From assembly GCF_027942865.1 (NCBI RefSeq), contig NC_134526.1:1317001-1381000 (forward strand): a stretch of 64,000 nt of DNA. Reading direction: 5' to 3'. Each line of letters starts with the position of its first letter. Position 1 is the first letter of the stretch. The translations under genes and the position numbers were made by a program. Below, piece by piece: positions 1 to 64,000 of this stretch. The notes under the pieces were generated by a model, which saw nothing but the letters and a program-made list of their open reading frames with translations, ran no database searches and was not told the DNA's origin. The DNA comes from Odontesthes bonariensis (Eukaryota > Chordata > Actinopteri > Atheriniformes > Atherinopsidae).

Positions 1-3000
1 ACTGAGGTGTTTTCATGGCTATGGTGCGCCGTCACCAAGGTGTTTTCATGGCTATGGTGCGCCGTCACCCAGGTGTGTTCATGGCTATGGTGCGCCGTCA
101 CCGAGGTGTTTTCATGGCTATGGTGCGCCGTCACCAGCATGTTTTCATGGCTATGGTGCGCCGTCACCCAGGTGTTTTCATGGCTGTGGTGCGCCGTCAC
201 CCAGGTGTGTTCATGGCTATGGTGCGCCGTCACCAGCATGTTTTCATGGCTATGGTGCGCCGTCACCAAGGTGTTTTCATGGCTATGGTGCGCCGTCACC
301 CAGGTGTGTTCATGGCTATGGTGCGCCGTCACCGAGGTGTTTTCATGGCTATGGTGCGCCGTCACCAGCATGTTTTCATGGCTATGGTGCGCCGTCACCC
401 AGGTGTTTTCATGGCTATGGTGCGCCGTAACCAGCATGTTTTCATGGCTATGGTGCGCCGTCACCAAGGTGTTTTCATGGCTGTGGTGCGCCGTCACCAG
501 CATGTTTTCATGGCTATGGTGCGCCCTCACCGAGGTGTTTTCATGGCTATGGTGCGCCCTCACCGAGATGTTTTCATGGCTATGGTGCGCCGTCACCGAG
601 ATGTTTTCATGGCTATGGTGCGCCGTCACCGAGATGTTTTCATGGCTATGGTGCGCCCTCACCGAGGTGTTTTCATGGCTATGGTGCGCCGTCACCGAGA
701 TGTTTTCATGGCTATGGTGCGCCGTCACCGAGGTGTTTTCATGGCTATGGTGCGCCCTCACCAAGGTGTTTTCATGGCTGTGGTGCGCCGTCACCGAGGT
801 GTTTTCATGGCTATGGTGCGCCGTCACCGAGGTGTTTTCATGGCTATGGTGCGCCGTCACCGAGGTGTTTTCATGGCTATGGTGCGCCCTCACCAAGGTG
901 TTTTCATGGCTGTGGTGCGCCGTCACCGAGGTGTTTTCATGGCTATGGTGCGCCCTCACCGAGGTGTTTTCATGGCTATGGTGCGCCGTCACCGAGGTGT
1001 TTTCATGGCTATGGTGCGCCGTCACCAAGGTGTTTTCATGGCTATGGTGCGCCGTCACCAAGATGTTTTCATGGCTATGGTGCGCCCTCACCCAGGTGTT
1101 TTCATGGCTATGGTGCGCCCTCACCCAGGTGTTTTCATGGCTATGGTGCGCCGTCACCGAGGTGTTTTCATGGCTATGGTGCGCCGTCACCAGCATGTTT
1201 TCATGGCTATGGTGCGCCCTCACCAATGTGTTTTCATGGCTGTGGTGCGCCCTCACCAATGTGTTTTCATGGCTGTGGTGCGCCCTCACCAATGTGTTTT
1301 CATGGCTATGGTGCGCCGTCACCAATGTGTTTTCATGGCTGTGGTGCGCCGTCACCAAGGTGTTTTCATGGCTATGGTGCGCCCTCACCCAGGTGTTTTC
1401 ATGGCTATGGTGCGCCGTCACCGAGGTGTTTTCATGGCTATGGTGCGCCCTCACCAAGGTGTTTTCATGGCTATGGTGCGCCCTCACCAAGGTGTTTTCA
1501 TGGCTATGGTGCGCCCTCACCAGCATGTGTTCATGGCTATGGTGCGCCCTCACCAAGGTGTTTTCATGGCTATGGTGCGCCGTCACCAATGTGTTTTCAT
1601 GGCTGTGGTGCGCCGTCACCAAGGTGTTTTCATGGCTATGGTGCGCCGTCACCGAGGTGTTTTCATGGCTGTGGTGCGCCGTCACCAGCATGTTTTCATG
1701 GCTATGGTGCGCCGTCACCAAGGTGTTTTCATGGCTGTGGTGCGCCGTCACCGAGGTGTTTTCATGGCTATGGTGCGCCGTCACCAGCATGTTTTCATGG
1801 CTATGGTGCGCCGTCACCAGCATGTTTTCATGGCTATGGTGCGCCGTCACCAGCATGTTTTCATGGCTATGGTGCGCCCTCACCAAGGTGTTTTCATGGC
1901 TGTGGTGCGCCGTCACCAGCATGTTTTCATGGCTATGGTGCGCCCTCACCAAGGTGTTTTCATGGCTGTGGTGCGCCCTCACCAATGTGTTTTCATGGCT
2001 ATGGTGCGCCGTCACCGAGGTGTTTTCATGGCTATGGTGCGCCGTCACCGAGGTGTTTTCATGGCTGTGGTGCGCCGTCACCGAGGTGTTTTCATGGCTG
2101 TGGTGCGCCGTCACCAGCATGTTTTCATGGCTATGGTGCGCCGTCACCAAGGTGTTTTCATGGCTGTGGTGCGCCGTCACCGAGGTGTTTTCATGGCTAT
2201 GGTGCGCCCTCACCAAGGTGTTTTCATGGCTATGGTGCGCCCTCACCAATGTGTTTTCATGGCTATGGTGCGCCGTCACCAAGGTGTTTTCATGGCTATG
2301 GTGCGCCGTCACCAGCATGTTTTCATGGCTATGGTGCGCCATCACCAAGGTGTTTTCATGGCTGTGGTGCGCCGTCACCAGCATGTTTTCATGGCTATGG
2401 TGCGCCCTCACCAATGTGTTTTCATGGCTATGGTGCGCCGTAACCAGCATGTTTTCATGGCTATGGTGCGCCGTCACCGAGGTGTTTTCATGGCTATGGT
2501 GCGCCCTCACCAAGGTGTTTTCATGGCTATGGTGCGCCCTCACCAATGTGTTTTCATGGCTATGGTGCGCCGTAACCAGCATGTGTTCATGGCTATGGTG
2601 CGCCCTCACCAGCATGTTTTCATGGCTATGGTGCGCCGTCACCAAGGTGTTTTCATGGCTATGGTGCGCCCTCACCAAGGTGTTTTCATGGCTATGGTGC
2701 GCCCTCACCAATGTGTTTTCATGGCTATGGTGCGCCCTCACCAATGTGTTTTCATGGCTATGGTGCGCCCTCACCGAGGTGTTTTCATGGCTGTGGTGCG
2801 CCGTAACCAGCATGTTTTCATGGCTATGGTGCGCCGTCACCAGCATGTTTTCATGGCTGTGGTGCGCCGTCACCAGCATGTTTTCATGGCTATGGTGCGC
2901 CGTCACCAGCATGTTTTCATGGCTATGGTGCGCCCTCACCAATGTGTTTTCATGGCTATGGTGCGCCGTAACCAGCATGTGTTCATGGCTATGGTGCGCC

Positions 3001-6000
3001 GTCACCAATGTGTTTTCATGGCTATGGTGCGCCCTCACCAATGTGTTTTCATGGCTATGGTGCGCCCTCACCAAGGTGTTTTCATGGCTATGGTGCGCCC
3101 TCACCAATGTGTTTTCATGGCTATGGTGCGCCGTCACCAAGGTGTTTTCATGGCTATGGTGCGCCGTCACCAGCATGTTTTCATGGCTATGGTGCGCCAT
3201 CACCAAGGTGTTTTCATGGCTGTGGTGCGCCGTCACCAGCATGTTTTCATGGCTATGGTGCGCCCTCACCAATGTGTTTTCATGGCTATGGTGCGCCGTA
3301 ACCAGCATGTTTTCATGGCTATGGTGCGCCGTCACCGAGGTGTTTTCATGGCTATGGTGCGCCCTCACCAAGGTGTTTTCATGGCTATGGTGCGCCCTCA
3401 CCAATGTGTTTTCATGGCTATGGTGCGCCGTAACCAGCATGTGTTCATGGCTATGGTGCGCCCTCACCAGCATGTTTTCATGGCTATGGTGCGCCGTCAC
3501 CAAGGTGTTTTCATGGCTATGGTGCGCCCTCACCAAGGTGTTTTCATGGCTATGGTGCGCCCTCACCAATGTGTTTTCATGGCTATGGTGCGCCCTCACC
3601 AATGTGTTTTCATGGCTATGGTGCGCCCTCACCGAGGTGTTTTCATGGCTGTGGTGCGCCGTAACCAGCATGTTTTCATGGCTATGGTGCGCCGTCACCA
3701 GCATGTTTTCATGGCTGTGGTGCGCCGTCACCAGCATGTTTTCATGGCTATGGTGCGCCGTCACCAGCATGTTTTCATGGCTATGGTGCGCCCTCACCAA
3801 TGTGTTTTCATGGCTATGGTGCGCCGTAACCAGCATGTGTTCATGGCTATGGTGCGCCGTCACCAATGTGTGTTCATGGCTATGGTGCGCCGTCACCAGC
3901 ATGTTTTCATGGCTATGGTGCGCCCTCACCAATGTGTTTTCATGGCTATGGTGCGCCGTAACCAGCATGTTTTCATGGCTATGGTGCGCCGTCACCAGCA
4001 TGTGTTCATGGCTATGGTGCGCCCTCACCAATGTGTTTTCATGGCTATGGTGCGCCGTAACCAGCATGTGTTCATGGCTATGGTGCGCCCTCACCAAGAT
4101 GTTTTCATGGCTATGGTGCGCCCTCACCAAGATGTTTTCATGGCTATGGTGCGCCGTCACTGAGGTGTTTTCATGGCTATGGTGCGCCCTCACCAGCATG
4201 TTTTCATGGCTATGGTGCGCCGTCACCAAGGTGTTTTCATGGCTATGGTGCGCCGTCACCAAGATGTTTTCATGGCTATGGTGCGCCCTCACCAATGTGT
4301 TTTCATGGCTATGGTGCGCCGTCACCAAGATGTTTTCATGGCTATGGTGCGCCCTCACCAAGGTGTTTTCATGGCTATGGTGCGCCGTCACCAGCATGTT
4401 TTCATGGCTATGGTGCGCCGTCACCAAGGTGTTTTCATGGCTATGGTGCGCCGTCACCAAGATGTTTTCATGGCTATGGTGCGCCCTCACCAATGTGTTT
4501 TCATGGCTATGGTGCGCCGTCACCAAGGTGTTTTCATGGCTATGGTGCGCCCTCACCAATGTGTTTTCATGGCTATGGTGCGCCCTCACCAATGTGTTTT
4601 CATGGCTATGGTGCGCCCTCACCGAGGTGTTTTCATGGCTGTGGTGCGCCGTAACCAGCATGTTTTCATGGCTATGGTGCGCCGTCACCAGCATGTTTTC
4701 ATGGCTGTGGTGCGCCGTCACCAGCATGTTTTCATGGCTATGGTGCGCCGTCACCAGCATGTTTTCATGGCTATGGTGCGCCCTCACCAATGTGTTTTCA
4801 TGGCTATGGTGCGCCGTAACCAGCATGTGTTCATGGCTATGGTGCGCCGTCACCAATGTGTTTTCATGGCTATGGTGCGCCCTCACCAATGTGTTTTCAT
4901 GGCTATGGTGCGCCCTCACCAAGGTGTTTTCATGGCTATGGTGCGCCCTCACCAATGTGTTTTCATGGCTATGGTGCGCCGTCACCAAGGTGTTTTCATG
5001 GCTATGGTGCGCCGTCACCAGCATGTTTTCATGGCTATGGTGCGCCATCACCAAGGTGTTTTCATGGCTGTGGTGCGCCGTCACCAGCATGTTTTCATGG
5101 CTATGGTGCGCCCTCACCAATGTGTTTTCATGGCTATGGTGCGCCGTAACCAGCATGTTTTCATGGCTATGGTGCGCCGTCACCGAGGTGTTTTCATGGC
5201 TATGGTGCGCCCTCACCAAGGTGTTTTCATGGCTATGGTGCGCCCTCACCAATGTGTTTTCATGGCTATGGTGCGCCGTAACCAGCATGTGTTCATGGCT
5301 ATGGTGCGCCCTCACCAGCATGTTTTCATGGCTATGGTGCGCCGTCACCAAGGTGTTTTCATGGCTATGGTGCGCCCTCACCAAGGTGTTTTCATGGCTA
5401 TGGTGCGCCCTCACCAATGTGTTTTCATGGCTATGGTGCGCCCTCACCAATGTGTTTTCATGGCTATGGTGCGCCCTCACCGAGGTGTTTTCATGGCTGT
5501 GGTGCGCCGTAACCAGCATGTTTTCATGGCTATGGTGCGCCGTCACCAGCATGTTTTCATGGCTGTGGTGCGCCGTCACCAGCATGTTTTCATGGCTATG
5601 GTGCGCCGTCACCAGCATGTTTTCATGGCTATGGTGCGCCCTCACCAATGTGTTTTCATGGCTATGGTGCGCCGTAACCAGCATGTGTTCATGGCTATGG
5701 TGCGCCGTCACCAATGTGTGTTCATGGCTATGGTGCGCCGTCACCAGCATGTTTTCATGGCTATGGTGCGCCCTCACCAATGTGTTTTCATGGCTATGGT
5801 GCGCCGTAACCAGCATGTTTTCATGGCTATGGTGCGCCGTCACCAGCATGTGTTCATGGCTATGGTGCGCCCTCACCAATGTGTTTTCATGGCTATGGTG
5901 CGCCGTAACCAGCATGTGTTCATGGCTATGGTGCGCCCTCACCAAGATGTTTTCATGGCTATGGTGCGCCCTCACCAAGATGTTTTCATGGCTATGGTGC

Positions 6001-8510
6001 GCCGTCACTGAGGTGTTTTCATGGCTATGGTGCGCCCTCACCAGCATGTTTTCATGGCTATGGTGCGCCGTCACCAAGGTGTTTTCATGGCTATGGTGCG
6101 CCGTCACCAAGATGTTTTCATGGCTATGGTGCGCCCTCACCAATGTGTTTTCATGGCTATGGTGCGCCGTCACCAAGATGTTTTCATGGCTATGGTGCGC
6201 CCTCACCAAGGTGTTTTCATGGCTATGGTGCGCCGTCACCAGCATGTTTTCATGGCTATGGTGCGCCGTCACCAAGGTGTTTTCATGGCTATGGTGCGCC
6301 GTCACCAAGATGTTTTCATGGCTATGGTGCGCCCTCACCAATGTGTTTTCATGGCTATGGTGCGCCGTCACCAAGGTGTTTTCATGGCTATGGTGCGCCC
6401 TCACCAATGTGTTTTCATGGCTATGGTGCGCCGTCACCAAGGTGTTTTCATGGCTATGGTGCGCCGTCACCAGCATGTTTTCATGGCTATGGTGCGCCGT
6501 CACCAAGGTGTTTTCATGGCTATGGTGCGCCCTCACCAATGTGTTTTCATGGCTATGGTGCGCCCTCACCAAGGTGTTTTCATGGCTATGGTGCGCCGTC
6601 ACCAGCATGTTTTCATGGCTATGGTGCGCCGTCACCAAGGTGTTTTCATGGCTGTGGTGCGCCGTCACCAAGATGTTTTCATGGCTATGGTGCGCCCTCA
6701 CCAATGTGTTTTCATGGCTATGGTGCGCCGTCACCAAGGTGTTTTCATGGCTATGGTGCGCCCTCACCAATGTGTTTTCATGGCTATGGTGCGCCGTCAC
6801 CAAGGTGTTTTCATGGCTATGGTGCGCCGTCACCAGCATGTTTTCATGGCTATGGTGCGCCGTCACCAAGGTGTTTTCATGGCTATGGTGCGCCCTCACC
6901 AGCATGTTTTCATGGCTATGGTGCGCCGTCACCAATGTGTTTTCATGGCTATGGTGCGCCGTCACCAAGGTGTTTTCATGGCTATGGTGCGCCGTCACCA
7001 GCATGTTTTCATGGCTATGGTGCGCCGTCACCAAGGTGTTTTCATGGCTATGGTGCGCCGTCACCAGCATGTTTTCATGGCTATGGTGCGCCGTCACCAA
7101 GGTGTTTTCATGGCTATGGTGCGCCGTCACCAAGATGTTTTCATGGCTATGGTGCGCCCTCACCAATGTGTTTTCATGGCTATGGTGCGCCGTCACCAAG
7201 GTGTTTTCATGGCTATGGTGCGCCCTCACCAATGTGTTTTCATGGCTATGGTGCGCCGTCACCAAGGTGTTTTCATGGCTATGGTGCGCCGTCACCAGCA
7301 TGTTTTCATGGCTATGGTGCGCCGTCACCAAGGTGTTTTCATGGCTATGGTGCGCCGTCACCAGCATGTTTTCATGGCTATGGTGCGCCGTCACCAATGT
7401 GTTTTCATGGCTATGGTGCGCCCTCACCAAGGTGTTTTCATGGCTATGGTGCGCCGTCACCAGCATGTTTTCATGGCTATGGTGCGCCGTCACCAATGTG
7501 TTTTCATGGCTATGGTGCGCCCTCACCAATGTGTTTTCATGGCTATGGTGCGCCGTAACCAGCATGTTTTCATGGCTATGGTGCGCCGTCACCGAGGTGT
7601 TTTCATGGCTATGGTGCGCCCTCACCAAGGTGTTTTCATGGCTATGGTGCGCCCTCACCAAGGTGTTTTCATGGCTATGGTGCGCCCTCACCAAGGTGTT
7701 TTCATGGCTATGGTGCGCCGTAACAGCATGTGTTCATGGCTATGGTGCGCCGTCACCAGCATGTTTTCATGGCTATGGTGCGCCCTCACCAATGTGTTTT
7801 CATGGCTATGGTGCGCCGTAACCAGCATGTGTTCATGGCTATGGTGCGCCCTCACCAATGTGTTTTCATGGCTATGGTGCGCCGTAACCAGCATGTGTTC
7901 ATGGCTATGCTGCGCCCTCACCAAGGTGTTTTCATGGCTATGGTGCGCCCTCACCAAGATGTTTTCATGGCTATGGTGCGCCGTCACCGAGGTGTTTTCA
8001 TGGCTATGGTGCGCCCTCACCAATGTGTTTTCATGGCTATGGTGCGCCGTAACCAGCATGTGTTCATGGCTATGGTGCGCCCTCACCAATGTGTTTTCAT
8101 GGCTATGGTGCGCCGTAACCAGCATGTGTTCATGGCTATGCTGCGCCCTCACCAAGATGTTTTCATGGCTATGGTGCGCCCTCACCAAGATGTTTTCATG
8201 GCTATGGTGCGCCCTCACCAAGATGTTTTCATGGCTATGGTGCGCCGTCACCGAGGTGTTTTCATGGCTATGGTGCGCCCTCACCAAGGTGTTTTCATGG
8301 CTATGGTGCGCCCTCACCAGCATGTTTTCATGGCTGTGGTGCGCCCTCACCAAGATGTTTTCATGGCTATGGTGCGCCCTCACCAAGGTGTTTTCATGGC
8401 TATGGTGCGCCCTCACCAAGGTGTTTTCATGGCTATGGTGCGCCCTCACCAGCATGTTTTCATGGCTGTGGTGCGCCCTCACCAAGATGTTTTCATGGCT
8501 ATGGTGCGCC
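1..8510. repeat. 33-bp minisatellite array, about 258 units
   Basis: The unit contains TTTTCATGGCTATGGTGCGC followed by a variable CGTCACC/CCTCACC segment and AAGGTG, AATGTG, GAGGTG or AGCATG. Counting from the first TTTTCAT at 10 to the last at 8490 gives 257 periods minus one base. The only net indel is a missing C near 7723 (GTAACAGC instead of GTAACCAGC). Variation is almost wholly substitution at a few fixed positions. Because 33 is a multiple of 3 and the unit has no stop, several frames stay open for thousands of bases (for example 7-7821); these are not considered genes. Higher-order copies at lags 858 and 1848 bp are visible. The array continues past the left edge. Confidence 0.97.
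2700..6396. repeat. Tandem 1848-bp higher-order duplication (56 units) in the 33-bp array
   Basis: Diagnostic variants recur 1848 bp (56 x 33) apart: GCCATCACC at 3199 and 5047, GTCACTGAGG near 4157 and 6005, and the CTGTGGTGCGCCGTAACC variant near 2791/4639 and 3649/5497. Order of variant units matches from about 2700-4548 to about 4548-6396. An inner 858-bp (26-unit) lag is also present (2341 to 3199; 2791 to 3649). This is recent block duplication by unequal exchange or replication slippage. Confidence 0.85.
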
Positions 8511-8556
8511 AGTTCCCCTAACTTCCCTCTGCTGCATATTTCCACACACAATACAG

Positions 8557-8714
8557 ATGCCGGCCCTCCCTGAAGGCCTCTTTACCTGAGGTAGGACACC
8601 TGCTGCCTGAGCTCATCCAGTGCTTTGCTGCTGCTGCCTCTGAGGGGACCTCTCTGTCTGGGCTCATGAGCTCCATGAGCGTGTCCTCCAAGTTGTCCAG
8701 CTTTGGACAGACAG
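8557..8714 (+). other. Candidate coding exon of an unidentified neighbouring gene
   Basis: Just after the array a pyrimidine-rich tract ends in CACACACAATACAG at 8556, a credible acceptor. A frame then stays open to ACAG|GTCAGG at 8714/8715. Reading from 8558 it includes EVGHLLPELIQCF and GLMSSMSVSSKLSSFGQT, which has the look of real protein. I do not recognise the family. The opposite strand also offers an exon (8700 down to 8586, donor CAG|GTAAAG) that reads LDNLEDTLMELM in one frame and KALDELRQQVSYLR in another, so the strand is not certain. If the + reading is right, the 33-bp array lies in the preceding intron. No partner exon was found to its right. Confidence 0.3.
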
Positions 8715-8779
8715 GTCAGGCCGTCAGAGCCGGAGGCGGAACAAAGGGAAGGTGGTGATGTTTGCTGATTTTAAGCCAG

Positions 8780-10650
8780 TGGACTGGTTTGAATGGTTTA
8801 AAATCAGTCCTTTGACTGGTTTAAAATCAGTCCACTGGCTGGTTTGAATGGTTTAAAATCAGTCCACTGGCTGGTTTGACTTGTTTAAAATCAGTCCATT
8901 GGTTGGTTTGACTGGTTTGAATGGTTTAAAATCAGTCCATTGGCTGGTTTGAATGGTTTAAAATCAGTCCATTGGCTGGTTTGACTGGTTTAAAATCAGT
9001 CCACTGGCTGGTTTGACTTGTTTAAAATCAGTCCATTGGTTGGTTTGACTTGTTTAAAATCAGTCCATTGGCTGGTTTGAATGGTTTAAAATCAGTCCAT
9101 TGGCTGGTTTGACTGGTTTAAAATCAGTCCATTGGCTGGTTTGACTTGTTTAAAATCAGTCCATTGGCTGGTTTGAATGGTTTAAAATCAGTCCATTGGC
9201 TGGTTTGAATGGTTTAAAATCAGTCCATTGGCTGGTTTGACTGGTTTAAAATCAGTCCTTTGGCTGGTTTGACTGGTTTAAAATCAGTCCATTGGCTGGT
9301 TTGAATGGTTTAAAATCAGTCCATTGGCTGGTTTGACTTGTTTAAAATCAGTCCATTGGCTGGTTTGAATGGTTTAAAATCAGTCCATTGGTTGGTTTGA
9401 CTTGTTTAAAATCAGTCCATTGGCTGGTTTGAATGGTTTAAAATCAGTCCATTGGCTGGTTTGACTGGTTTAAAATCAGTCCATTGGCTGGTTTGACTTG
9501 TTTAAAATCAGTCCATTGGCTGGTTTGACTGGTTTAAAATCAGTCCATTGGCTGGTTTGACTGGTTTAAAATCAGTCCATTGGCTGGTTTGACTTGTTTA
9601 AAATCAGTCCATTGGCTGGTTTGAATGGTTTAAAATCAGTCCATTGGTTGGTTTGACTTGTTTAAAATCAGTCCATTGGCTGGTTTGAATGGTTTAAAAT
9701 CAGTCCATTGGCTGGTTTGAATGGTTTAAAATCAGTCCATTGGCTGGTTTGAATGGTTTAAAATCAGTCCATTGGCTGGTTTGAATGGTTTAAAATCAGT
9801 CCATTGGCTGGTTTGACTGGTTTAAAATCAGTCCATTGGCTGGTTTGAATGGTTTAAAATCAGTCCATTGGCTGGTTTGACTGGTTTAAAATCAGTCCTT
9901 TGGCTGGTTTGAATGGTTTAAAATCAGTCCATTGGCTGGTTTGACTGGTTTAAAATCAGTCCATTGGCTGGTTTGACTTGTTTAAAATCAGTCCATTGGC
10001 TGGTTTGAATGGTTTAAAATCAGTCCATTGGTTGGTTTGACTTGTTTAAAATCAGTCCATTGGCTGGTTTGAATGGTTTAAAATCAGTCCATTGGCTGGT
10101 TTGACTGGTTTAAAATCAGTCCATTGGCTGGTTTGACTTGTTTAAAATCAGTCCATTGGCTGGTTTGACTGGTTTAAAATCAGTCCATTGGCTGGTTTGA
10201 CTGGTTTAAAATCAGTCCATTGGCTGGTTTGACTTGTTTAAAATCAGTCCATTGGCTGGTTTGAATGGTTTAAAATCAGTCCATTGGTTGGTTTGACTTG
10301 TTTAAAATCAGTCCATTGGCTGGTTTGAATGGTTTAAAATCAGTCCATTGGCTGGTTTGAATGGTTTAAAATCAGTCCATTGGCTGGTTTGAATGGTTTA
10401 AAATCAGTCCATTGGCTGGTTTGAATGGTTTAAAATCAGTCCATTGGCTGGTTTGACTGGTTTAAAATCAGTCCACTGGCTGGTTTGACTTGTTTAAAAT
10501 CAGTCCATTGGTTGGTTTGACTTGTTTAAAATCAGTCCTTTGGCTGGTTTGAATGGTTTAAAATCAGTCCACTGGCTGGTTTGACTGGTTTAAAATCAGT
10601 CCACTGGCTGGTTTGACTGGTTTAAAATCAGTCCACTGGCTGGTTTGAAT
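8780..10650. repeat. 32-bp minisatellite array, about 58 units
   Basis: The unit reads TTTAAAATCAGTCCATTGGC then TGGTTTGAATGG, with variants TTGACTTG, TTGACTGG and CCACTGG. A rare variant (ATCAGTCCTT) recurs at 9251, 9891 and 10531, exactly 640 bp (20 units) apart, showing a 20-unit higher-order repeat. A hAT element interrupts the array at 10651-11319, after which about two more units follow. Confidence 0.96.
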
Positions 10651-11319
10651 TAGAGTTCTCAACGGGCCTGAAAATTACAACCCGACCCGACCCGGCCCGT
10701 GGCTTTCAAAGCCCGAGCCCGACACATCAATATGAATTATCTACCCGGCCCGCGGCCCGACGCCGGGGGTCGAGTTTTCCCATGTTATCCTGTGGAGACT
10801 GACGGGCTGTGGGTCGTAACGGCACTTATGTGCAGTGGCGGTGGCTGAATGCCCACAGCTGGTTTTTTTGCTGTCATATTTTAACAGCACCTTGCATTTT
10901 GAGCATTGCACATAACCTGTGGAATTTCCATCAGAATCCAGCACCGCTCCAAACACTTTCCAGACTTCGGATTTTCCCACTCCTGTAGTGACGGTGAATT
11001 CATCTGCACCAAGTTTGCTCTTCACCAACTCCATCTTCTTCTCCGCTAAAGGCGTGCACGCAGCGGTGTGTCTGTCCCCGCTCCATGCCGACTTTCGTTA
11101 CGGTAGATAGAAGGATACTTTATTGAAATTCACCATGATTCACGGTAAACAGCAGCGATTATTAATACTTTTTTTTTTTTTTTTTTTCACTGGGCGGAAA
11201 AGATTAAGCCCGAGGACCGACCCGACCCGAGTCATCTGCTTATATTTTCGACCCGAACCGGGTCGAACCCGCGGGTACCGTCGGGTTTTTCGGGCCGACC
11301 CGACCCGTTGAGAACTCTA
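10651..11319. mobile_element. Non-autonomous hAT-type DNA transposon, 669 bp
   Basis: The ends are inverted: TAGAGTTCTCAACGGG at 10651 and its complement ending at 11319. The flanks are GTTTGAAT (10643-10650) and GTTTGAAA (11320-11327), an 8-bp target duplication with one mismatch, as expected for hAT. Inside, the minus strand encodes a BED-type zinc-finger fragment but no catalytic domain, so this is an internally deleted copy. The ends are rich in GACCCGACCCG repeats. It landed inside the 32-bp minisatellite, so it is younger than the array's founding. Confidence 0.85.
10741..11034 (-). pseudogene. hAT transposase N-terminal fragment with BED zinc finger
   Basis: A 97-codon open frame begins MELVKSKLGADEF at 11034. 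It shows the BED pattern: SEVWKVF (Trp25, Phe28), then CSKC (Cys44, Cys47), then GHSATATAHKC with His69. BED fingers are the DNA-binding heads of hAT transposases. Nothing of the RNase H-like catalytic domain or the dimerisation region follows, and the frame runs into the GC-rich end of the element. It is read as a remnant, not a working gene. Confidence 0.65.
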
Positions 11320-11396
11320 GTTTGAAATCAGTCCACTGACTGGGTTGACTGGTTTAAAATCAGTCCACTGGCTGGTTTGAATGGTTTAAAATCAGT
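11320..11396. repeat. Remainder of the 32-bp minisatellite after the hAT insertion
   Basis: About two units (GTTTGAAATCAGTCCACTG and the next, ending ATGGTTTAAAATCAGT) continue in the same orientation as 8780-10650. This confirms that the hAT split a pre-existing array. Confidence 0.9.
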
Positions 11397-11400
11397 ACAA

Positions 11401-11440
11401 ACAATAATCCAAACATATAAAAGGGTAAAAACAACAAAAA
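11401..11440. repeat. Left copy of a 40-bp direct repeat flanking nr1d1 exon 1
   Basis: The 40 bases beginning ACAATAATCCAAACATATAA are found again, without mismatch, at 12760-12799. The following ten bases are similar (CCGACCCGCC versus ACTGCCCGCC). The two copies bracket the promoter and exon 1. Confidence 0.85.
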
Positions 11441-11493
11441 CCGACCCGCCTACATTTCCCACAACCCCCTGCTGCTCGGAGCTGCGGCGGCTC

Positions 11494-11499
11494 CACGTG
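11494..11499. promoter_or_regulatory. Canonical E-box CACGTG in the nr1d1 promoter
   Basis: CACGTG lies about 350 bp upstream of the nr1d1 start codon and 48 bp before the RevDR2-like site. In mammals Nr1d1 is directly activated by CLOCK:BMAL1 through E-boxes. The role here is inferred from that and from position. Confidence 0.55.
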
Positions 11500-11540
11500 C
11501 GCTGAGATTTAACTGCCGCACGCAGAAGGGGGGAGTGTGT

Positions 11541-11560
11541 TAAAGTGTGTCACTGGGGCA
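11541..11560 (+). promoter_or_regulatory. RevDR2-like nuclear receptor site in the nr1d1 promoter
   Basis: TAAAGTGTGTCACTGGGGCA contains two half-site variants, GTGTCA (11547-11552) and GGGGCA (11555-11560), in direct orientation two bases apart, with A-rich 5' sequence. REV-ERB dimers bind such DR2 elements, and mammalian Nr1d1 is known to repress itself through a promoter RevDR2, which I recall as very similar in sequence. Transcription probably starts shortly downstream, giving a 5'UTR of about 250 nt. Confidence 0.6.
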
Positions 11561-11845
11561 CGAGGCTCTCCCCGCGGTCACATGGTCCCGTTTTCTGCCG
11601 CGTGCGGCCCCCGTACAGCGTCATCATCACCGTGCTGCGCGCGGTTTGAAAAAAAAAAAAGTACAGACAGTTCCAGAGCAGGCAGCGCGTGCAGCAACGA
11701 CAAGCTCCTCGTGCAGCAGACAGTAAAGGACCGGACTTCTTCTGTGGTGTTTCCTCCGGCTTTGCTCATACATTCTTGTAATGCGGCAGCGGGTGAGCGC
11801 AACATTTAACGAACGATCGCGTGCGTGACTTTACTGGAGTTCGGG

Positions 11846-11900
11846 ATGACGACCACTGCCATGGACACAACCAACAACAACAACAACAACAACAACTCAG
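11846..11900 (+). CDS. nr1d1 coding exon 1
   Basis: It encodes MTTTAMD-TT, eight Asn from an AAC run, then Ser, and ends TCAG|GTAAAA in phase 1. The start is chosen because human NR1D1 begins MTTLDSNNN. A second in-frame ATG lies five codons later. Confidence 0.88.
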
Positions 11901-14900
11901 GTAAAAAACAAAACAAAAAAAAAAAAAACACTCCCGAACATATTCTTTCACTAAAAAAATCCCAGCTGGTTACCGTGCGTGGGAGCACGCGCCGCGTTGA
12001 AGCGGACTTTTTAAAGAGCCGATTTGTGAGTTTGTGTGTGGAGGTCGATGCAGAGTTCGGGGGAGACCGGACCGCCTCGAGCTGCTGAGTTATGACCCGT
12101 TTTCTGGGAAAACTGGTAGATTTTACGCTGAGTTTGGCGGGAGGAACGCGGCGCGTCAGCGGCTCGAACAGCGTCTCGTGCGAACGGTTCAGACTCGTGC
12201 GGGGACAGAACACCCAGGTGGACAGGCCGCGCGGGGCACTTGTCCTCGCGGGTACTGTACGTACGGTCCACGCACGGCATTTCGCCGGTTCACATGCGGC
12301 GGCAAACCGAGCCATGTGCGCTTTGTTTTCACGGAGCTCCGCGCGCTGTGATTGGCTGCCGCTCAGGCTGAGCTCATTACATAATTGTTCTCCTCCCGCT
12401 GCGGCTCCGCCTCCTGCGCGCGGCAGGTTCGATGAGATGAAGCTCCGACGTTAGCACAGCTGGCGCTGCTCAGCAGGGGCGTGGCTACGGGGGGGCTGGG
12501 GGGGGGCTGGGTGGGGCACTGCCCCCCTGAGAAATGCCCTGTACATCCAAAGAAAACTGGCCAGAAAAAAGGCCACAATTTATTATCTCTGTTTGTGCGG
12601 AAGAGTATTAGGGCCAGGCATAAGAAAACATATTTATATTTTGCTTGTCGAGAATAAAGTCGAGATGTCGAGATCAACTTTATTCTCGACATGTTCTCTT
12701 ATTCTCTTATTTGTTTGTCTTATTGTTCTTTTTTTGCACTACAAAGAGCTCTGAAACTGACAATAATCCAAACATATAAAAGGGTAAAAACAACAAAAAA
12801 CTGCCCGCCAAGAGACACAAAACAACGACCAAGAGACACAAAACAACGACCAAGAATCACAAAACAACCACAAAGAGACACAAAACAACGACCAAGAGAC
12901 ACAAAAAAACGACCAAGAATCACAAAACAACCACAAAGAGACACAAAACAACGACCAAGAGACACAAAACAACGACCAAGAGTCACAAAACAACCACAAA
13001 GAGACACAAAACAACGACCAAGAGACACAAAACAACCACAAAGAGACACAAAACAACGACCAAGTGACACAAAACAACGACCAAGAGACAAAACAACGAC
13101 CAAGAGACACAAAACAACCACAAAACAACCACAAAGAGACACAAAACAACCACAAAGAGACACAAAACAACCACAAAGAGACACAAAACAACCACCAAGA
13201 GACACAAAACAACCACAAAGAGACACAATAAAGCAGGACCCTGTAAAGTGAAGCTTTAGCTTTAGTGGTTCTGGTTAAAGCAATACAATGTAACTCCCCC
13301 TACAGGCTTGGAGGTAACGTACGGTTACGGTCTCTTGCTTTGTCGGCCTCTCTCTTTCTCTTCCTTGCTTCATCAGTCAACGTCTTCTTCTGTTTCTTCG
13401 GTGCCTCTGCCATGATGATCATACTGACAATGTTGCGCTAGCTTAGCCTTATACCTGGGAGCGTGAGAGGGGTCTATTTGTTTTTGCGGTAGGTGTGCCA
13501 GAAAGCAAGTCGAAGTACTTCCGCTCAGCTCCCGGGCCGCTCCAGCAAAGTTACATAGCGCAGTTTTTCCAACTCAGACCCCCGAAGGGCATAGGAGACA
13601 GGCCGATCGTAATATTAAAACTCATTCTAGCCGCACAATTTGTTTCAAGCTGTTATTTTAAGGTAGAAATGTTACATAGTATTGCTTTAAAGTTCGAGCG
13701 AATTTGTGAGTCAGCATAATGTCCTCTGAAGTCATGATTACACCCCTTTATCTGTGTTTTTGTGTGTTTGGTATTGTTGTGGGGACCACAGAGTGCAGCT
13801 GGAGGCAGACACAAACCTGTGTGTGTGTTTGGTATTGTTGTGGGGACCACAGAGTGTGTGTGTGTGTGTGTGTTTGTAATGAACGGCTGGAACGTGAGAG
13901 CAGAAGGGGGGGAGGTGTGAGTGTGGGCGGGGCTTCCTGCAGCCTGTCTCGTGGTGGTGTGGGCCGTGTGCAGAAAGCACGTGGCCTGGGGGCGTGCACG
14001 AGGAGGAGGCGGTTCCTGCTGCGCTGGTCTGAGCGATGACTGCGGCCACGCTCTCTGTGAGGTCACATGTGTTTCTGCTGGTGAGGTCACAGCGTCCTCA
14101 TGGTGTTTGTCTCAGCGAGCAGCTGCTGACCCAGATGTTGGGGAACAGAGAACAGGATCAGGTTCCCCTTCTGTCTGAAGGGTTCTTCCCAGATCTGAGT
14201 CCACAGCTGAGGGTTGGAGCAGACCCCTCCCTCTGAGGCAGAAACCCCTCCCCCCGAGGCAGAAACTCCTCCCCCCGAGGCAGAAACTCCTCCCCCCGAG
14301 GCAGAGACTCCTCCCTCTGAGGCAGAGACTCCTCCCTCTGAGGCAGAAACTCCTCCCTCTGAGGCAGAAACTCCTCCCCCCGAGGCAGAGACTCCTCCCT
14401 CTGAGGCAGAAACTCCTCCCCCCGAGGCAGAGACCCCTCCCTCTGAGGCAGAAACTCCTCCCCCCGAGGCAGAAACTCCTCCCTCTGAGGCAGAAACTCC
14501 TCCCCCCGAGGCAGAAACTCCTCCCCCCGAGGCAGAGACCCCTCCCCCCAAGGCAGAAACTCCTCCCTCTGAGGCAGAAACTCCTCCCCCCGAGGCAGAG
14601 ACTCCTCCCCCCGAGGCAGAGACTCCTCCCCCCGAGGCAGAGACTCCTCCCCCCGAGGCAGAGACCCCTCCCTCTGAGGCAGAAACTCCTCCCTCTGAGG
14701 CAGAAACTCCTCCCCCCGAGGCAGAAACTCCTCCCCCCGAGGCAGAAACTCCTCCCCCCGAGGCAGAGACCCCTCCCCCCAAGGCAGAAACTCCTCCCCC
14801 CGAGGCAGAGACTCCTCCCCCCGAGGCAGAGACCCCTCCCCCTGAGGCAGAAACTCCTCTCTTTGAGGCAGAAACTCCTCCCCCCGAGGCAGAGACTCCT

Positions 14901-17900
14901 CCCCCCGAGGCAGAGACTCCTCCCCCCGAGGCAGAGACTCCTCCCCCCGAGGCAGAGACCCCTCCCCCCGAGGCAGAAACTCCTCCCCCCGAGGCAGAGA
15001 CTCCTCCCTCTGAGGCAGACTCCTCCGACTGAGGCAGAGACCCCTCCCCCTGAGGCAGAGACTCCTCCCTCTGAGGCAGACTCCTCCGACTGAGGCAGAG
15101 ACCCCTCCCTCTGAGGCAGAGACTCCTCCCCCCAAGGCAGAGACTCCTCCCCCCGAGGCAGAGACTCCTCCCTCTGTGGCAGAAACTCCTCCCTCTGAGG
15201 CAGAGACTCCTCCCCCAAGGCAGAGACTCCTCCCCCCAAGGCAGAGACTCCTCCCCCCGAGGCAGAGACTCCTCCCCCCGAGGCAGAGACTCCTCCCCCC
15301 GAGGCAGAGACTCCTCCCCCCGAGGCAGAGACCCCTCCCCCCGAGGCAGAGACTCCTCCCCCCGAGGCAGAGACCCCTCCCCCCGATGCAGAAACTCCTC
15401 CCCCCGAGGTAGAGACCCCATCAGCTGTGTGAGGGAAGCCTTCAGGTGTGTTCTGACTTCCAGACTCAAACTGCAGCCTGATGGTGGAGAGGTGCACCAC
15501 ACGTGCACCACACGTGCACCACACGTGCACCAGCCCATGCACACTGCATGAAGCGGTCAGAAACAGGACGAACACGTTTCTCTGGTGATTCTGGGGAGAA
15601 CAAAGAGACGCTTCCTGCTGGTCTCATCAGGAGGAAACATGCTGAGTGCAGGAGGCTGGAACATCCATCTGTTCCTCAGTCTGCTGCTGCGCACGTGGAG
15701 CACACGCACGGCAATCTGCACATCCATTAAAGCCAATATTATTAATAATAATAATTAATAATATAATTAGCCATTAAATCTGAAGCCTTTGTTATTTTAC
15801 CGTCTCGGTGCTGGAGCTGAGCTGGAGATGTTTTCTGAATAAATGGTGTAATGTGCCTTTAAATGATTTTTAAACGAATTAATCTCATTAAAGTAAAGAT
15901 TATAATATATATTTATAATAAACTGAGTTAAATGACATCATCTCTCTGACTTATTGAGGTGCAGAATTTGAATTGCCATGAGGCACAGACCTAGAGACTG
16001 ACCTGGAACAAACTGCCAGTGGAGATTAAACTTTCACCAAATGGAGACATTTTTAAATCCAGGTTTAAAACATTTCTGTTCTCATGTGTCTATGCATGAA
16101 ATCTGCACGATATCTTTGAACTTATCTGGACTGTTGCTTGTTTTTAAATTCATTTAAATTATTCTATTTGTTTCTCTTTATATTATTTTATGTACTTTTA
16201 ATGCTTCTTCCACTCCCTGTAACCCTGATGGTTAACCCTGATGGTTAAACCTGATGGTTAACCTTGATGGTTAACCCTGATGGTTAAACCTGATGGTTAA
16301 CCTTGATGGTTAACCCTGATGGTTAAACCTGATGGTTAACCTTGATGGTTAACCCTGATGGTTAACCCTGATGGTTAAATCTGATGGTTAACCCTGATGG
16401 TTCAACCTGATGGTTAACCCTGATGGTTAACCCTGATGGTTAACCCTGATGGTTAAACCTTGATGGTTAACCCTGATGGTTAACCCTGATGGTTAAACCT
16501 GATGGTTAACCTTGATGGTTAAACCTGATGGTTAACCCTGATGGTTAACCTTGATGGTTAACCCTGATGGTTAACCTTGATGGTTAACCTTGATGGTTAA
16601 CCCTGATGGTTAACCCTGATGGTTAACCCTGATGGTTAAACCTTGATGGTTAACCCTGATGGTTAACCCTGATGGTTAACCTTGATGGTTAACCTTGATG
16701 GTTAACCCTGATGGTTAACCCTGATGGTTAACCCTGATGGTTAACCCTGACGGTTAAACCTGATGGTTAACCCTGACGGTTAAACCTGGTGGTTAAACCT
16801 TGATGGTTAACCCTGATGGTTAAACCTTGACGGTTAACCCTGATGGTTAACCCTGATGGTTAAACCTGGTGGTTAAACCTTGATGGTTAACCTTGATGGT
16901 TAACCCTGATGGTTAAACCCTGATGGTTAACCCTGATGGTTAAACCTTGATGGTTAACCCTGATGGTTAACCCTGATGGTTAACCCTGATGGTTAAACCT
17001 TGATGGTTAACCTTGATAGTTAACCCTGATGGTTAACCCTGATGGTTAACCCTGACGGTTAACCCTGATGGTTAAACCTTGATGGTTAAACCTTGATGGT
17101 TAACCTTGATGGTTAACCCTGATGGTTAACCCTGATGGTTAACCCTGACGGTTAAACCTGGTGGTTAAAGCTTGATGGTTAACCCTGACGGTTAACCCTG
17201 ATGGTTAACCCTGACGGTTAACCCTGATGGTTAACCCTGACGGTTAAACCTTGATGGTTAACCCTGACGGTTAACCCTGATGGTTAACCCTGACGGTTAA
17301 CCCTGACGGTTAACCCTGATGGTTAACCCTGACGGTTAAACCTTGATGGTTAACCCTGATGGTTAACCCTGATGGTTAAACCATCCCTTAATGACCCCGC
17401 CCTCCTCTGCTCCCCTGCAGGAGGTGTGATCTCCTACGTGGGATCGTGTTCGGGCTCCCCGTCCAGAACCAGCCCGGTCTCCATGTACAGCGAGAACTCC
17501 AACTCCCAGCCCTGCTTCGCCTCCTCCACCTTCCACAGCTCCGGCTCCGGCTCGGCGGGAGATGACGGCTCCTCCTCGGCCTCCTCCTCAGCAGGAGGGT
17601 CGCCTCGGGGGCGCGACGACGCCGGCGCCCTGAGGGTGTCGCCCAGCAAGTCCGTGGCCAGCCTGAGCAGTAAGTCGGGATGGATAAAAGTTATCCTGGA
17701 CGCCTCCAGAAGTCTGAGATTCTGATGTGTGGCTCTTTGTTTCAGAGCTGAGCGGCATGGTGCTGCTCTGTAAGGTCTGCGGGGACGTCGCCTCCGGCTT
17801 CCATTACGGAGTTCACGCCTGCGAAGGCTGCAAGGTGAGACGCCGCCTGCACATCAGAAGTATAGTTCCGCATACTACTCATACTACTCCTACTAACTTT

Positions 17901-20900
17901 CTTAGTTAGTATGCCAGTTTGAGTAAGGAGAAGTTCCCGGATCTGCTTAACGATTCGGTTCTTTGTCGGTTCCCTTATCGATTCTCATTTGCAAACCGGT
18001 CGATTAGCATCAACTTTGTTTAGTTTAGAAGTAACACGAGTCATGGGCTGTGTTCGAAACCGCCTACTACATACTGCATACTACATACTGCATACTACAT
18101 ACTACATACTGCATACTGCATACTACATACTGCATACTGCATACTGCATACTACATACTGCATACTGCATACTACATACTGCATACTACATACTACATAC
18201 TGCATACTACATACTGCATACTACATACTGCATACTACATACTACATACTGCATACTGCACGCTACATACTGCATACTGCACACTGCATACTGCATACTG
18301 CATACTGCACACTACATACTGCATACTGCATACTACACACTACATACTGCATACTACACACTGCATACTGCATACTGCATACTACACACTGCATACTGCA
18401 TACTACACACTGCATACTGCATACTGCATACTACACACTGCATACTACACACTGCATACTGCATACTACATACTACATACTGCATACTACACACTACACA
18501 CTGCATACTGCATACTACATACTGCATACTACATACTACACACTGCATACTGCATACTACACACTGCATGCTGCATACTGCATACTACACACTGCATACT
18601 GCATACTACACACTGCATACTGCATACTGCATACTACACACTGCATACTGCATACTGCATACTACATACTACATACTGCATACTACATACTACACACTGC
18701 ATACTGCATACTACATACTACACACTGCATATTGCATACTGCATACTGCATACTACACACTACATACTGCATACTGCACACTACATACTACACACTACAT
18801 ACTGCATACTACACACTACACACTGCATACTGCATACTACACACTACATACTGCATACTACATACTACACACTACATACTGCATACTACATACTGCACAC
18901 TACACACTGCATACTGCACACTGCATACTACATACTACACACTACATACTGCATACTACACACTGCATACTGCACACTGCACACTACATACTGCATACTA
19001 CATACTGCACACTACACACTGCATACTGCACACTGCACACTACATACTGCATACTACACACTGCATACTGCACACTGCACACTACATACTGCATACTACA
19101 CACTACATACTACACACTGCATACTACATACTGCATACTGCATACTACACACTATATACTGCATACTGCATACTACACACTGCATACTGCATACTACACA
19201 CTACATACTGCACACTGCACACTACATACTACATACTGCATACTACACACTATATACTGCATACTGCATACTACACACTGCATACTGCATACTACACACT
19301 ACATACTGCACACTGCACACTACATACTGCATACTGCATACTACACACTACATACTACATACTGCATACTACATACTACATACTGCACACTGCACACTAC
19401 ATACTGCATACTACATACTGCATACTGCATACTGCATACTACATACTGCATACTGCATACTGCATACTACATACTGCATACTGCATACTACATACTGCAT
19501 ACTGCACACTGCATACTGCACACTGCATACTGCATACTGCACACTACATACTGCACACTGCATACTACACACTACATACTGCATACTACATACTGCATAC
19601 TGCATACTACATACTACACACTACATACTGCATACTACATACTGCACACTACACACTGCATACTGCACACTGCATACTACATACTACACACTACATACTG
19701 CATACTACACACTGCATACTGCACACTGCACACTATATACTGCATACTACACACTGCATACTGCACACTGCACACTACATACTGCATACTACACACTACA
19801 TACTACATACTGCATACTACATACTGCATACTACACACTACATACTGCACACTGCACACTACATACTGCATACTGCATACTACACACTACACACTACATA
19901 CTGCATACTACATACTACATACTACACACTACACACTGCATACTGCACACTGCATACTGCATACTACACACTGCATACTACACACTGCATACTGCATACT
20001 ACACACTATATACTACATACTGCATACTACACACTGCATACTGCATACTACACACTACACACTGCACACTGCACACTACATACTGCATACTACACACTAC
20101 ATACTGCATACTACACACTACATACTGCACACTACATACTGCATACTACATACTACACACTACATACTGCACACTACATACTGCATACTACACACTACAT
20201 ACTGCACTCTACACACTACATACTGCACACTGCATACTACATACTGCATACTACACACTACATACTGCACACTACACACTACATACTGCATACTCATCGA
20301 TCAGACAGTATGCAGAGCGTTTACCCACAATGCATTTGGCTCCTGCCCGAGCCGAAATCAGCCGGCCTGAAGCTGATTTCTCTTAAGCTCTAAACTCTGT
20401 AAACTTTAGCAACATTTGAAACATTTTCAGGAGAGAAAGTAGTCGTTTAGATCCCCAACGTGTTGAAAACCTGACAAAATACCGGCTGTTTACCATTTTG
20501 TTCCCACGAATTCGGCGCTACTAAAGCTAGCCGCAGTGAGCAACGCACTTCCGGTTATTTTCACAAAATAAAATACCCGTTGCCTTTTATCATAGGGAAA
20601 GCCATTAGGATACAATTGGTGCTTTTGTTTTGAAAACAGGAAGTGAACCTACCCTCGTTGTAGCTAGCTTGAAACTGCCGTTTTGACAGGAAATGACGAT
20701 CGGCGACGTCACGTTACGTTGCATCTTGGGTAGTTTGAGTATGAGTAGTAACCTCATGATGCATACCCAACATTTAGGAGAATCTAGTATGCATCCGGGA
20801 ACTTAAAAAAGTTAAAGTTAGTGGGAGTAGTAGGAGTAGTAGGAGTAGTAGGCGGTTTCGAACACAACCCTACTAACTTTCTGAGTTAGTATGCCAGTTT

Positions 20901-23900
20901 GAGTAAGCAGAAGTTCCCAGATCAGCTTCAGGTCGGCTGATTTCGGTTTGGGCAGGAGCGAAGTGCATTGTGGGTAAACGAACCCAGCCCAGGTGTTGTT
21001 GGGGCTCACCCCTGCTCGCTGTCTCCCCCTGCAGGGCTTCTTCCGCCGCAGCATCCAGCAGAACATCCAGTACAAGAAGTGCCTGAAGGGCGACAGCTGC
21101 ACCATCGTGAGGATCAGCAGGAACCGCTGCCAGCAGTGCCGCTTCAAGAAGTGCCTGTTGGTGGGCATGAGCCGGGACGGTGAGCCCCCCCGTTAACCTT
21201 TAGATCAGCTGATCTGACAGCGGGGACTCAGATCTGACCTGGGCCTCCTCAGATCCAGGCTAAAAACCTGCTTATTTAGGCTAAAAAACCTGCTTATTTA
21301 GGCTAAAAACCTGCTTATTTAGGCTAAAAAACCTGCTTATTTAGGTTAAAAACCTGCTTATTTAGGTTAAAAACCTACTTATTTAGGTTAAAAACCTGCT
21401 TATTTAGGTTAAAAACCTACTTATTTAGGCTAAAAACCTGCTTATTTAGGCTAAAAAACCTGCTTATTTAGGTTAAAAACCTGCTTATTGAGGCTAAAAA
21501 CCTGCTTATTTAGGCTAAATACCTGCTTATTTAGGTTAAAAACCTACTTATTTAGGCTAAAAACCTGCTTATTTAGGCTAAAAAACCTACTTATTTAGGT
21601 TAAAAACCTACTTATTTAGGCTAAAAACCTGCTTATTTAGGCTAAATACCTGCTTATTTAGGTTAAAAACCTACTTATTTAGGCTAAAAACCTGCTTATT
21701 TAGGCTAAAAAACCTACTTATTTAGGTTAAAAACCTACTTATTTAGGCTAAAAACCTGCTTATTTAGGCTAAAAAACCTACTTATTTAGGTTAAAAACCT
21801 ACTTATTTAGGCTAAAAACCTACTTATTTAGGCTAAAAAACCTGCTTATTTAGGTTAAAAACCTGCTTATTGAGGCTAAAAACCTACTTATTAAGGCTAA
21901 AAAACCTGCTTATTTATGTTAAAAACCTGCTTATTGAGGCTAAAAACCTACTTATTTAGGCTAAAAACCTGCTTATTTAGGCTAAAAAACCTACTTATTT
22001 AGGCTAAAAACCTGCTTATTTAGGCTAAAAACCTGCTTATTGAGGCTAAAAACCTACTTATTAAGGCTAAAAAACCTGCTTATTTAGGTTAAAAACCTGC
22101 TTATTTAGGCTAAAAACCTACTTATTTAGGCTAAAAACCTGCTTATTTAGGCTAAAAAACCTACTTATTTAGGCTAAAAACCTGCTTATTTAGGCTAAAA
22201 ACCTACTTATTTAGGCTAAAAACCTGCTTATTTAGGCTAAAAAACCTACTTATTTAGGCTAAAAACCTGCTTATTTAGGCTAAAAACCTGCTTATTTAGG
22301 CTAAAAACCTGCTTATTTAGGCTAAAAACCTGCTTATTTAGGCTAAAAACCTACTTATTTAGGCTAAAAACCTACTTATTTAGGGTGGCTTTAATACCCA
22401 GTAGTATGATGACACTTTTATCTTATTTTATCTTAATCGATTTTGCTGTATTTTATTATTTTATTTGTTGTGTTTTATTGCTTTCACTGTTCTTTTATTG
22501 CTTTTATTTGTTTTTACTTCTTCTTCTCTTTATTTATTACCCGCTGTAAAGCACTTTGGTACATCGTAAGGATTGTTTGTAAAGGGCTGTAGAAGTAAAA
22601 TACATTTACATTCTATTTCCTCCTCTTCTTCCTCTTCCTCCTCTTCCTCCCACAGCGGTCCGTTTCGGTCGGATCCCAAAGCGTGAGAAGCAGAGGCTGC
22701 TGGCTGAGATGCAGAGCGCCATGAACAACATGGTCAACAACGAGCTGCAGAGCGACTTCCAGCTCGCCAGCCTGTCCTCCTCTTCCTCCTCCTCCTCCTC
22801 TTCTTCCTCTTCCTCCTCCTCTTCCTCCTCCTCCTCCTCCTCCTCCTCTCCATGCCCAGGGATGACCACCGCCCCCCAGCCCCAGCCACATCCCTCGGCC
22901 CTTCCTCTCATTGGCTCCTCCCCCACTCCTCCTCCTCTTCCTCCCTCCTCATATCAGAGCCCCTCCCCCCCTTCCCCGCCCCCCAGCCCCGGGATGGACT
23001 CCACCATCAGCGCCATCGCCAGCGCTCACCGCGAAACCTTCCTGTACGCTCACGACAAGCTGGTGAATCCCTTGGCCACGCCCCCTCAGCAGCAGCAGAA
23101 TAACCACGCCCACCACCACCACAACGGGGAGGCGGAGCTCTGGGGAAACCACTGCCCCAGCGGCTACCGCTCAAACGGCGTCAGCAACAACCACAACAAC
23201 AACACAGGCTGCTACCTGCCGGCGGACGGCCACCACAACGTCACGAATAATCACCACAGCAACGGGAGGCGGAGCCTCAACAACAATCTGCATGTGGAGG
23301 AGGGGCTTCCTGGTCATGTGACTGTGAACTCTCTGGTGAAGAACCGTTCTGGGATACTTCTGGTGAGGTCATCTTCCCTTTGGACCCGCTGGCTTCAGCT
23401 CACTGCTGGTTCTCATTGGACTTTCCTTTTTCCAGGCTTGTCCAATGAACGCGCAGCCCAGAGCGGACCCCTCAAAGACGGCCCAGGAGATCTGGGAGGA
23501 CTTCTCCACGTCCTTCACTCCGGCCGTCAAGGAGGTGGTGGAGTTCGCCAAACAGATCCCGGGATTCAGCGCTCTGTCGCAGAACGACCAGGTCACCCTG
23601 CTGAAGGCCGGAACGTTTGAGGTACGCCGATGCAAGAATCAGATAATAGTAACGATGGTCCGTCCGTTATGGAGGTATGTTCATCAGAAGGGTCGTCACA
23701 CGTGTCCAGAACTTTTATAGAAAACAAAATGTTTCTGTGGGCCTCACAGCAGATGTAGCAGGCTAATGTTAGCGGGCTAATGTGAGCAGCTATGTTAGCA
23801 GGCTATATTAGCAGGCTAATGTTAGCAGGCATATGTTAGCGGGCTAATGTTAGCAGACTATGTTAGCAGACTAATGTGAGCAGCTATGTTAGCAGGCTAT

Positions 23901-25188
23901 ATTAGCAGGCTAATGTTATCAGGCTAATGTTAGCAACTATGTTAGCGGGCTAATGTTAGCAGACTAATGTTAGCAGACTATTGTTAGCAGGCATATGTTA
24001 GCAGGCTAATGTTAGCGGGCTGATGTTAGCAGACTATGTTAGCAGACTATTGTTAGCAGGCATATGTTAGCAGGCTAATGTTAGCAACTATGTTAGCAGA
24101 CTAATGTTAGCAGGCTAATGTTAGCAACTATGTTATCTGAATGTTCGCTGCTGAAAGCCTGAAGAAGCCGACATCAGGTTTTAGTAGTTTGTTTGTGTAG
24201 CATTGCTACATCAGACGCAGCAACAGTAACATTCTTCTTTGATTTTAAGGGCGGTTTCCAAACATTTTAGTCACCGTTTACACTGCTAAACCCTTCATTT
24301 GAGCCCCGGCAGCTTATTGGTCGCTGTGCTCTCTCGTCCTAGGTGCTGATGGTGCGCTTCTCAACGCTCTTCAACATGAAGGAGCAAACCGTGACGTTCG
24401 TCTCCGGCGCCACCTACAGCCTGGAGGAGCTGCGGGCCATGGGGATGCGCGAGCTGCTGGGAGCCATGTTCGCCTTCAGCCACAAACTGGCTGTCCTGGA
24501 CCTGAGCGCAGAGGAGCTGGGCCTGTTCACGGCCGTGGTGCTGGTGTCTGCAGGTGAGCGCCTGAGTTCACGCTAAGCTCCGCCCCCTCCTGCTGGAGGT
24601 GTGCAGACTGCTGGCGTTTAGAGACGCGGTGACCTCTGTGTTGTTGTGTCTCCGGGATCGAGAACGTGTCCAGAACTTTTATAGAAAACAAAATGTTTCT
24701 GTTGGCCTCACATCAGATGGAGCAGGCTAATGTTAGCAGACCTATGTTAGCAGGCTAATGTTATCAGATATGTTAGCAGCTATGTTAGCAGATATGTTAG
24801 CAGGCTAATGTTAGCAGCTATGTTAGCAGCTATGTTAGCAGATATGTTAGCAGGCTAATGTTAGCAGCTATGTTAGCAGATATGTTAGCAGGCTAATGTT
24901 AGCAGCTATGTTAGCAGACTGCTGGCGTTTATAGTCGCGGTGACCTCTTTGTGCGGTTGTGTCTCAGACCGCTCCGGGATCGAGAACGTGGCGTCGGTGG
25001 AGCAGCTGCAGGAGAACCTGATCAGGGCGCTGCGCTCGCTGGTCAACAAGTCGGCCGTCGCCGACGACAACAACCACCACAACATGGACTCGCCGCGTTT
25101 CACCAAACTGCTGCTGAGGCTGCCCGACCTGCGCACGCTCAACAACCTGCACTCCGAGAAGCTGCTGTCCTTCCGCATCGACGCCTGA
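11846..25188 (+). CDS. Nuclear receptor REV-ERB alpha (NR1D1), 8 coding exons, 620 aa
   Basis: This is a haem-sensing orphan nuclear receptor that represses clock and metabolic genes. CDS: 11846-11900, 17421-17669, 17746-17834, 21035-21179, 22656-23362, 23436-23621, 24343-24553 and 24968-25188. All junctions are GT-AG and the sum is 1863 nt in one frame. The N-terminus ([22 protein letters not shown]) matches NR1D1 better than NR1D2. The DNA-binding domain has finger Cys110/113/127/130 and Cys147/153/163/166, then the [12 protein letters not shown] extension. The hinge holds Ser220-244 and [13 protein letters not shown]. The ligand domain starts near QEIWEDF and ends FRIDA without an activating helix 12, as in all REV-ERBs. 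Both haem ligands are present: Cys417 in LLACPMN and His609 in NNLHSEKLL. Human NR1D1 is 614 aa. A paralogue (nr1d2 or nr1d4) is less likely. Confidence 0.93.
11901..12455. other. GC-rich, CpG-rich start of nr1d1 intron 1
   Basis: After an A-rich run (11903-11930) the sequence is GC-rich with many CpGs, together with 11450-11845 resembling a CpG island around the transcription start. No further exon or motif was identified with confidence. Confidence 0.45.
12647..12690. repeat. Perfect 14-bp hairpin arms, transposon-like
   Basis: GTCGAGAATAAAGT (12647-12660) and its complement ACTTTATTCTCGAC (12677-12690) flank a 16-base loop containing CGAGATGTCGAG. Similar hairpins are common in fish interspersed repeats; the family is not assigned. 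Confidence 0.6.
12760..12799. repeat. Right copy of the 40-bp direct repeat flanking exon 1
   Basis: Identical to 11401-11440 (offset 1359). It runs straight into the 21-bp array that follows. Confidence 0.85.
12808..13228. repeat. 21-bp minisatellite in nr1d1 intron 1, about 20 units
   Basis: Units of AGAGACACAAAACAACGACC(A), with a second type having AACCACAA, alternate irregularly. Open frames on both strands through this array are by-products of the 21-bp period. Confidence 0.93.
13275..13690. mobile_element. TTAA-flanked MITE-like DNA transposon, about 410 bp
   Basis: The ends are inverted: TTAAAGCAATACAATGTAAC at 13275-13294 and the complement GTTACATAGTATTGCTTTAA at 13671-13690, one mismatch. 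The outermost TTAA on each side fits a TTAA target duplication, as used by piggyBac and Kolobok types. It sits in nr1d1 intron 1 and contains a short minus-strand coding remnant. Confidence 0.7.
13300..13413 (-). pseudogene. Lys/Arg-rich N-terminal remnant of a transposon ORF
   Basis: A 37-codon frame starts [20 protein letters not shown], continues [12 protein letters not shown], and then stops. Basic openings of this kind occur in teleost transposon proteins. It lies wholly inside the MITE, with no downstream coding sequence, and is read as a truncated remnant. Confidence 0.45.
13691..14218. other. Intron 1 spacer with a 35-bp duplication and a short (GT)n tract
   Basis: A 35-bp sequence containing TTTGGTATTGTTGTGGGGAC occurs at 13761-13795 and 13822-13856, followed by a GT run to about 13874. 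A CACGTG lies at 13978-13983 and two isolated AGGTCA half-sites at 14060 and 14084. No gene is seen. Confidence 0.5.
14219..15418. repeat. 21-bp minisatellite in nr1d1 intron 1, about 57 units
   Basis: Units of GAGGCAGAAACTCCTCCCCC(C), with GAGACTCC and CCCTCTGAGG variants. The plus strand reads as ETPPPEA heptapeptides and the minus strand as Ser/Gly-rich or SLPRGEE repeats, but all are products of a 21-bp period within an intron. Confidence 0.95.
15500..15527. promoter_or_regulatory. Three tandem CACGTG E-boxes in nr1d1 intron 1
   Basis: CACGTG occurs at 15500, 15511 and 15522, a strict 11-bp spacing (about one helical turn), in three copies of CACGTGCACCA. A fourth lies at 15692-15697. 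Mammalian Nr1d1 has E-boxes in promoter and first intron, so a circadian role is plausible but unproven here. Confidence 0.45.
15730..15950. other. AT-rich intron sequence, nothing recognised
   Basis: AT-rich sequence with TAATAATAATAATTAATAAT runs; no motif or frame of note. Confidence 0.4.
15990..16220 (+). mobile_element. L2-like LINE 3' fragment
   Basis: At 16004-16099 the frame reads [20 protein letters not shown], then [11 protein letters not shown] and a stop. This is the typical C-terminus of L2-clade reverse transcriptase polyproteins. The downstream 3'UTR (ATTATTTTATGTACTTTTAA, CTTCCACTCCCTGTAA) is then broken by the 12-bp array. It is a 5'-truncated dead copy in nr1d1 intron 1. 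Confidence 0.75.
16221..17381. repeat. 12/13-bp minisatellite in nr1d1 intron 1, about 95 units
   Basis: The unit is AACCCTGATGGTT, with AAACCTTGATGG, CTGACGG and CCTGGTGG variants. It begins inside an L2-like tail and ends 39 bp before exon 2. It superficially resembles telomere DNA (TTAACCCT), but the period is 12-13, not 6. Confidence 0.95.
17421..17669 (+). CDS. nr1d1 coding exon 2 (A/B region)
   Basis: The acceptor is CCCCTGCAG at 17420. It encodes [19 protein letters not shown] and a Ser/Gly-rich stretch ending [10 protein letters not shown]. The donor is AGCA|GTAAGT; the split codon gives Lys102. Confidence 0.93.
17746..17834 (+). CDS. nr1d1 coding exon 3 (first zinc finger)
   Basis: The acceptor is TTTGTTTCAG. 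It encodes [19 protein letters not shown] and continues to CEGCK. It ends AAG|GTGAGA in phase 0, the conserved intron position after CEGCK in NR1D genes. Confidence 0.96.
17886..18044. mobile_element. Nested transposon fragments in nr1d1 intron 3
   Basis: 17886-17944 (CCTACTAACTTTCTTAGTTA and onward) is repeated with few changes at 20868-20930. 17945-18044 is the reverse complement of 25984-26098 in the hAT of the 3'UTR, apart from a 14-17 bp gap, so it is a second, opposite fragment of that hAT family. Confidence 0.7.
18045..20870. mobile_element. DNA transposon with inverted ends, expanded internally
   Basis: The left end GGGCTGTGTTCGAAACCGCC (18045) and the right end GGCGGTTTCGAACACAACCC (to 20870) are inverted with one mismatch, each followed inward by CTACTAC-type sequence. 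No clear target duplication is seen, since flanks are rearranged. The family is unassigned; non-autonomous, no transposase frame. The heptamer array occupies most of it. Confidence 0.65.
18066..20293. repeat. Heptamer array, about 318 units, in nr1d1 intron 3
   Basis: Units are 7 bp: ATACTGC, ATACTAC, ACACTGC and ACACTAC in irregular order. Because 7 is prime to 3, every frame cycles through the same 21-bp codon set, producing apparent frames of up to about 790 codons (HTAYCIL repeats). The array starts directly inside the transposon end at 18045. Confidence 0.96.
20320..20978. repeat. Fold-back arms (about 58 bp) in nr1d1 intron 3
   Basis: 20320-20378 (containing CCCACAATGCATTTGGCTCC) and 20921-20978 (containing AAGTGCATTGTGGGTAAACG) are inverted copies with a few mismatches, separated by about 540 bp. 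They flank unique sequence with no open frame and would form a stem in the pre-mRNA. Confidence 0.7.
21035..21179 (+). CDS. nr1d1 coding exon 4 (second zinc finger)
   Basis: The acceptor is CCCCCTGCAG. It encodes [27 protein letters not shown] and VGMSRD, and ends GACG|GTGAGC in phase 1. The adjoining exon supplies Ala180 and the RFGRIPKRE extension. Confidence 0.96.
21257..22383. repeat. 21-bp minisatellite in nr1d1 intron 4, about 54 units
   Basis: The unit is AGGCTAAAAACCTGCTTATT(T), with TTAAAAACC, CTACTTA and occasional 22-bp members. It begins at CTCAGATCCAGGCTAAAAAC, which reads [10 protein letters not shown], the C-terminal motif of L2-like reverse transcriptase. Confidence 0.95.
22384..22612 (+). 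mobile_element. L2-like LINE 3'UTR tail in nr1d1 intron 4
   Basis: TTTATTACCCGCTGTAAAGC, ACTTTGGTACATCGTAAGG and GTAAAGGGCTGTAGAAGTAA are typical of the 3' ends of fish L2 elements. With the reverse-transcriptase C-terminal codons at 21241-21290, this is one LINE fragment split by the expanded 21-bp array. Confidence 0.75.
22656..23362 (+). CDS. nr1d1 coding exon 5 (hinge)
   Basis: The acceptor is CCTCCCACAG. It encodes [20 protein letters not shown], then a run of 25 Ser (22775-22849), a Pro-rich segment, the conserved [13 protein letters not shown] (residues 303-315), and an Asn/His/Gln-rich tail to SGILL. The donor is CTG|GTGAGG; reading through it breaks similarity, while splicing to 23436 restores LLACPMN. 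Confidence 0.93.
23436..23621 (+). CDS. nr1d1 coding exon 6 (start of ligand-binding domain)
   Basis: The acceptor is CCTTTTTCCAG. It encodes ACPMN with haem ligand Cys417, then [20 protein letters not shown], and on to LLKAGTFE. The donor is GAG|GTACGC, phase 0. Intron 5 is only 73 bp. Confidence 0.95.
23700..24136. repeat. TTAGCAGGCTAATG minisatellite in nr1d1 intron 6
   Basis: From about 23757 units of 11-14 bp (TTAGCAGGCTAATG, TTAGCAGCTATG, TTAGCAGACTATG) repeat. The leader 23700-23756 (GTGTCCAGAACTTTTATAGA onward) recurs in intron 7 at 24665. Confidence 0.9.
24343..24553 (+). CDS. nr1d1 coding exon 7 (ligand-binding domain)
   Basis: The acceptor is TCGTCCTAG. It encodes [17 protein letters not shown], then [16 protein letters not shown] and [14 protein letters not shown]. 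The donor is GCAG|GTGAGC, phase 1. Confidence 0.95.
24603..24668 (+). repeat. Partial duplication of the intron 7/exon 8 boundary lacking the acceptor
   Basis: 24603-24668 copies 24914-24990 (GCAGACTGCTGGCGTTTA, GCGGTGACCTCT, TCCGGGATCGAGAACGTG) but lacks the nine bases CAGACCGCT that contain the splice acceptor AG and the first exon bases. The last 18 bases (24651-24668) copy exon 8 coding sequence. It is a non-functional decoy. Confidence 0.85.
24665..24917. repeat. Second copy of the leader plus TTAGCAG minisatellite, intron 7
   Basis: GTGTCCAGAACTTTTATAGA and following bases repeat 23700-23756, then TTAGCAGGCTAATG, TTAGCAGCTATG and TTAGCAGATATG units run to 24917. It seems copied from intron 6 and joined at the shared AACGTGTCC-like sequence. 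Confidence 0.85.
24968..25188 (+). CDS. nr1d1 coding exon 8 (C-terminal ligand-binding domain and stop)
   Basis: The acceptor is GTGTCTCAG. It encodes [20 protein letters not shown], an Asn/His insert (DDNNHHNMD) longer than in mammals, then [20 protein letters not shown] with haem ligand His609, and ends FRIDA-TGA. Confidence 0.95.
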
Positions 25189-25343
25189 TGACATCACTCT
25201 GCTGGTGACATCACTCTGCTGGTGACATCACTCTCCGTCATCAGAACCCATCAGCGCACGGCTTCCTGTCACAGAGCTGCTTCTCCAGAGACATTTAAAG
25301 ATGTTTTTACAGAGACCTGAACATGCAGATGTGTCCTGATGTC

Positions 25344-26150
25344 TAGGGATGGGAATCGAGAACCGGTTCCCAGTGTTTCAATTCCTTGGAATCGTTTGGC
25401 GATTTTGCAAACGATTCCCTTATCGATTCCAGTGGGCGCGAATGACGTCACCACGCAGCGTTGCGTGGCGAGTCCAGCGCAGCCAGCAGCCAACAGTAAA
25501 CATGGCGCCCAAGCGGTACAAACGCTCGAAAGTTTGGTTACACATCCCTAAAAAAGACGACAACAGGGCAACTTGCAAAGTGAATATTTCACCAAAGGGA
25601 GGAAATACTACCAACATGCAATAACTATGAATGAATGATTAACGTTGGTGAATCTGAACCCAGCAACGTTAGCAACGTTAGCATCTCCTCGGCTAACACT
25701 GCAGGTCACTAACTAACAAACACTGCCTATCATGTTAGCACCATTTGCCTGATTGTAAAAGCTGCTGTTAGTAACGGTTAAGGTTAAATGAATGCCTTCT
25801 CAGGCATTACATTTAGATGAAATCATGAGAGACAGAGCCTGACTGGCTCAGAGCCAGAGGCTGGTGGTACTACCCCCAGTTCACCTCTACCTCCAGCTTC
25901 TCCTTTCACCAGAGCAGGAAGAGTTAAATTACCCAGGCCAGGATAGACCAATGTGGACCTCACCGTTGTTGGGTTTGTGAGGTCATGACTCGTGTTACTT
26001 CTAAACTAAACAAAGTTGATGCTAGTCGACCGGTTTGTTGTCCTTTTTCTCCAAATGAGAATCGATAAGGGAACCGACAAAGAACCGAATCGTTAAGCAG
26101 AAGCGAAAATGGAATTGGAATCGTAAAAATCTTAGCAATTCCCATCCCTA
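25344..26150 (+). mobile_element. hAT-type DNA transposon, 807 bp, in the nr1d1 3'UTR
   Basis: It begins TAGGGATGGGAATCGAGAAC and ends AGCAATTCCCATCCCTA, inverted. The flanks are perfect 8-bp duplications, CTGATGTC at 25336-25343 and 26151-26158, diagnostic of hAT. Inside is a plus-strand BED-finger remnant. The perfect duplication indicates a fairly recent insertion. Removing it reconnects the 3'UTR. Confidence 0.93.
25502..25624 (+). pseudogene. hAT transposase BED-finger remnant, 40 codons
   Basis: It starts MAPKRYKRSKVWLHIPKK and continues DDNRATCKVNISPKGGNTTN, then MQ and a stop. SKVWLH, ATC and GGNTTNM are BED-finger landmarks, but the second Cys of the CxxC pair is lost (CKVN) and the frame stops before the HL motif. 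It is a decayed transposase head. Confidence 0.7.
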
Positions 26151-26707
26151 CTGATGTCTCCACCCAGGGTCCACACAGGATTAAACAGGGCCAAAGGGCC
26201 CGTTCACCTCATGTGTTCAAACACTTTGTGACTCTTTGTGGACCAGCGACACGTTTGCTCGTCTTCTTCTGGATGAACAAACGTGTTAATGTGCAGAAAT
26301 CGGCTTCTGAACCACACGAACTGGAGGAACCGGCACCGTCTTTATGCTCCGTCGGACAGCAGCGAAACTCTGAGCTCTGCAGGTTCGTCTGGAGGAAACA
26401 GAACCGGGTCGAACCGAATCTCTTCCAGCTCAGAGCTGTGAGCATCCAGAACTTCCAACAAACAGACCGGACTCTGTTTGCTGAGCAGAACACGTCCGAA
26501 CCAGACCGGAGCGGCCGTGACGGACAGCTCCACGGACCAATGAGGCGGCCTGATTTTCTCACACAGATCCGGTCATACTGGAAGTGTTCTGAGACGTGTG
26601 AGCACGACAGGTTTTAAATGTTTATATTTGACTTGTGTTGGAAAGAAATTCTGTGTAAATATATGAATATTCACCGAGGAACAGCATCCGTGTCATTTTC
26701 TTTTATT

Positions 26708-26713
26708 AATAAA
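26708..26713 (+). terminator. Polyadenylation signal AATAAA for nr1d1
   Basis: AATAAA lies 1.5 kb past the nr1d1 stop, followed by AT-rich sequence. It is the best candidate 3' end before the 51-bp array. Confidence 0.55.
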
Positions 26714-26730
26714 CTGAAGTTAAAGAGTTT

Positions 26731-27294
26731 CACCAACATGAACTGAAACTAATTCAGTTCTGAATATTTTTAGGGCTTCATGAGATAAAAATCCGAGTTT
26801 TTTTTATGCTCAGGACTTTTATTTATTCATTCATTTATCGTCTATAAAACAATAAATAAATACATAAATAAATAATTACATAATATACAGAATTTTTTTT
26901 TATTTTAAATTAAATAAATACTAAAAACATGAAATAAAAAGAAAAACTTCTGAATTTAAGAAAGAAAATTTATTTTTATATATTTATTTGTTAAATAAAT
27001 AATGAGTCGGTGGGACAGACGGAGGCGGCAGGAAGGAGGTCGACCGGCAGCCTCATAACCAACTTTTCCCTCTGCTCTGATTGGTCGGCCACCTCCAGAC
27101 CTCAGCATCCGCACCGGCCAATGAGGAGCCAGTAGGCAGAAACATCAGCTGTGTCCTACTTTCAGTTTTACTGAGCTTTCTGTCAGAGAACACAGACCTT
27201 ATGTAAGAACTGAAGCCGAGCAGCCAGCAGCTTGAGATGAGCTGACCTCTGACCTCTGAACCTTCAACCAGCTGAGATTCTGTATAAGAGAAAA
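26731..27294. other. Intergenic AT-rich then unique sequence
   Basis: 26760-27000 is very AT-rich with no gene. 27000-27294 is unique. ACTTTCAGTTTTACTG at 27158 reads on the minus strand as an IRF-like AAAACTGAAAGT. No gene is seen. Confidence 0.4.
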
Positions 27295-28040
27295 ATATAT
27301 CAGGGCGTCTGAGGTGTAAAACTCCTTCTTCCTGTTCCTGGGAGCATATATCAGGGCGTCTGAGGTGTAAAACTCCTTCTTCCTGTTCCTGGGAGCATAT
27401 ATCAGGGCGTCTGAGGTGTAAAACTCCTTCTTCCTGTTCCTTGGAGCATATATCAGGGCGTCTGAGGTGTAAAACTCCTTCTTCCTGTTCCTGGGAGCAT
27501 ATATCAGGGCGTCTGAGGTGTTAAACTCCTTCTTCCTGTTCCTGGGAGCATATATCAGGGCGTCTGAGGTGTAAAACTCCTTCTTCCTGTTCCTGGGAGC
27601 ATATATCAGGGCGTCTGAGGTGTTAAACTCCTTCTTCCTGTTCCTGGGAGCATATATCAGGGCGTCTGAGGTGTAAAACTCCTTCTTCCTGTTCCTGGGA
27701 GCATATATCAGGGCGTCTGAGGTGTAAAACTCCTTCTTCCTGTTCCTGGGAGCATATATCAGGGCGTCTGAGGTGTAAAACTCCTTCTTCCTGTTCCTGG
27801 GAGCATATATCAGGGCGTCTGAGGTGTAAAACTCCTTCTTCCTGTTCCTGGGAGCATATATCAGGGCGTCTGAGGTGTTAAACTCCTTCTTCCTGTTCCT
27901 GGGAGCATATATCAGGGCGTCTGAGGTGTAAAACTCCTTCTTCCTGTTCCTGGGAGCATATATCAGGGCGTCTGAGGTGTAAAACTCCTTCTTCCTGTTC
28001 CTGGGAGCATATATCAGGGCGTCTGAGGTGTAAAACTCCT
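27295..28040. repeat. 51-bp minisatellite, about 14.6 units
   Basis: Each 51-bp unit carries ATATATCAGGGCGTCTGAGG, TGTAAAACTCC (or TGTTAAACTCC) and TTCTTCCTGTTCCTGGGAGC. Units are nearly identical, indicating recent expansion. It lies between nr1d1 and the interferon gene. Confidence 0.96.
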
Positions 28041-28643
28041 CATGGTTTATTTACTGAGTTATTTTCTCCTTTAGCAGCAGCTAACGCTAACAGCTTAGCT
28101 AATGAAGGTGACGTACACCAGCTTCTGAGGAGTTGTTGCTGTTCCTTTCTGAAAGATGAACTTTATTGTTCCCACATTACTTTGTTAGCTGAAGCTTTCC
28201 AGCTGAATGGTTCCGTTCTGTAGCTCATCAGCCTGCAGCTGTGAGGATAAGGTGTGTTTCAGTTCAGGGTCTGAACTCACCTGGAGTTTGTCTCCACCTG
28301 CTGGCCGGTTTGGCTTCCTGCACCCGGACCTCAGAGACGTTTCATTTAAGTTTAACGTTGGTGTTCAAAAACCTCCCAAGAGTCCTTGAAGTCTTTAAAT
28401 GACTCCCCAGGATTTATTCGTAGGTTTCCAGACCTTCAAGGATGCCTGAAGTTGGTCAAGAAGTCTTTACAAAACTTCCAGGAGGGACTGAAGGTGTTCC
28501 GTGATCCTGGAATAAGTTCCAGGACCCTGGAAGTATTGTCTGAATCAGTGTTGGTGTCATCATTTCATCATGACACGTCACCGTCGGATTACCGTGGCAC
28601 AAAGTTTCCATGACAACCCGAAAATGAAGGGGAGACCCGACCT

Positions 28644-28665
28644 GAAACCGAAAACAGTGACGTCA
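28644..28665 (+). promoter_or_regulatory. Adjacent IRF-type and CRE/ATF-type sites
   Basis: GAAACCGAAAA (28644-28654) fits GAAANNGAAA, bound by IRFs. Three bases later TGACGTCA (28658-28665) is a perfect CRE/ATF palindrome. It lies 1.5 kb upstream of the interferon start; function is inferred. Confidence 0.4.
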
Positions 28666-28875
28666 CTAGGCCTTCAAAACAAAAGTCTCTCGGTTTGAGA
28701 ACCAACCAAAAAACTGAATAAACCTCCGCAGAGTCCGGATTTACTCAGTGAAGACGGCATTTTCTACAGTTTCCACGTGTTTCAGATGATCGATCCCGTT
28801 GTTATTGATCCCTGATCACCGGGGGACAAACCACCCGCTCTTATTGTGAAGGACACGTCACTTCCGGTAGAAGTG

Positions 28876-28889
28876 GAAAGAGAAAGTGA
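28876..28889 (+). promoter_or_regulatory. IRF/ISRE-type site
   Basis: GAAAGAGAAAGTGA matches GAAANNGAAAGT, the IRF/ISRE core. It is about 1.26 kb upstream of the interferon start, now separated from the core promoter by the 10-bp array. Confidence 0.45.
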
Positions 28890-29112
28890 GGAACTTCCAG
28901 GCAGCGGGAAAACAGACAGAAAGAGGCTCTGCAGCTGTGATCAATAAGTGATCAGAAACAGCTCTGACTGCAGCATCATTATTACTGATTATCAGAACTA
29001 TTGGTGATCAGAACTATTGATTATCATTATTATTGGTGATTAATCAGTGCTGCAGAGCAGCAGAGACCCCATGCAATCAGATTACAGGAGTCAGAGCTCA
29101 TGGTGCTGAATC

Positions 29113-29993
29113 CTGGGCACCCTGTGGGTGTCCCTGGGTGTCCCTGGGCTCCCTGTGGGTGTCCCTGGGTGTCCCTGGGTGTCCCTGGGCGCTCTGTGGG
29201 TGTCCCTGGGTGTCCCTGGGTGTCCCTGGGTGTCCCTGGGTGTCCCTGGGCGCTCTGTGGGTGTCCCTGGGTGTCCCTGGGTGTCCCTGGGCGCTCTGTG
29301 GGTGTCCCTGGGTGTCCCTGGGCTCCCTGTGGGTGTCCCTGGGTGTCCCTGGGCACTCTGTGGGTGTCCCTGGGCTCCCTGTGGGTGTCCCTGGGTTTCC
29401 CTGGGTGTCCCTGGGTGTTCCTGGGCGCTCTGTGGGTGTTCCTGGGTGTCCCTGGGTGTTCCTAGGCACCCTGTGGGTGTCCCTAAGTGTTCCTGGGTGT
29501 CCCTGGGTGTCCCTGTGGGTGTCCCTGGGTGTCCCTGTGGGTGTCCCTGGGTGTCCCTGGGCTCCCTGTGGGTGTCCCTGGGTGTTCCTGGGTGTTCCTG
29601 GGTGTCCCTGGGTGTCCCTGTGGGTGTCCCTGGGTGTCCCTGGGTGTCCCTGGGCTCCCTGTGGGTGTCCCTGGGTGTCCCTGTGGGTGTTCCTGGCTGT
29701 CCCTGGGTGTCCCTGGGTGTCCCTGGGTGTCCCTGTGGGTGTCCCTGGGTGTCCCTGTGGGTGTTCCTGGGTGTTCCTGGGTGTCCCTGGGTGTCCCTGT
29801 GGGTGTTCCTGGGTGTCCCTGGGTGTCCCTGTGGGTGTTCCTGGGTGTCCCTGGGTGTCCCTGGGTGTTCCTGTGTGTCCCTGGGTGTCCCTGGGTGTTC
29901 CTGGGTGTCCCTGGGTGTCCCTGTGGGTGTTCCTGAGTGTCCCTGGGTGTCCCTGGGTGTTCCTGTGTGTCCCTGGGTGTCCCTAGGCCCTCT
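29113..29993. repeat. 10-bp minisatellite, roughly 85 units
   Basis: The unit is GGGTGTCCCT, with GGGCTCCCTGT, GGGCGCTCTGT and GGGTGTTCCT variants. Long frames on both strands (GVPGCPWVSL and RDTQGHPGTP repeats) are by-products. It ends 48 bp before the NF-kB-like site of the interferon promoter. Confidence 0.95.
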
Positions 29994-30040
29994 GTAGGTG
30001 CAGCAGCTGCTCACCTGGAAAATGAGAGTAGAACCTGTCT

Positions 30041-30100
30041 GGGACTTTCTGCCTTTCACTCTCCTTTCACTCCTTTCCGTTTCCCGTCTGAAAGATAAAT
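30041..30100 (+). promoter_or_regulatory. Interferon core promoter: NF-kB-like, IRF-like cluster and TATA-like box
   Basis: GGGACTTTCT (30041-30050) is one base from GGGACTTTCC. CTTTCACTCTCCTTTCAC and CCTTTCCGTTTCCC (30053-30085) read on the minus strand as GGGAAACGGAAAGG and repeated GTGAAAGG, IRF-type elements. GATAAAT at 30094 could act as a TATA box, putting the start near 30125. Such IRF plus NF-kB clustering is characteristic of virus-inducible type I interferon promoters. Confidence 0.6.
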
Positions 30101-30151
30101 GGCTTCCCTCGGACCGGCAGCAGGTCACAAACTCAGCTCCTCACTGCCAAC

Positions 30152-30274
30152 ATGTTCAGCCACACCGGCCCGCTGCTCGTCCTCTGCGCCGTCCTGACCT
30201 CTGCGCTCTGCTGTGATTGGCTCACAGAGTACAGCGACCTGAGAAACAGCTCCGTCACTCTGGTGGAACTCATG
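30152..30274 (+). CDS. interferon coding exon 1
   Basis: Signal peptide and helix A, ending TLVELM; donor ATG|GTGAGT. Confidence 0.9.
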
Positions 30275-31271
30275 GTGAGTACAGCTGAGGCACGGGTCCT
30301 GGGGGAGGCTTCCAGGGTCCTGGGGAGGCTTCCAGGGTCCTGGGGGGGGGCTTCCAGGGTCCTGGAGAGGCTTCCAGGGTTCTATGGAGGCTTTCAGGGT
30401 CCTGGAGGAGGCTTCCAGGGTCCTGGGGAGGCTTCCATGGTCCTGGGGAGGCTTTCATGGTCCTGGGGGAGGCTTCCAGGGTCCTGGGGAGAGCTTTCAG
30501 GGTCCTGGAGGAGGCTTCCAGAGGTCCTATGGAGGCTTCCAGGGTTCTATGGAGGCTTCCAGGGGTCCTGGAGGAGGCTTCCAGGGTCCTGGGGAGGCTT
30601 CCATGGTCCTGGGGAGGCTTCCATGGTCCTGGGGGAGGCTTCCAGGGTTCTATGGAGGCTTCCAGGGGTCCTGGAGGAGGCTTCCAGGGTCCTGGGGAGG
30701 CTTCCATGGTCCTGGGGAGAGCTTTCAGGGTCCTGGAGGAGGCTTCCAGGGTTCTATGGAGGCTTCCAGGGGTCCTGGAGGAGGCTTCCAGGGTCCTGGG
30801 GAGAGCTTTCAGGGTCCTGGGGAGGCTTTCAGGTCCTGGAGGAGGCTTCCAGGGTCCTGGGGGGGGGGGCTTCCAGGGTCCTGGAGAGGCTTCCAGGGTT
30901 CTATGGAGGCTTTCAGGGTCCTGGAGGAGGCTTCCAGGGTCATGGGGAGGCTTCCATGGTCCTGGGGAGGCTTCCATGGTCCTGGGGGAGGCTTCCAGGG
31001 TCCTGGGGAGAGCTTTCAGGGTCCTGGAGGAGGCTTCCAGGGTTCTATGGAGGCTTCCAGGGGTCCTGGAGGAGGCTTCCAGGGTCCTGGGGAGAGCTTT
31101 CAGGGTCCTGGGGAGGCTTTCAGGTCCTGGGGAGTGGTGTCGGGTGGTGTCGGGTGGAGTGTAACCGAAGCGTCTCTTTCTGTTTCAGGGTGGTGCGTTC
31201 ACAGACCAGGAGAGTCCGAGTCCGGTTCCATTTCCATACAAGCTGTACGCACAAGTGGAGAAGAAAGGGGT

Positions 31272-31319
<48 letters not shown>

Positions 31320-33079
31320 TGTGGTGGAATGTTTCTGTTTACATCTGTACAAACACTGCCGATGACGCCGACTCTGTCAGCCAATCAGAGGGCTGCAGCT
31401 CACACCTGTCTCACACCTGTCCCCTGTCCTCAGGTGCAGTCCCAGCTGCTGTTCATCCGGGACAGTTTGCAGCAGATCTACCTCCTGTTCTCCAGCAGCA
31501 GCCTCTCCTCCACCGGCTGGGACGCCGTGAAGACCACCCAGTTCCTGGAGAGCCTCCACCGGCAGGTGGAGGAGCTCAGCAGCTGCGTGAGTTTACACCA
31601 GCAAACAAACAGCAGACTGAAGAAATACTACAGGAGGCTGAAAAACAGCACGGTGAGTTCCCTTACTGCCCCGTTACCCACTGTAGGTCTGACTGTAGGT
31701 CTGACTGTAGGTCTGACTGTAGGACTGACTGTAGGTCTGACTGTAGTACTGACTGTAGGTCTGACTGTAGTACTGACTGTAGGTCTGACTGTAGTACTGA
31801 CTGTAGTACTGACTGTAGGTCTGACTGTAGGTCTGACTGTAGTACTGACTGTAGTACTGACTGTAGGTCTGACTGTAGTACTGACTGTAGGTCTGACTGT
31901 AGGTCTGACTGTAGGTCTAACTGTAGGTCTGACTGTAGTACTGACTGTAGGTCTGACTGTAGGTCTGACTGTAGGTCTAACTGTAGTACTGACTGTAGTA
32001 CTGACTGTAGTACTGACTGTAGTACTGACTGTAGGTCTGACTGTAGGTCTGACTGTAGTACTGACTGTAGGTCTGACTGTAGGTCTGACTGTAGGTCTGA
32101 CTGTAGGTCTAACTGTAGTACTGACTGTAGTACTGACTGTAGGTCTGACTGTAGGTCTGACTGTAGGTCTAACTGTAGGTCTGACTGTAGGTCTAACTGT
32201 AGTACTGACTGTAGGTCTGACTGTAGGTCTAACTGTATGTCTGACTGTAGGTCTAACTGTAGTACTGACTGTAGGTCTGACTGTAGGTCTGACTGTAGGT
32301 CTAACTGTAGTACTGACTGTAGGTCTAACTGTAGTACTGACTGTAGTACTGACTGTAGGTCTAACTGTAGTACTGACTCTAGGTCTAACTATAGTACTGA
32401 CTGTAGGTCTAACTGTAGTACTGACTCTAGGTCTGACTGTAGGTCTAACTGTAGTACTGACTGTAGTACTGACTGTAGGTGTGACTGTAGTAGTGACTGT
32501 AGGTCTGACTGTAGGTCTGGCTGTAGTACTGACTGTAGTATTTTAGTACTGACTGTAGTACTGTAGTACTGACTGTTGTATTTTAATACTGACTGTAGTA
32601 TTTTAGTACTGACTGTAGTACTGACTGTAGTACTGACTGTAGGTGTGACTGTAGTAGTGACTGTAGGTCTGACTGTAGGTCTGGCTGTAGTACTGACTGT
32701 AGTATTTTAGTACTGACTGTAGTACTGTAGTACTGACTGTTGTATTTTAATACTGACTGTAGTATTTTAGTACTGACTGTAGTACTGACTGTAGTACTGA
32801 CTGTAGTATTTTAATACTGACTGTAGTACTGACTGTAGGTCTGACTGTAGTATTTTAGTACTGACTGTAGTACTGACTGTAGTATTTTAATACTGACTGT
32901 AGTACTGTCTATAGTACTGACTGTAGTGCCGTCTCTGTCCACAGGGGGGCAGTGCAGCCTCCTGGGAGCTGCTCAGGAGGGAGACCAAGGATCATCTGGA
33001 CAGGCTGGACCTTCTGGGGAACCTGGTGAAAGAGTCAGCCGCCAGCAGGGGGCGCTCTACAGACAGCAGCCCCCTCTGA
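30152..33079 (+). CDS. Teleost type I interferon, two-cysteine (group I), 4 coding exons, 185 aa
   Basis: This is a secreted antiviral cytokine that signals through a class II cytokine receptor and JAK-STAT. CDS: 30152-30274, 31189-31269, 31434-31652 and 32945-33079; all junctions are GT-AG, phase 0, summing to 558 nt. MFSHTGPLLVLCAVLTSALC is a signal peptide; the mature chain probably begins CDWLTEYSDLRNSS. Family landmarks are LVELMGG, QESPSPVPFPYKLYAQVE, QLLFIRDSLQQIYLLF, FLESLHRQVEELSSCV, RLKKYYRRL, GGSAASWELLRRETKDHL. Cys21 and Cys119 are the expected single disulfide pair. N-glycosylation sequons lie at Asn32 (NSS) and Asn139 (NST). Fish type I interferons are usually described with five exons; here the segment around SCVSLHQQTNSRLKK is uninterrupted. 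I do not assign a subgroup letter with confidence (similar to IFN-d of percomorphs). Confidence 0.9.
30296..31132. repeat. About 20-bp minisatellite filling interferon intron 1
   Basis: Units of GGTCCTGGGGAGGCTTCCAG, with TTCTATGGAGG, GAGAGCTTTCA and TTCCATGG variants. A sub-block from about 30342 recurs from about 30866. Apparent 235-720 codon frames are by-products. Confidence 0.94.
31189..31269 (+). CDS. interferon coding exon 2
   Basis: Acceptor TTTCTGTTTCAG. Encodes GGAFTDQESPSPVPFPYKLY then AQVEKKG. The donor GGG|GTAATC is weak and runs directly into an AATC microsatellite. Confidence 0.85.
31271..31319. repeat. (AATC)n microsatellite in interferon intron 2
   Basis: About 12 copies of the tetranucleotide immediately follow the exon 2 donor. 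Confidence 0.95.
31434..31652 (+). CDS. interferon coding exon 3
   Basis: Acceptor CTGTCCTCAG. Encodes VQSQLLFIRDSLQQIYLLFS through ELSSCV to YYRRLKNST, donor ACG|GTGAGT. A latent donor-like GTGAGT lies inside it, right after the Cys119 codon, but reading through keeps similarity. Confidence 0.88.
31681..32930. repeat. 12-bp minisatellite filling interferon intron 3
   Basis: Units alternate CTGACTGTAGGT and CTGACTGTAGTA. Near the right end an AT-rich type (GTATTTTAGTACTGACTGTA) appears, and a block at about 32466-32591 recurs 164 bp later. Confidence 0.95.
32945..33079 (+). CDS. interferon coding exon 4 and stop
   Basis: Acceptor TCTGTCCACAG. Encodes GGSAASWELLRRETKDHLDR (helices E and F) to a short Ser-rich end, DSSPL-TGA. 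Confidence 0.9.
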   Translation, partial: GGSAASWELLRRETKDHLDRLDLLGNLVKESAASRGRSTDSSPL

Positions 33080-33110
33080 TCCTCTGGAACAGATTCACTT
33101 TCTACTGTTT

Positions 33111-33180
33111 TTTATTTATTTATTTAATTATTTATTTATGTAAGCCTATTTATTTCCTGTTATTAATATATTTATTAACT
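33111..33180 (+). promoter_or_regulatory. AU-rich element in the interferon 3'UTR
   Basis: Overlapping ATTTA pentamers (TTTATTTATTTATTTAATTA, ATTTATTTATG, CTATTTATTTCC) lie 31 nt after the stop. AREs of this type speed decay of cytokine mRNAs. Confidence 0.75.
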
Positions 33181-33227
33181 AAATGGTCTCTTTTTTATAT
33201 TTTTGTATTTTTTTATGTTTGTAAAAA

Positions 33228-33233
33228 AATAAA
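33228..33233 (+). terminator. Polyadenylation signal AATAAA of the interferon gene
   Basis: AATAAA lies 149 nt after the stop and is followed by TCTCATCTCTAGTTTGTGTT, a GT-rich downstream element. Confidence 0.8.
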
Positions 33234-35149
33234 GTTCAGATCTCATCTCTAGTTTGTGTTCTGTTGTTTCACCCCCGAGTCTGTCAGGGTTCTCTTTTAC
33301 TCGCCTTCAACATGTAAGAAGCTTAAAACCTTTGGCACGATCTTACCGCTGTCACGTGACCTTTGGAACGATCTTACCGCTGTCACGTGACCTTTGGAAC
33401 GATCTTACCGCTGTCACGTGACCTTTGGAACGATCTTACCGCTGTCACGTGACCTTTGGCACGCTCTTACAGCTGTCACGTGACCTTTGGCTCGCTCTTA
33501 CAGCTGTCACGTTACCTTTGGTACGATCTTACCGCTGTCACGTGACCTTTGGCTCGCTCTTACAGCTGTCACGTTACCTTTGGTACGATCTTACCGCTGT
33601 CACGTGACCTTTGGCACGATCTTACAGCTGTCACGTGACCTTTGGCACGCTCTTACAGCTGTCACGTGACCTTTGGCACGCTCTTACAGCTGTCACGTGA
33701 CCTTTGGCACGATCTTACAGCTGTCACGTGACCTTTGGCTCGCTCTTACAGCTGTCACGTGACCTTTGGCACGATCTTCCCGCTGTCACGTGACTTTTGG
33801 CACGATCTTCCCGCTGTCACGTGACCTTTGGCACGCTCTTACCGCTGGCACGTGACCTTTGGCACGCTCTTACCGCTGGCACGTGACCTTTGGCACGCTC
33901 TTACAGCTGTCACGTGACCATTGGCACGCTCTTACCGCTGTCACGTGACCTTTGGCACGCTCTTACCGCTGGCACGTGACCTTTGGCACGCTCTTACCGT
34001 TGTCACGTGACCTTTGGCACGCTCTTACCGCTGTCACGTGACCTTTGGCACGCTCTTACCGCTGTCACGTGACCTTTGGCACGCTCTTACCGCTGTCACG
34101 TGACCTTTGGCACGCTCTTACCGCTGTCACGTGACCTTTGGCAAGATCTTACCGTTGTCACGTGACCTTTGGCACGCTCTTACCGCTGTCACGTGACCTT
34201 TGGCACGCTCTTACAGCTGTCACGTGACCTTTGGCACGATCTTACCGCTGTCACGTGACTTTTGGCACGCTCTTACCGCTGTCACGTGACCTTTGGCACG
34301 CTCTTACCGCTGTCACGTGACCTTTGGCACGCTCTTACAGCTGTCACGTGACCTTGGGCACGCTCTTACAGCTGTCACGTGACCTTTGGCACGCTCTTAC
34401 CAATGTCACGTGACCTTTGGCACGATCTTACAGCTGTCACGTGACCTTTGGCACGATCTTACAGCTGTCACGTGACCTTTGGCACGATCTTACCGTTGTC
34501 ACGTGACCTTTGGCTCGCTCTTACAGCTGTCACGTGACCTTTGGCATGCTCTTACCGCTGTCACGTGACCTTTGGCACGCTCTTACCGCTGTCACGTGAC
34601 CTTTGGCACGCACTTACCGCTGGCACGTGACCTTTGGCACGATCTTACCGTTGTCACGTAACCTTTGGCACGCTCTTACCGCTGTCACGTGACCTTTGGC
34701 ACGCTCTTACCGCTGTCACGTGACCTTTGGCACGCTCTTACCGCTGTCACGTGACCTTGGGCACACTCTTACAGCTGTCACGTGACCTTTGGCACACTCT
34801 TACCAATGTCACGTGACCTTTGGCACGATCTTACAGCTGTCACGTGACCTTTGGCACGATCTTACCGTTGTCACGTGACCTTTGGCTCGCTCTTACAGCT
34901 GTCACGTGACCTTTGGCATGCTCTTACCGCTGTCACGTGACCTTTGGCACGCTCTTACCGCTGTCACGTGACCTTTGGCACGCTCTTACCGCTGTCACGT
35001 GACCTTTGGCACGCTCTTACCAATGTCACGTGACCTTTGGCACGATCTTACAGCTGTCACGTGACCTTTGGCACGATCTTACCGTTGTCACGTGACCTTT
35101 GGCACGCTCTTACCGCTGTCACGTGACGTTTGGCACGATCTTACCGCTG

Positions 35150-38100
35150 TCACGTGACCTTTGGCACGATCTTCCCGCTGTCACGTGACCTTTGGCACGA
35201 TCTTACAGCTGTCACGTGACTTTTGGCACGATCTTACCGCTGTCACGTGACTTTTGGCACGATCTTCCCGCTGTCACGTGACCTTTGGCACGCTCTTACC
35301 GCTGTCACGTGACCTTTGGCACGCACTTACCGCTGGCACGTGACCTTTGGCACGCTCTTACCGCTGTCACGTGACCTTTGGCACGCTCTTACCGTTGTCA
35401 CGTGACCTTTGGCACGCTCTTACCGCTGTCACGTGACCTTTGGCACGCTCTTACCGCTGTCACGTGACCTTTGGCACGCTCTTACCGCTGTCACGTGACC
35501 TTTGGCACGCTCTTACCGCTGTCACGTGACCTTTGGCAAGATCTTACCGTTGTCACGTGACCTTTGGCACGCTCTTACCGCTGTCACGTGACCTTTGGCA
35601 CGCTCTTACCGCTGTCACGTGACTTTTGGCACGATCTTCCCGCTGTCACGTGACCTTTGGCACGCTCTTACAGCTGTCACGTGACCTTTGGCACGATCTT
35701 ACCGCTGTCACGTGACTTTTGGCACGCTCTTACCGCTGTCACGTGACCTTTGGCACGCTCTTACCGCTGTCACGTGACCTTTGGCACGCTCTTACCGCTG
35801 TCACGTGACCTTGGGCACGCTCTTACAGCTGTCACGTGACCTTTGGCACGCTCTTACCAATGTCACGTGACCTTTGGCACGATCTTACAGCTGTCACGTG
35901 ACCTTTGGCACGATCTTACAGCTGTCACGTGACCTTTGGCACGATCTTACCGTTGTCACGTGACCTTTGGCTCGCTCTTACAGCTGTCACGTGACCTTTG
36001 GCATGCTCTTACCGCTGTCACGTGACCTTTGGCACGCTCTTACCGCTGTCACGTGACCTTTGGCACGCACTTACCGCTGGCACGTGACCTTTGGCACGAT
36101 CTTACCGTTGTCACGTAACCTTTGGCACGCTCTTACCGCTGTCACGTGACCTTTGGCACGCTCTTACCGCTGTCACGTGACCTTTGGCACGCTCTTACCG
36201 CTGTCACGTGACCTTGGGCACACTCTTACAGCTGTCACGTGACCTTTGGCACACTCTTACCAATGTCACGTGACCTTTGGCACGATCTTACAGCTGTCAC
36301 GTGACCTTTGGCACGATCTTACCGTTGTCACGTGACCTTTGGCTCGCTCTTACAGCTGTCACGTGACCTTTGGCATGCTCTTACCGCTGTCACGTGACCT
36401 TTGGCACGCTCTTACCGTTGTCACGTGACCTTTGGCACGCTCTTACCGCTGTCACGTGACGTTTGGCACGATCTTACCGCTGTCACGTGACCTTTGGCAC
36501 GATCTTACAGCTGTCACGTGACTTTTGGCACGATCTTCCCGCTGTCACGTGACCTTTGGCACGATCTTACAGCTGTCACGTGACTTTTGGCACGATCTTA
36601 CCGCTGTCACGTGACTTTTGGCACGATCTTCCCGCTGTCACGTGACCTTTGGCACGCTCTTACCGCTGTCACGTGACCTTTGGCACGCACTTACCGCTGG
36701 CACGTGACCTTTGGCACGATCTTACCGTTGTCACGTGACCTTTGGCACGCTCTTACCGTTGTCACGTGACCTTTGGCACGCTCTTACCGCTGTCACGTGA
36801 CCTTTGGCACGCTCTTACAGCTGTCACGTGACCTTTGGCACACTCTTACCAATGTCACGTGACCTTTGGCACGATCTTACAGCTGTCACGTGACCTTTGG
36901 CACGCTCTTACAGCTGTCACGTGACCTTTGGCACGATCTTACCGTTGTCACGTGACCTTTGGCTCGCTCTTACAGCTGTCACGTGACCTTTGGCTCGCTC
37001 TTACAGCTGTCACGTGACCTTTGGCACGATCTTACCGTTGTCACGTGACCTTTGGCACGCTCTTACAGCTGTCACGTGACCTTTGGCACGATCTTACCGT
37101 TGTCACGTGACCTTTGGCACGATCTTACCGCTGTCACGTGACCTTTGGCTCGCTCTTACAGCTGTCACGTGACCTTTGGCACGCTCTTACCGCTGGCACG
37201 TGACCTTTGGCACGCTCTTACCGTTGTCAAGTGACCTTTGGCACGCTCTTACCGCTGTCACGTGACCTTTGGCACGCTCTTACCGCTGTCACGTGACCTT
37301 TGGCACGCTCTTACCGCTGTCACGTGACCTTTGGCACGCTCTTACCGCTGTCACGTGACCTTTGGCAAGATCTTACCGTTGTCACGTGACCTTTGGCACG
37401 CTCTTACCGCTGTCACGTGACCTTTGGCACGTGACTTTTGGCACGATCTTCCCGCTGTCACGTGACCTTTGGCACGCTCTTACAGCTGTCACGTGACCTT
37501 TGGCACGATCTTACCGCTGTCACGTGACTTTTGGCACGCTCTTACCGCTGTCACGTGACCTTTGGCACGCTCTTACCGCTGTCACGTGACCTTTGGCACG
37601 CTCTTACAGCTGTCACGTGACCTTGGGCACGCTCTTACAGCTGTCACGTGACCTTTGGCACGCTCTTACCAATGTCACGTGACCTTTGGCACGATCTTAC
37701 AGCTGTCACGTGACCTTTGGCACGATCTTACAGCTGTCACGTGACCTTTGGCACGATCTTACCGTTGTCACGTGACCTTTGGCTCGCTCTTACAGCTGTC
37801 ACGTGACCTTTGGCATGCTCTTACCGCTGTCACGTGACCTTTGGCACGCTCTTACCGCTGTCACGTGACCTTTGGCACGCACTTACCGCTGGCACGTGAC
37901 CTTTGGCACGATCTTACCGTTGTCACGTAACCTTTGGCACGCTCTTACCGCTGTCACGTGACCTTTGGCACGCTCTTACCGCTGTCACGTGACCTTTGGC
38001 ACGCTCTTACAGCTGTCACGTGACCTTGGGCACACTCTTACAGCTGTCACGTGACCTTTGGCACACTCTTACCAATGTCACGTGAACTTTGGCACGATCT

Positions 38101-40480
38101 TACAGCTGTCACGTGACCTTTGGCACGATCTTACCGTTGTCACGTGACCTTTGGCTCGCTCTTACAGCTGTCACGTGACCTTTGTCATGCTCTTACCGCT
38201 GTCACGTGACCTTTGGCACGCTCTTACCGCTGTCACGTGACCTTTGGCACGCTCTTACCGCTGTCACGTGACCTTTGGCACGCTCTTACCAATGTCACGT
38301 GACCTTTGGCACGATCTTACAGCTGTCACGTGACCTTTGGCACGATCTTACCGTTGTCACGTGACCTTTGGCACGCTCTTACCGCTGTCACGTGACGTTT
38401 GGCACGATCTTACCGCTGTCACGTGACCTTTGGCACGATCTTACAGCTGTCACGTGACTTTTGGCACGATCTTCCCGCTGTCACGTGACCTTTGGCACGA
38501 TCTTACAGCTGTCACGTGACTTTTGGCACGATCTTACCGCTGTCACGTGACTTTTGGCACGATCTTCCCGCTGTCACGTGACCTTTGGCACGCTCTTACC
38601 GCTGTCACGTGACCTTTGGCACGCACTTACCGCTGGCACGTGACCTTTGGCACGCTCTTACCGCTGTCACGTGACCTTTGGCACGCTCTTACCGTTGTCA
38701 CGTGACCTTTGGCACGCTCTTACCGCTGTCACGTGACCTTTGGCACGCTCTTACCGCTGTCACGTGACCTTTGGCACGCTCTTACCGCTGTCACGTGACC
38801 TTTGGCACGCTCTTACCGCTGTCACGTGACCTTTGGCAAGATCTTACCGTTGTCACGTGACCTTTGGCACGCTCTTACCGCTGTCACGTGACCTTTGGCA
38901 CGCTCTTACCGCTGTCACGTGACTTTTGGCACGATCTTCCCGCTGTCACGTGACCTTTGGCACGCTCTTACAGCTGTCACGTGACCTTTGGCACGATCTT
39001 ACCGCTGTCACGTGACTTTTGGCACGCTCTTACCGCTGTCACGTGACCTTTGGCACGCTCTTACCGCTGTCACGTGACCTTTGGCACGCTCTTACCGCTG
39101 TCACGTGACCTTGGGCACGCTCTTACAGCTGTCACGTGACCTTTGGCACGCTCTTACCAATGTCACGTGACCTTTGGCACGATCTTACAGCTGTCACGTG
39201 ACCTTTGGCACGATCTTACAGCTGTCACGTGACCTTTGGCACGATCTTACCGTTGTCACGTGACCTTTGGCTCGCTCTTACAGCTGTCACGTGACCTTTG
39301 GCATGCTCTTACCGCTGTCACGTGACCTTTGGCACGCTCTTACCGCTGTCACGTGACCTTTGGCACGCACTTACCGCTGGCACGTGACCTTTGGCACGAT
39401 CTTACCGTTGTCACGTAACCTTTGGCACGCTCTTACCGCTGTCACGTGACCTTTGGCACGGTCTTACCGCTGTCACGTGACCTTTGGCACGCTCTTACCG
39501 CTGTCACGTGACCTTGGGCACACTCTTACAGCTGTCACGTGACCTTTGGCACACTCTTACCAATGTCACGTGACCTTTGGCACGATCTTACAGCTGTCAC
39601 GTGACCTTTGGCACGATCTTACCGTTGTCACGTGACCTTTGGCTCGCTCTTACAGCTGTCACGTGACCTTTGGCATGCTCTTACCGCTGTCACGTGACCT
39701 TTGGCACGCTCTTACCGTTGTCACGTGACCTTTGGCACGCTCTTACCGCTGTCACGTGACGTTTGGCACGATCTTACCGCTGTCACGTGACCTTTGGCAC
39801 GATCTTACAGCTGTCACGTGACTTTTGGCACGATCTTCCCGCTGTCACGTGACCTTTGGCACGATCTTACAGCTGTCACGTGACTTTCGGCACGATCTTA
39901 CCGCTGTCACGTGACTTTTGGTACGATCTTCCCGCTGTCACGTGACCTTTGGCACGCTCTTACCGCTGTCACGTGACCTTTGGCACGCACTTACCGCTGG
40001 CACGTGACCTTTGGCACGATCTTACCGTTGTCACGTGACCTTTGGCACGCTCTTACCGCTGTCACGTGACCTTTGGCACGCTCTTACCGCTGTCACGTGA
40101 CCTTTGGCACGCTCTTACAGCTGTCACGTGACCTTTGGCACACTCTTACCAATGTCACGTGACCTTTGGCACGATCTTACAGCTGTCACGTGACCTTTGG
40201 CACGCTCTTACAGCTGTCACGTGACCTTTGGCACGATCTTACCGTTGTCACGTGACCTTTGGCTCGCTCTTACAGCTGTCACGTGACCTTTGGCTCGCTC
40301 TTACAGCTGTCACGTGACCTTTGGCACGATCTTACCGTTGTCACGTGACCTTTGGCACGCTCTTACAGCTGTCACGTGACCTTTGGCACGATCTTACCGT
40401 TGTCACGTGACCTTTGGCACGATCTTACCGCTGTCACGTGACCTTTGGCTCGCTCTTACAGCTGTCACGTGACCTTTGGC
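35150..40480. repeat. 3300-bp higher-order repeat in the E-box satellite
   Basis: 35150-37180 and 38450-40480 match at an offset of exactly 3300 bp; for instance the CAAGATC variant recurs near 35538 and 38838 in identical context. 3300 equals 106 x 31 + 14, which is explained by the single 14-bp truncated unit near 37430 between the copies. Confidence 0.85.
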
Positions 40481-43400
40481 ACGATCTTACCATTGTCACG
40501 TGACCTTTGGCACGCTCTTACCGCTGTCACGTGACCTTTGGCACGCTCTTACCGCTGTCACGTGACCTTTGGCACGCTCTTACAGCTGTCACGTGACCTT
40601 TGGCACGCTCTTACCGCTGTCACGTGACCTTTGGCACGCTCTTACAGCTGTCACGTGACCTTTGGCACGCTCTTACCGCTGTCACGTGACCTTTGGCACG
40701 CTCTTACCAATGTCACGTGACCTTTGGCACGATCTTACAGCTGTCACGTGACCTTTGGCACGATCTTACCGCTGTCACGTGACCTTTTGCACGCTCTTAC
40801 CGCTTTCTCGTGACCTTTGGCTCGATCTTACAGCCGTCACGTGACCTTTGGCACGATCTTACCGCTGTCACGTGACCTTTGGCACGATCTTACCGCTGTC
40901 ACGTGACCTTTGGCACGATCTTACCGCTGTCACGTGACCTTTGGCACGATCTTACAGCTGTCACGTGACCTTTGGCACGATCTTACCGCTGTCACGTGAC
41001 CTTTGGCACGCTCTTACAGCTGTCTCGTGACCTTTGGCTCGATCTTACAGCCGTCACGTGACCTTTGGCACGATCTTACCGCTGTCACGTGACCTTTGGC
41101 ACGATCTTACCGCTGTCACGTGACCTTTGGCACGATCTTACCGCTGTCACGTGACCTTTGGCACGCTCTTACCGCTGTCACGTGACCTTTGGCACGATCT
41201 TACCACTGTCACGTGACCTTTGGCACGCTCTTACCGCTGTCACGTGACCTTTGGTACGATCTTACCGCTGTCAAGTGACCTTTGGCATGCTCTTACCGCT
41301 GTCACGTGACCTTTGGCACGATCTTACCGCTGTCACATGACCTTTGGCACGATCTTACCGCTGTCACGTGACCTTTGGCATGCTCTTACCGCTGTCACGT
41401 GACCTTTGGCATGCTCTTACCGCTGTCATGTGACCTGTGGCACGCTCTTACCGCTGTCACGTGACCTTTGGTACGATCTTACCGCTGTCACGTGACCTTT
41501 GGCACACTCGTACCGCTGTCACGTGACCTTTGGCACGATCTTACCGCTGTCACGTGACCTTTGGCACGATCTTACCGCTGTCACGTGACCTTTGGCGCGC
41601 TCTTACCGCTGTCACGTGACCTTTGGCACGCTCTTACCGCTGTCACGTGACCTTTGGCACGCTCTTACCGCTGTCACGTGACCTTTGGTACGATCTTACC
41701 GCATTCACGTGACCTTTGGCACGCTCTTACCGCTGTCACGTGACCTTTGGTACGATATTACCGCTGTCACGTGACCTTTGGCACGCTCTTACCGCTGTCA
41801 CGTGACCTTTGGCACGCTCTTACAGCTGTCACGTGACCTTTGGCACGCTCTTACCGCTGTCACGTGACCTTTGGCACGCTCTTACCGTTGTCACGTGACC
41901 TTTGGCACGCTCTTACCGCTGTCACGTGACCTTTGGCACGCTCTTACCGCTGTCACGTGACCTTTGGTACGATCTTACCGCATTCACGTGACCTTTGGCA
42001 CGCTCTTACCGCTGTCACGTGACCTTTGGTACGATCTTACCGCATTCACGTGACCTTTGGCACGCTCTTACCGCTGTCACGTGACCTTTGGCACGCTCTT
42101 ACCGCTGTCACGTGACCTTTGGCACGCTCTTACCGCTGTCACGTGACCTTTGGCACGCTCATACAGCTGTCACGTGACCTTTGGCACGATCTTACCGTTG
42201 TCACGTGACCTTTGGCTCGCTCTTACAGCTGTCACGTGACCTTTGGCTCGCTCTTACAGCTGTCACGTGACCTTTGGCACGATCTTACCGTTGTCACGTG
42301 ACCTTTGGCACGCTCTTACAGCTGTCACGTGACCTTTGGCACGATCTTACCGTTGTCACGTGACCTTTGGCACGATCTTACCGCTGTCACGTGACCTTTG
42401 GCTCGCTCTTACAGCTGTCACGTGACCTTTGGCACGATCTTACCATTGTCACGTGACCTTTGGCACGCTCTTACCGCTGTCACGTGACCTTTGGCACGCT
42501 CTTACCGCTGTCACGTGACCTTTGGCACGCTCTTACAGCTGTCACGTGACCTTTGGCACGCTCTTACCGCTGTCACGTGACCTTTGGCACGCTCTTACAG
42601 CTGTCACGTGACCTTTGGCACGCTCTTACCGCTGTCACGTGACCTTTGGCACGCTCTTACCAATGTCACGTGACCTTTGGCACGATCTTACAGCTGTCAC
42701 GTGACCTTTGGCACGATCTTACCGCTGTCACGTGACCTTTTGCACGCTCTTACCGCTTTCTCGTGACCTTTGGCTCGATCTTACCGCTGTCTCGTGACCT
42801 TTGGCTCGATCTTACAGCCGTCACGTGACCTTTGGCACGATCTTACCGCTGTCACGTGACCTTTGGCACGCTCTTACCGCTGTCACGTGACCTTTGGCAC
42901 GCTCTTACCGCTGTCACGTGACCTTTGGTACGATCTTACCGCTGTCACATGACCTTTGGCACGATCTTACCACTGTCACGTGACCTTTGGCACGCTCTTA
43001 CCGCTGTCAAGTGACCTTTGGCATGCTCTTACCGCTGTCACGTGACCTTTGGCACGATCTTACCGCTGTCACATGACCTTTGGCACGATCTTACCGCTGT
43101 CACGTGACCTTTGGCATGCTCTTACCGCTGTCACGTGACCTTTGGCATGCTCTTACCGCTGTCATGTGACCTGTGGCACGCTCTTACCGCTGTCACGTGA
43201 CCTTTGGTACGATCTTGCCGCTGTCACGTGACCTTTGGCACACTCGTACCGCTGTCACGTGACCTTTGGCACGATCTTACCGCTGTCACGTGACCTTTGG
43301 CACGATCTTACCGCTGTCACGTGACCTTTGGCGCGCTCTTACCGCTGTCACGTGACCTTTGGCACGCTCTTACCGCTGTCACGTGACCTTTGGCACGCTC

Positions 43401-46400
43401 TTACCGCTGTCACGTGACCTTTGGTACGATCTTACCGCATTCACGTGACCTTTGGCACGCTCTTACCGCTGTCACGTGACCTTTGGTACGATATTACCGC
43501 TGTCACGTGACCTTTGGCACGCTCTTACCGCTGTCACGTGACCTTTGGCACGCTCTTACAGCTGTCACGTGACCTTTGGCACGCTCTTACCGCTGTCACG
43601 TGACCTTTGGCACGCTCTTACCGTTGTCACGTGACCTTTGGCACGCTCTTACCGCTGTCACGTGACCTTTGGCACGCTCTTACCGCTGTCACGTGACCTT
43701 TGGCACGCTCTTACCGCTGTCACGTGACCTTTGGCACGATCTTACCGTTGTCACGTGACCTTTGGCACGATCTCACCGCTGTCACGTGACCTTTGGCACG
43801 CTCTTACCGCTGTCACGTGACCTTTGGCTCGATCTTACCGCTGTCTCATGACCTTTGGCTCGATCTTACCGCTGTCACGTGACCTTTGGCACGATCTTAC
43901 CGCTGTCACGTGACCTTTGGCACGATTTTACCGCTGACTTGTGACCTTTGGCTCGATCTTACAGCCGTCACGTGACCTTTGGCACGATCTTACCGCTGTC
44001 ACGTGACCTTTGGTACGATCTTACCGTTGTCACGTGACCTTTGGCACGATCTTACCGCTGTCACGTGACCTTTGGCAAGCTCTTACCGCTGTCACGTGAC
44101 CTTTGGTACGATCTTACAGCTGTCACATGACCTTTGGCACGATCTTACAGCTGTCACGTGACCTTTGGCACGCTCTTACAGCTGTCACGTGACCTTTGGC
44201 ACGATCTTACCGTTGTCACGTGACCTTTGGCTCGCTCTTACAACTGTCACGTGACCTTTGGCTCGCTCTTACAGCTGTCACGTGACCTTTGGCACGATCT
44301 TACCGTTGTCACGTGACCTTTGGCACGCTCTTACAGCTGTCACGTGACCTTTGGCACGATCTTACCGTTGTCACGTGACCTTTGGCACGATCTTACCGCT
44401 GTCACGTGACCTTTGGCTCGCTCTTACAGCTGTCACGTGACCTTTGGCACGATCTTACCATTGTCACGTGACCTTTGGCACGCTCTTACCGCTGTCACGT
44501 GACCTTTGGCACGCTCTTACCGCTGTCACGTGACCTTTGGCACGCTCTTACAGCTGTCACGTGACCTTTGGCACGCTCTTACCGCTGTCACGTGACCTTT
44601 GGCACGCTCTTACCGCTGTCACGTGACCTTTGGCACGCTCTTACCAATGTCACGTGACCTTTGGCACGATCTTACAGCTGTCACGTGACCTTTGGCACGA
44701 TCTTACCGCTGTCACGTGACCTTTGGCACGCTCTTACCGCTGTCTCGTGACCTTTGGCTCGATCTTACCGCTGTCTCGTGACCTTTGGCACGATCTTACA
44801 GCCGTCACGTGACCTTTGGCACGATCTTACCACTGTCACGTGACCTTTGGCACGCTCTTACCGCTGTCACGTGACCTTTGGTACGATCTTACCGCTGTCA
44901 AGTGACCTTTGGCATGCTCTTACCGCTGTCACGTGACCTTTGGCACGATCTTACCGCTGTCACATGACCTTTGGCACGATCTTACCGCTGTCACGTGACC
45001 TTTGGCAAGCTCTTACCGCTGTCACGTGACCTTTGGCATGCTCTTACCGCTGTCATGTGACCTGTGGCACGCTCTTACCGCTGTCACGTGACCTTTGGTA
45101 CGATCTTACCGCTGTCACGTGACCTTTGGCACACTCGTACCGCTGTCACGTGACCTTTGGCACGATCTTACCGCTGTCACGTGACCTTTGGCACGATCTT
45201 ACCGCTGTCACGTGACCTTTGGCGCGCTCTTACCGCTGTCACGTGACCTTTGGCACGCTCTTACCGCTGTCACGTGACCTTTGGCACGCTCTTACCGCTG
45301 TCACGTGACCTTTGGTACGATCTTACCGCATTCACGTGACCTTTGGCACGCTCTTACCGCTGTCACGTGACCTTTGGTACGATATTACCGCTGTCACGTG
45401 ACCTTTGGCACGCTCTTACCGCTGTCACGTGACCTTTGACACGCTCTTACAGCTGTCACGTGACCTTTGGCACGCCCTTACCGCTGTCACGTGACCTTTG
45501 GCACGCTCTTACCGTTGTCACGTGACCTTTGGCACGCTCTTACCGCTGTCACGTGACCTTTGGCACGCTCTTACCGCTGTCACGTGACCTTTGGCACGCT
45601 CTTACCGCTGTCACGTGACCTTTGGTACGATCTTACCGCATTCACGTGACCTTTGGCACGCTCTTACCGCTGTCACGTGACCTTTGGCACGCTCTTACCG
45701 CTGTCACGTGACCTTTGGCACGCTCTTACAGCTGTCACGTGACCTTTGGCACGCTCTTTCCGCTGTCACGTGACCTTTGGCACGCTCTTACCGTTGTCAC
45801 GTGACCTTTGGCACGCTCTTACCAATGTCACGTGACCTTTGGCACGATCTTACAGCTGTCACGTGACCTTTGGCACGATCTTACCGTTGTCACGTGACCT
45901 TTGGCACGATCTCACCGCTGTCACGTGACCTTTGGCACGCTCTTACCGCTGTCTCGTGACCTTTGGCTCGATCTTACCGCTGTCTCGTGACCTTTGGCTC
46001 GATCTTACCGCTGTCACGTGACCTTTGGCACGATCTTACCGCTGTCACGTGACCTTTGGCACGATTTTACCGCTGACTTGTGACCTTTGGCTCGATCTTA
46101 CAGCCGTCACGTGACCTTTGGCACGATCTTACCGCTGTCACGTGACCTTTGGCACGATCTTACCGTTGTCACGTGACCTTTGGCACGATCTTACCGCTGT
46201 CACATGACCTTTGGCACGATCTTACAGCTGTCACGTGACCTTTGGTACGATCTTACCGCTGTCACATGACCTTTGGCACGATCTTACAGCTGTCACGTGA
46301 CCTTTGGCACGCTCTTACAGCTGTCACGTGACCTTTGGCACGATCTTACCGTTGTCACGTGACCTTTGGCTCGCTCTTACAGCTGTCACGTGACCTTTGG

Positions 46401-49400
46401 CTCGCTCTTACAGCTGTCACGTGACCTTTGGCTCGCTCTTACAGCTGTCACGTGACCTTTGGCACGATCTTACCGTTGTCACGTGATCTTTGGCACGCTC
46501 TTACAGCTGTCACGTGACCTTTGCCACGATCTTACCGTTGTCACGTGACCTTTGGCACGATCTTACCGCTGTCACGTGACCTTTGGCTCGCTCTTACAGC
46601 TGTCACGTGACCTTTGGCACGATCTTACCATTCTCACGTGACCTTTGGCACGCTCTTACCGCTGTCACGTGACCTTTGGCATGCTCTTACCGCTCTCACG
46701 TGACCTTTGGCACGCTCTTACAGCTGTCACGTGACCTTTGGCACGCTCTTACCGCTGTCACGTGACCTTTGGCACGCTCTTACAGCTGTCACGTGACCTT
46801 TGGCACGCTCTTACCGCTGTCACGTGACCTTTGTCACGCTCTTACCGCTGTCACGTGACCTTTGGCACGCTCTTACAGCTGTCACGTGACCTTTGGCACG
46901 ATCTTACCGCTGTCACGTGACCTTTGGCACGCTCTTACCGCTGTCTCGTGACCTTTGGCTCGATCTTACCGCTGTCTCGTGACCTTTGGCACGATCTTAC
47001 AGCCGTCACGTGACCTTTGGCACGATCTTACCGCTGTCACGTGACCTTTGGCACGATCTTACCGCTGTCACGTGACCTTTGGCACGCTCTTACCGCTGTC
47101 ACGTGACCTTTGGCACGCTCTTACCGCTGTCACGTGACCTTTGGTACGATCTTACCGCTGTCACATGACCTTTGGCACGATCTTACCACTGTCACGTGAC
47201 CTTTGGCACGCTCTTACCGCTGTCACGTGACCTTTGGCATGCTCTTACCGCTGTCACGTGACCTTTGGCACGATCTTACCGCTGTCACGTGACCTTTGGC
47301 ATGCTCTTACCGCTGTCACGTGACCTTTGGCATGCTCTTACCGCTGTCATGTGACCTGTGGCACGCTCTTACCGCTGTCACGTGACCTTTGGTACGATCT
47401 TACCGCTGTCACGTGACCTTTGGCACACTCGTACCGCTGTCACGTGACCTTTGGCACGATCTCACCGCTGTCACGTGACCTTTGGCACGATCTTACCGCT
47501 GTCACGTGACCTTTGGCGCGCTCTTACCGCTGTCACGTGACCTTTGGCACGCTCTTACCGCTGTCACGTGACCTTTGGCACGCTCTTACCGCTGTCACGT
47601 GACCTTTGGTACGATCTTACCGCATTCACGTGACCTTTGGCACGCTCTTACCGCTGTCACGTGACCTTTGGTACGATATTACCGCTGTCACGTGACCTTT
47701 GGCACGCTCTTACCGCTGTCACGTGACCTTTGGCACGCTCTTACAGCTGTCACGTGACCTTTGGCACGCTCTTACCGTTGTCACGTGACCTTTGGCACGC
47801 TCTTACCGCTGTCACGTGACTTTTGGCACGCTCTTACCGCTGTCACGTGACCTTTGGTACGCTCTTACCGCTGTCACGTGACCTTTGGTACGATCTTACC
47901 GCTGTCACGTGACCTTTGGCACGCTCTTACCGCTGTCACGTGACCTTTGGCACGCTCTTACCGCTGTCACGTGACCTTTGGTACGATCTTACCGCTGTCA
48001 CATGACCTTTGGCACGATCTTACCACTGTCACGTGACCTTTGGCACGCTCTTACCGCTGTCACGTGACCTTTGGTACGATCTTACCGCTGTCAAGTGACC
48101 TTTGGCATGCTCTTACCGCTGTCACGTGACCTTTGAAACGATCTTACCGCTGTCACGTGACCTTTGGCACGCTCTTACCGCTGTCACGTGACCTTTGGCA
48201 TGCTCTTACCGCTGTCATGTGACCTGTGGCACGCTCTTACCGCTGTCACGTGACCTTTGGTACGATCTTACCGCTGTCACGTGACCTTTGGCACACTCGT
48301 ACCGCTGTCACGTGACCTTTGGCACGATCTCACCGCTGTCACGTGACCTTTGGCGCGATCTTACCGCTGTCACGTGACCTTTGGCGCGCTCTTACCGCTG
48401 TCACGTGACCTTTGGCACGCTCTTACCGCTGTCACGTGACCTTTGGCACGCTCTTACCGCTGTCACGTGACCTTTGGTACGATCTTACCGCATTCACGTG
48501 ACCTTTGGCACTCTCTTACCGCTGTCACGTGACCTTTGGTACGATATTACCGCTGTCACGTGACCTTTGGCACGCTCTTACCGCTGTCACGTGACCTTTG
48601 GCACGCTCTTACAGCTGTCACGTGACTTTTGGCACGATCTTCCCGCTGTCACGTGACCTTTGGCACGATCTTACAGCTGTCACGTGACTTTTGGCACGAT
48701 CTTACCGCTGTCACGTGACTTTTGGCACGATCTTCCCGCTGTCACGTGACCTTTGGCACGCTCTTACCGCTGTCACGTGACCTTTGGCACGCACTTACCG
48801 CTGGCACGTGACCTTTGGCACGATCTTACCGTTGTCACGTGACCTTTGGCACGCTCTTACCGCTGTCACGTGACCTTTGGCACGCTCTTACCGCTGTCAC
48901 GTGACCTTTGGCACGCTCTTACCGCTGTCACGTGACCTTTGGCACGGTCTTACCGCTGTCACGTGACCTTGGGCACGCTCTTACAGCTGTCACGTGACCT
49001 TTGGCACACTCTTACCAATGTCACGTGACCTTTGGCACGATCTTACAGCTGTCACGTGACCTTTGGCACGCTCTTACAGCTGTCACGTGACCTTTGGCAC
49101 GATCTTACCGTTGTCACGTGACCTTTGGCTCGCTCTTACAGCTGTCACGTGACCTTTGGCTCGCTCTTACAGCTGTCACGTGACCTTTGGCACGATCTTA
49201 CCGTTGTCACGTGACCTTTGGCACGCTCTTACAGCTGTCACGTGACCTTTGGCACGATCTTACCGTTGTCACGTGACCTTTGGCACGATCTTACCGCTGT
49301 CACGTGACCTTTGGCTCGCTCTTACAGCTGTCACGTGACCTTTGGCACGATCTTACCATTGTCACGTGACCTTTGGCACGCTCTTACCGCTGTCACGTGA

Positions 49401-52400
49401 CCTTTGGCACGCTCTTACAGCTGTCACGTGACCTTTGGCACGCTCTTACCGCTGTCACGTGACCTTTGGCACGCTCTTACAGCTGTCACGTGACCTTTGG
49501 CACGATCTTACCATTGTCACGTGACCTTTGGCACGCTCTTACCGCTGTCACGTGACCTTTGGCACGCTCTTACCGCTGTCACGTGACCTTTGGCACGCTC
49601 TTACAGCTGTCACGTGACCTTTGGCACGCTCTTACCGCTGTCACGTGACCTTTGGCACGCTCTTACCGCTGTCACGTGACCTTTGGTACGATCTTACCGC
49701 TGTCACGTGACATTTGGCACGCTCTTACCGCTGTCACGTGACCTTTGGCATGCTCTTACCGCTGTCACGTGACCTTTGGCATGCTCTTACCGCTGTCATG
49801 TGACCTGTGGCACGCTCTTACCGCTGTCACGTGACCTTTGGTACGATCTTACCGCTGTCACGTGACCTTTGGCACACTCGTACCGCTGTCACGTGACCTT
49901 TGGCACGATCTTACCGCTGTCACGTGACCTTTGGCGCGATCTTACCGCTGTCACGTGACCTTTGGCGCGCTCTTACCGCTGTCACGTGACCTTTGGCACG
50001 CTCTTACCGCTGTCACGTGACCTTTGGCACGCTCTTACCGCTGTCACGTGACCTTTGGTACGATCTTACCGCATTCACGTGACCTTTGGCACGCTCTTAC
50101 CGCTGTCACGTGACCTTTGGTACGATATTACCGCTGTCACGTGACCTTTGGCACGCTCTTACCGCTGTCACGTGACCTTTGGCACGCTCTTACAGCTGTC
50201 ACGTGACCTTTGGCACGCTCTTACCGCTGTCACGTGACCTTTGGCACGCTCTTACCGTTGTCACGTGACCTTTGGCACGCTCTTACCGCTGTCACGTGAC
50301 CTTTGGCACGCTCTTACCGCTGTCACGTGACCTTTGGCACGCTCTTACCGCTGTCACGTGACCTTTGGTACGATCTTACCGCGTTCACGTGACCTTTGGC
50401 ACGCTCTTACCGCTCTCACGTGACCTTTGGTACGATCTTACCGCATTCACGTGACCTTTGGCACGCTCTTACCGCTGTCACGTGACCTTTGGCACGCTCT
50501 TACCGCTGTCACGTGACCTTTGGCACGCTCTTACAGCTGTCACGTGACCTTTGGCACGCTCTTACCGCTGTCACGTGACCTTTGGCACGCTCTTACCGTT
50601 GTCACGTGACCTTTGACACGCTCTTACCAATGTCACGTGACCTTTGGCACGATCTTACAGCTGTCACGTGACCTTTGGCACGATCTTACCGTTGTCACGT
50701 GACCTTTGGCACGATCTCACCGCTGTCACGTGACCTTTGGCACGCTCTTACCGCTGTCACGTGACCTTTGGCTCGATCTTACCGCTGTCTCGTGACCTTT
50801 GGCTCGATCTTACCGCTGTCACGTGACCTTTGGCACGATCTTACCGCTGTCACGTGACCTTTGGCACGATTTTACCGCTGACTTGTGACCTTTGGCTCGA
50901 TCTTACAGCCGTCACGTGACCTTTGGCACGATATTACCGCTGTCACGTGACCTTTGGCACGATCTTACCGTTGTCACGTGACCTTTGGCACGATCTTACC
51001 GCTGTCACGTGACCTTTGGCACGCTCTTACCGCTGTCACGTGACCTTTGGTACGATCTTACAGCTGTCACATGACCTTTGGCACGATCTTACAGCTGTCA
51101 CGTGACCTTTGGCACGCTCTTACAGCTGTCACGTGACCTTTGGCACGATCTTACCGTTGTCACGTGACCTTTGGCTCGCTCTTACAACTGTCACGTGACC
51201 TTTGGCTCGCTCTTACAGCTGTCACGTGACCTTTGGCACGATCTTACCGTTGTCACGTGACCTTTGGCACGCTCTTACAGCTGTCACGTGACCTTTGGCA
51301 CGATCTTACCGTTGTCACGTGACCTTTGGCACGATCTTACCGCTGTCACGTGACCTTTGGCTCGCTCTTACAGCTGTCACGTGACCTTTGGCACGATCTT
51401 ACCATTGTCACGTGACCTTTGGCACGCTCTTACCGCTGTCACGTGACCTTTGGCACGCTCTTACAGCTGTCACGTGACCTTTGGCACGCTCTTACCGCTG
51501 TCACGTGACCTTTGGCACGCTCTTACAGCTGTCACGTGACCTTTGGCACGCTCTTACCGCTGTCACGTGACCTTTGGCACGCTCTTACCGCTGTCACGTG
51601 ACCTTTGGCACGCTCTTACCAATGTCACGTGACCTTTGGCACGATCTTACAGCTGTCACGTGACCTTTGGCACGATCTTACCGCTGTCACGTGACCTTTG
51701 GCACGCTCTTACCGCTGTCTCGTGACCTTTGGCTCGATCTTACCGCTGTCTCGTGACCTTTGGCACGATCTTACAGCCGTCACGTGACCTTTGGCACGAT
51801 CTTACCGCTGTCACGTGACCTTTGGCACGCTCTTACCGCTGTCACGTGACCTTTGGTACGATCTTACCGCTGTCAAGTGACCTTTGGCATGCTCTTACCG
51901 CTGTCACGTGACCTTTGGCACGATCTTACCGCTGTCACATGACCTTTGGCACGATCTTACCGCTGTCACGTGACCTTTGGCAAGCTCTTACCGCTGTCAC
52001 GTGACCTTTGGCATGCTCTTACCGCTGTCATGTGACCTGTGGCACGCTCTTACCGCTGTCACGTGACCTTTGGTACGATCTTACCGCTGTCACGTGACCT
52101 TTGGCACACTCGTACCGCTGTCACGTGACCTTTGGCACGATCTTACCGCTGTCACGTGACCTTTGGCGCGATCTTACCGCTGTCACGTGACCTTTGGCGC
52201 GCTCTTACCGCTGTCACGTGACCTTTGGCACGCTCTTACCGCTGTCACGTGACCTTTGGCACGCTCTTACCGCTGTCACGTGACCTTTGGTACGATCTTA
52301 CCGCATTCACGTGACCTTTGGCACGCTCTTACCGCTGTCACGTGACCTTTGGTACGATATTACCGCTGTCACGTGACCTTTGGCACGCTCTTACCGCTGT

Positions 52401-53356
52401 CACGTGACCTTTGGCACGCTCTTACCGCTGTCACGTGACCTTTGGCACGCTCTTACAGCTGTCACGTGACCTTTGGCACGCTCTTACAGCTGTCACGTGA
52501 CCTTTGGCACGCTCTTACCGCTGTCACGTGACCTTTGGCACGCTCTTACAGCTGTCACGTGACCTTTGGCACGCTCTTACCGCTGTCACGTGACCTTTGG
52601 CACGCTCTTACCGCTGTCACGTGACCTTTGGTACGATCTTACCGCTGTCACGTGACCTTTGGCACGCTCTTACCGCTGTCACGTGACCTTTGGCATGCTC
52701 TTACCGCTGTCACGTGACCTTTGGCATGCTCTTACCGCTGTCATGTGACCTGTGGCAAAGCTCTTACCGCTGTCACGTGACCTTTGGTACGATCTTACCG
52801 CTGTCACGTGACCTTTGGCACACTCGTACCGCTGTCACGTGACCTTTGGCACGATCTTACCGCTGTCACGTGACCTTTGGCGCGATCTTACCGCTGTCAC
52901 GTGACCTTTGGCGCGCTCTTACCGCTGTCACGTGACCTTTGGCACGCTCTTACCGCTGTCACGTGACCTTTGGCACGCTCTTACCGCTGTCACGTGACCT
53001 TTGGTACGATCTTACCGCATTCACGTGACCTTTGGCACGCTCTTACCGCTGTCACGTGACCTTTGGTACGATATTACCGCTGTCACGTGACCTTTGGCAC
53101 GCTCTTACCGCTGTCACGTGACCTTTGGCACGCTCTTACAGCTGTCACGTGACCTTTGGCACGCTCTTACCGCTGTCACGTGACCTTTGGCACGCTCTTA
53201 CCGTTGTCACGTGACCTTTGGCACGCTCTTACCGCTGTCACGTGACCTTTGGCACGCTCTTACCGCTGTCACGTGACCTTTGGCACGCTCTTACCGCTGT
53301 CACGTGACCTTTGGTACGATCTTACCGCATTCACGTGACCTTTGGCACGCTCTTAC

Positions 53357-56300
53357 CGCTCTCACGTGACCTTTGGTACGATCTTACCGCATTCACGTGA
53401 CCTTTGGCACGCTCTTACCGCTGTCACGTGACCTTTGGCACGCTCTTACCGCTGTCACGTGACCTTTGGCACGCTCTTACAGCTGTCACGTGACCTTTGG
53501 CACGCTCTTACCGCTGTCACGTGACCTTTGGCACGCTCTTACCGTTGTCACGTGACCTTTGACACGCTCTTACCAATGTCACGTGACCTTTGGCACGATC
53601 TTACAGCTGTCACGTGACCTTTGGCACGATCTTACCGTTGTCACGTGACCTTTGGCACGATCTCACCGCTGTCACGTGACCTTTGGCACGCTCTTACCGC
53701 TGTCACGTGACCTTTGGCTCGATCTTACCGCTGTCTCGTGACCTTTGGCTCGATCTTACCGCTGTCACGTGACCTTTGGCACGATCTTACCGCTGTCACG
53801 TGACCTTTGGCACGATTTTACCGCTGACTTGTGACCTTTGGCTCGATCTTACAGCCGTCACGTGACCTTTGGCACGATCTTACCGCTGTCACGTGACCTT
53901 TGGCACGATCTTACCGTTGTCACGTGACCTTTGGCACGATCTTACCGCTGTCACGTGACCTTTGGCACGCTCTTACCGCTGTCACGTGACCTTTGGTACG
54001 ATCTTACAGCTGTCACATGACCTTTGGCACGATCTTACAGCTGTCACGTGACCTTTGGCACGCTCTTACAGCTGTCACGTGACCTTTGGCACGATCTTAC
54101 CGTTGTCACGTGACCTTTGGCTCGCTCTTACAACTGTCACGTGACCTTTGGCTCGCTCTTACAGCTGTCACGTGACCTTTGGCACGATCTTACCGTTGTC
54201 ACGTGACCTTTGGCACGCTCTTACAGCTGTCACGTGACCTTTGGCACGATCTTACCGTTGTCACGTGACCTTTGGCACGATCTTACCGCTGTCACGTGAC
54301 CTTTGGCTCGCTCTTACAGCTGTCACGTGACCTTTGGCACGATCTTACCATTGTCACGTGACCTTTGGCACGCTCTTACCGCTGTCACGTGACCTTTGGC
54401 ACGCTCTTACCGCTGTCACGTGACCTTTGGCACGCTCTTACAGCTGTCACGTGACCTTTGGCACGCTCTTACCGCTGTCACGTGACCTTTGGCACGCTCT
54501 TACAGCTGTCACGTGACCTTTGGCACGCTCTTACCGCTGTCACGTGACCTTTGGCACGCTCTTACCGCTGTCACGTGACCTTTGGCACGCTCTTACCAAT
54601 GTCACGTGACCTTTGGCACGATCTTACAGCTGTCACGTGACCTTTGGCACGATCTTACCGCTGTCACGTGACCTTTGGCACGCTCTTACCGCTGTCTCGT
54701 GACCTTTGGCTCGATCTTACCGCTGTCTCGTGACCTTTGGCACGATCTTACAGCCGTCACGTGACCTTTGGCACGATCTTACCACTGTCACGTGACCTTT
54801 GGCACGCTCTTACCGCTGTCACGTGACCTTTGGTACGATCTTACCGCTGTCAAGTGACCTTTGGCATGCTCTTACCGCTGTCACGTGACCTTTGGCACGA
54901 TCTTACCGCTGTCACATGACCTTTGGCACGATCTTACCGCTGTCACGTGACCTTTGGCAAGCTCTTACCGCTGTCACGTGACCTTTGGCATGCTCTTACC
55001 GCTGTCATGTGACCTGTGGCACGCTCTTACCGCTGTCACGTGACCTTTGGTACGATCTTACCGCTGTCACGTGACCTTTGGCACACTCGTACCGCTGTCA
55101 CGTGACCTTTGGCACGATCTTACCGCTGTCACGTGACCTTTGGCGCGATCTTACCGCTGTCACGTGACCTTTGGCGCGCTCTTACCGCTGTCACGTGACC
55201 TTTGGCACGCTCTTACCGCTGTCACGTGACCTTTGGCACGCTCTTACCGCTGTCACGTGACCTTTGGTACGATCTTACCGCATTCACGTGACCTTTGGCA
55301 CGCTCTTACCGCTGTCACGTGACCTTTGGTACGATATTACCGCTGTCACGTGACCTTTGGCACGCTCTTACCGCTGTCACGTGACCTTTGACACGCTCTT
55401 ACAGCTGTCACGTGACCTTTGGCACGCTCTTACCGCTGTCACGTGACCTTTGGCACGCTCTTACCGTTGTCACGTGACCTTTGGCACGCTCTTACCGCTG
55501 TCACGTGACCTTTGGCACGCTCTTACCGCTGTCACGTGACCTTTGGCACGCTCTTACCGCTGTCACGTGACCTTTGGTACGATCTTACCGCATTCACGTG
55601 ACCTTTGGCACGCTCTTACCGCTGTCACGTGACCTTTGGCACGCTCTTACCGCTGTCACGTGACCTTTGGCACGCTCTTACAGCTTTCACGTGACCTTTG
55701 GCACGCTCTTACCGCTGTCACGTGACCTTTGGCACGCTCTTACCGTTGTCACGTGACCTTTGGCACGCTCTTACCAATGTCACGTGACCTTTGGCACGAT
55801 CTTACAGCTGTCACGTGACCTTTGGCACGATCTTACCGTTGTCACGTGACCTTTGGCACGATCTCACCGCTGTCACGTGACCTTTGGCACGCTCTTACCG
55901 CTGTCTCGTGACCTTTGGCTCGATCTTACCGCTGTCTCGTGACCTTTGGCTCGATCTTACCGCTGTCACGTGACCTTTGGCACGATCTTACCGCTGTCAC
56001 GTGACCTTTGGCACGATTTTACCGCTGACTTGTGACCTTTGGCTCGATCTTACAGCCGTCACGTGACCTTTGGCACGATCTTACCGCTGTCACGTGACCT
56101 TTGGCACGATCTTACCGTTGTCACGTGACCTTTGGCACGATCTTACCGCTGTCACGTGACCTTTGGCACGCTCTTACCGCTGTCACGTGACCTTTGGTAC
56201 GATCTTACCGCTGTCACATGACCTTTGGCACGATCTTACAGCTGTCACGTGACCTTTGGCACGCTCTTACAGCTGTCACGTGACCTTTGGCACGATCTTA

Positions 56301-59300
56301 CCGTTGTCACGTGACCTTTGGCTCGCTCTTACAGCTGTCACGTGACCTTTGGCTCGCTCTTACAGCTGTCACGTGACCTTTGGCTCGCTCTTACAGCTGT
56401 CACGTGACCTTTGGCACGATCTTACCGTTGTCACGTGATCTTTGGCACGCTCTTACAGCTGTCACGTGACCTTTGGCACGATCTTACCGTTGTCACGTGA
56501 CCTTTGGCACGATCTTACCGCTGTCACGTGACCTTTGGCTCGCTCTTACAGCTGTCACGTGACCTTTGGCACGATCTTACCATTGTCACGTGACCTTTGG
56601 CACGCTCTTACCATTGTCACGTGACCTTTGGCATGCTCTTACCGCTCTCACGTGACCTTTGGCACGCTCTTACAGCTGTCACGTGACCTTTGGCACGCTC
56701 TTACCGCTGTCACGTGACCTTTGGCACGCTCTTACAGCTGTCACGTGACCTTTGGCACGCTCTTACCGCTGTCACGTGACCTTTGGCACACTCTTACCGC
56801 TGTCACGTGACCTTTGGCACGCTCTTACCAATGTCACGTGACCTTTGGCACGATCTTACAGCTGTCACGTGACCTTTGGCACGATCTTACCGCTGTCACG
56901 TGACCTTTGGCACGCTCTTACCGCTGTCTCGTGACCTTTGGCTCGATCTTACCGCTGTCTCGTGACCTTTGGCACGCTCTTACCGCTGTCACGTGACCTT
57001 TGGCACGATCTTACCGCTGTCACGTGACCTTTGGCACGCTCTTACCGCTGTCACGTGACCTTTGGCACGCTCTTACCGCTGTCACGTGACCTTTGGCACG
57101 CTCTTACCGCTGTCACGTGACCTTTGGTACGATCTTACAGCTGTCACGTGACCTTTGGCACGATCTTACCGCTGTCACGTGACCTTTGGCACGCTCTTAC
57201 CGCTGTCTCGTGACCTTTGGCTCGATCTTACCGCTGTCTCGTGACCTTTGGCACGCTCTTACCGCTGTCACGTGACCTTTGGCACGCTCTTACCGCTGTC
57301 ACGTGACCTTTGGCACGCTCTTACCGCTGTCACGTGACCTTTGGCACGCTCTTACCGCTGTCACGTGACCTTTGGCACGCTCTTACCGCTGTCACGTGAC
57401 CTTTGGTACGATCTTACCGCTGTCACATGACCTTTGGCACGATCTTACCACTGTCACGTGACCTTTGGCACGCTCTTACCGCTGTCACGTGACCTTTGGT
57501 ACGATCTTACCGCTGTCAAGTGACCTTTGGCATGCTCTTACCGCTGTCACGTGACCTTTGGCACGATCTTACCGCTGTCACGTGACCTTTGGCATGCTCT
57601 TACCGCTGTCACGTGACCTTTGGCATGCTCTTACCGCTGTCATGTGACCTGTGGCACGCTCTTACCGCTGTCACGTGACCTTTGGTACGATCTTACCGCT
57701 GTCACGTGACCTTTGGCACACTCGTACCGCTCTCACGTGACCTTTGGTACGATCTTACCGCATTCACGTGACCTTTGGCACGCTCTTACCGCTGTCACGT
57801 GACCTTTGGCACGCTCTTACCGCTGTCACGTGACCTTTGGCACGCTCTTACAGCTGTCACGTGACCTTTGGCACGCTCTTACCGCTGTCACGTGACCTTT
57901 GGCACGCTCTTACCGTTGTCACGTGACCTTTGACACGCTCTTACCAATGTCACGTGACCTTTGGCACGATCTTACAGCTGTCACGTGACCTTTGGCACGA
58001 TCTTACCGTTGTCACGTGACCTTTGGCACGATCTCACCGCTGTCACGTGACCTTTGGCACGCTCTTACCGCTGTCACGTGACCTTTGGCTCGATCTTACC
58101 GCTGTCTCGTGACCTTTGGCTCGATCTTACCGCTGTCACGTGACCTTTGGCACGATCTTACCGCTGTCACGTGACCTTTGGCACGATTTTACCGCTGACT
58201 TGTGACCTTTGGCTCGATCTTACAGCCGTCACGTGACCTTTGGCACGATCTTACCGCTGTCACGTGACCTTTGGCACGATCTTACCGTTGTCACGTGACC
58301 TTTGGCACGATCTTACCGCTGTCACGTGACCTTTGGCACGCTCTTACCGCTGTCACGTGACCTTTGGTACGATCTTACAGCTGTCACATGACCTTTGGCA
58401 CGATCTTACAGCTGTCACGTGACCTTTGGCACGCTCTTACAGCTGTCACGTGACCTTTGGCACGATCTTACCGTTGTCACGTGACCTTTGGCTCGCTCTT
58501 ACAACTGTCACGTGACCTTTGGCTCGCTCTTACAGCTGTCACGTGACCTTTGGCACGATCTTACCGTTGTCACGTGACCTTTGGCACGCTCTTACAGCTG
58601 TCACGTGACCTTTGGCACGATCTTACCGTTGTCACGTGACCTTTGGCACGATCTTACCGCTGTCACGTGACCTTTGGCTCGCTCTTACAGCTGTCACGTG
58701 ACCTTTGGCACGATCTTACCATTGTCACGTGACCTTTGGCACGCTCTTACCGCTGTCACGTGACCTTTGGCACGCTCTTACCGCTGTCACGTGACCTTTG
58801 GCACGCTCTTACAGCTGTCACGTGACCTTTGGCACGCTCTTACCGCTGTCACGTGACCTTTGGCACGCTCTTACAGCTGTCACGTGACCTTTGGCACGCT
58901 CTTACCGCTGTCACGTGACCTTTGGCACGCTCTTACCGCTGTCACGTGACCTTTGGCACGCTCTTACCAATGTCACGTGACCTTTGGCACGATCTTACAG
59001 CTGTCACGTGACCTTTGGCACGATCTTACCGCTGTCACGTGACCTTTGGCACGCTCTTACCGCTGTCTCGTGACCTTTGGCTCGATCTTACCGCTGTCTC
59101 GTGACCTTTGGCACGATCTTACAGCCGTCACGTGACCTTTGGCACGATCTTACCACTGTCACGTGACCTTTGGCACGCTCTTACCGCTGTCACGTGACCT
59201 TTGGTACGATCTTACCGCTGTCAAGTGACCTTTGGCATGCTCTTACCGCTGTCACGTGACCTTTGGCACGATCTTACCGCTGTCACATGACCTTTGGCAC

Positions 59301-62098
59301 GATCTTACCGCTGTCACGTGACCTTTGGCAAGCTCTTACCGCTGTCACGTGACCTTTGGCATGCTCTTACCGCTGTCATGTGACCTGTGGCACGCTCTTA
59401 CCGCTGTCACGTGACCTTTGGTACGATCTTACCGCTGTCACGTGACCTTTGGCACACTCGTACCGCTGTCACGTGACCTTTGGCACGATCTTACCGCTGT
59501 CACGTGACCTTTGGCGCGATCTTACCGCTGTCACGTGACCTTTGGCGCGCTCTTACCGCTGTCACGTGACCTTTGGCACGCTCTTACCGCTGTCACGTGA
59601 CCTTTGGCACGCTCTTACCGCTGTCACGTGACCTTTGGTACGATCTTACCGCATTCACGTGACCTTTGGCACGCTCTTACCGCTGTCACGTGACCTTTGG
59701 TACGATATTACCGCTGTCACGTGACCTTTGGCACGCTCTTACCGCTGTCACGTGACCTTTGACACGCTCTTACAGCTGTCACGTGACCTTTGGCACGCTC
59801 TTACCGCTGTCACGTGACCTTTGGCACGCTCTTACCGTTGTCACGTGACCTTTGGCACGCTCTTACCGCTGTCACGTGACCTTTGGCACGCTCTTACCGC
59901 TGTCACGTGACCTTTGGCACGCTCTTACCGCTGTCACGTGACCTTTGGTACGATCTTACCGCATTCACGTGACCTTTGGCACGCTCTTACCGCTGTCACG
60001 TGACCTTTGGCACGCTCTTACCGCTGTCACGTGACCTTTGGCACGCTCTTACAGCTTTCACGTGACCTTTGGCACGCTCTTACCGCTGTCACGTGACCTT
60101 TGGCACGCTCTTACCGTTGTCACGTGACCTTTGGCACGCTCTTACCAATGTCACGTGACCTTTGGCACGATCTTACAGCTGTCACGTGACCTTTGGCACG
60201 ATCTTACCGTTGTCACGTGACCTTTGGCACGATCTCACCGCTGTCACGTGACCTTTGGCACGCTCTTACCGCTGTCTCGTGACCTTTGGCTCGATCTTAC
60301 CGCTGTCTCGTGACCTTTGGCTCGATCTTACCGCTGTCACGTGACCTTTGGCACGATCTTACCGCTGTCACGTGACCTTTGGCACGATTTTACCGCTGAC
60401 TTGTGACCTTTGGCTCGATCTTACAGCCGTCACGTGACCTTTGGCACGATCTTACCGCTGTCACGTGACCTTTGGCACGATCTTACCGTTGTCACGTGAC
60501 CTTTGGCACGATCTTACCGCTGTCACGTGACCTTTGGCACGCTCTTACCGCTGTCACGTGACCTTTGGTACGATCTTACCGCTGTCACATGACCTTTGGC
60601 ACGATCTTACAGCTGTCACGTGACCTTTGGCACGCTCTTACAGCTGTCACGTGACCTTTGGCACGATCTTACCGTTGTCACGTGACCTTTGGCTCGCTCT
60701 TACAGCTGTCACGTGACCTTTGGCTCGCTCTTACAGCTGTCACGTGACCTTTGGCTCGCTCTTACAGCTGTCACGTGACCTTTGGCACGATCTTACCGTT
60801 GTCACGTGATCTTTGGCACGCTCTTACAGCTGTCACGTGACCTTTGGCACGATCTTACCGTTGTCACGTGACCTTTGGCACGATCTTACCGCTGTCACGT
60901 GACCTTTGGCTCGCTCTTACAGCTGTCACGTGACCTTTGGCACGATCTTACCATTGTCACGTGACCTTTGGCACGCTCTTACCATTGTCACGTGACCTTT
61001 GGCATGCTCTTACCGCTCTCACGTGACCTTTGGCACGCTCTTACAGCTGTCACGTGACCTTTGGCACGCTCTTACCGCTGTCACGTGACCTTTGGCACGC
61101 TCTTACAGCTGTCACGTGACCTTTGGCACGCTCTTACCGCTGTCACGTGACCTTTGGCACACTCTTACCGCTGTCACGTGACCTTTGGCACGCTCTTACC
61201 AATGTCACGTGACCTTTGGCACGATCTTACAGCTGTCACGTGACCTTTGGCACGATCTTACCGCTGTCACGTGACCTTTGGCACGCTCTTACCGCTGTCT
61301 CGTGACCTTTGGCTCGATCTTACCGCTGTCTCGTGACCTTTGGCACGCTCTTACCGCTGTCACGTGACCTTTGGCACGATCTTACCGCTGTCACGTGACC
61401 TTTGGCACGCTCTTACCGCTGTCACGTGACCTTTGGCACGCTCTTACCGCTGTCACGTGACCTTTGGCACGCTCTTACCGCTGTCACGTGACCTTTGGTA
61501 CGATCTTACAGCTGTCACGTGACCTTTGGCACGATCTTACCGCTGTCACGTGACCTTTGGCACGCTCTTACCGCTGTCTCGTGACCTTTGGCTCGATCTT
61601 ACCGCTGTCTCGTGACCTTTGGCACGCTCTTACCGCTGTCACGTGACCTTTGGCACGCTCTTACCGCTGTCACGTGACCTTTGGCACGCTCTTACCGCTG
61701 TCACGTGACCTTTGGCACGCTCTTACCGCTGTCACGTGACCTTTGGCACGCTCTTACCGCTGTCACGTGACCTTTGGTACGATCTTACCGCTGTCACATG
61801 ACCTTTGGCACGATCTTACCACTGTCACGTGACCTTTGGCACGCTCTTACCGCTGTCACGTGACCTTTGGTACGATCTTACCGCTGTCAAGTGACCTTTG
61901 GCATGCTCTTACCGCTGTCACGTGACCTTTGGCACGATCTTACCGCTGTCACGTGACCTTTGGCATGCTCTTACCGCTGTCACGTGACCTTTGGCATGCT
62001 CTTACCGCTGTCATGTGACCTGTGGCACGCTCTTACCGCTGTCACGTGACCTTTGGTACGATCTTACCGCTGTCACGTGACCTTTGGCACACTCGTAC
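53357..62098. repeat. Tandem 4371-bp (141-unit) duplication in the E-box satellite
   Basis: Rare variants recur 4371 bp apart: TTTGACACG at 53561 and 57932, GCTGTCATGT at 55001 and 59372 and at 57636 and 62007, and the CTCTCACGTG unit at about 53359 and 57730. The copies, about 53357-57727 and 57728-62098, are adjacent and look almost identical. Confidence 0.9.
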
Positions 62099-64000
62099 CG
62101 CTGTCACGTGACCTTTGGCACGATCTCACCGCTGTCACGTGACCTTTGGCACGATCTTACTGCTGTCACGTGACCTTTGGCGCGCTCTTACCGCTGTCAC
62201 GTGACCTTTGGCACGCTCTTACCGCTGTCACGTGACCTTTGGCACGCTCTTACCGCTGTCACGTGACCTTTGGTACGATCTTACCGCATTCACGTGACCT
62301 TTGGCACGCTCTTACCGCTGTCACGTGACCTTTGGTACGATATTACCGCTGTCACGTGACCTTTGGCACGCTCTTACCGCTGTCACGTGACCTTTGCCAC
62401 GCTCTTACAGCTGTCACGTGACCTTTGGCACGCTCTTACCGTTGTCACGTGACCTTTGGCACGCTCTTACCGCTGTCACGTGACTTTTGGCACGCTCTTA
62501 CCGCTGTCACGTGACCTTTGGCACGCTCTTACCGCTGTCACGTGACCTTTGGTACGATCTTACCGCTGTCACGTGACCTTTGGCACGCTCTTACCGCTGT
62601 CACGTGACCTTTGGCACGCTCTTACCGCTGTCACGTGACCTTTGGTACGATCTTACCGCTGTCACGTGACCTTTGGCACGATCTTACCACTGTCACGTGA
62701 CCTTTGGCACGCTCTTACCGCTGTCACGTGACCTTTGGTACGATCTTACCGCTGTCAAGTGACCTTTGGCATGCTCTTACCGCTGTCACGTGACCTTTGG
62801 CACGATCTTACCGCTGTCACGTGACCTTTGGCATGCTCTTACCGCTGTCACGTGACCTTTGGCATGCTCTTACCGCTGTCATGTGACCTGTGGCACGCTC
62901 TTACCGCTGTCACGTGACCTTTGGTACGATCTTACCGCTGTCACGTGACCTTTGGCACACTCGTACCGCTGTCACGTGACCTTTGGCACGATCTCACCGC
63001 TGTCACGTGACCTTTGGCACGATCTTACCGCTGTCACGTGACCTTTGGCGCGCTCTTACCGCTGTCACGTGACCTTTGGCACGCTCTTACCGCTGTCACG
63101 TGACCTTTGGCACGCTCTTACCGCTGTCACGTGACCTTTGGTACGATCTTACCGCATTCACGTGACCTTTGGCACGCTCTTACCGCTGTCACGTGACCTT
63201 TGGTACGATATTACCGCTGTCACGTGACCTTTGGCACGCTCTTACCGCTGTCACGTGACCTTTGGCACGCTCTTACAGCTGTCACGTGACCTTTGGCACG
63301 CTCTTACCGTTGTCACGTGACCTTTGGCACGCTCTTACCGCTGTCACGTGACTTTTGGCACGCTCTTACCGCTGTCACGTGACCTTTGGCACGCTCTTAC
63401 CGCTGTCACGTGACCTTTGGTACGATCTTACCGCATTCACGTGACCTTTGGCACGCTCTTACCGCTGTCACGTGACCTTTGGCACGCTCTTACCGCTGTC
63501 ACGTGACCTTTGGCACGCTCTTACAGCTGTCACGTGACCTTTGGCACGCTCTTACCGCTGTCACGTGACCTTTGGCACGCTCTTACCGTTGTCACGTGAC
63601 CTTTGGCACGCTCTTACCAATGTCACGTGACCTTTGGCACGATCTTACCGCTGTCACGTGACCTTTGGCACGCTCTTACCGCTGTCACGTGACCTTTGGC
63701 ACGCTCTTACCGCTGTCACGTGACCTTTGGCGCGCTCTTACCGCTGTCACGTGACCTGTGGCACGCTCTTACCGCTGTCACGTGACCTTTGGCACGCTCT
63801 TACCGCTGTCACGTGACCTTTGGTACGATCTTACCGCTGTCACGTGACCTTTGGCACGATCTTACCGCTGTCACGTGACCTTTGGTACGATCTTACCGCT
63901 GTCACGTGACCTTTGGCACACTCTTACCGCTGTCACGTGACCTTTGGCACGATATTACCGCTGTCACGTGACCTTTGGCACGATCTTACCGCTGTCACGT

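Follow-up and report, generated by a model that had tools for sequence, protein, structure and literature searches.

The window, i.e., the whole stretch of 64,000 nucleotides that was analysed (C26:1,317,001-1,381,000), is part of the 34.0-Mb contig C26 of the Odontesthes bonariensis genome (945 Mb in 187 contigs). It contains nr1d1, an interferon gene and a long 31-bp tandem array, which ends in the sequence directly following the window (L035), ahead of an actinoporin-like open frame (Table 1). The DNA-binding exon of nr1d1 gave NR1D1 as its best PDB match (1e-24), and the last ligand-domain exon, whose frame ends at 25,188, matched Rev-erbA-alpha/NR1D1 (PDB, 2.8e-22); a Pfam scan of the first exon (17,360-17,725) returned no family. 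These matches and the frame end confirm the statement of the initial annotation that the nr1d1 stop lies 8.1 kb before the array. The interferon gene reported there was also identified: two translated stretches, manually combined into one query, matched Pfam family PF00143 (1.2e-9) as well as interferons in the PDB (best 3.5e-6). The stop codon of this gene (33,077-33,079) is followed by AATAAA at 33,228, which precedes the array by approximately 90 bp. For the actinoporin-like gene, a possible poly(A) signal was found at L035:459. The array had been described as lying next to a clock gene, which holds insofar as nr1d1 is 8.1 kb away, but its nearest genes are the interferon gene (before) and the actinoporin-like gene (after, convergent). 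It thus occupies the gap between two apparent 3' ends, with no promoter adjoining.

Table 1. Coordinates of features at the locus (window positions, or positions in L035 where indicated).
Feature	Position	Strand	Basis
nr1d1 (Rev-erb alpha), coding exons	17,360-25,188	+	zf-C4 and ligand-binding domain exons by searches
nr1d1, first exon	17,360-17,725	+	recognised by eye alone
Interferon gene	30,092-33,079	+	exons traced in part; last exon by eye
31-bp tandem array	33,320-64,000, continuing to 64,210 (L035:1-210)	+	unit counts, TRF
Left junction of the array, truncated first unit	33,325-33,345	+	local alignments begin at 33,325
Irregular step in the array, 14 bp	37,412-37,425	+	
Irregular step in the array, 63 bp	52,709-52,771	+	
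141-unit block (4,371 bp), tandem duplicate without difference	53,361-62,102 (53,361-57,731 and 57,732-62,102)	+	
Actinoporin-like open frame	L035:666-1214	-	Anemone_cytotox PF06369, 8.3e-11

The consensus unit of the array is GTCACGTGACCTTTGGCACGCTCTTACCGCT (31 bp). As assembled, the array comprises 996 units, each sharing at least 22 of 31 letters with the consensus, across the window and the next 10 kb, and its last 210 bp, at the start of L035, bring it to C26:1,381,210; TRF, run on the window only, reported period 31 at 33,328-64,000. With 91 distinct sequences making up all 996 units, arranged head to tail, it is a satellite/minisatellite, long and homogenised, of near-identical units. 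Its "about a thousand perfect E-boxes" describes a real array and a real motif, but the number is slightly high: the 10-bp palindrome GTCACGTGAC is kept in 856 and CACGTG in 907 of the 996 units. The part lying in the window carries 851 GTCACGTGAC and 901 CACGTG, compared with 8 CACGTG in the remaining 33 kb, and the distance between successive CACGTG in the window is exactly 31 in 824 of 900 cases.

The 31-bp unit in a dispersed inverted-repeat element

A genome-wide search for the 31-mer (at most 3 mismatches) yielded 1,001 forward and 39 reverse matches, and a search for exact copies of a 30-letter form yielded 380 forward and 16 reverse matches, 375 of which are inside the window array; the other 21 are on C2 (4), C6 (1), C23 (1) and C25 (15). 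The idea of a widespread satellite was rejected, since 984 of the 1,040 near-matches sit in the one array. The counter-case named by the initial annotation itself, the same satellite in other parts of the genome and unconnected to this locus, was half borne out: the sequence is dispersed, but nearly all of its near-matches are concentrated here.

The places on C2, C25, C6, C17 and C23 that hold the 31-mer have a flank sequence in common. The C17 copy (L049) spans 768 bp and is bounded by terminal inverted repeats, approximately 211 bp long and 91% identical, and the 31-mer is located directly inside its left arm. A search with the C17 element found at least 89 matching pieces on 14 contigs (a lower bound, with 20 of 21 candidates scored; the listed pieces do not include the window array). 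The terminal 24-mer of the element (at most 2 mismatches) has 20 matches in the genome and its reversed control has none. TA adjoins 14 of 19 element ends, as read by eye, and no longer target-site duplication was resolved. The terminal inverted repeats and the dispersed copies on several chromosomes are features of non-autonomous MITE/foldback DNA transposons. The 31-mer forms the subterminal repeat of this element, which is of low copy number and MITE/foldback-like.

At 16 places outside the window array the units (at least 21 of 31 letters) form a copy-number series: 0 (two places), 1 (seven; at one of them, L058, each strand carries a weak match), 2 (one), 3 (four; at L049 the opposite strand adds a further weak match), 32 (C2) and 36 (C25). 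Exact palindromes are lacking at four of these places, and are present once at nine, twice at one, 31 times at C2 and 35 times at C25. The C2 count of 32 skips units shifted by indels: 27 of the counted units are exact, yet the stretch has 31 exact palindromes. At C2, 27 of 32 units retain CACGTG, and at C25 36 of 36 do, compared with 907 of 996 in the window array.

Unit position 11 is C in 966 of the 996 units of the window array, and T in the consensus units of C25 and C2 and in 9 of 9 units printed for C6, C17 and C23. On the minus strand this C gives rise to AGGTCA, a half-site for nuclear receptors that overlaps the E-box (TGACCT occurs 948 times in the array). Rev-erb needs an A/T-rich 5' extension on its half-site, and such an extension is absent beside the AGGTCA of the array.

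Six frames in two longer end-to-end intervals (L068 and L069) were scanned against Pfam for a transposase, and none appeared in these frames; five had no family and the sixth was a reverse transcriptase. The latter is a 958-aa frame (RVT_1, 2.5e-37) at positions 1193-4069 of L069 (C24), between element ends 5 kb apart. On C25 (L047, positions 1-2949) a 20-bp satellite lies beside the 31-mer array; by eye it resembles the terminal sequence of the element, so that one copy may have yielded two satellites.

Remnants of the element are also found at the window locus. To the right of the array, 118 bp (L035:300-417) are 95% identical to the inner arm of the element in reverse orientation, and an overlapping piece of 109 bp (L035:254-362) matches its centre and opposite inner arm at 90% identity. 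On the left, the truncated first unit of the array resembles the first truncated unit of the copies on C17 (L049), C14 (L059) and C27 (L062). Comparison of the flanks with the element gave no match to its outer arms on either side of the array. What remains is therefore inner arm and centre rather than a complete element with both ends, and the array is called element-derived, not an element copy; with both outer arms missing, its tie to the element rests on the inner-arm homology and on the unit itself.

Repeat setting, homogenisation and proposed origin of the array

The surroundings of the array are dense in tandem repeats. Such repeats (period of at least 7) make up 59% of the 174 kb at C26:1,307,001-1,481,000, where 31 arrays of at least 600 bp were found, five with 31-bp and four with 21-bp units. 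The five 31-bp unit sequences are not related: no pair is closer than shuffled sequences (92 to 495 of 500 shuffles attain the observed identity). In 4-kb control stretches from C1, C13 and the middle of C26, tandem repeats occupy 0, 1.7 and 0%, and in the 5 kb directly before the 174-kb region they occupy 38%. Seven further stretches, two of them chosen for holding 31-mer arrays, gave 0, 2.3, 3.3, 9.2, 29, 38 and 59%; because the 4-kb controls are few and short, and a C29 stretch (L052) reaches 38%, the 174-kb region may not be exceptional.

Among the other repeats, a 33-bp satellite at window positions 5-8510 extends over 8.8 kb in total and begins before the window, at C26:1,316,711. The unit lengths of the arrays appear weakly phased at approximately 10.2-10.4 bp, near the helical pitch (Rayleigh p 0.02 at 10.4, uncorrected, for 23 of the 31 arrays, shorter units being left out).

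The E-box array is homogenised. Local block lags of 47, 59, 48 and 56 units were detected in its first part, and towards its end a block of 141 units is followed by its identical duplicate (Table 1). These lags and the duplication fit repeated unequal exchange, with a last event that is either very recent or an effect of assembly.

The conservation of the palindrome was compared with that of the rest of the unit. In each of the three arrays the palindrome has the lower raw mean divergence (on C26 1.6 vs. 6.0%, on C25 0.3 vs. 5.0% and on C2 5.0 vs. 10.4%), and on C26 the gap comes mostly from common variants at unit positions 17, 18, 21, 28 and 30. When each distinct unit was counted once and ten-base windows were taken round the circular unit, 8 of 31 windows (C26), 10 of 31 (C25) and 12 of 31 (C2), the palindrome itself included, were conserved at least as well as the palindrome. 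The window array has 27 private changes; the palindrome accounts for 7 of them, where 8.7 would be expected, and the E-box for 2, where 5.2 would be expected. There is thus no clear sign of special constraint on the palindrome; mild constraint is possible and could give both its lower raw divergence and the small number of private changes in the E-box.

We consider the array to be most probably a transposon-born satellite, produced by neutral growth of an element-internal repeat in a minisatellite-rich region. The following course of events may be proposed: (i) a small inverted-repeat (MITE/foldback-like) DNA element carries GTCACGTGAC subterminally, some of its copies having the 31-bp segment two or three times; (ii) one copy would have landed where the interferon and actinoporin-like genes leave a short gap between their 3' ends; (iii) slippage and recurrent unequal exchange, the latter being the presumed mechanism, would there have multiplied the 31-bp segment to about 1,000 units; and (iv) both outer arms of the element would have been lost. 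The great length of the array may be due to the local tandem-repeat-rich region, in which many unrelated motifs expanded, and the palindrome may originally have served as a recognition site for the transposase of the element. We infer that the growth was neutral and ran from few to many units, and the age of the array is likewise deduced. An origin of the E-boxes at the clock locus was rejected, as the palindrome is already present in low-copy forms of the element on other chromosomes; the E-boxes would have been inherited from the element and not assembled for nr1d1. Since the repeat derives from an element present on other chromosomes, copying errors, not a role in the clock, most likely account for its growth.

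The array is thereby a new and very large example of a satellite that grew out of a repeat inside a small inverted-repeat transposon, and a single genome displays the series of the transposon-internal repeat from one to about a thousand copies with the source element still present. The claim that no satellite of this type had been described was too strong: satellites arising from MITE-internal repeats are known (PMC4079207, PMC9659126, PMC12628747), as is a CACGTG-bearing minisatellite in human TERT (PMC2915984). The nearest precedent found is Tetris/TIR-220 of Drosophila virilis, a non-autonomous inverted-repeat (foldback) element with tandem repeats within its terminal inverted repeats (PMC4079207). 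There, too, copies with few units coexist with long arrays (up to 66 copies), the local environment is thought to favour growth, and a transposase-binding role of the repeat is considered possible (PMC4079207). Compared by description, Tetris differs in having 220-bp units in beta-heterochromatin and target duplications of 8-10 bp, whereas here 996 copies of a 31-bp E-box palindrome unit are intergenic and TA adjoins 14 of 19 element ends.

In Xstir and miDNA4 of Xenopus (PMC9659126, PMC12628747) the monomer also lies within a MITE, single or in tandem depending on the copy, and the end state is arrays without the ends of the element, as at the window locus; the element and unit are different, and the available text of both papers contains no mention of E-boxes that we found. 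The human VNTR2-1st minisatellite likewise has CACGTG in many of its repeats, but it is a VNTR of the TERT gene, with no transposon origin stated in the accessible part of PMC2915984, whereas the present array is intergenic and approximately 31 kb long. A transposable element also supplies E-boxes in the RSINE1 circadian enhancers of the mouse (PMC8240256). In that case the copies are dispersed, the E-boxes matured after insertion and CLOCK/BMAL1 binding was detected by ChIP, whereas here ready-made E-boxes, with other spacing, are in tandem and known from the sequence. Our literature search, with most subscription journals outside its scope, found nothing on CACGTG E-box satellite DNA or on decoy/titration by repeats.

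Alternative readings of the array

Silencing of the array as a CpG-dense heterochromatic or methylated block, which may spread onto the interferon gene, is possible but doubtful, and would be compatible with a transposon-born origin. Long tandem arrays are commonly silenced, and this one contains 86 CpG per kb across 31 kb. However, CpG decay in it is weak: per distinct unit, transitions affect 4.8% of C/G in CpG vs. 3.5% of other C/G, compared with 1.9 vs. 0% at C25 and 11.8 vs. 3.7% at C2, a measure that is indecisive if the array is young.

The array might also bind USF, TFE or MYC-type factors in bulk, as a sink that depletes their free pool or gathers them into a single nuclear focus; this is in our opinion very improbable and is unsupported. 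USF and TFE-type factors prefer the full 10-mer GTCACGTGAC, of which the genome has 4,868 exact sites (reversed control, 1,364), and 856 of these (17.6%) are in the array. In the genome as a whole, GTCACGTGAC outnumbers its reversed control by a factor of 3.6, or of approximately 2.9 with the array left out. The 31-bp spacing, close to three helical turns, would place the sites on one face, and the CpG observed/expected ratio of the array (1.18) and the low number of private changes in the E-box also speak for a sink. However, the share of the array in plain CACGTG is only about 0.7% (907 of approximately 124,000, a figure scaled up from the 21 counted in 159.8 kb of other sequence, most of it from the 174-kb region); the comparison makes a sink conceivable mainly for factors with a strong preference for the full 10-mer. 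The palindrome is moreover not specially conserved per distinct unit, and each E-box contains a CpG open to methylation.

Methylation weakens the binding of many E-box factors. PMC4935894 gives a mixed picture: methylation of the central CpG has a negligible effect on the affinity of BMAL1-CLOCK in vitro, while bound E-boxes near promoters are hypomethylated at the first cytosine in cells. That the array acts in vivo as a methylation-gated, length-variable bHLH sink or focus tuning its neighbours nr1d1 and the interferon gene is highly improbable. Through its growth at one place, a palindrome of transposon origin holds nearly a fifth of the exact GTCACGTGAC (TFE/USF-type) sites of the genome; with such a share in 31 kb, titration by repeats would be directly testable if the length of the array differs between individuals.

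It is also very unlikely that the length is a product of assembly, i.e., that the array is in truth far shorter, with the identical 141-unit block being a contig piece that was duplicated. Such an error would explain the perfect 4,371-bp tandem duplication, but unit variants and block lags change along the array, which at either end passes into different sequence of a 34-Mb contig.

The least probable reading is that of a clock-linked regulatory block, in which the array would be a rhythmic enhancer or silencer of nr1d1 (and of the interferon gene): the proximity of the nr1d1 end, the RSINE1 E-boxes that became circadian enhancers in the mouse (PMC8240256) and the CACGTG of the human TERT minisatellite (PMC2915984) speak for it, but the interferon gene intervenes, the array is enclosed by the 3' ends of two convergent genes, and its E-boxes are separated by 25 nt (8 nt at the single 14-bp step) rather than by the 6-7 nt optimal for a CLOCK:BMAL1 tandem (PMC8240256). 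The functional tie to the clock gene suggested by the initial annotation is unsupported, as the palindrome belongs to a dispersed low-copy element, was expanded at C2 and C25 too and is not specially conserved per distinct unit, and neighbouring arrays of other sequence expanded as well. Finally, nr1d1 may have E-boxes of its own: three CACGTG spaced by 11 bp (15,500, 15,511 and 15,522, within 15,500-15,527) and another at 15,692 lie approximately 1.8 kb upstream of the first exon recognised by eye.
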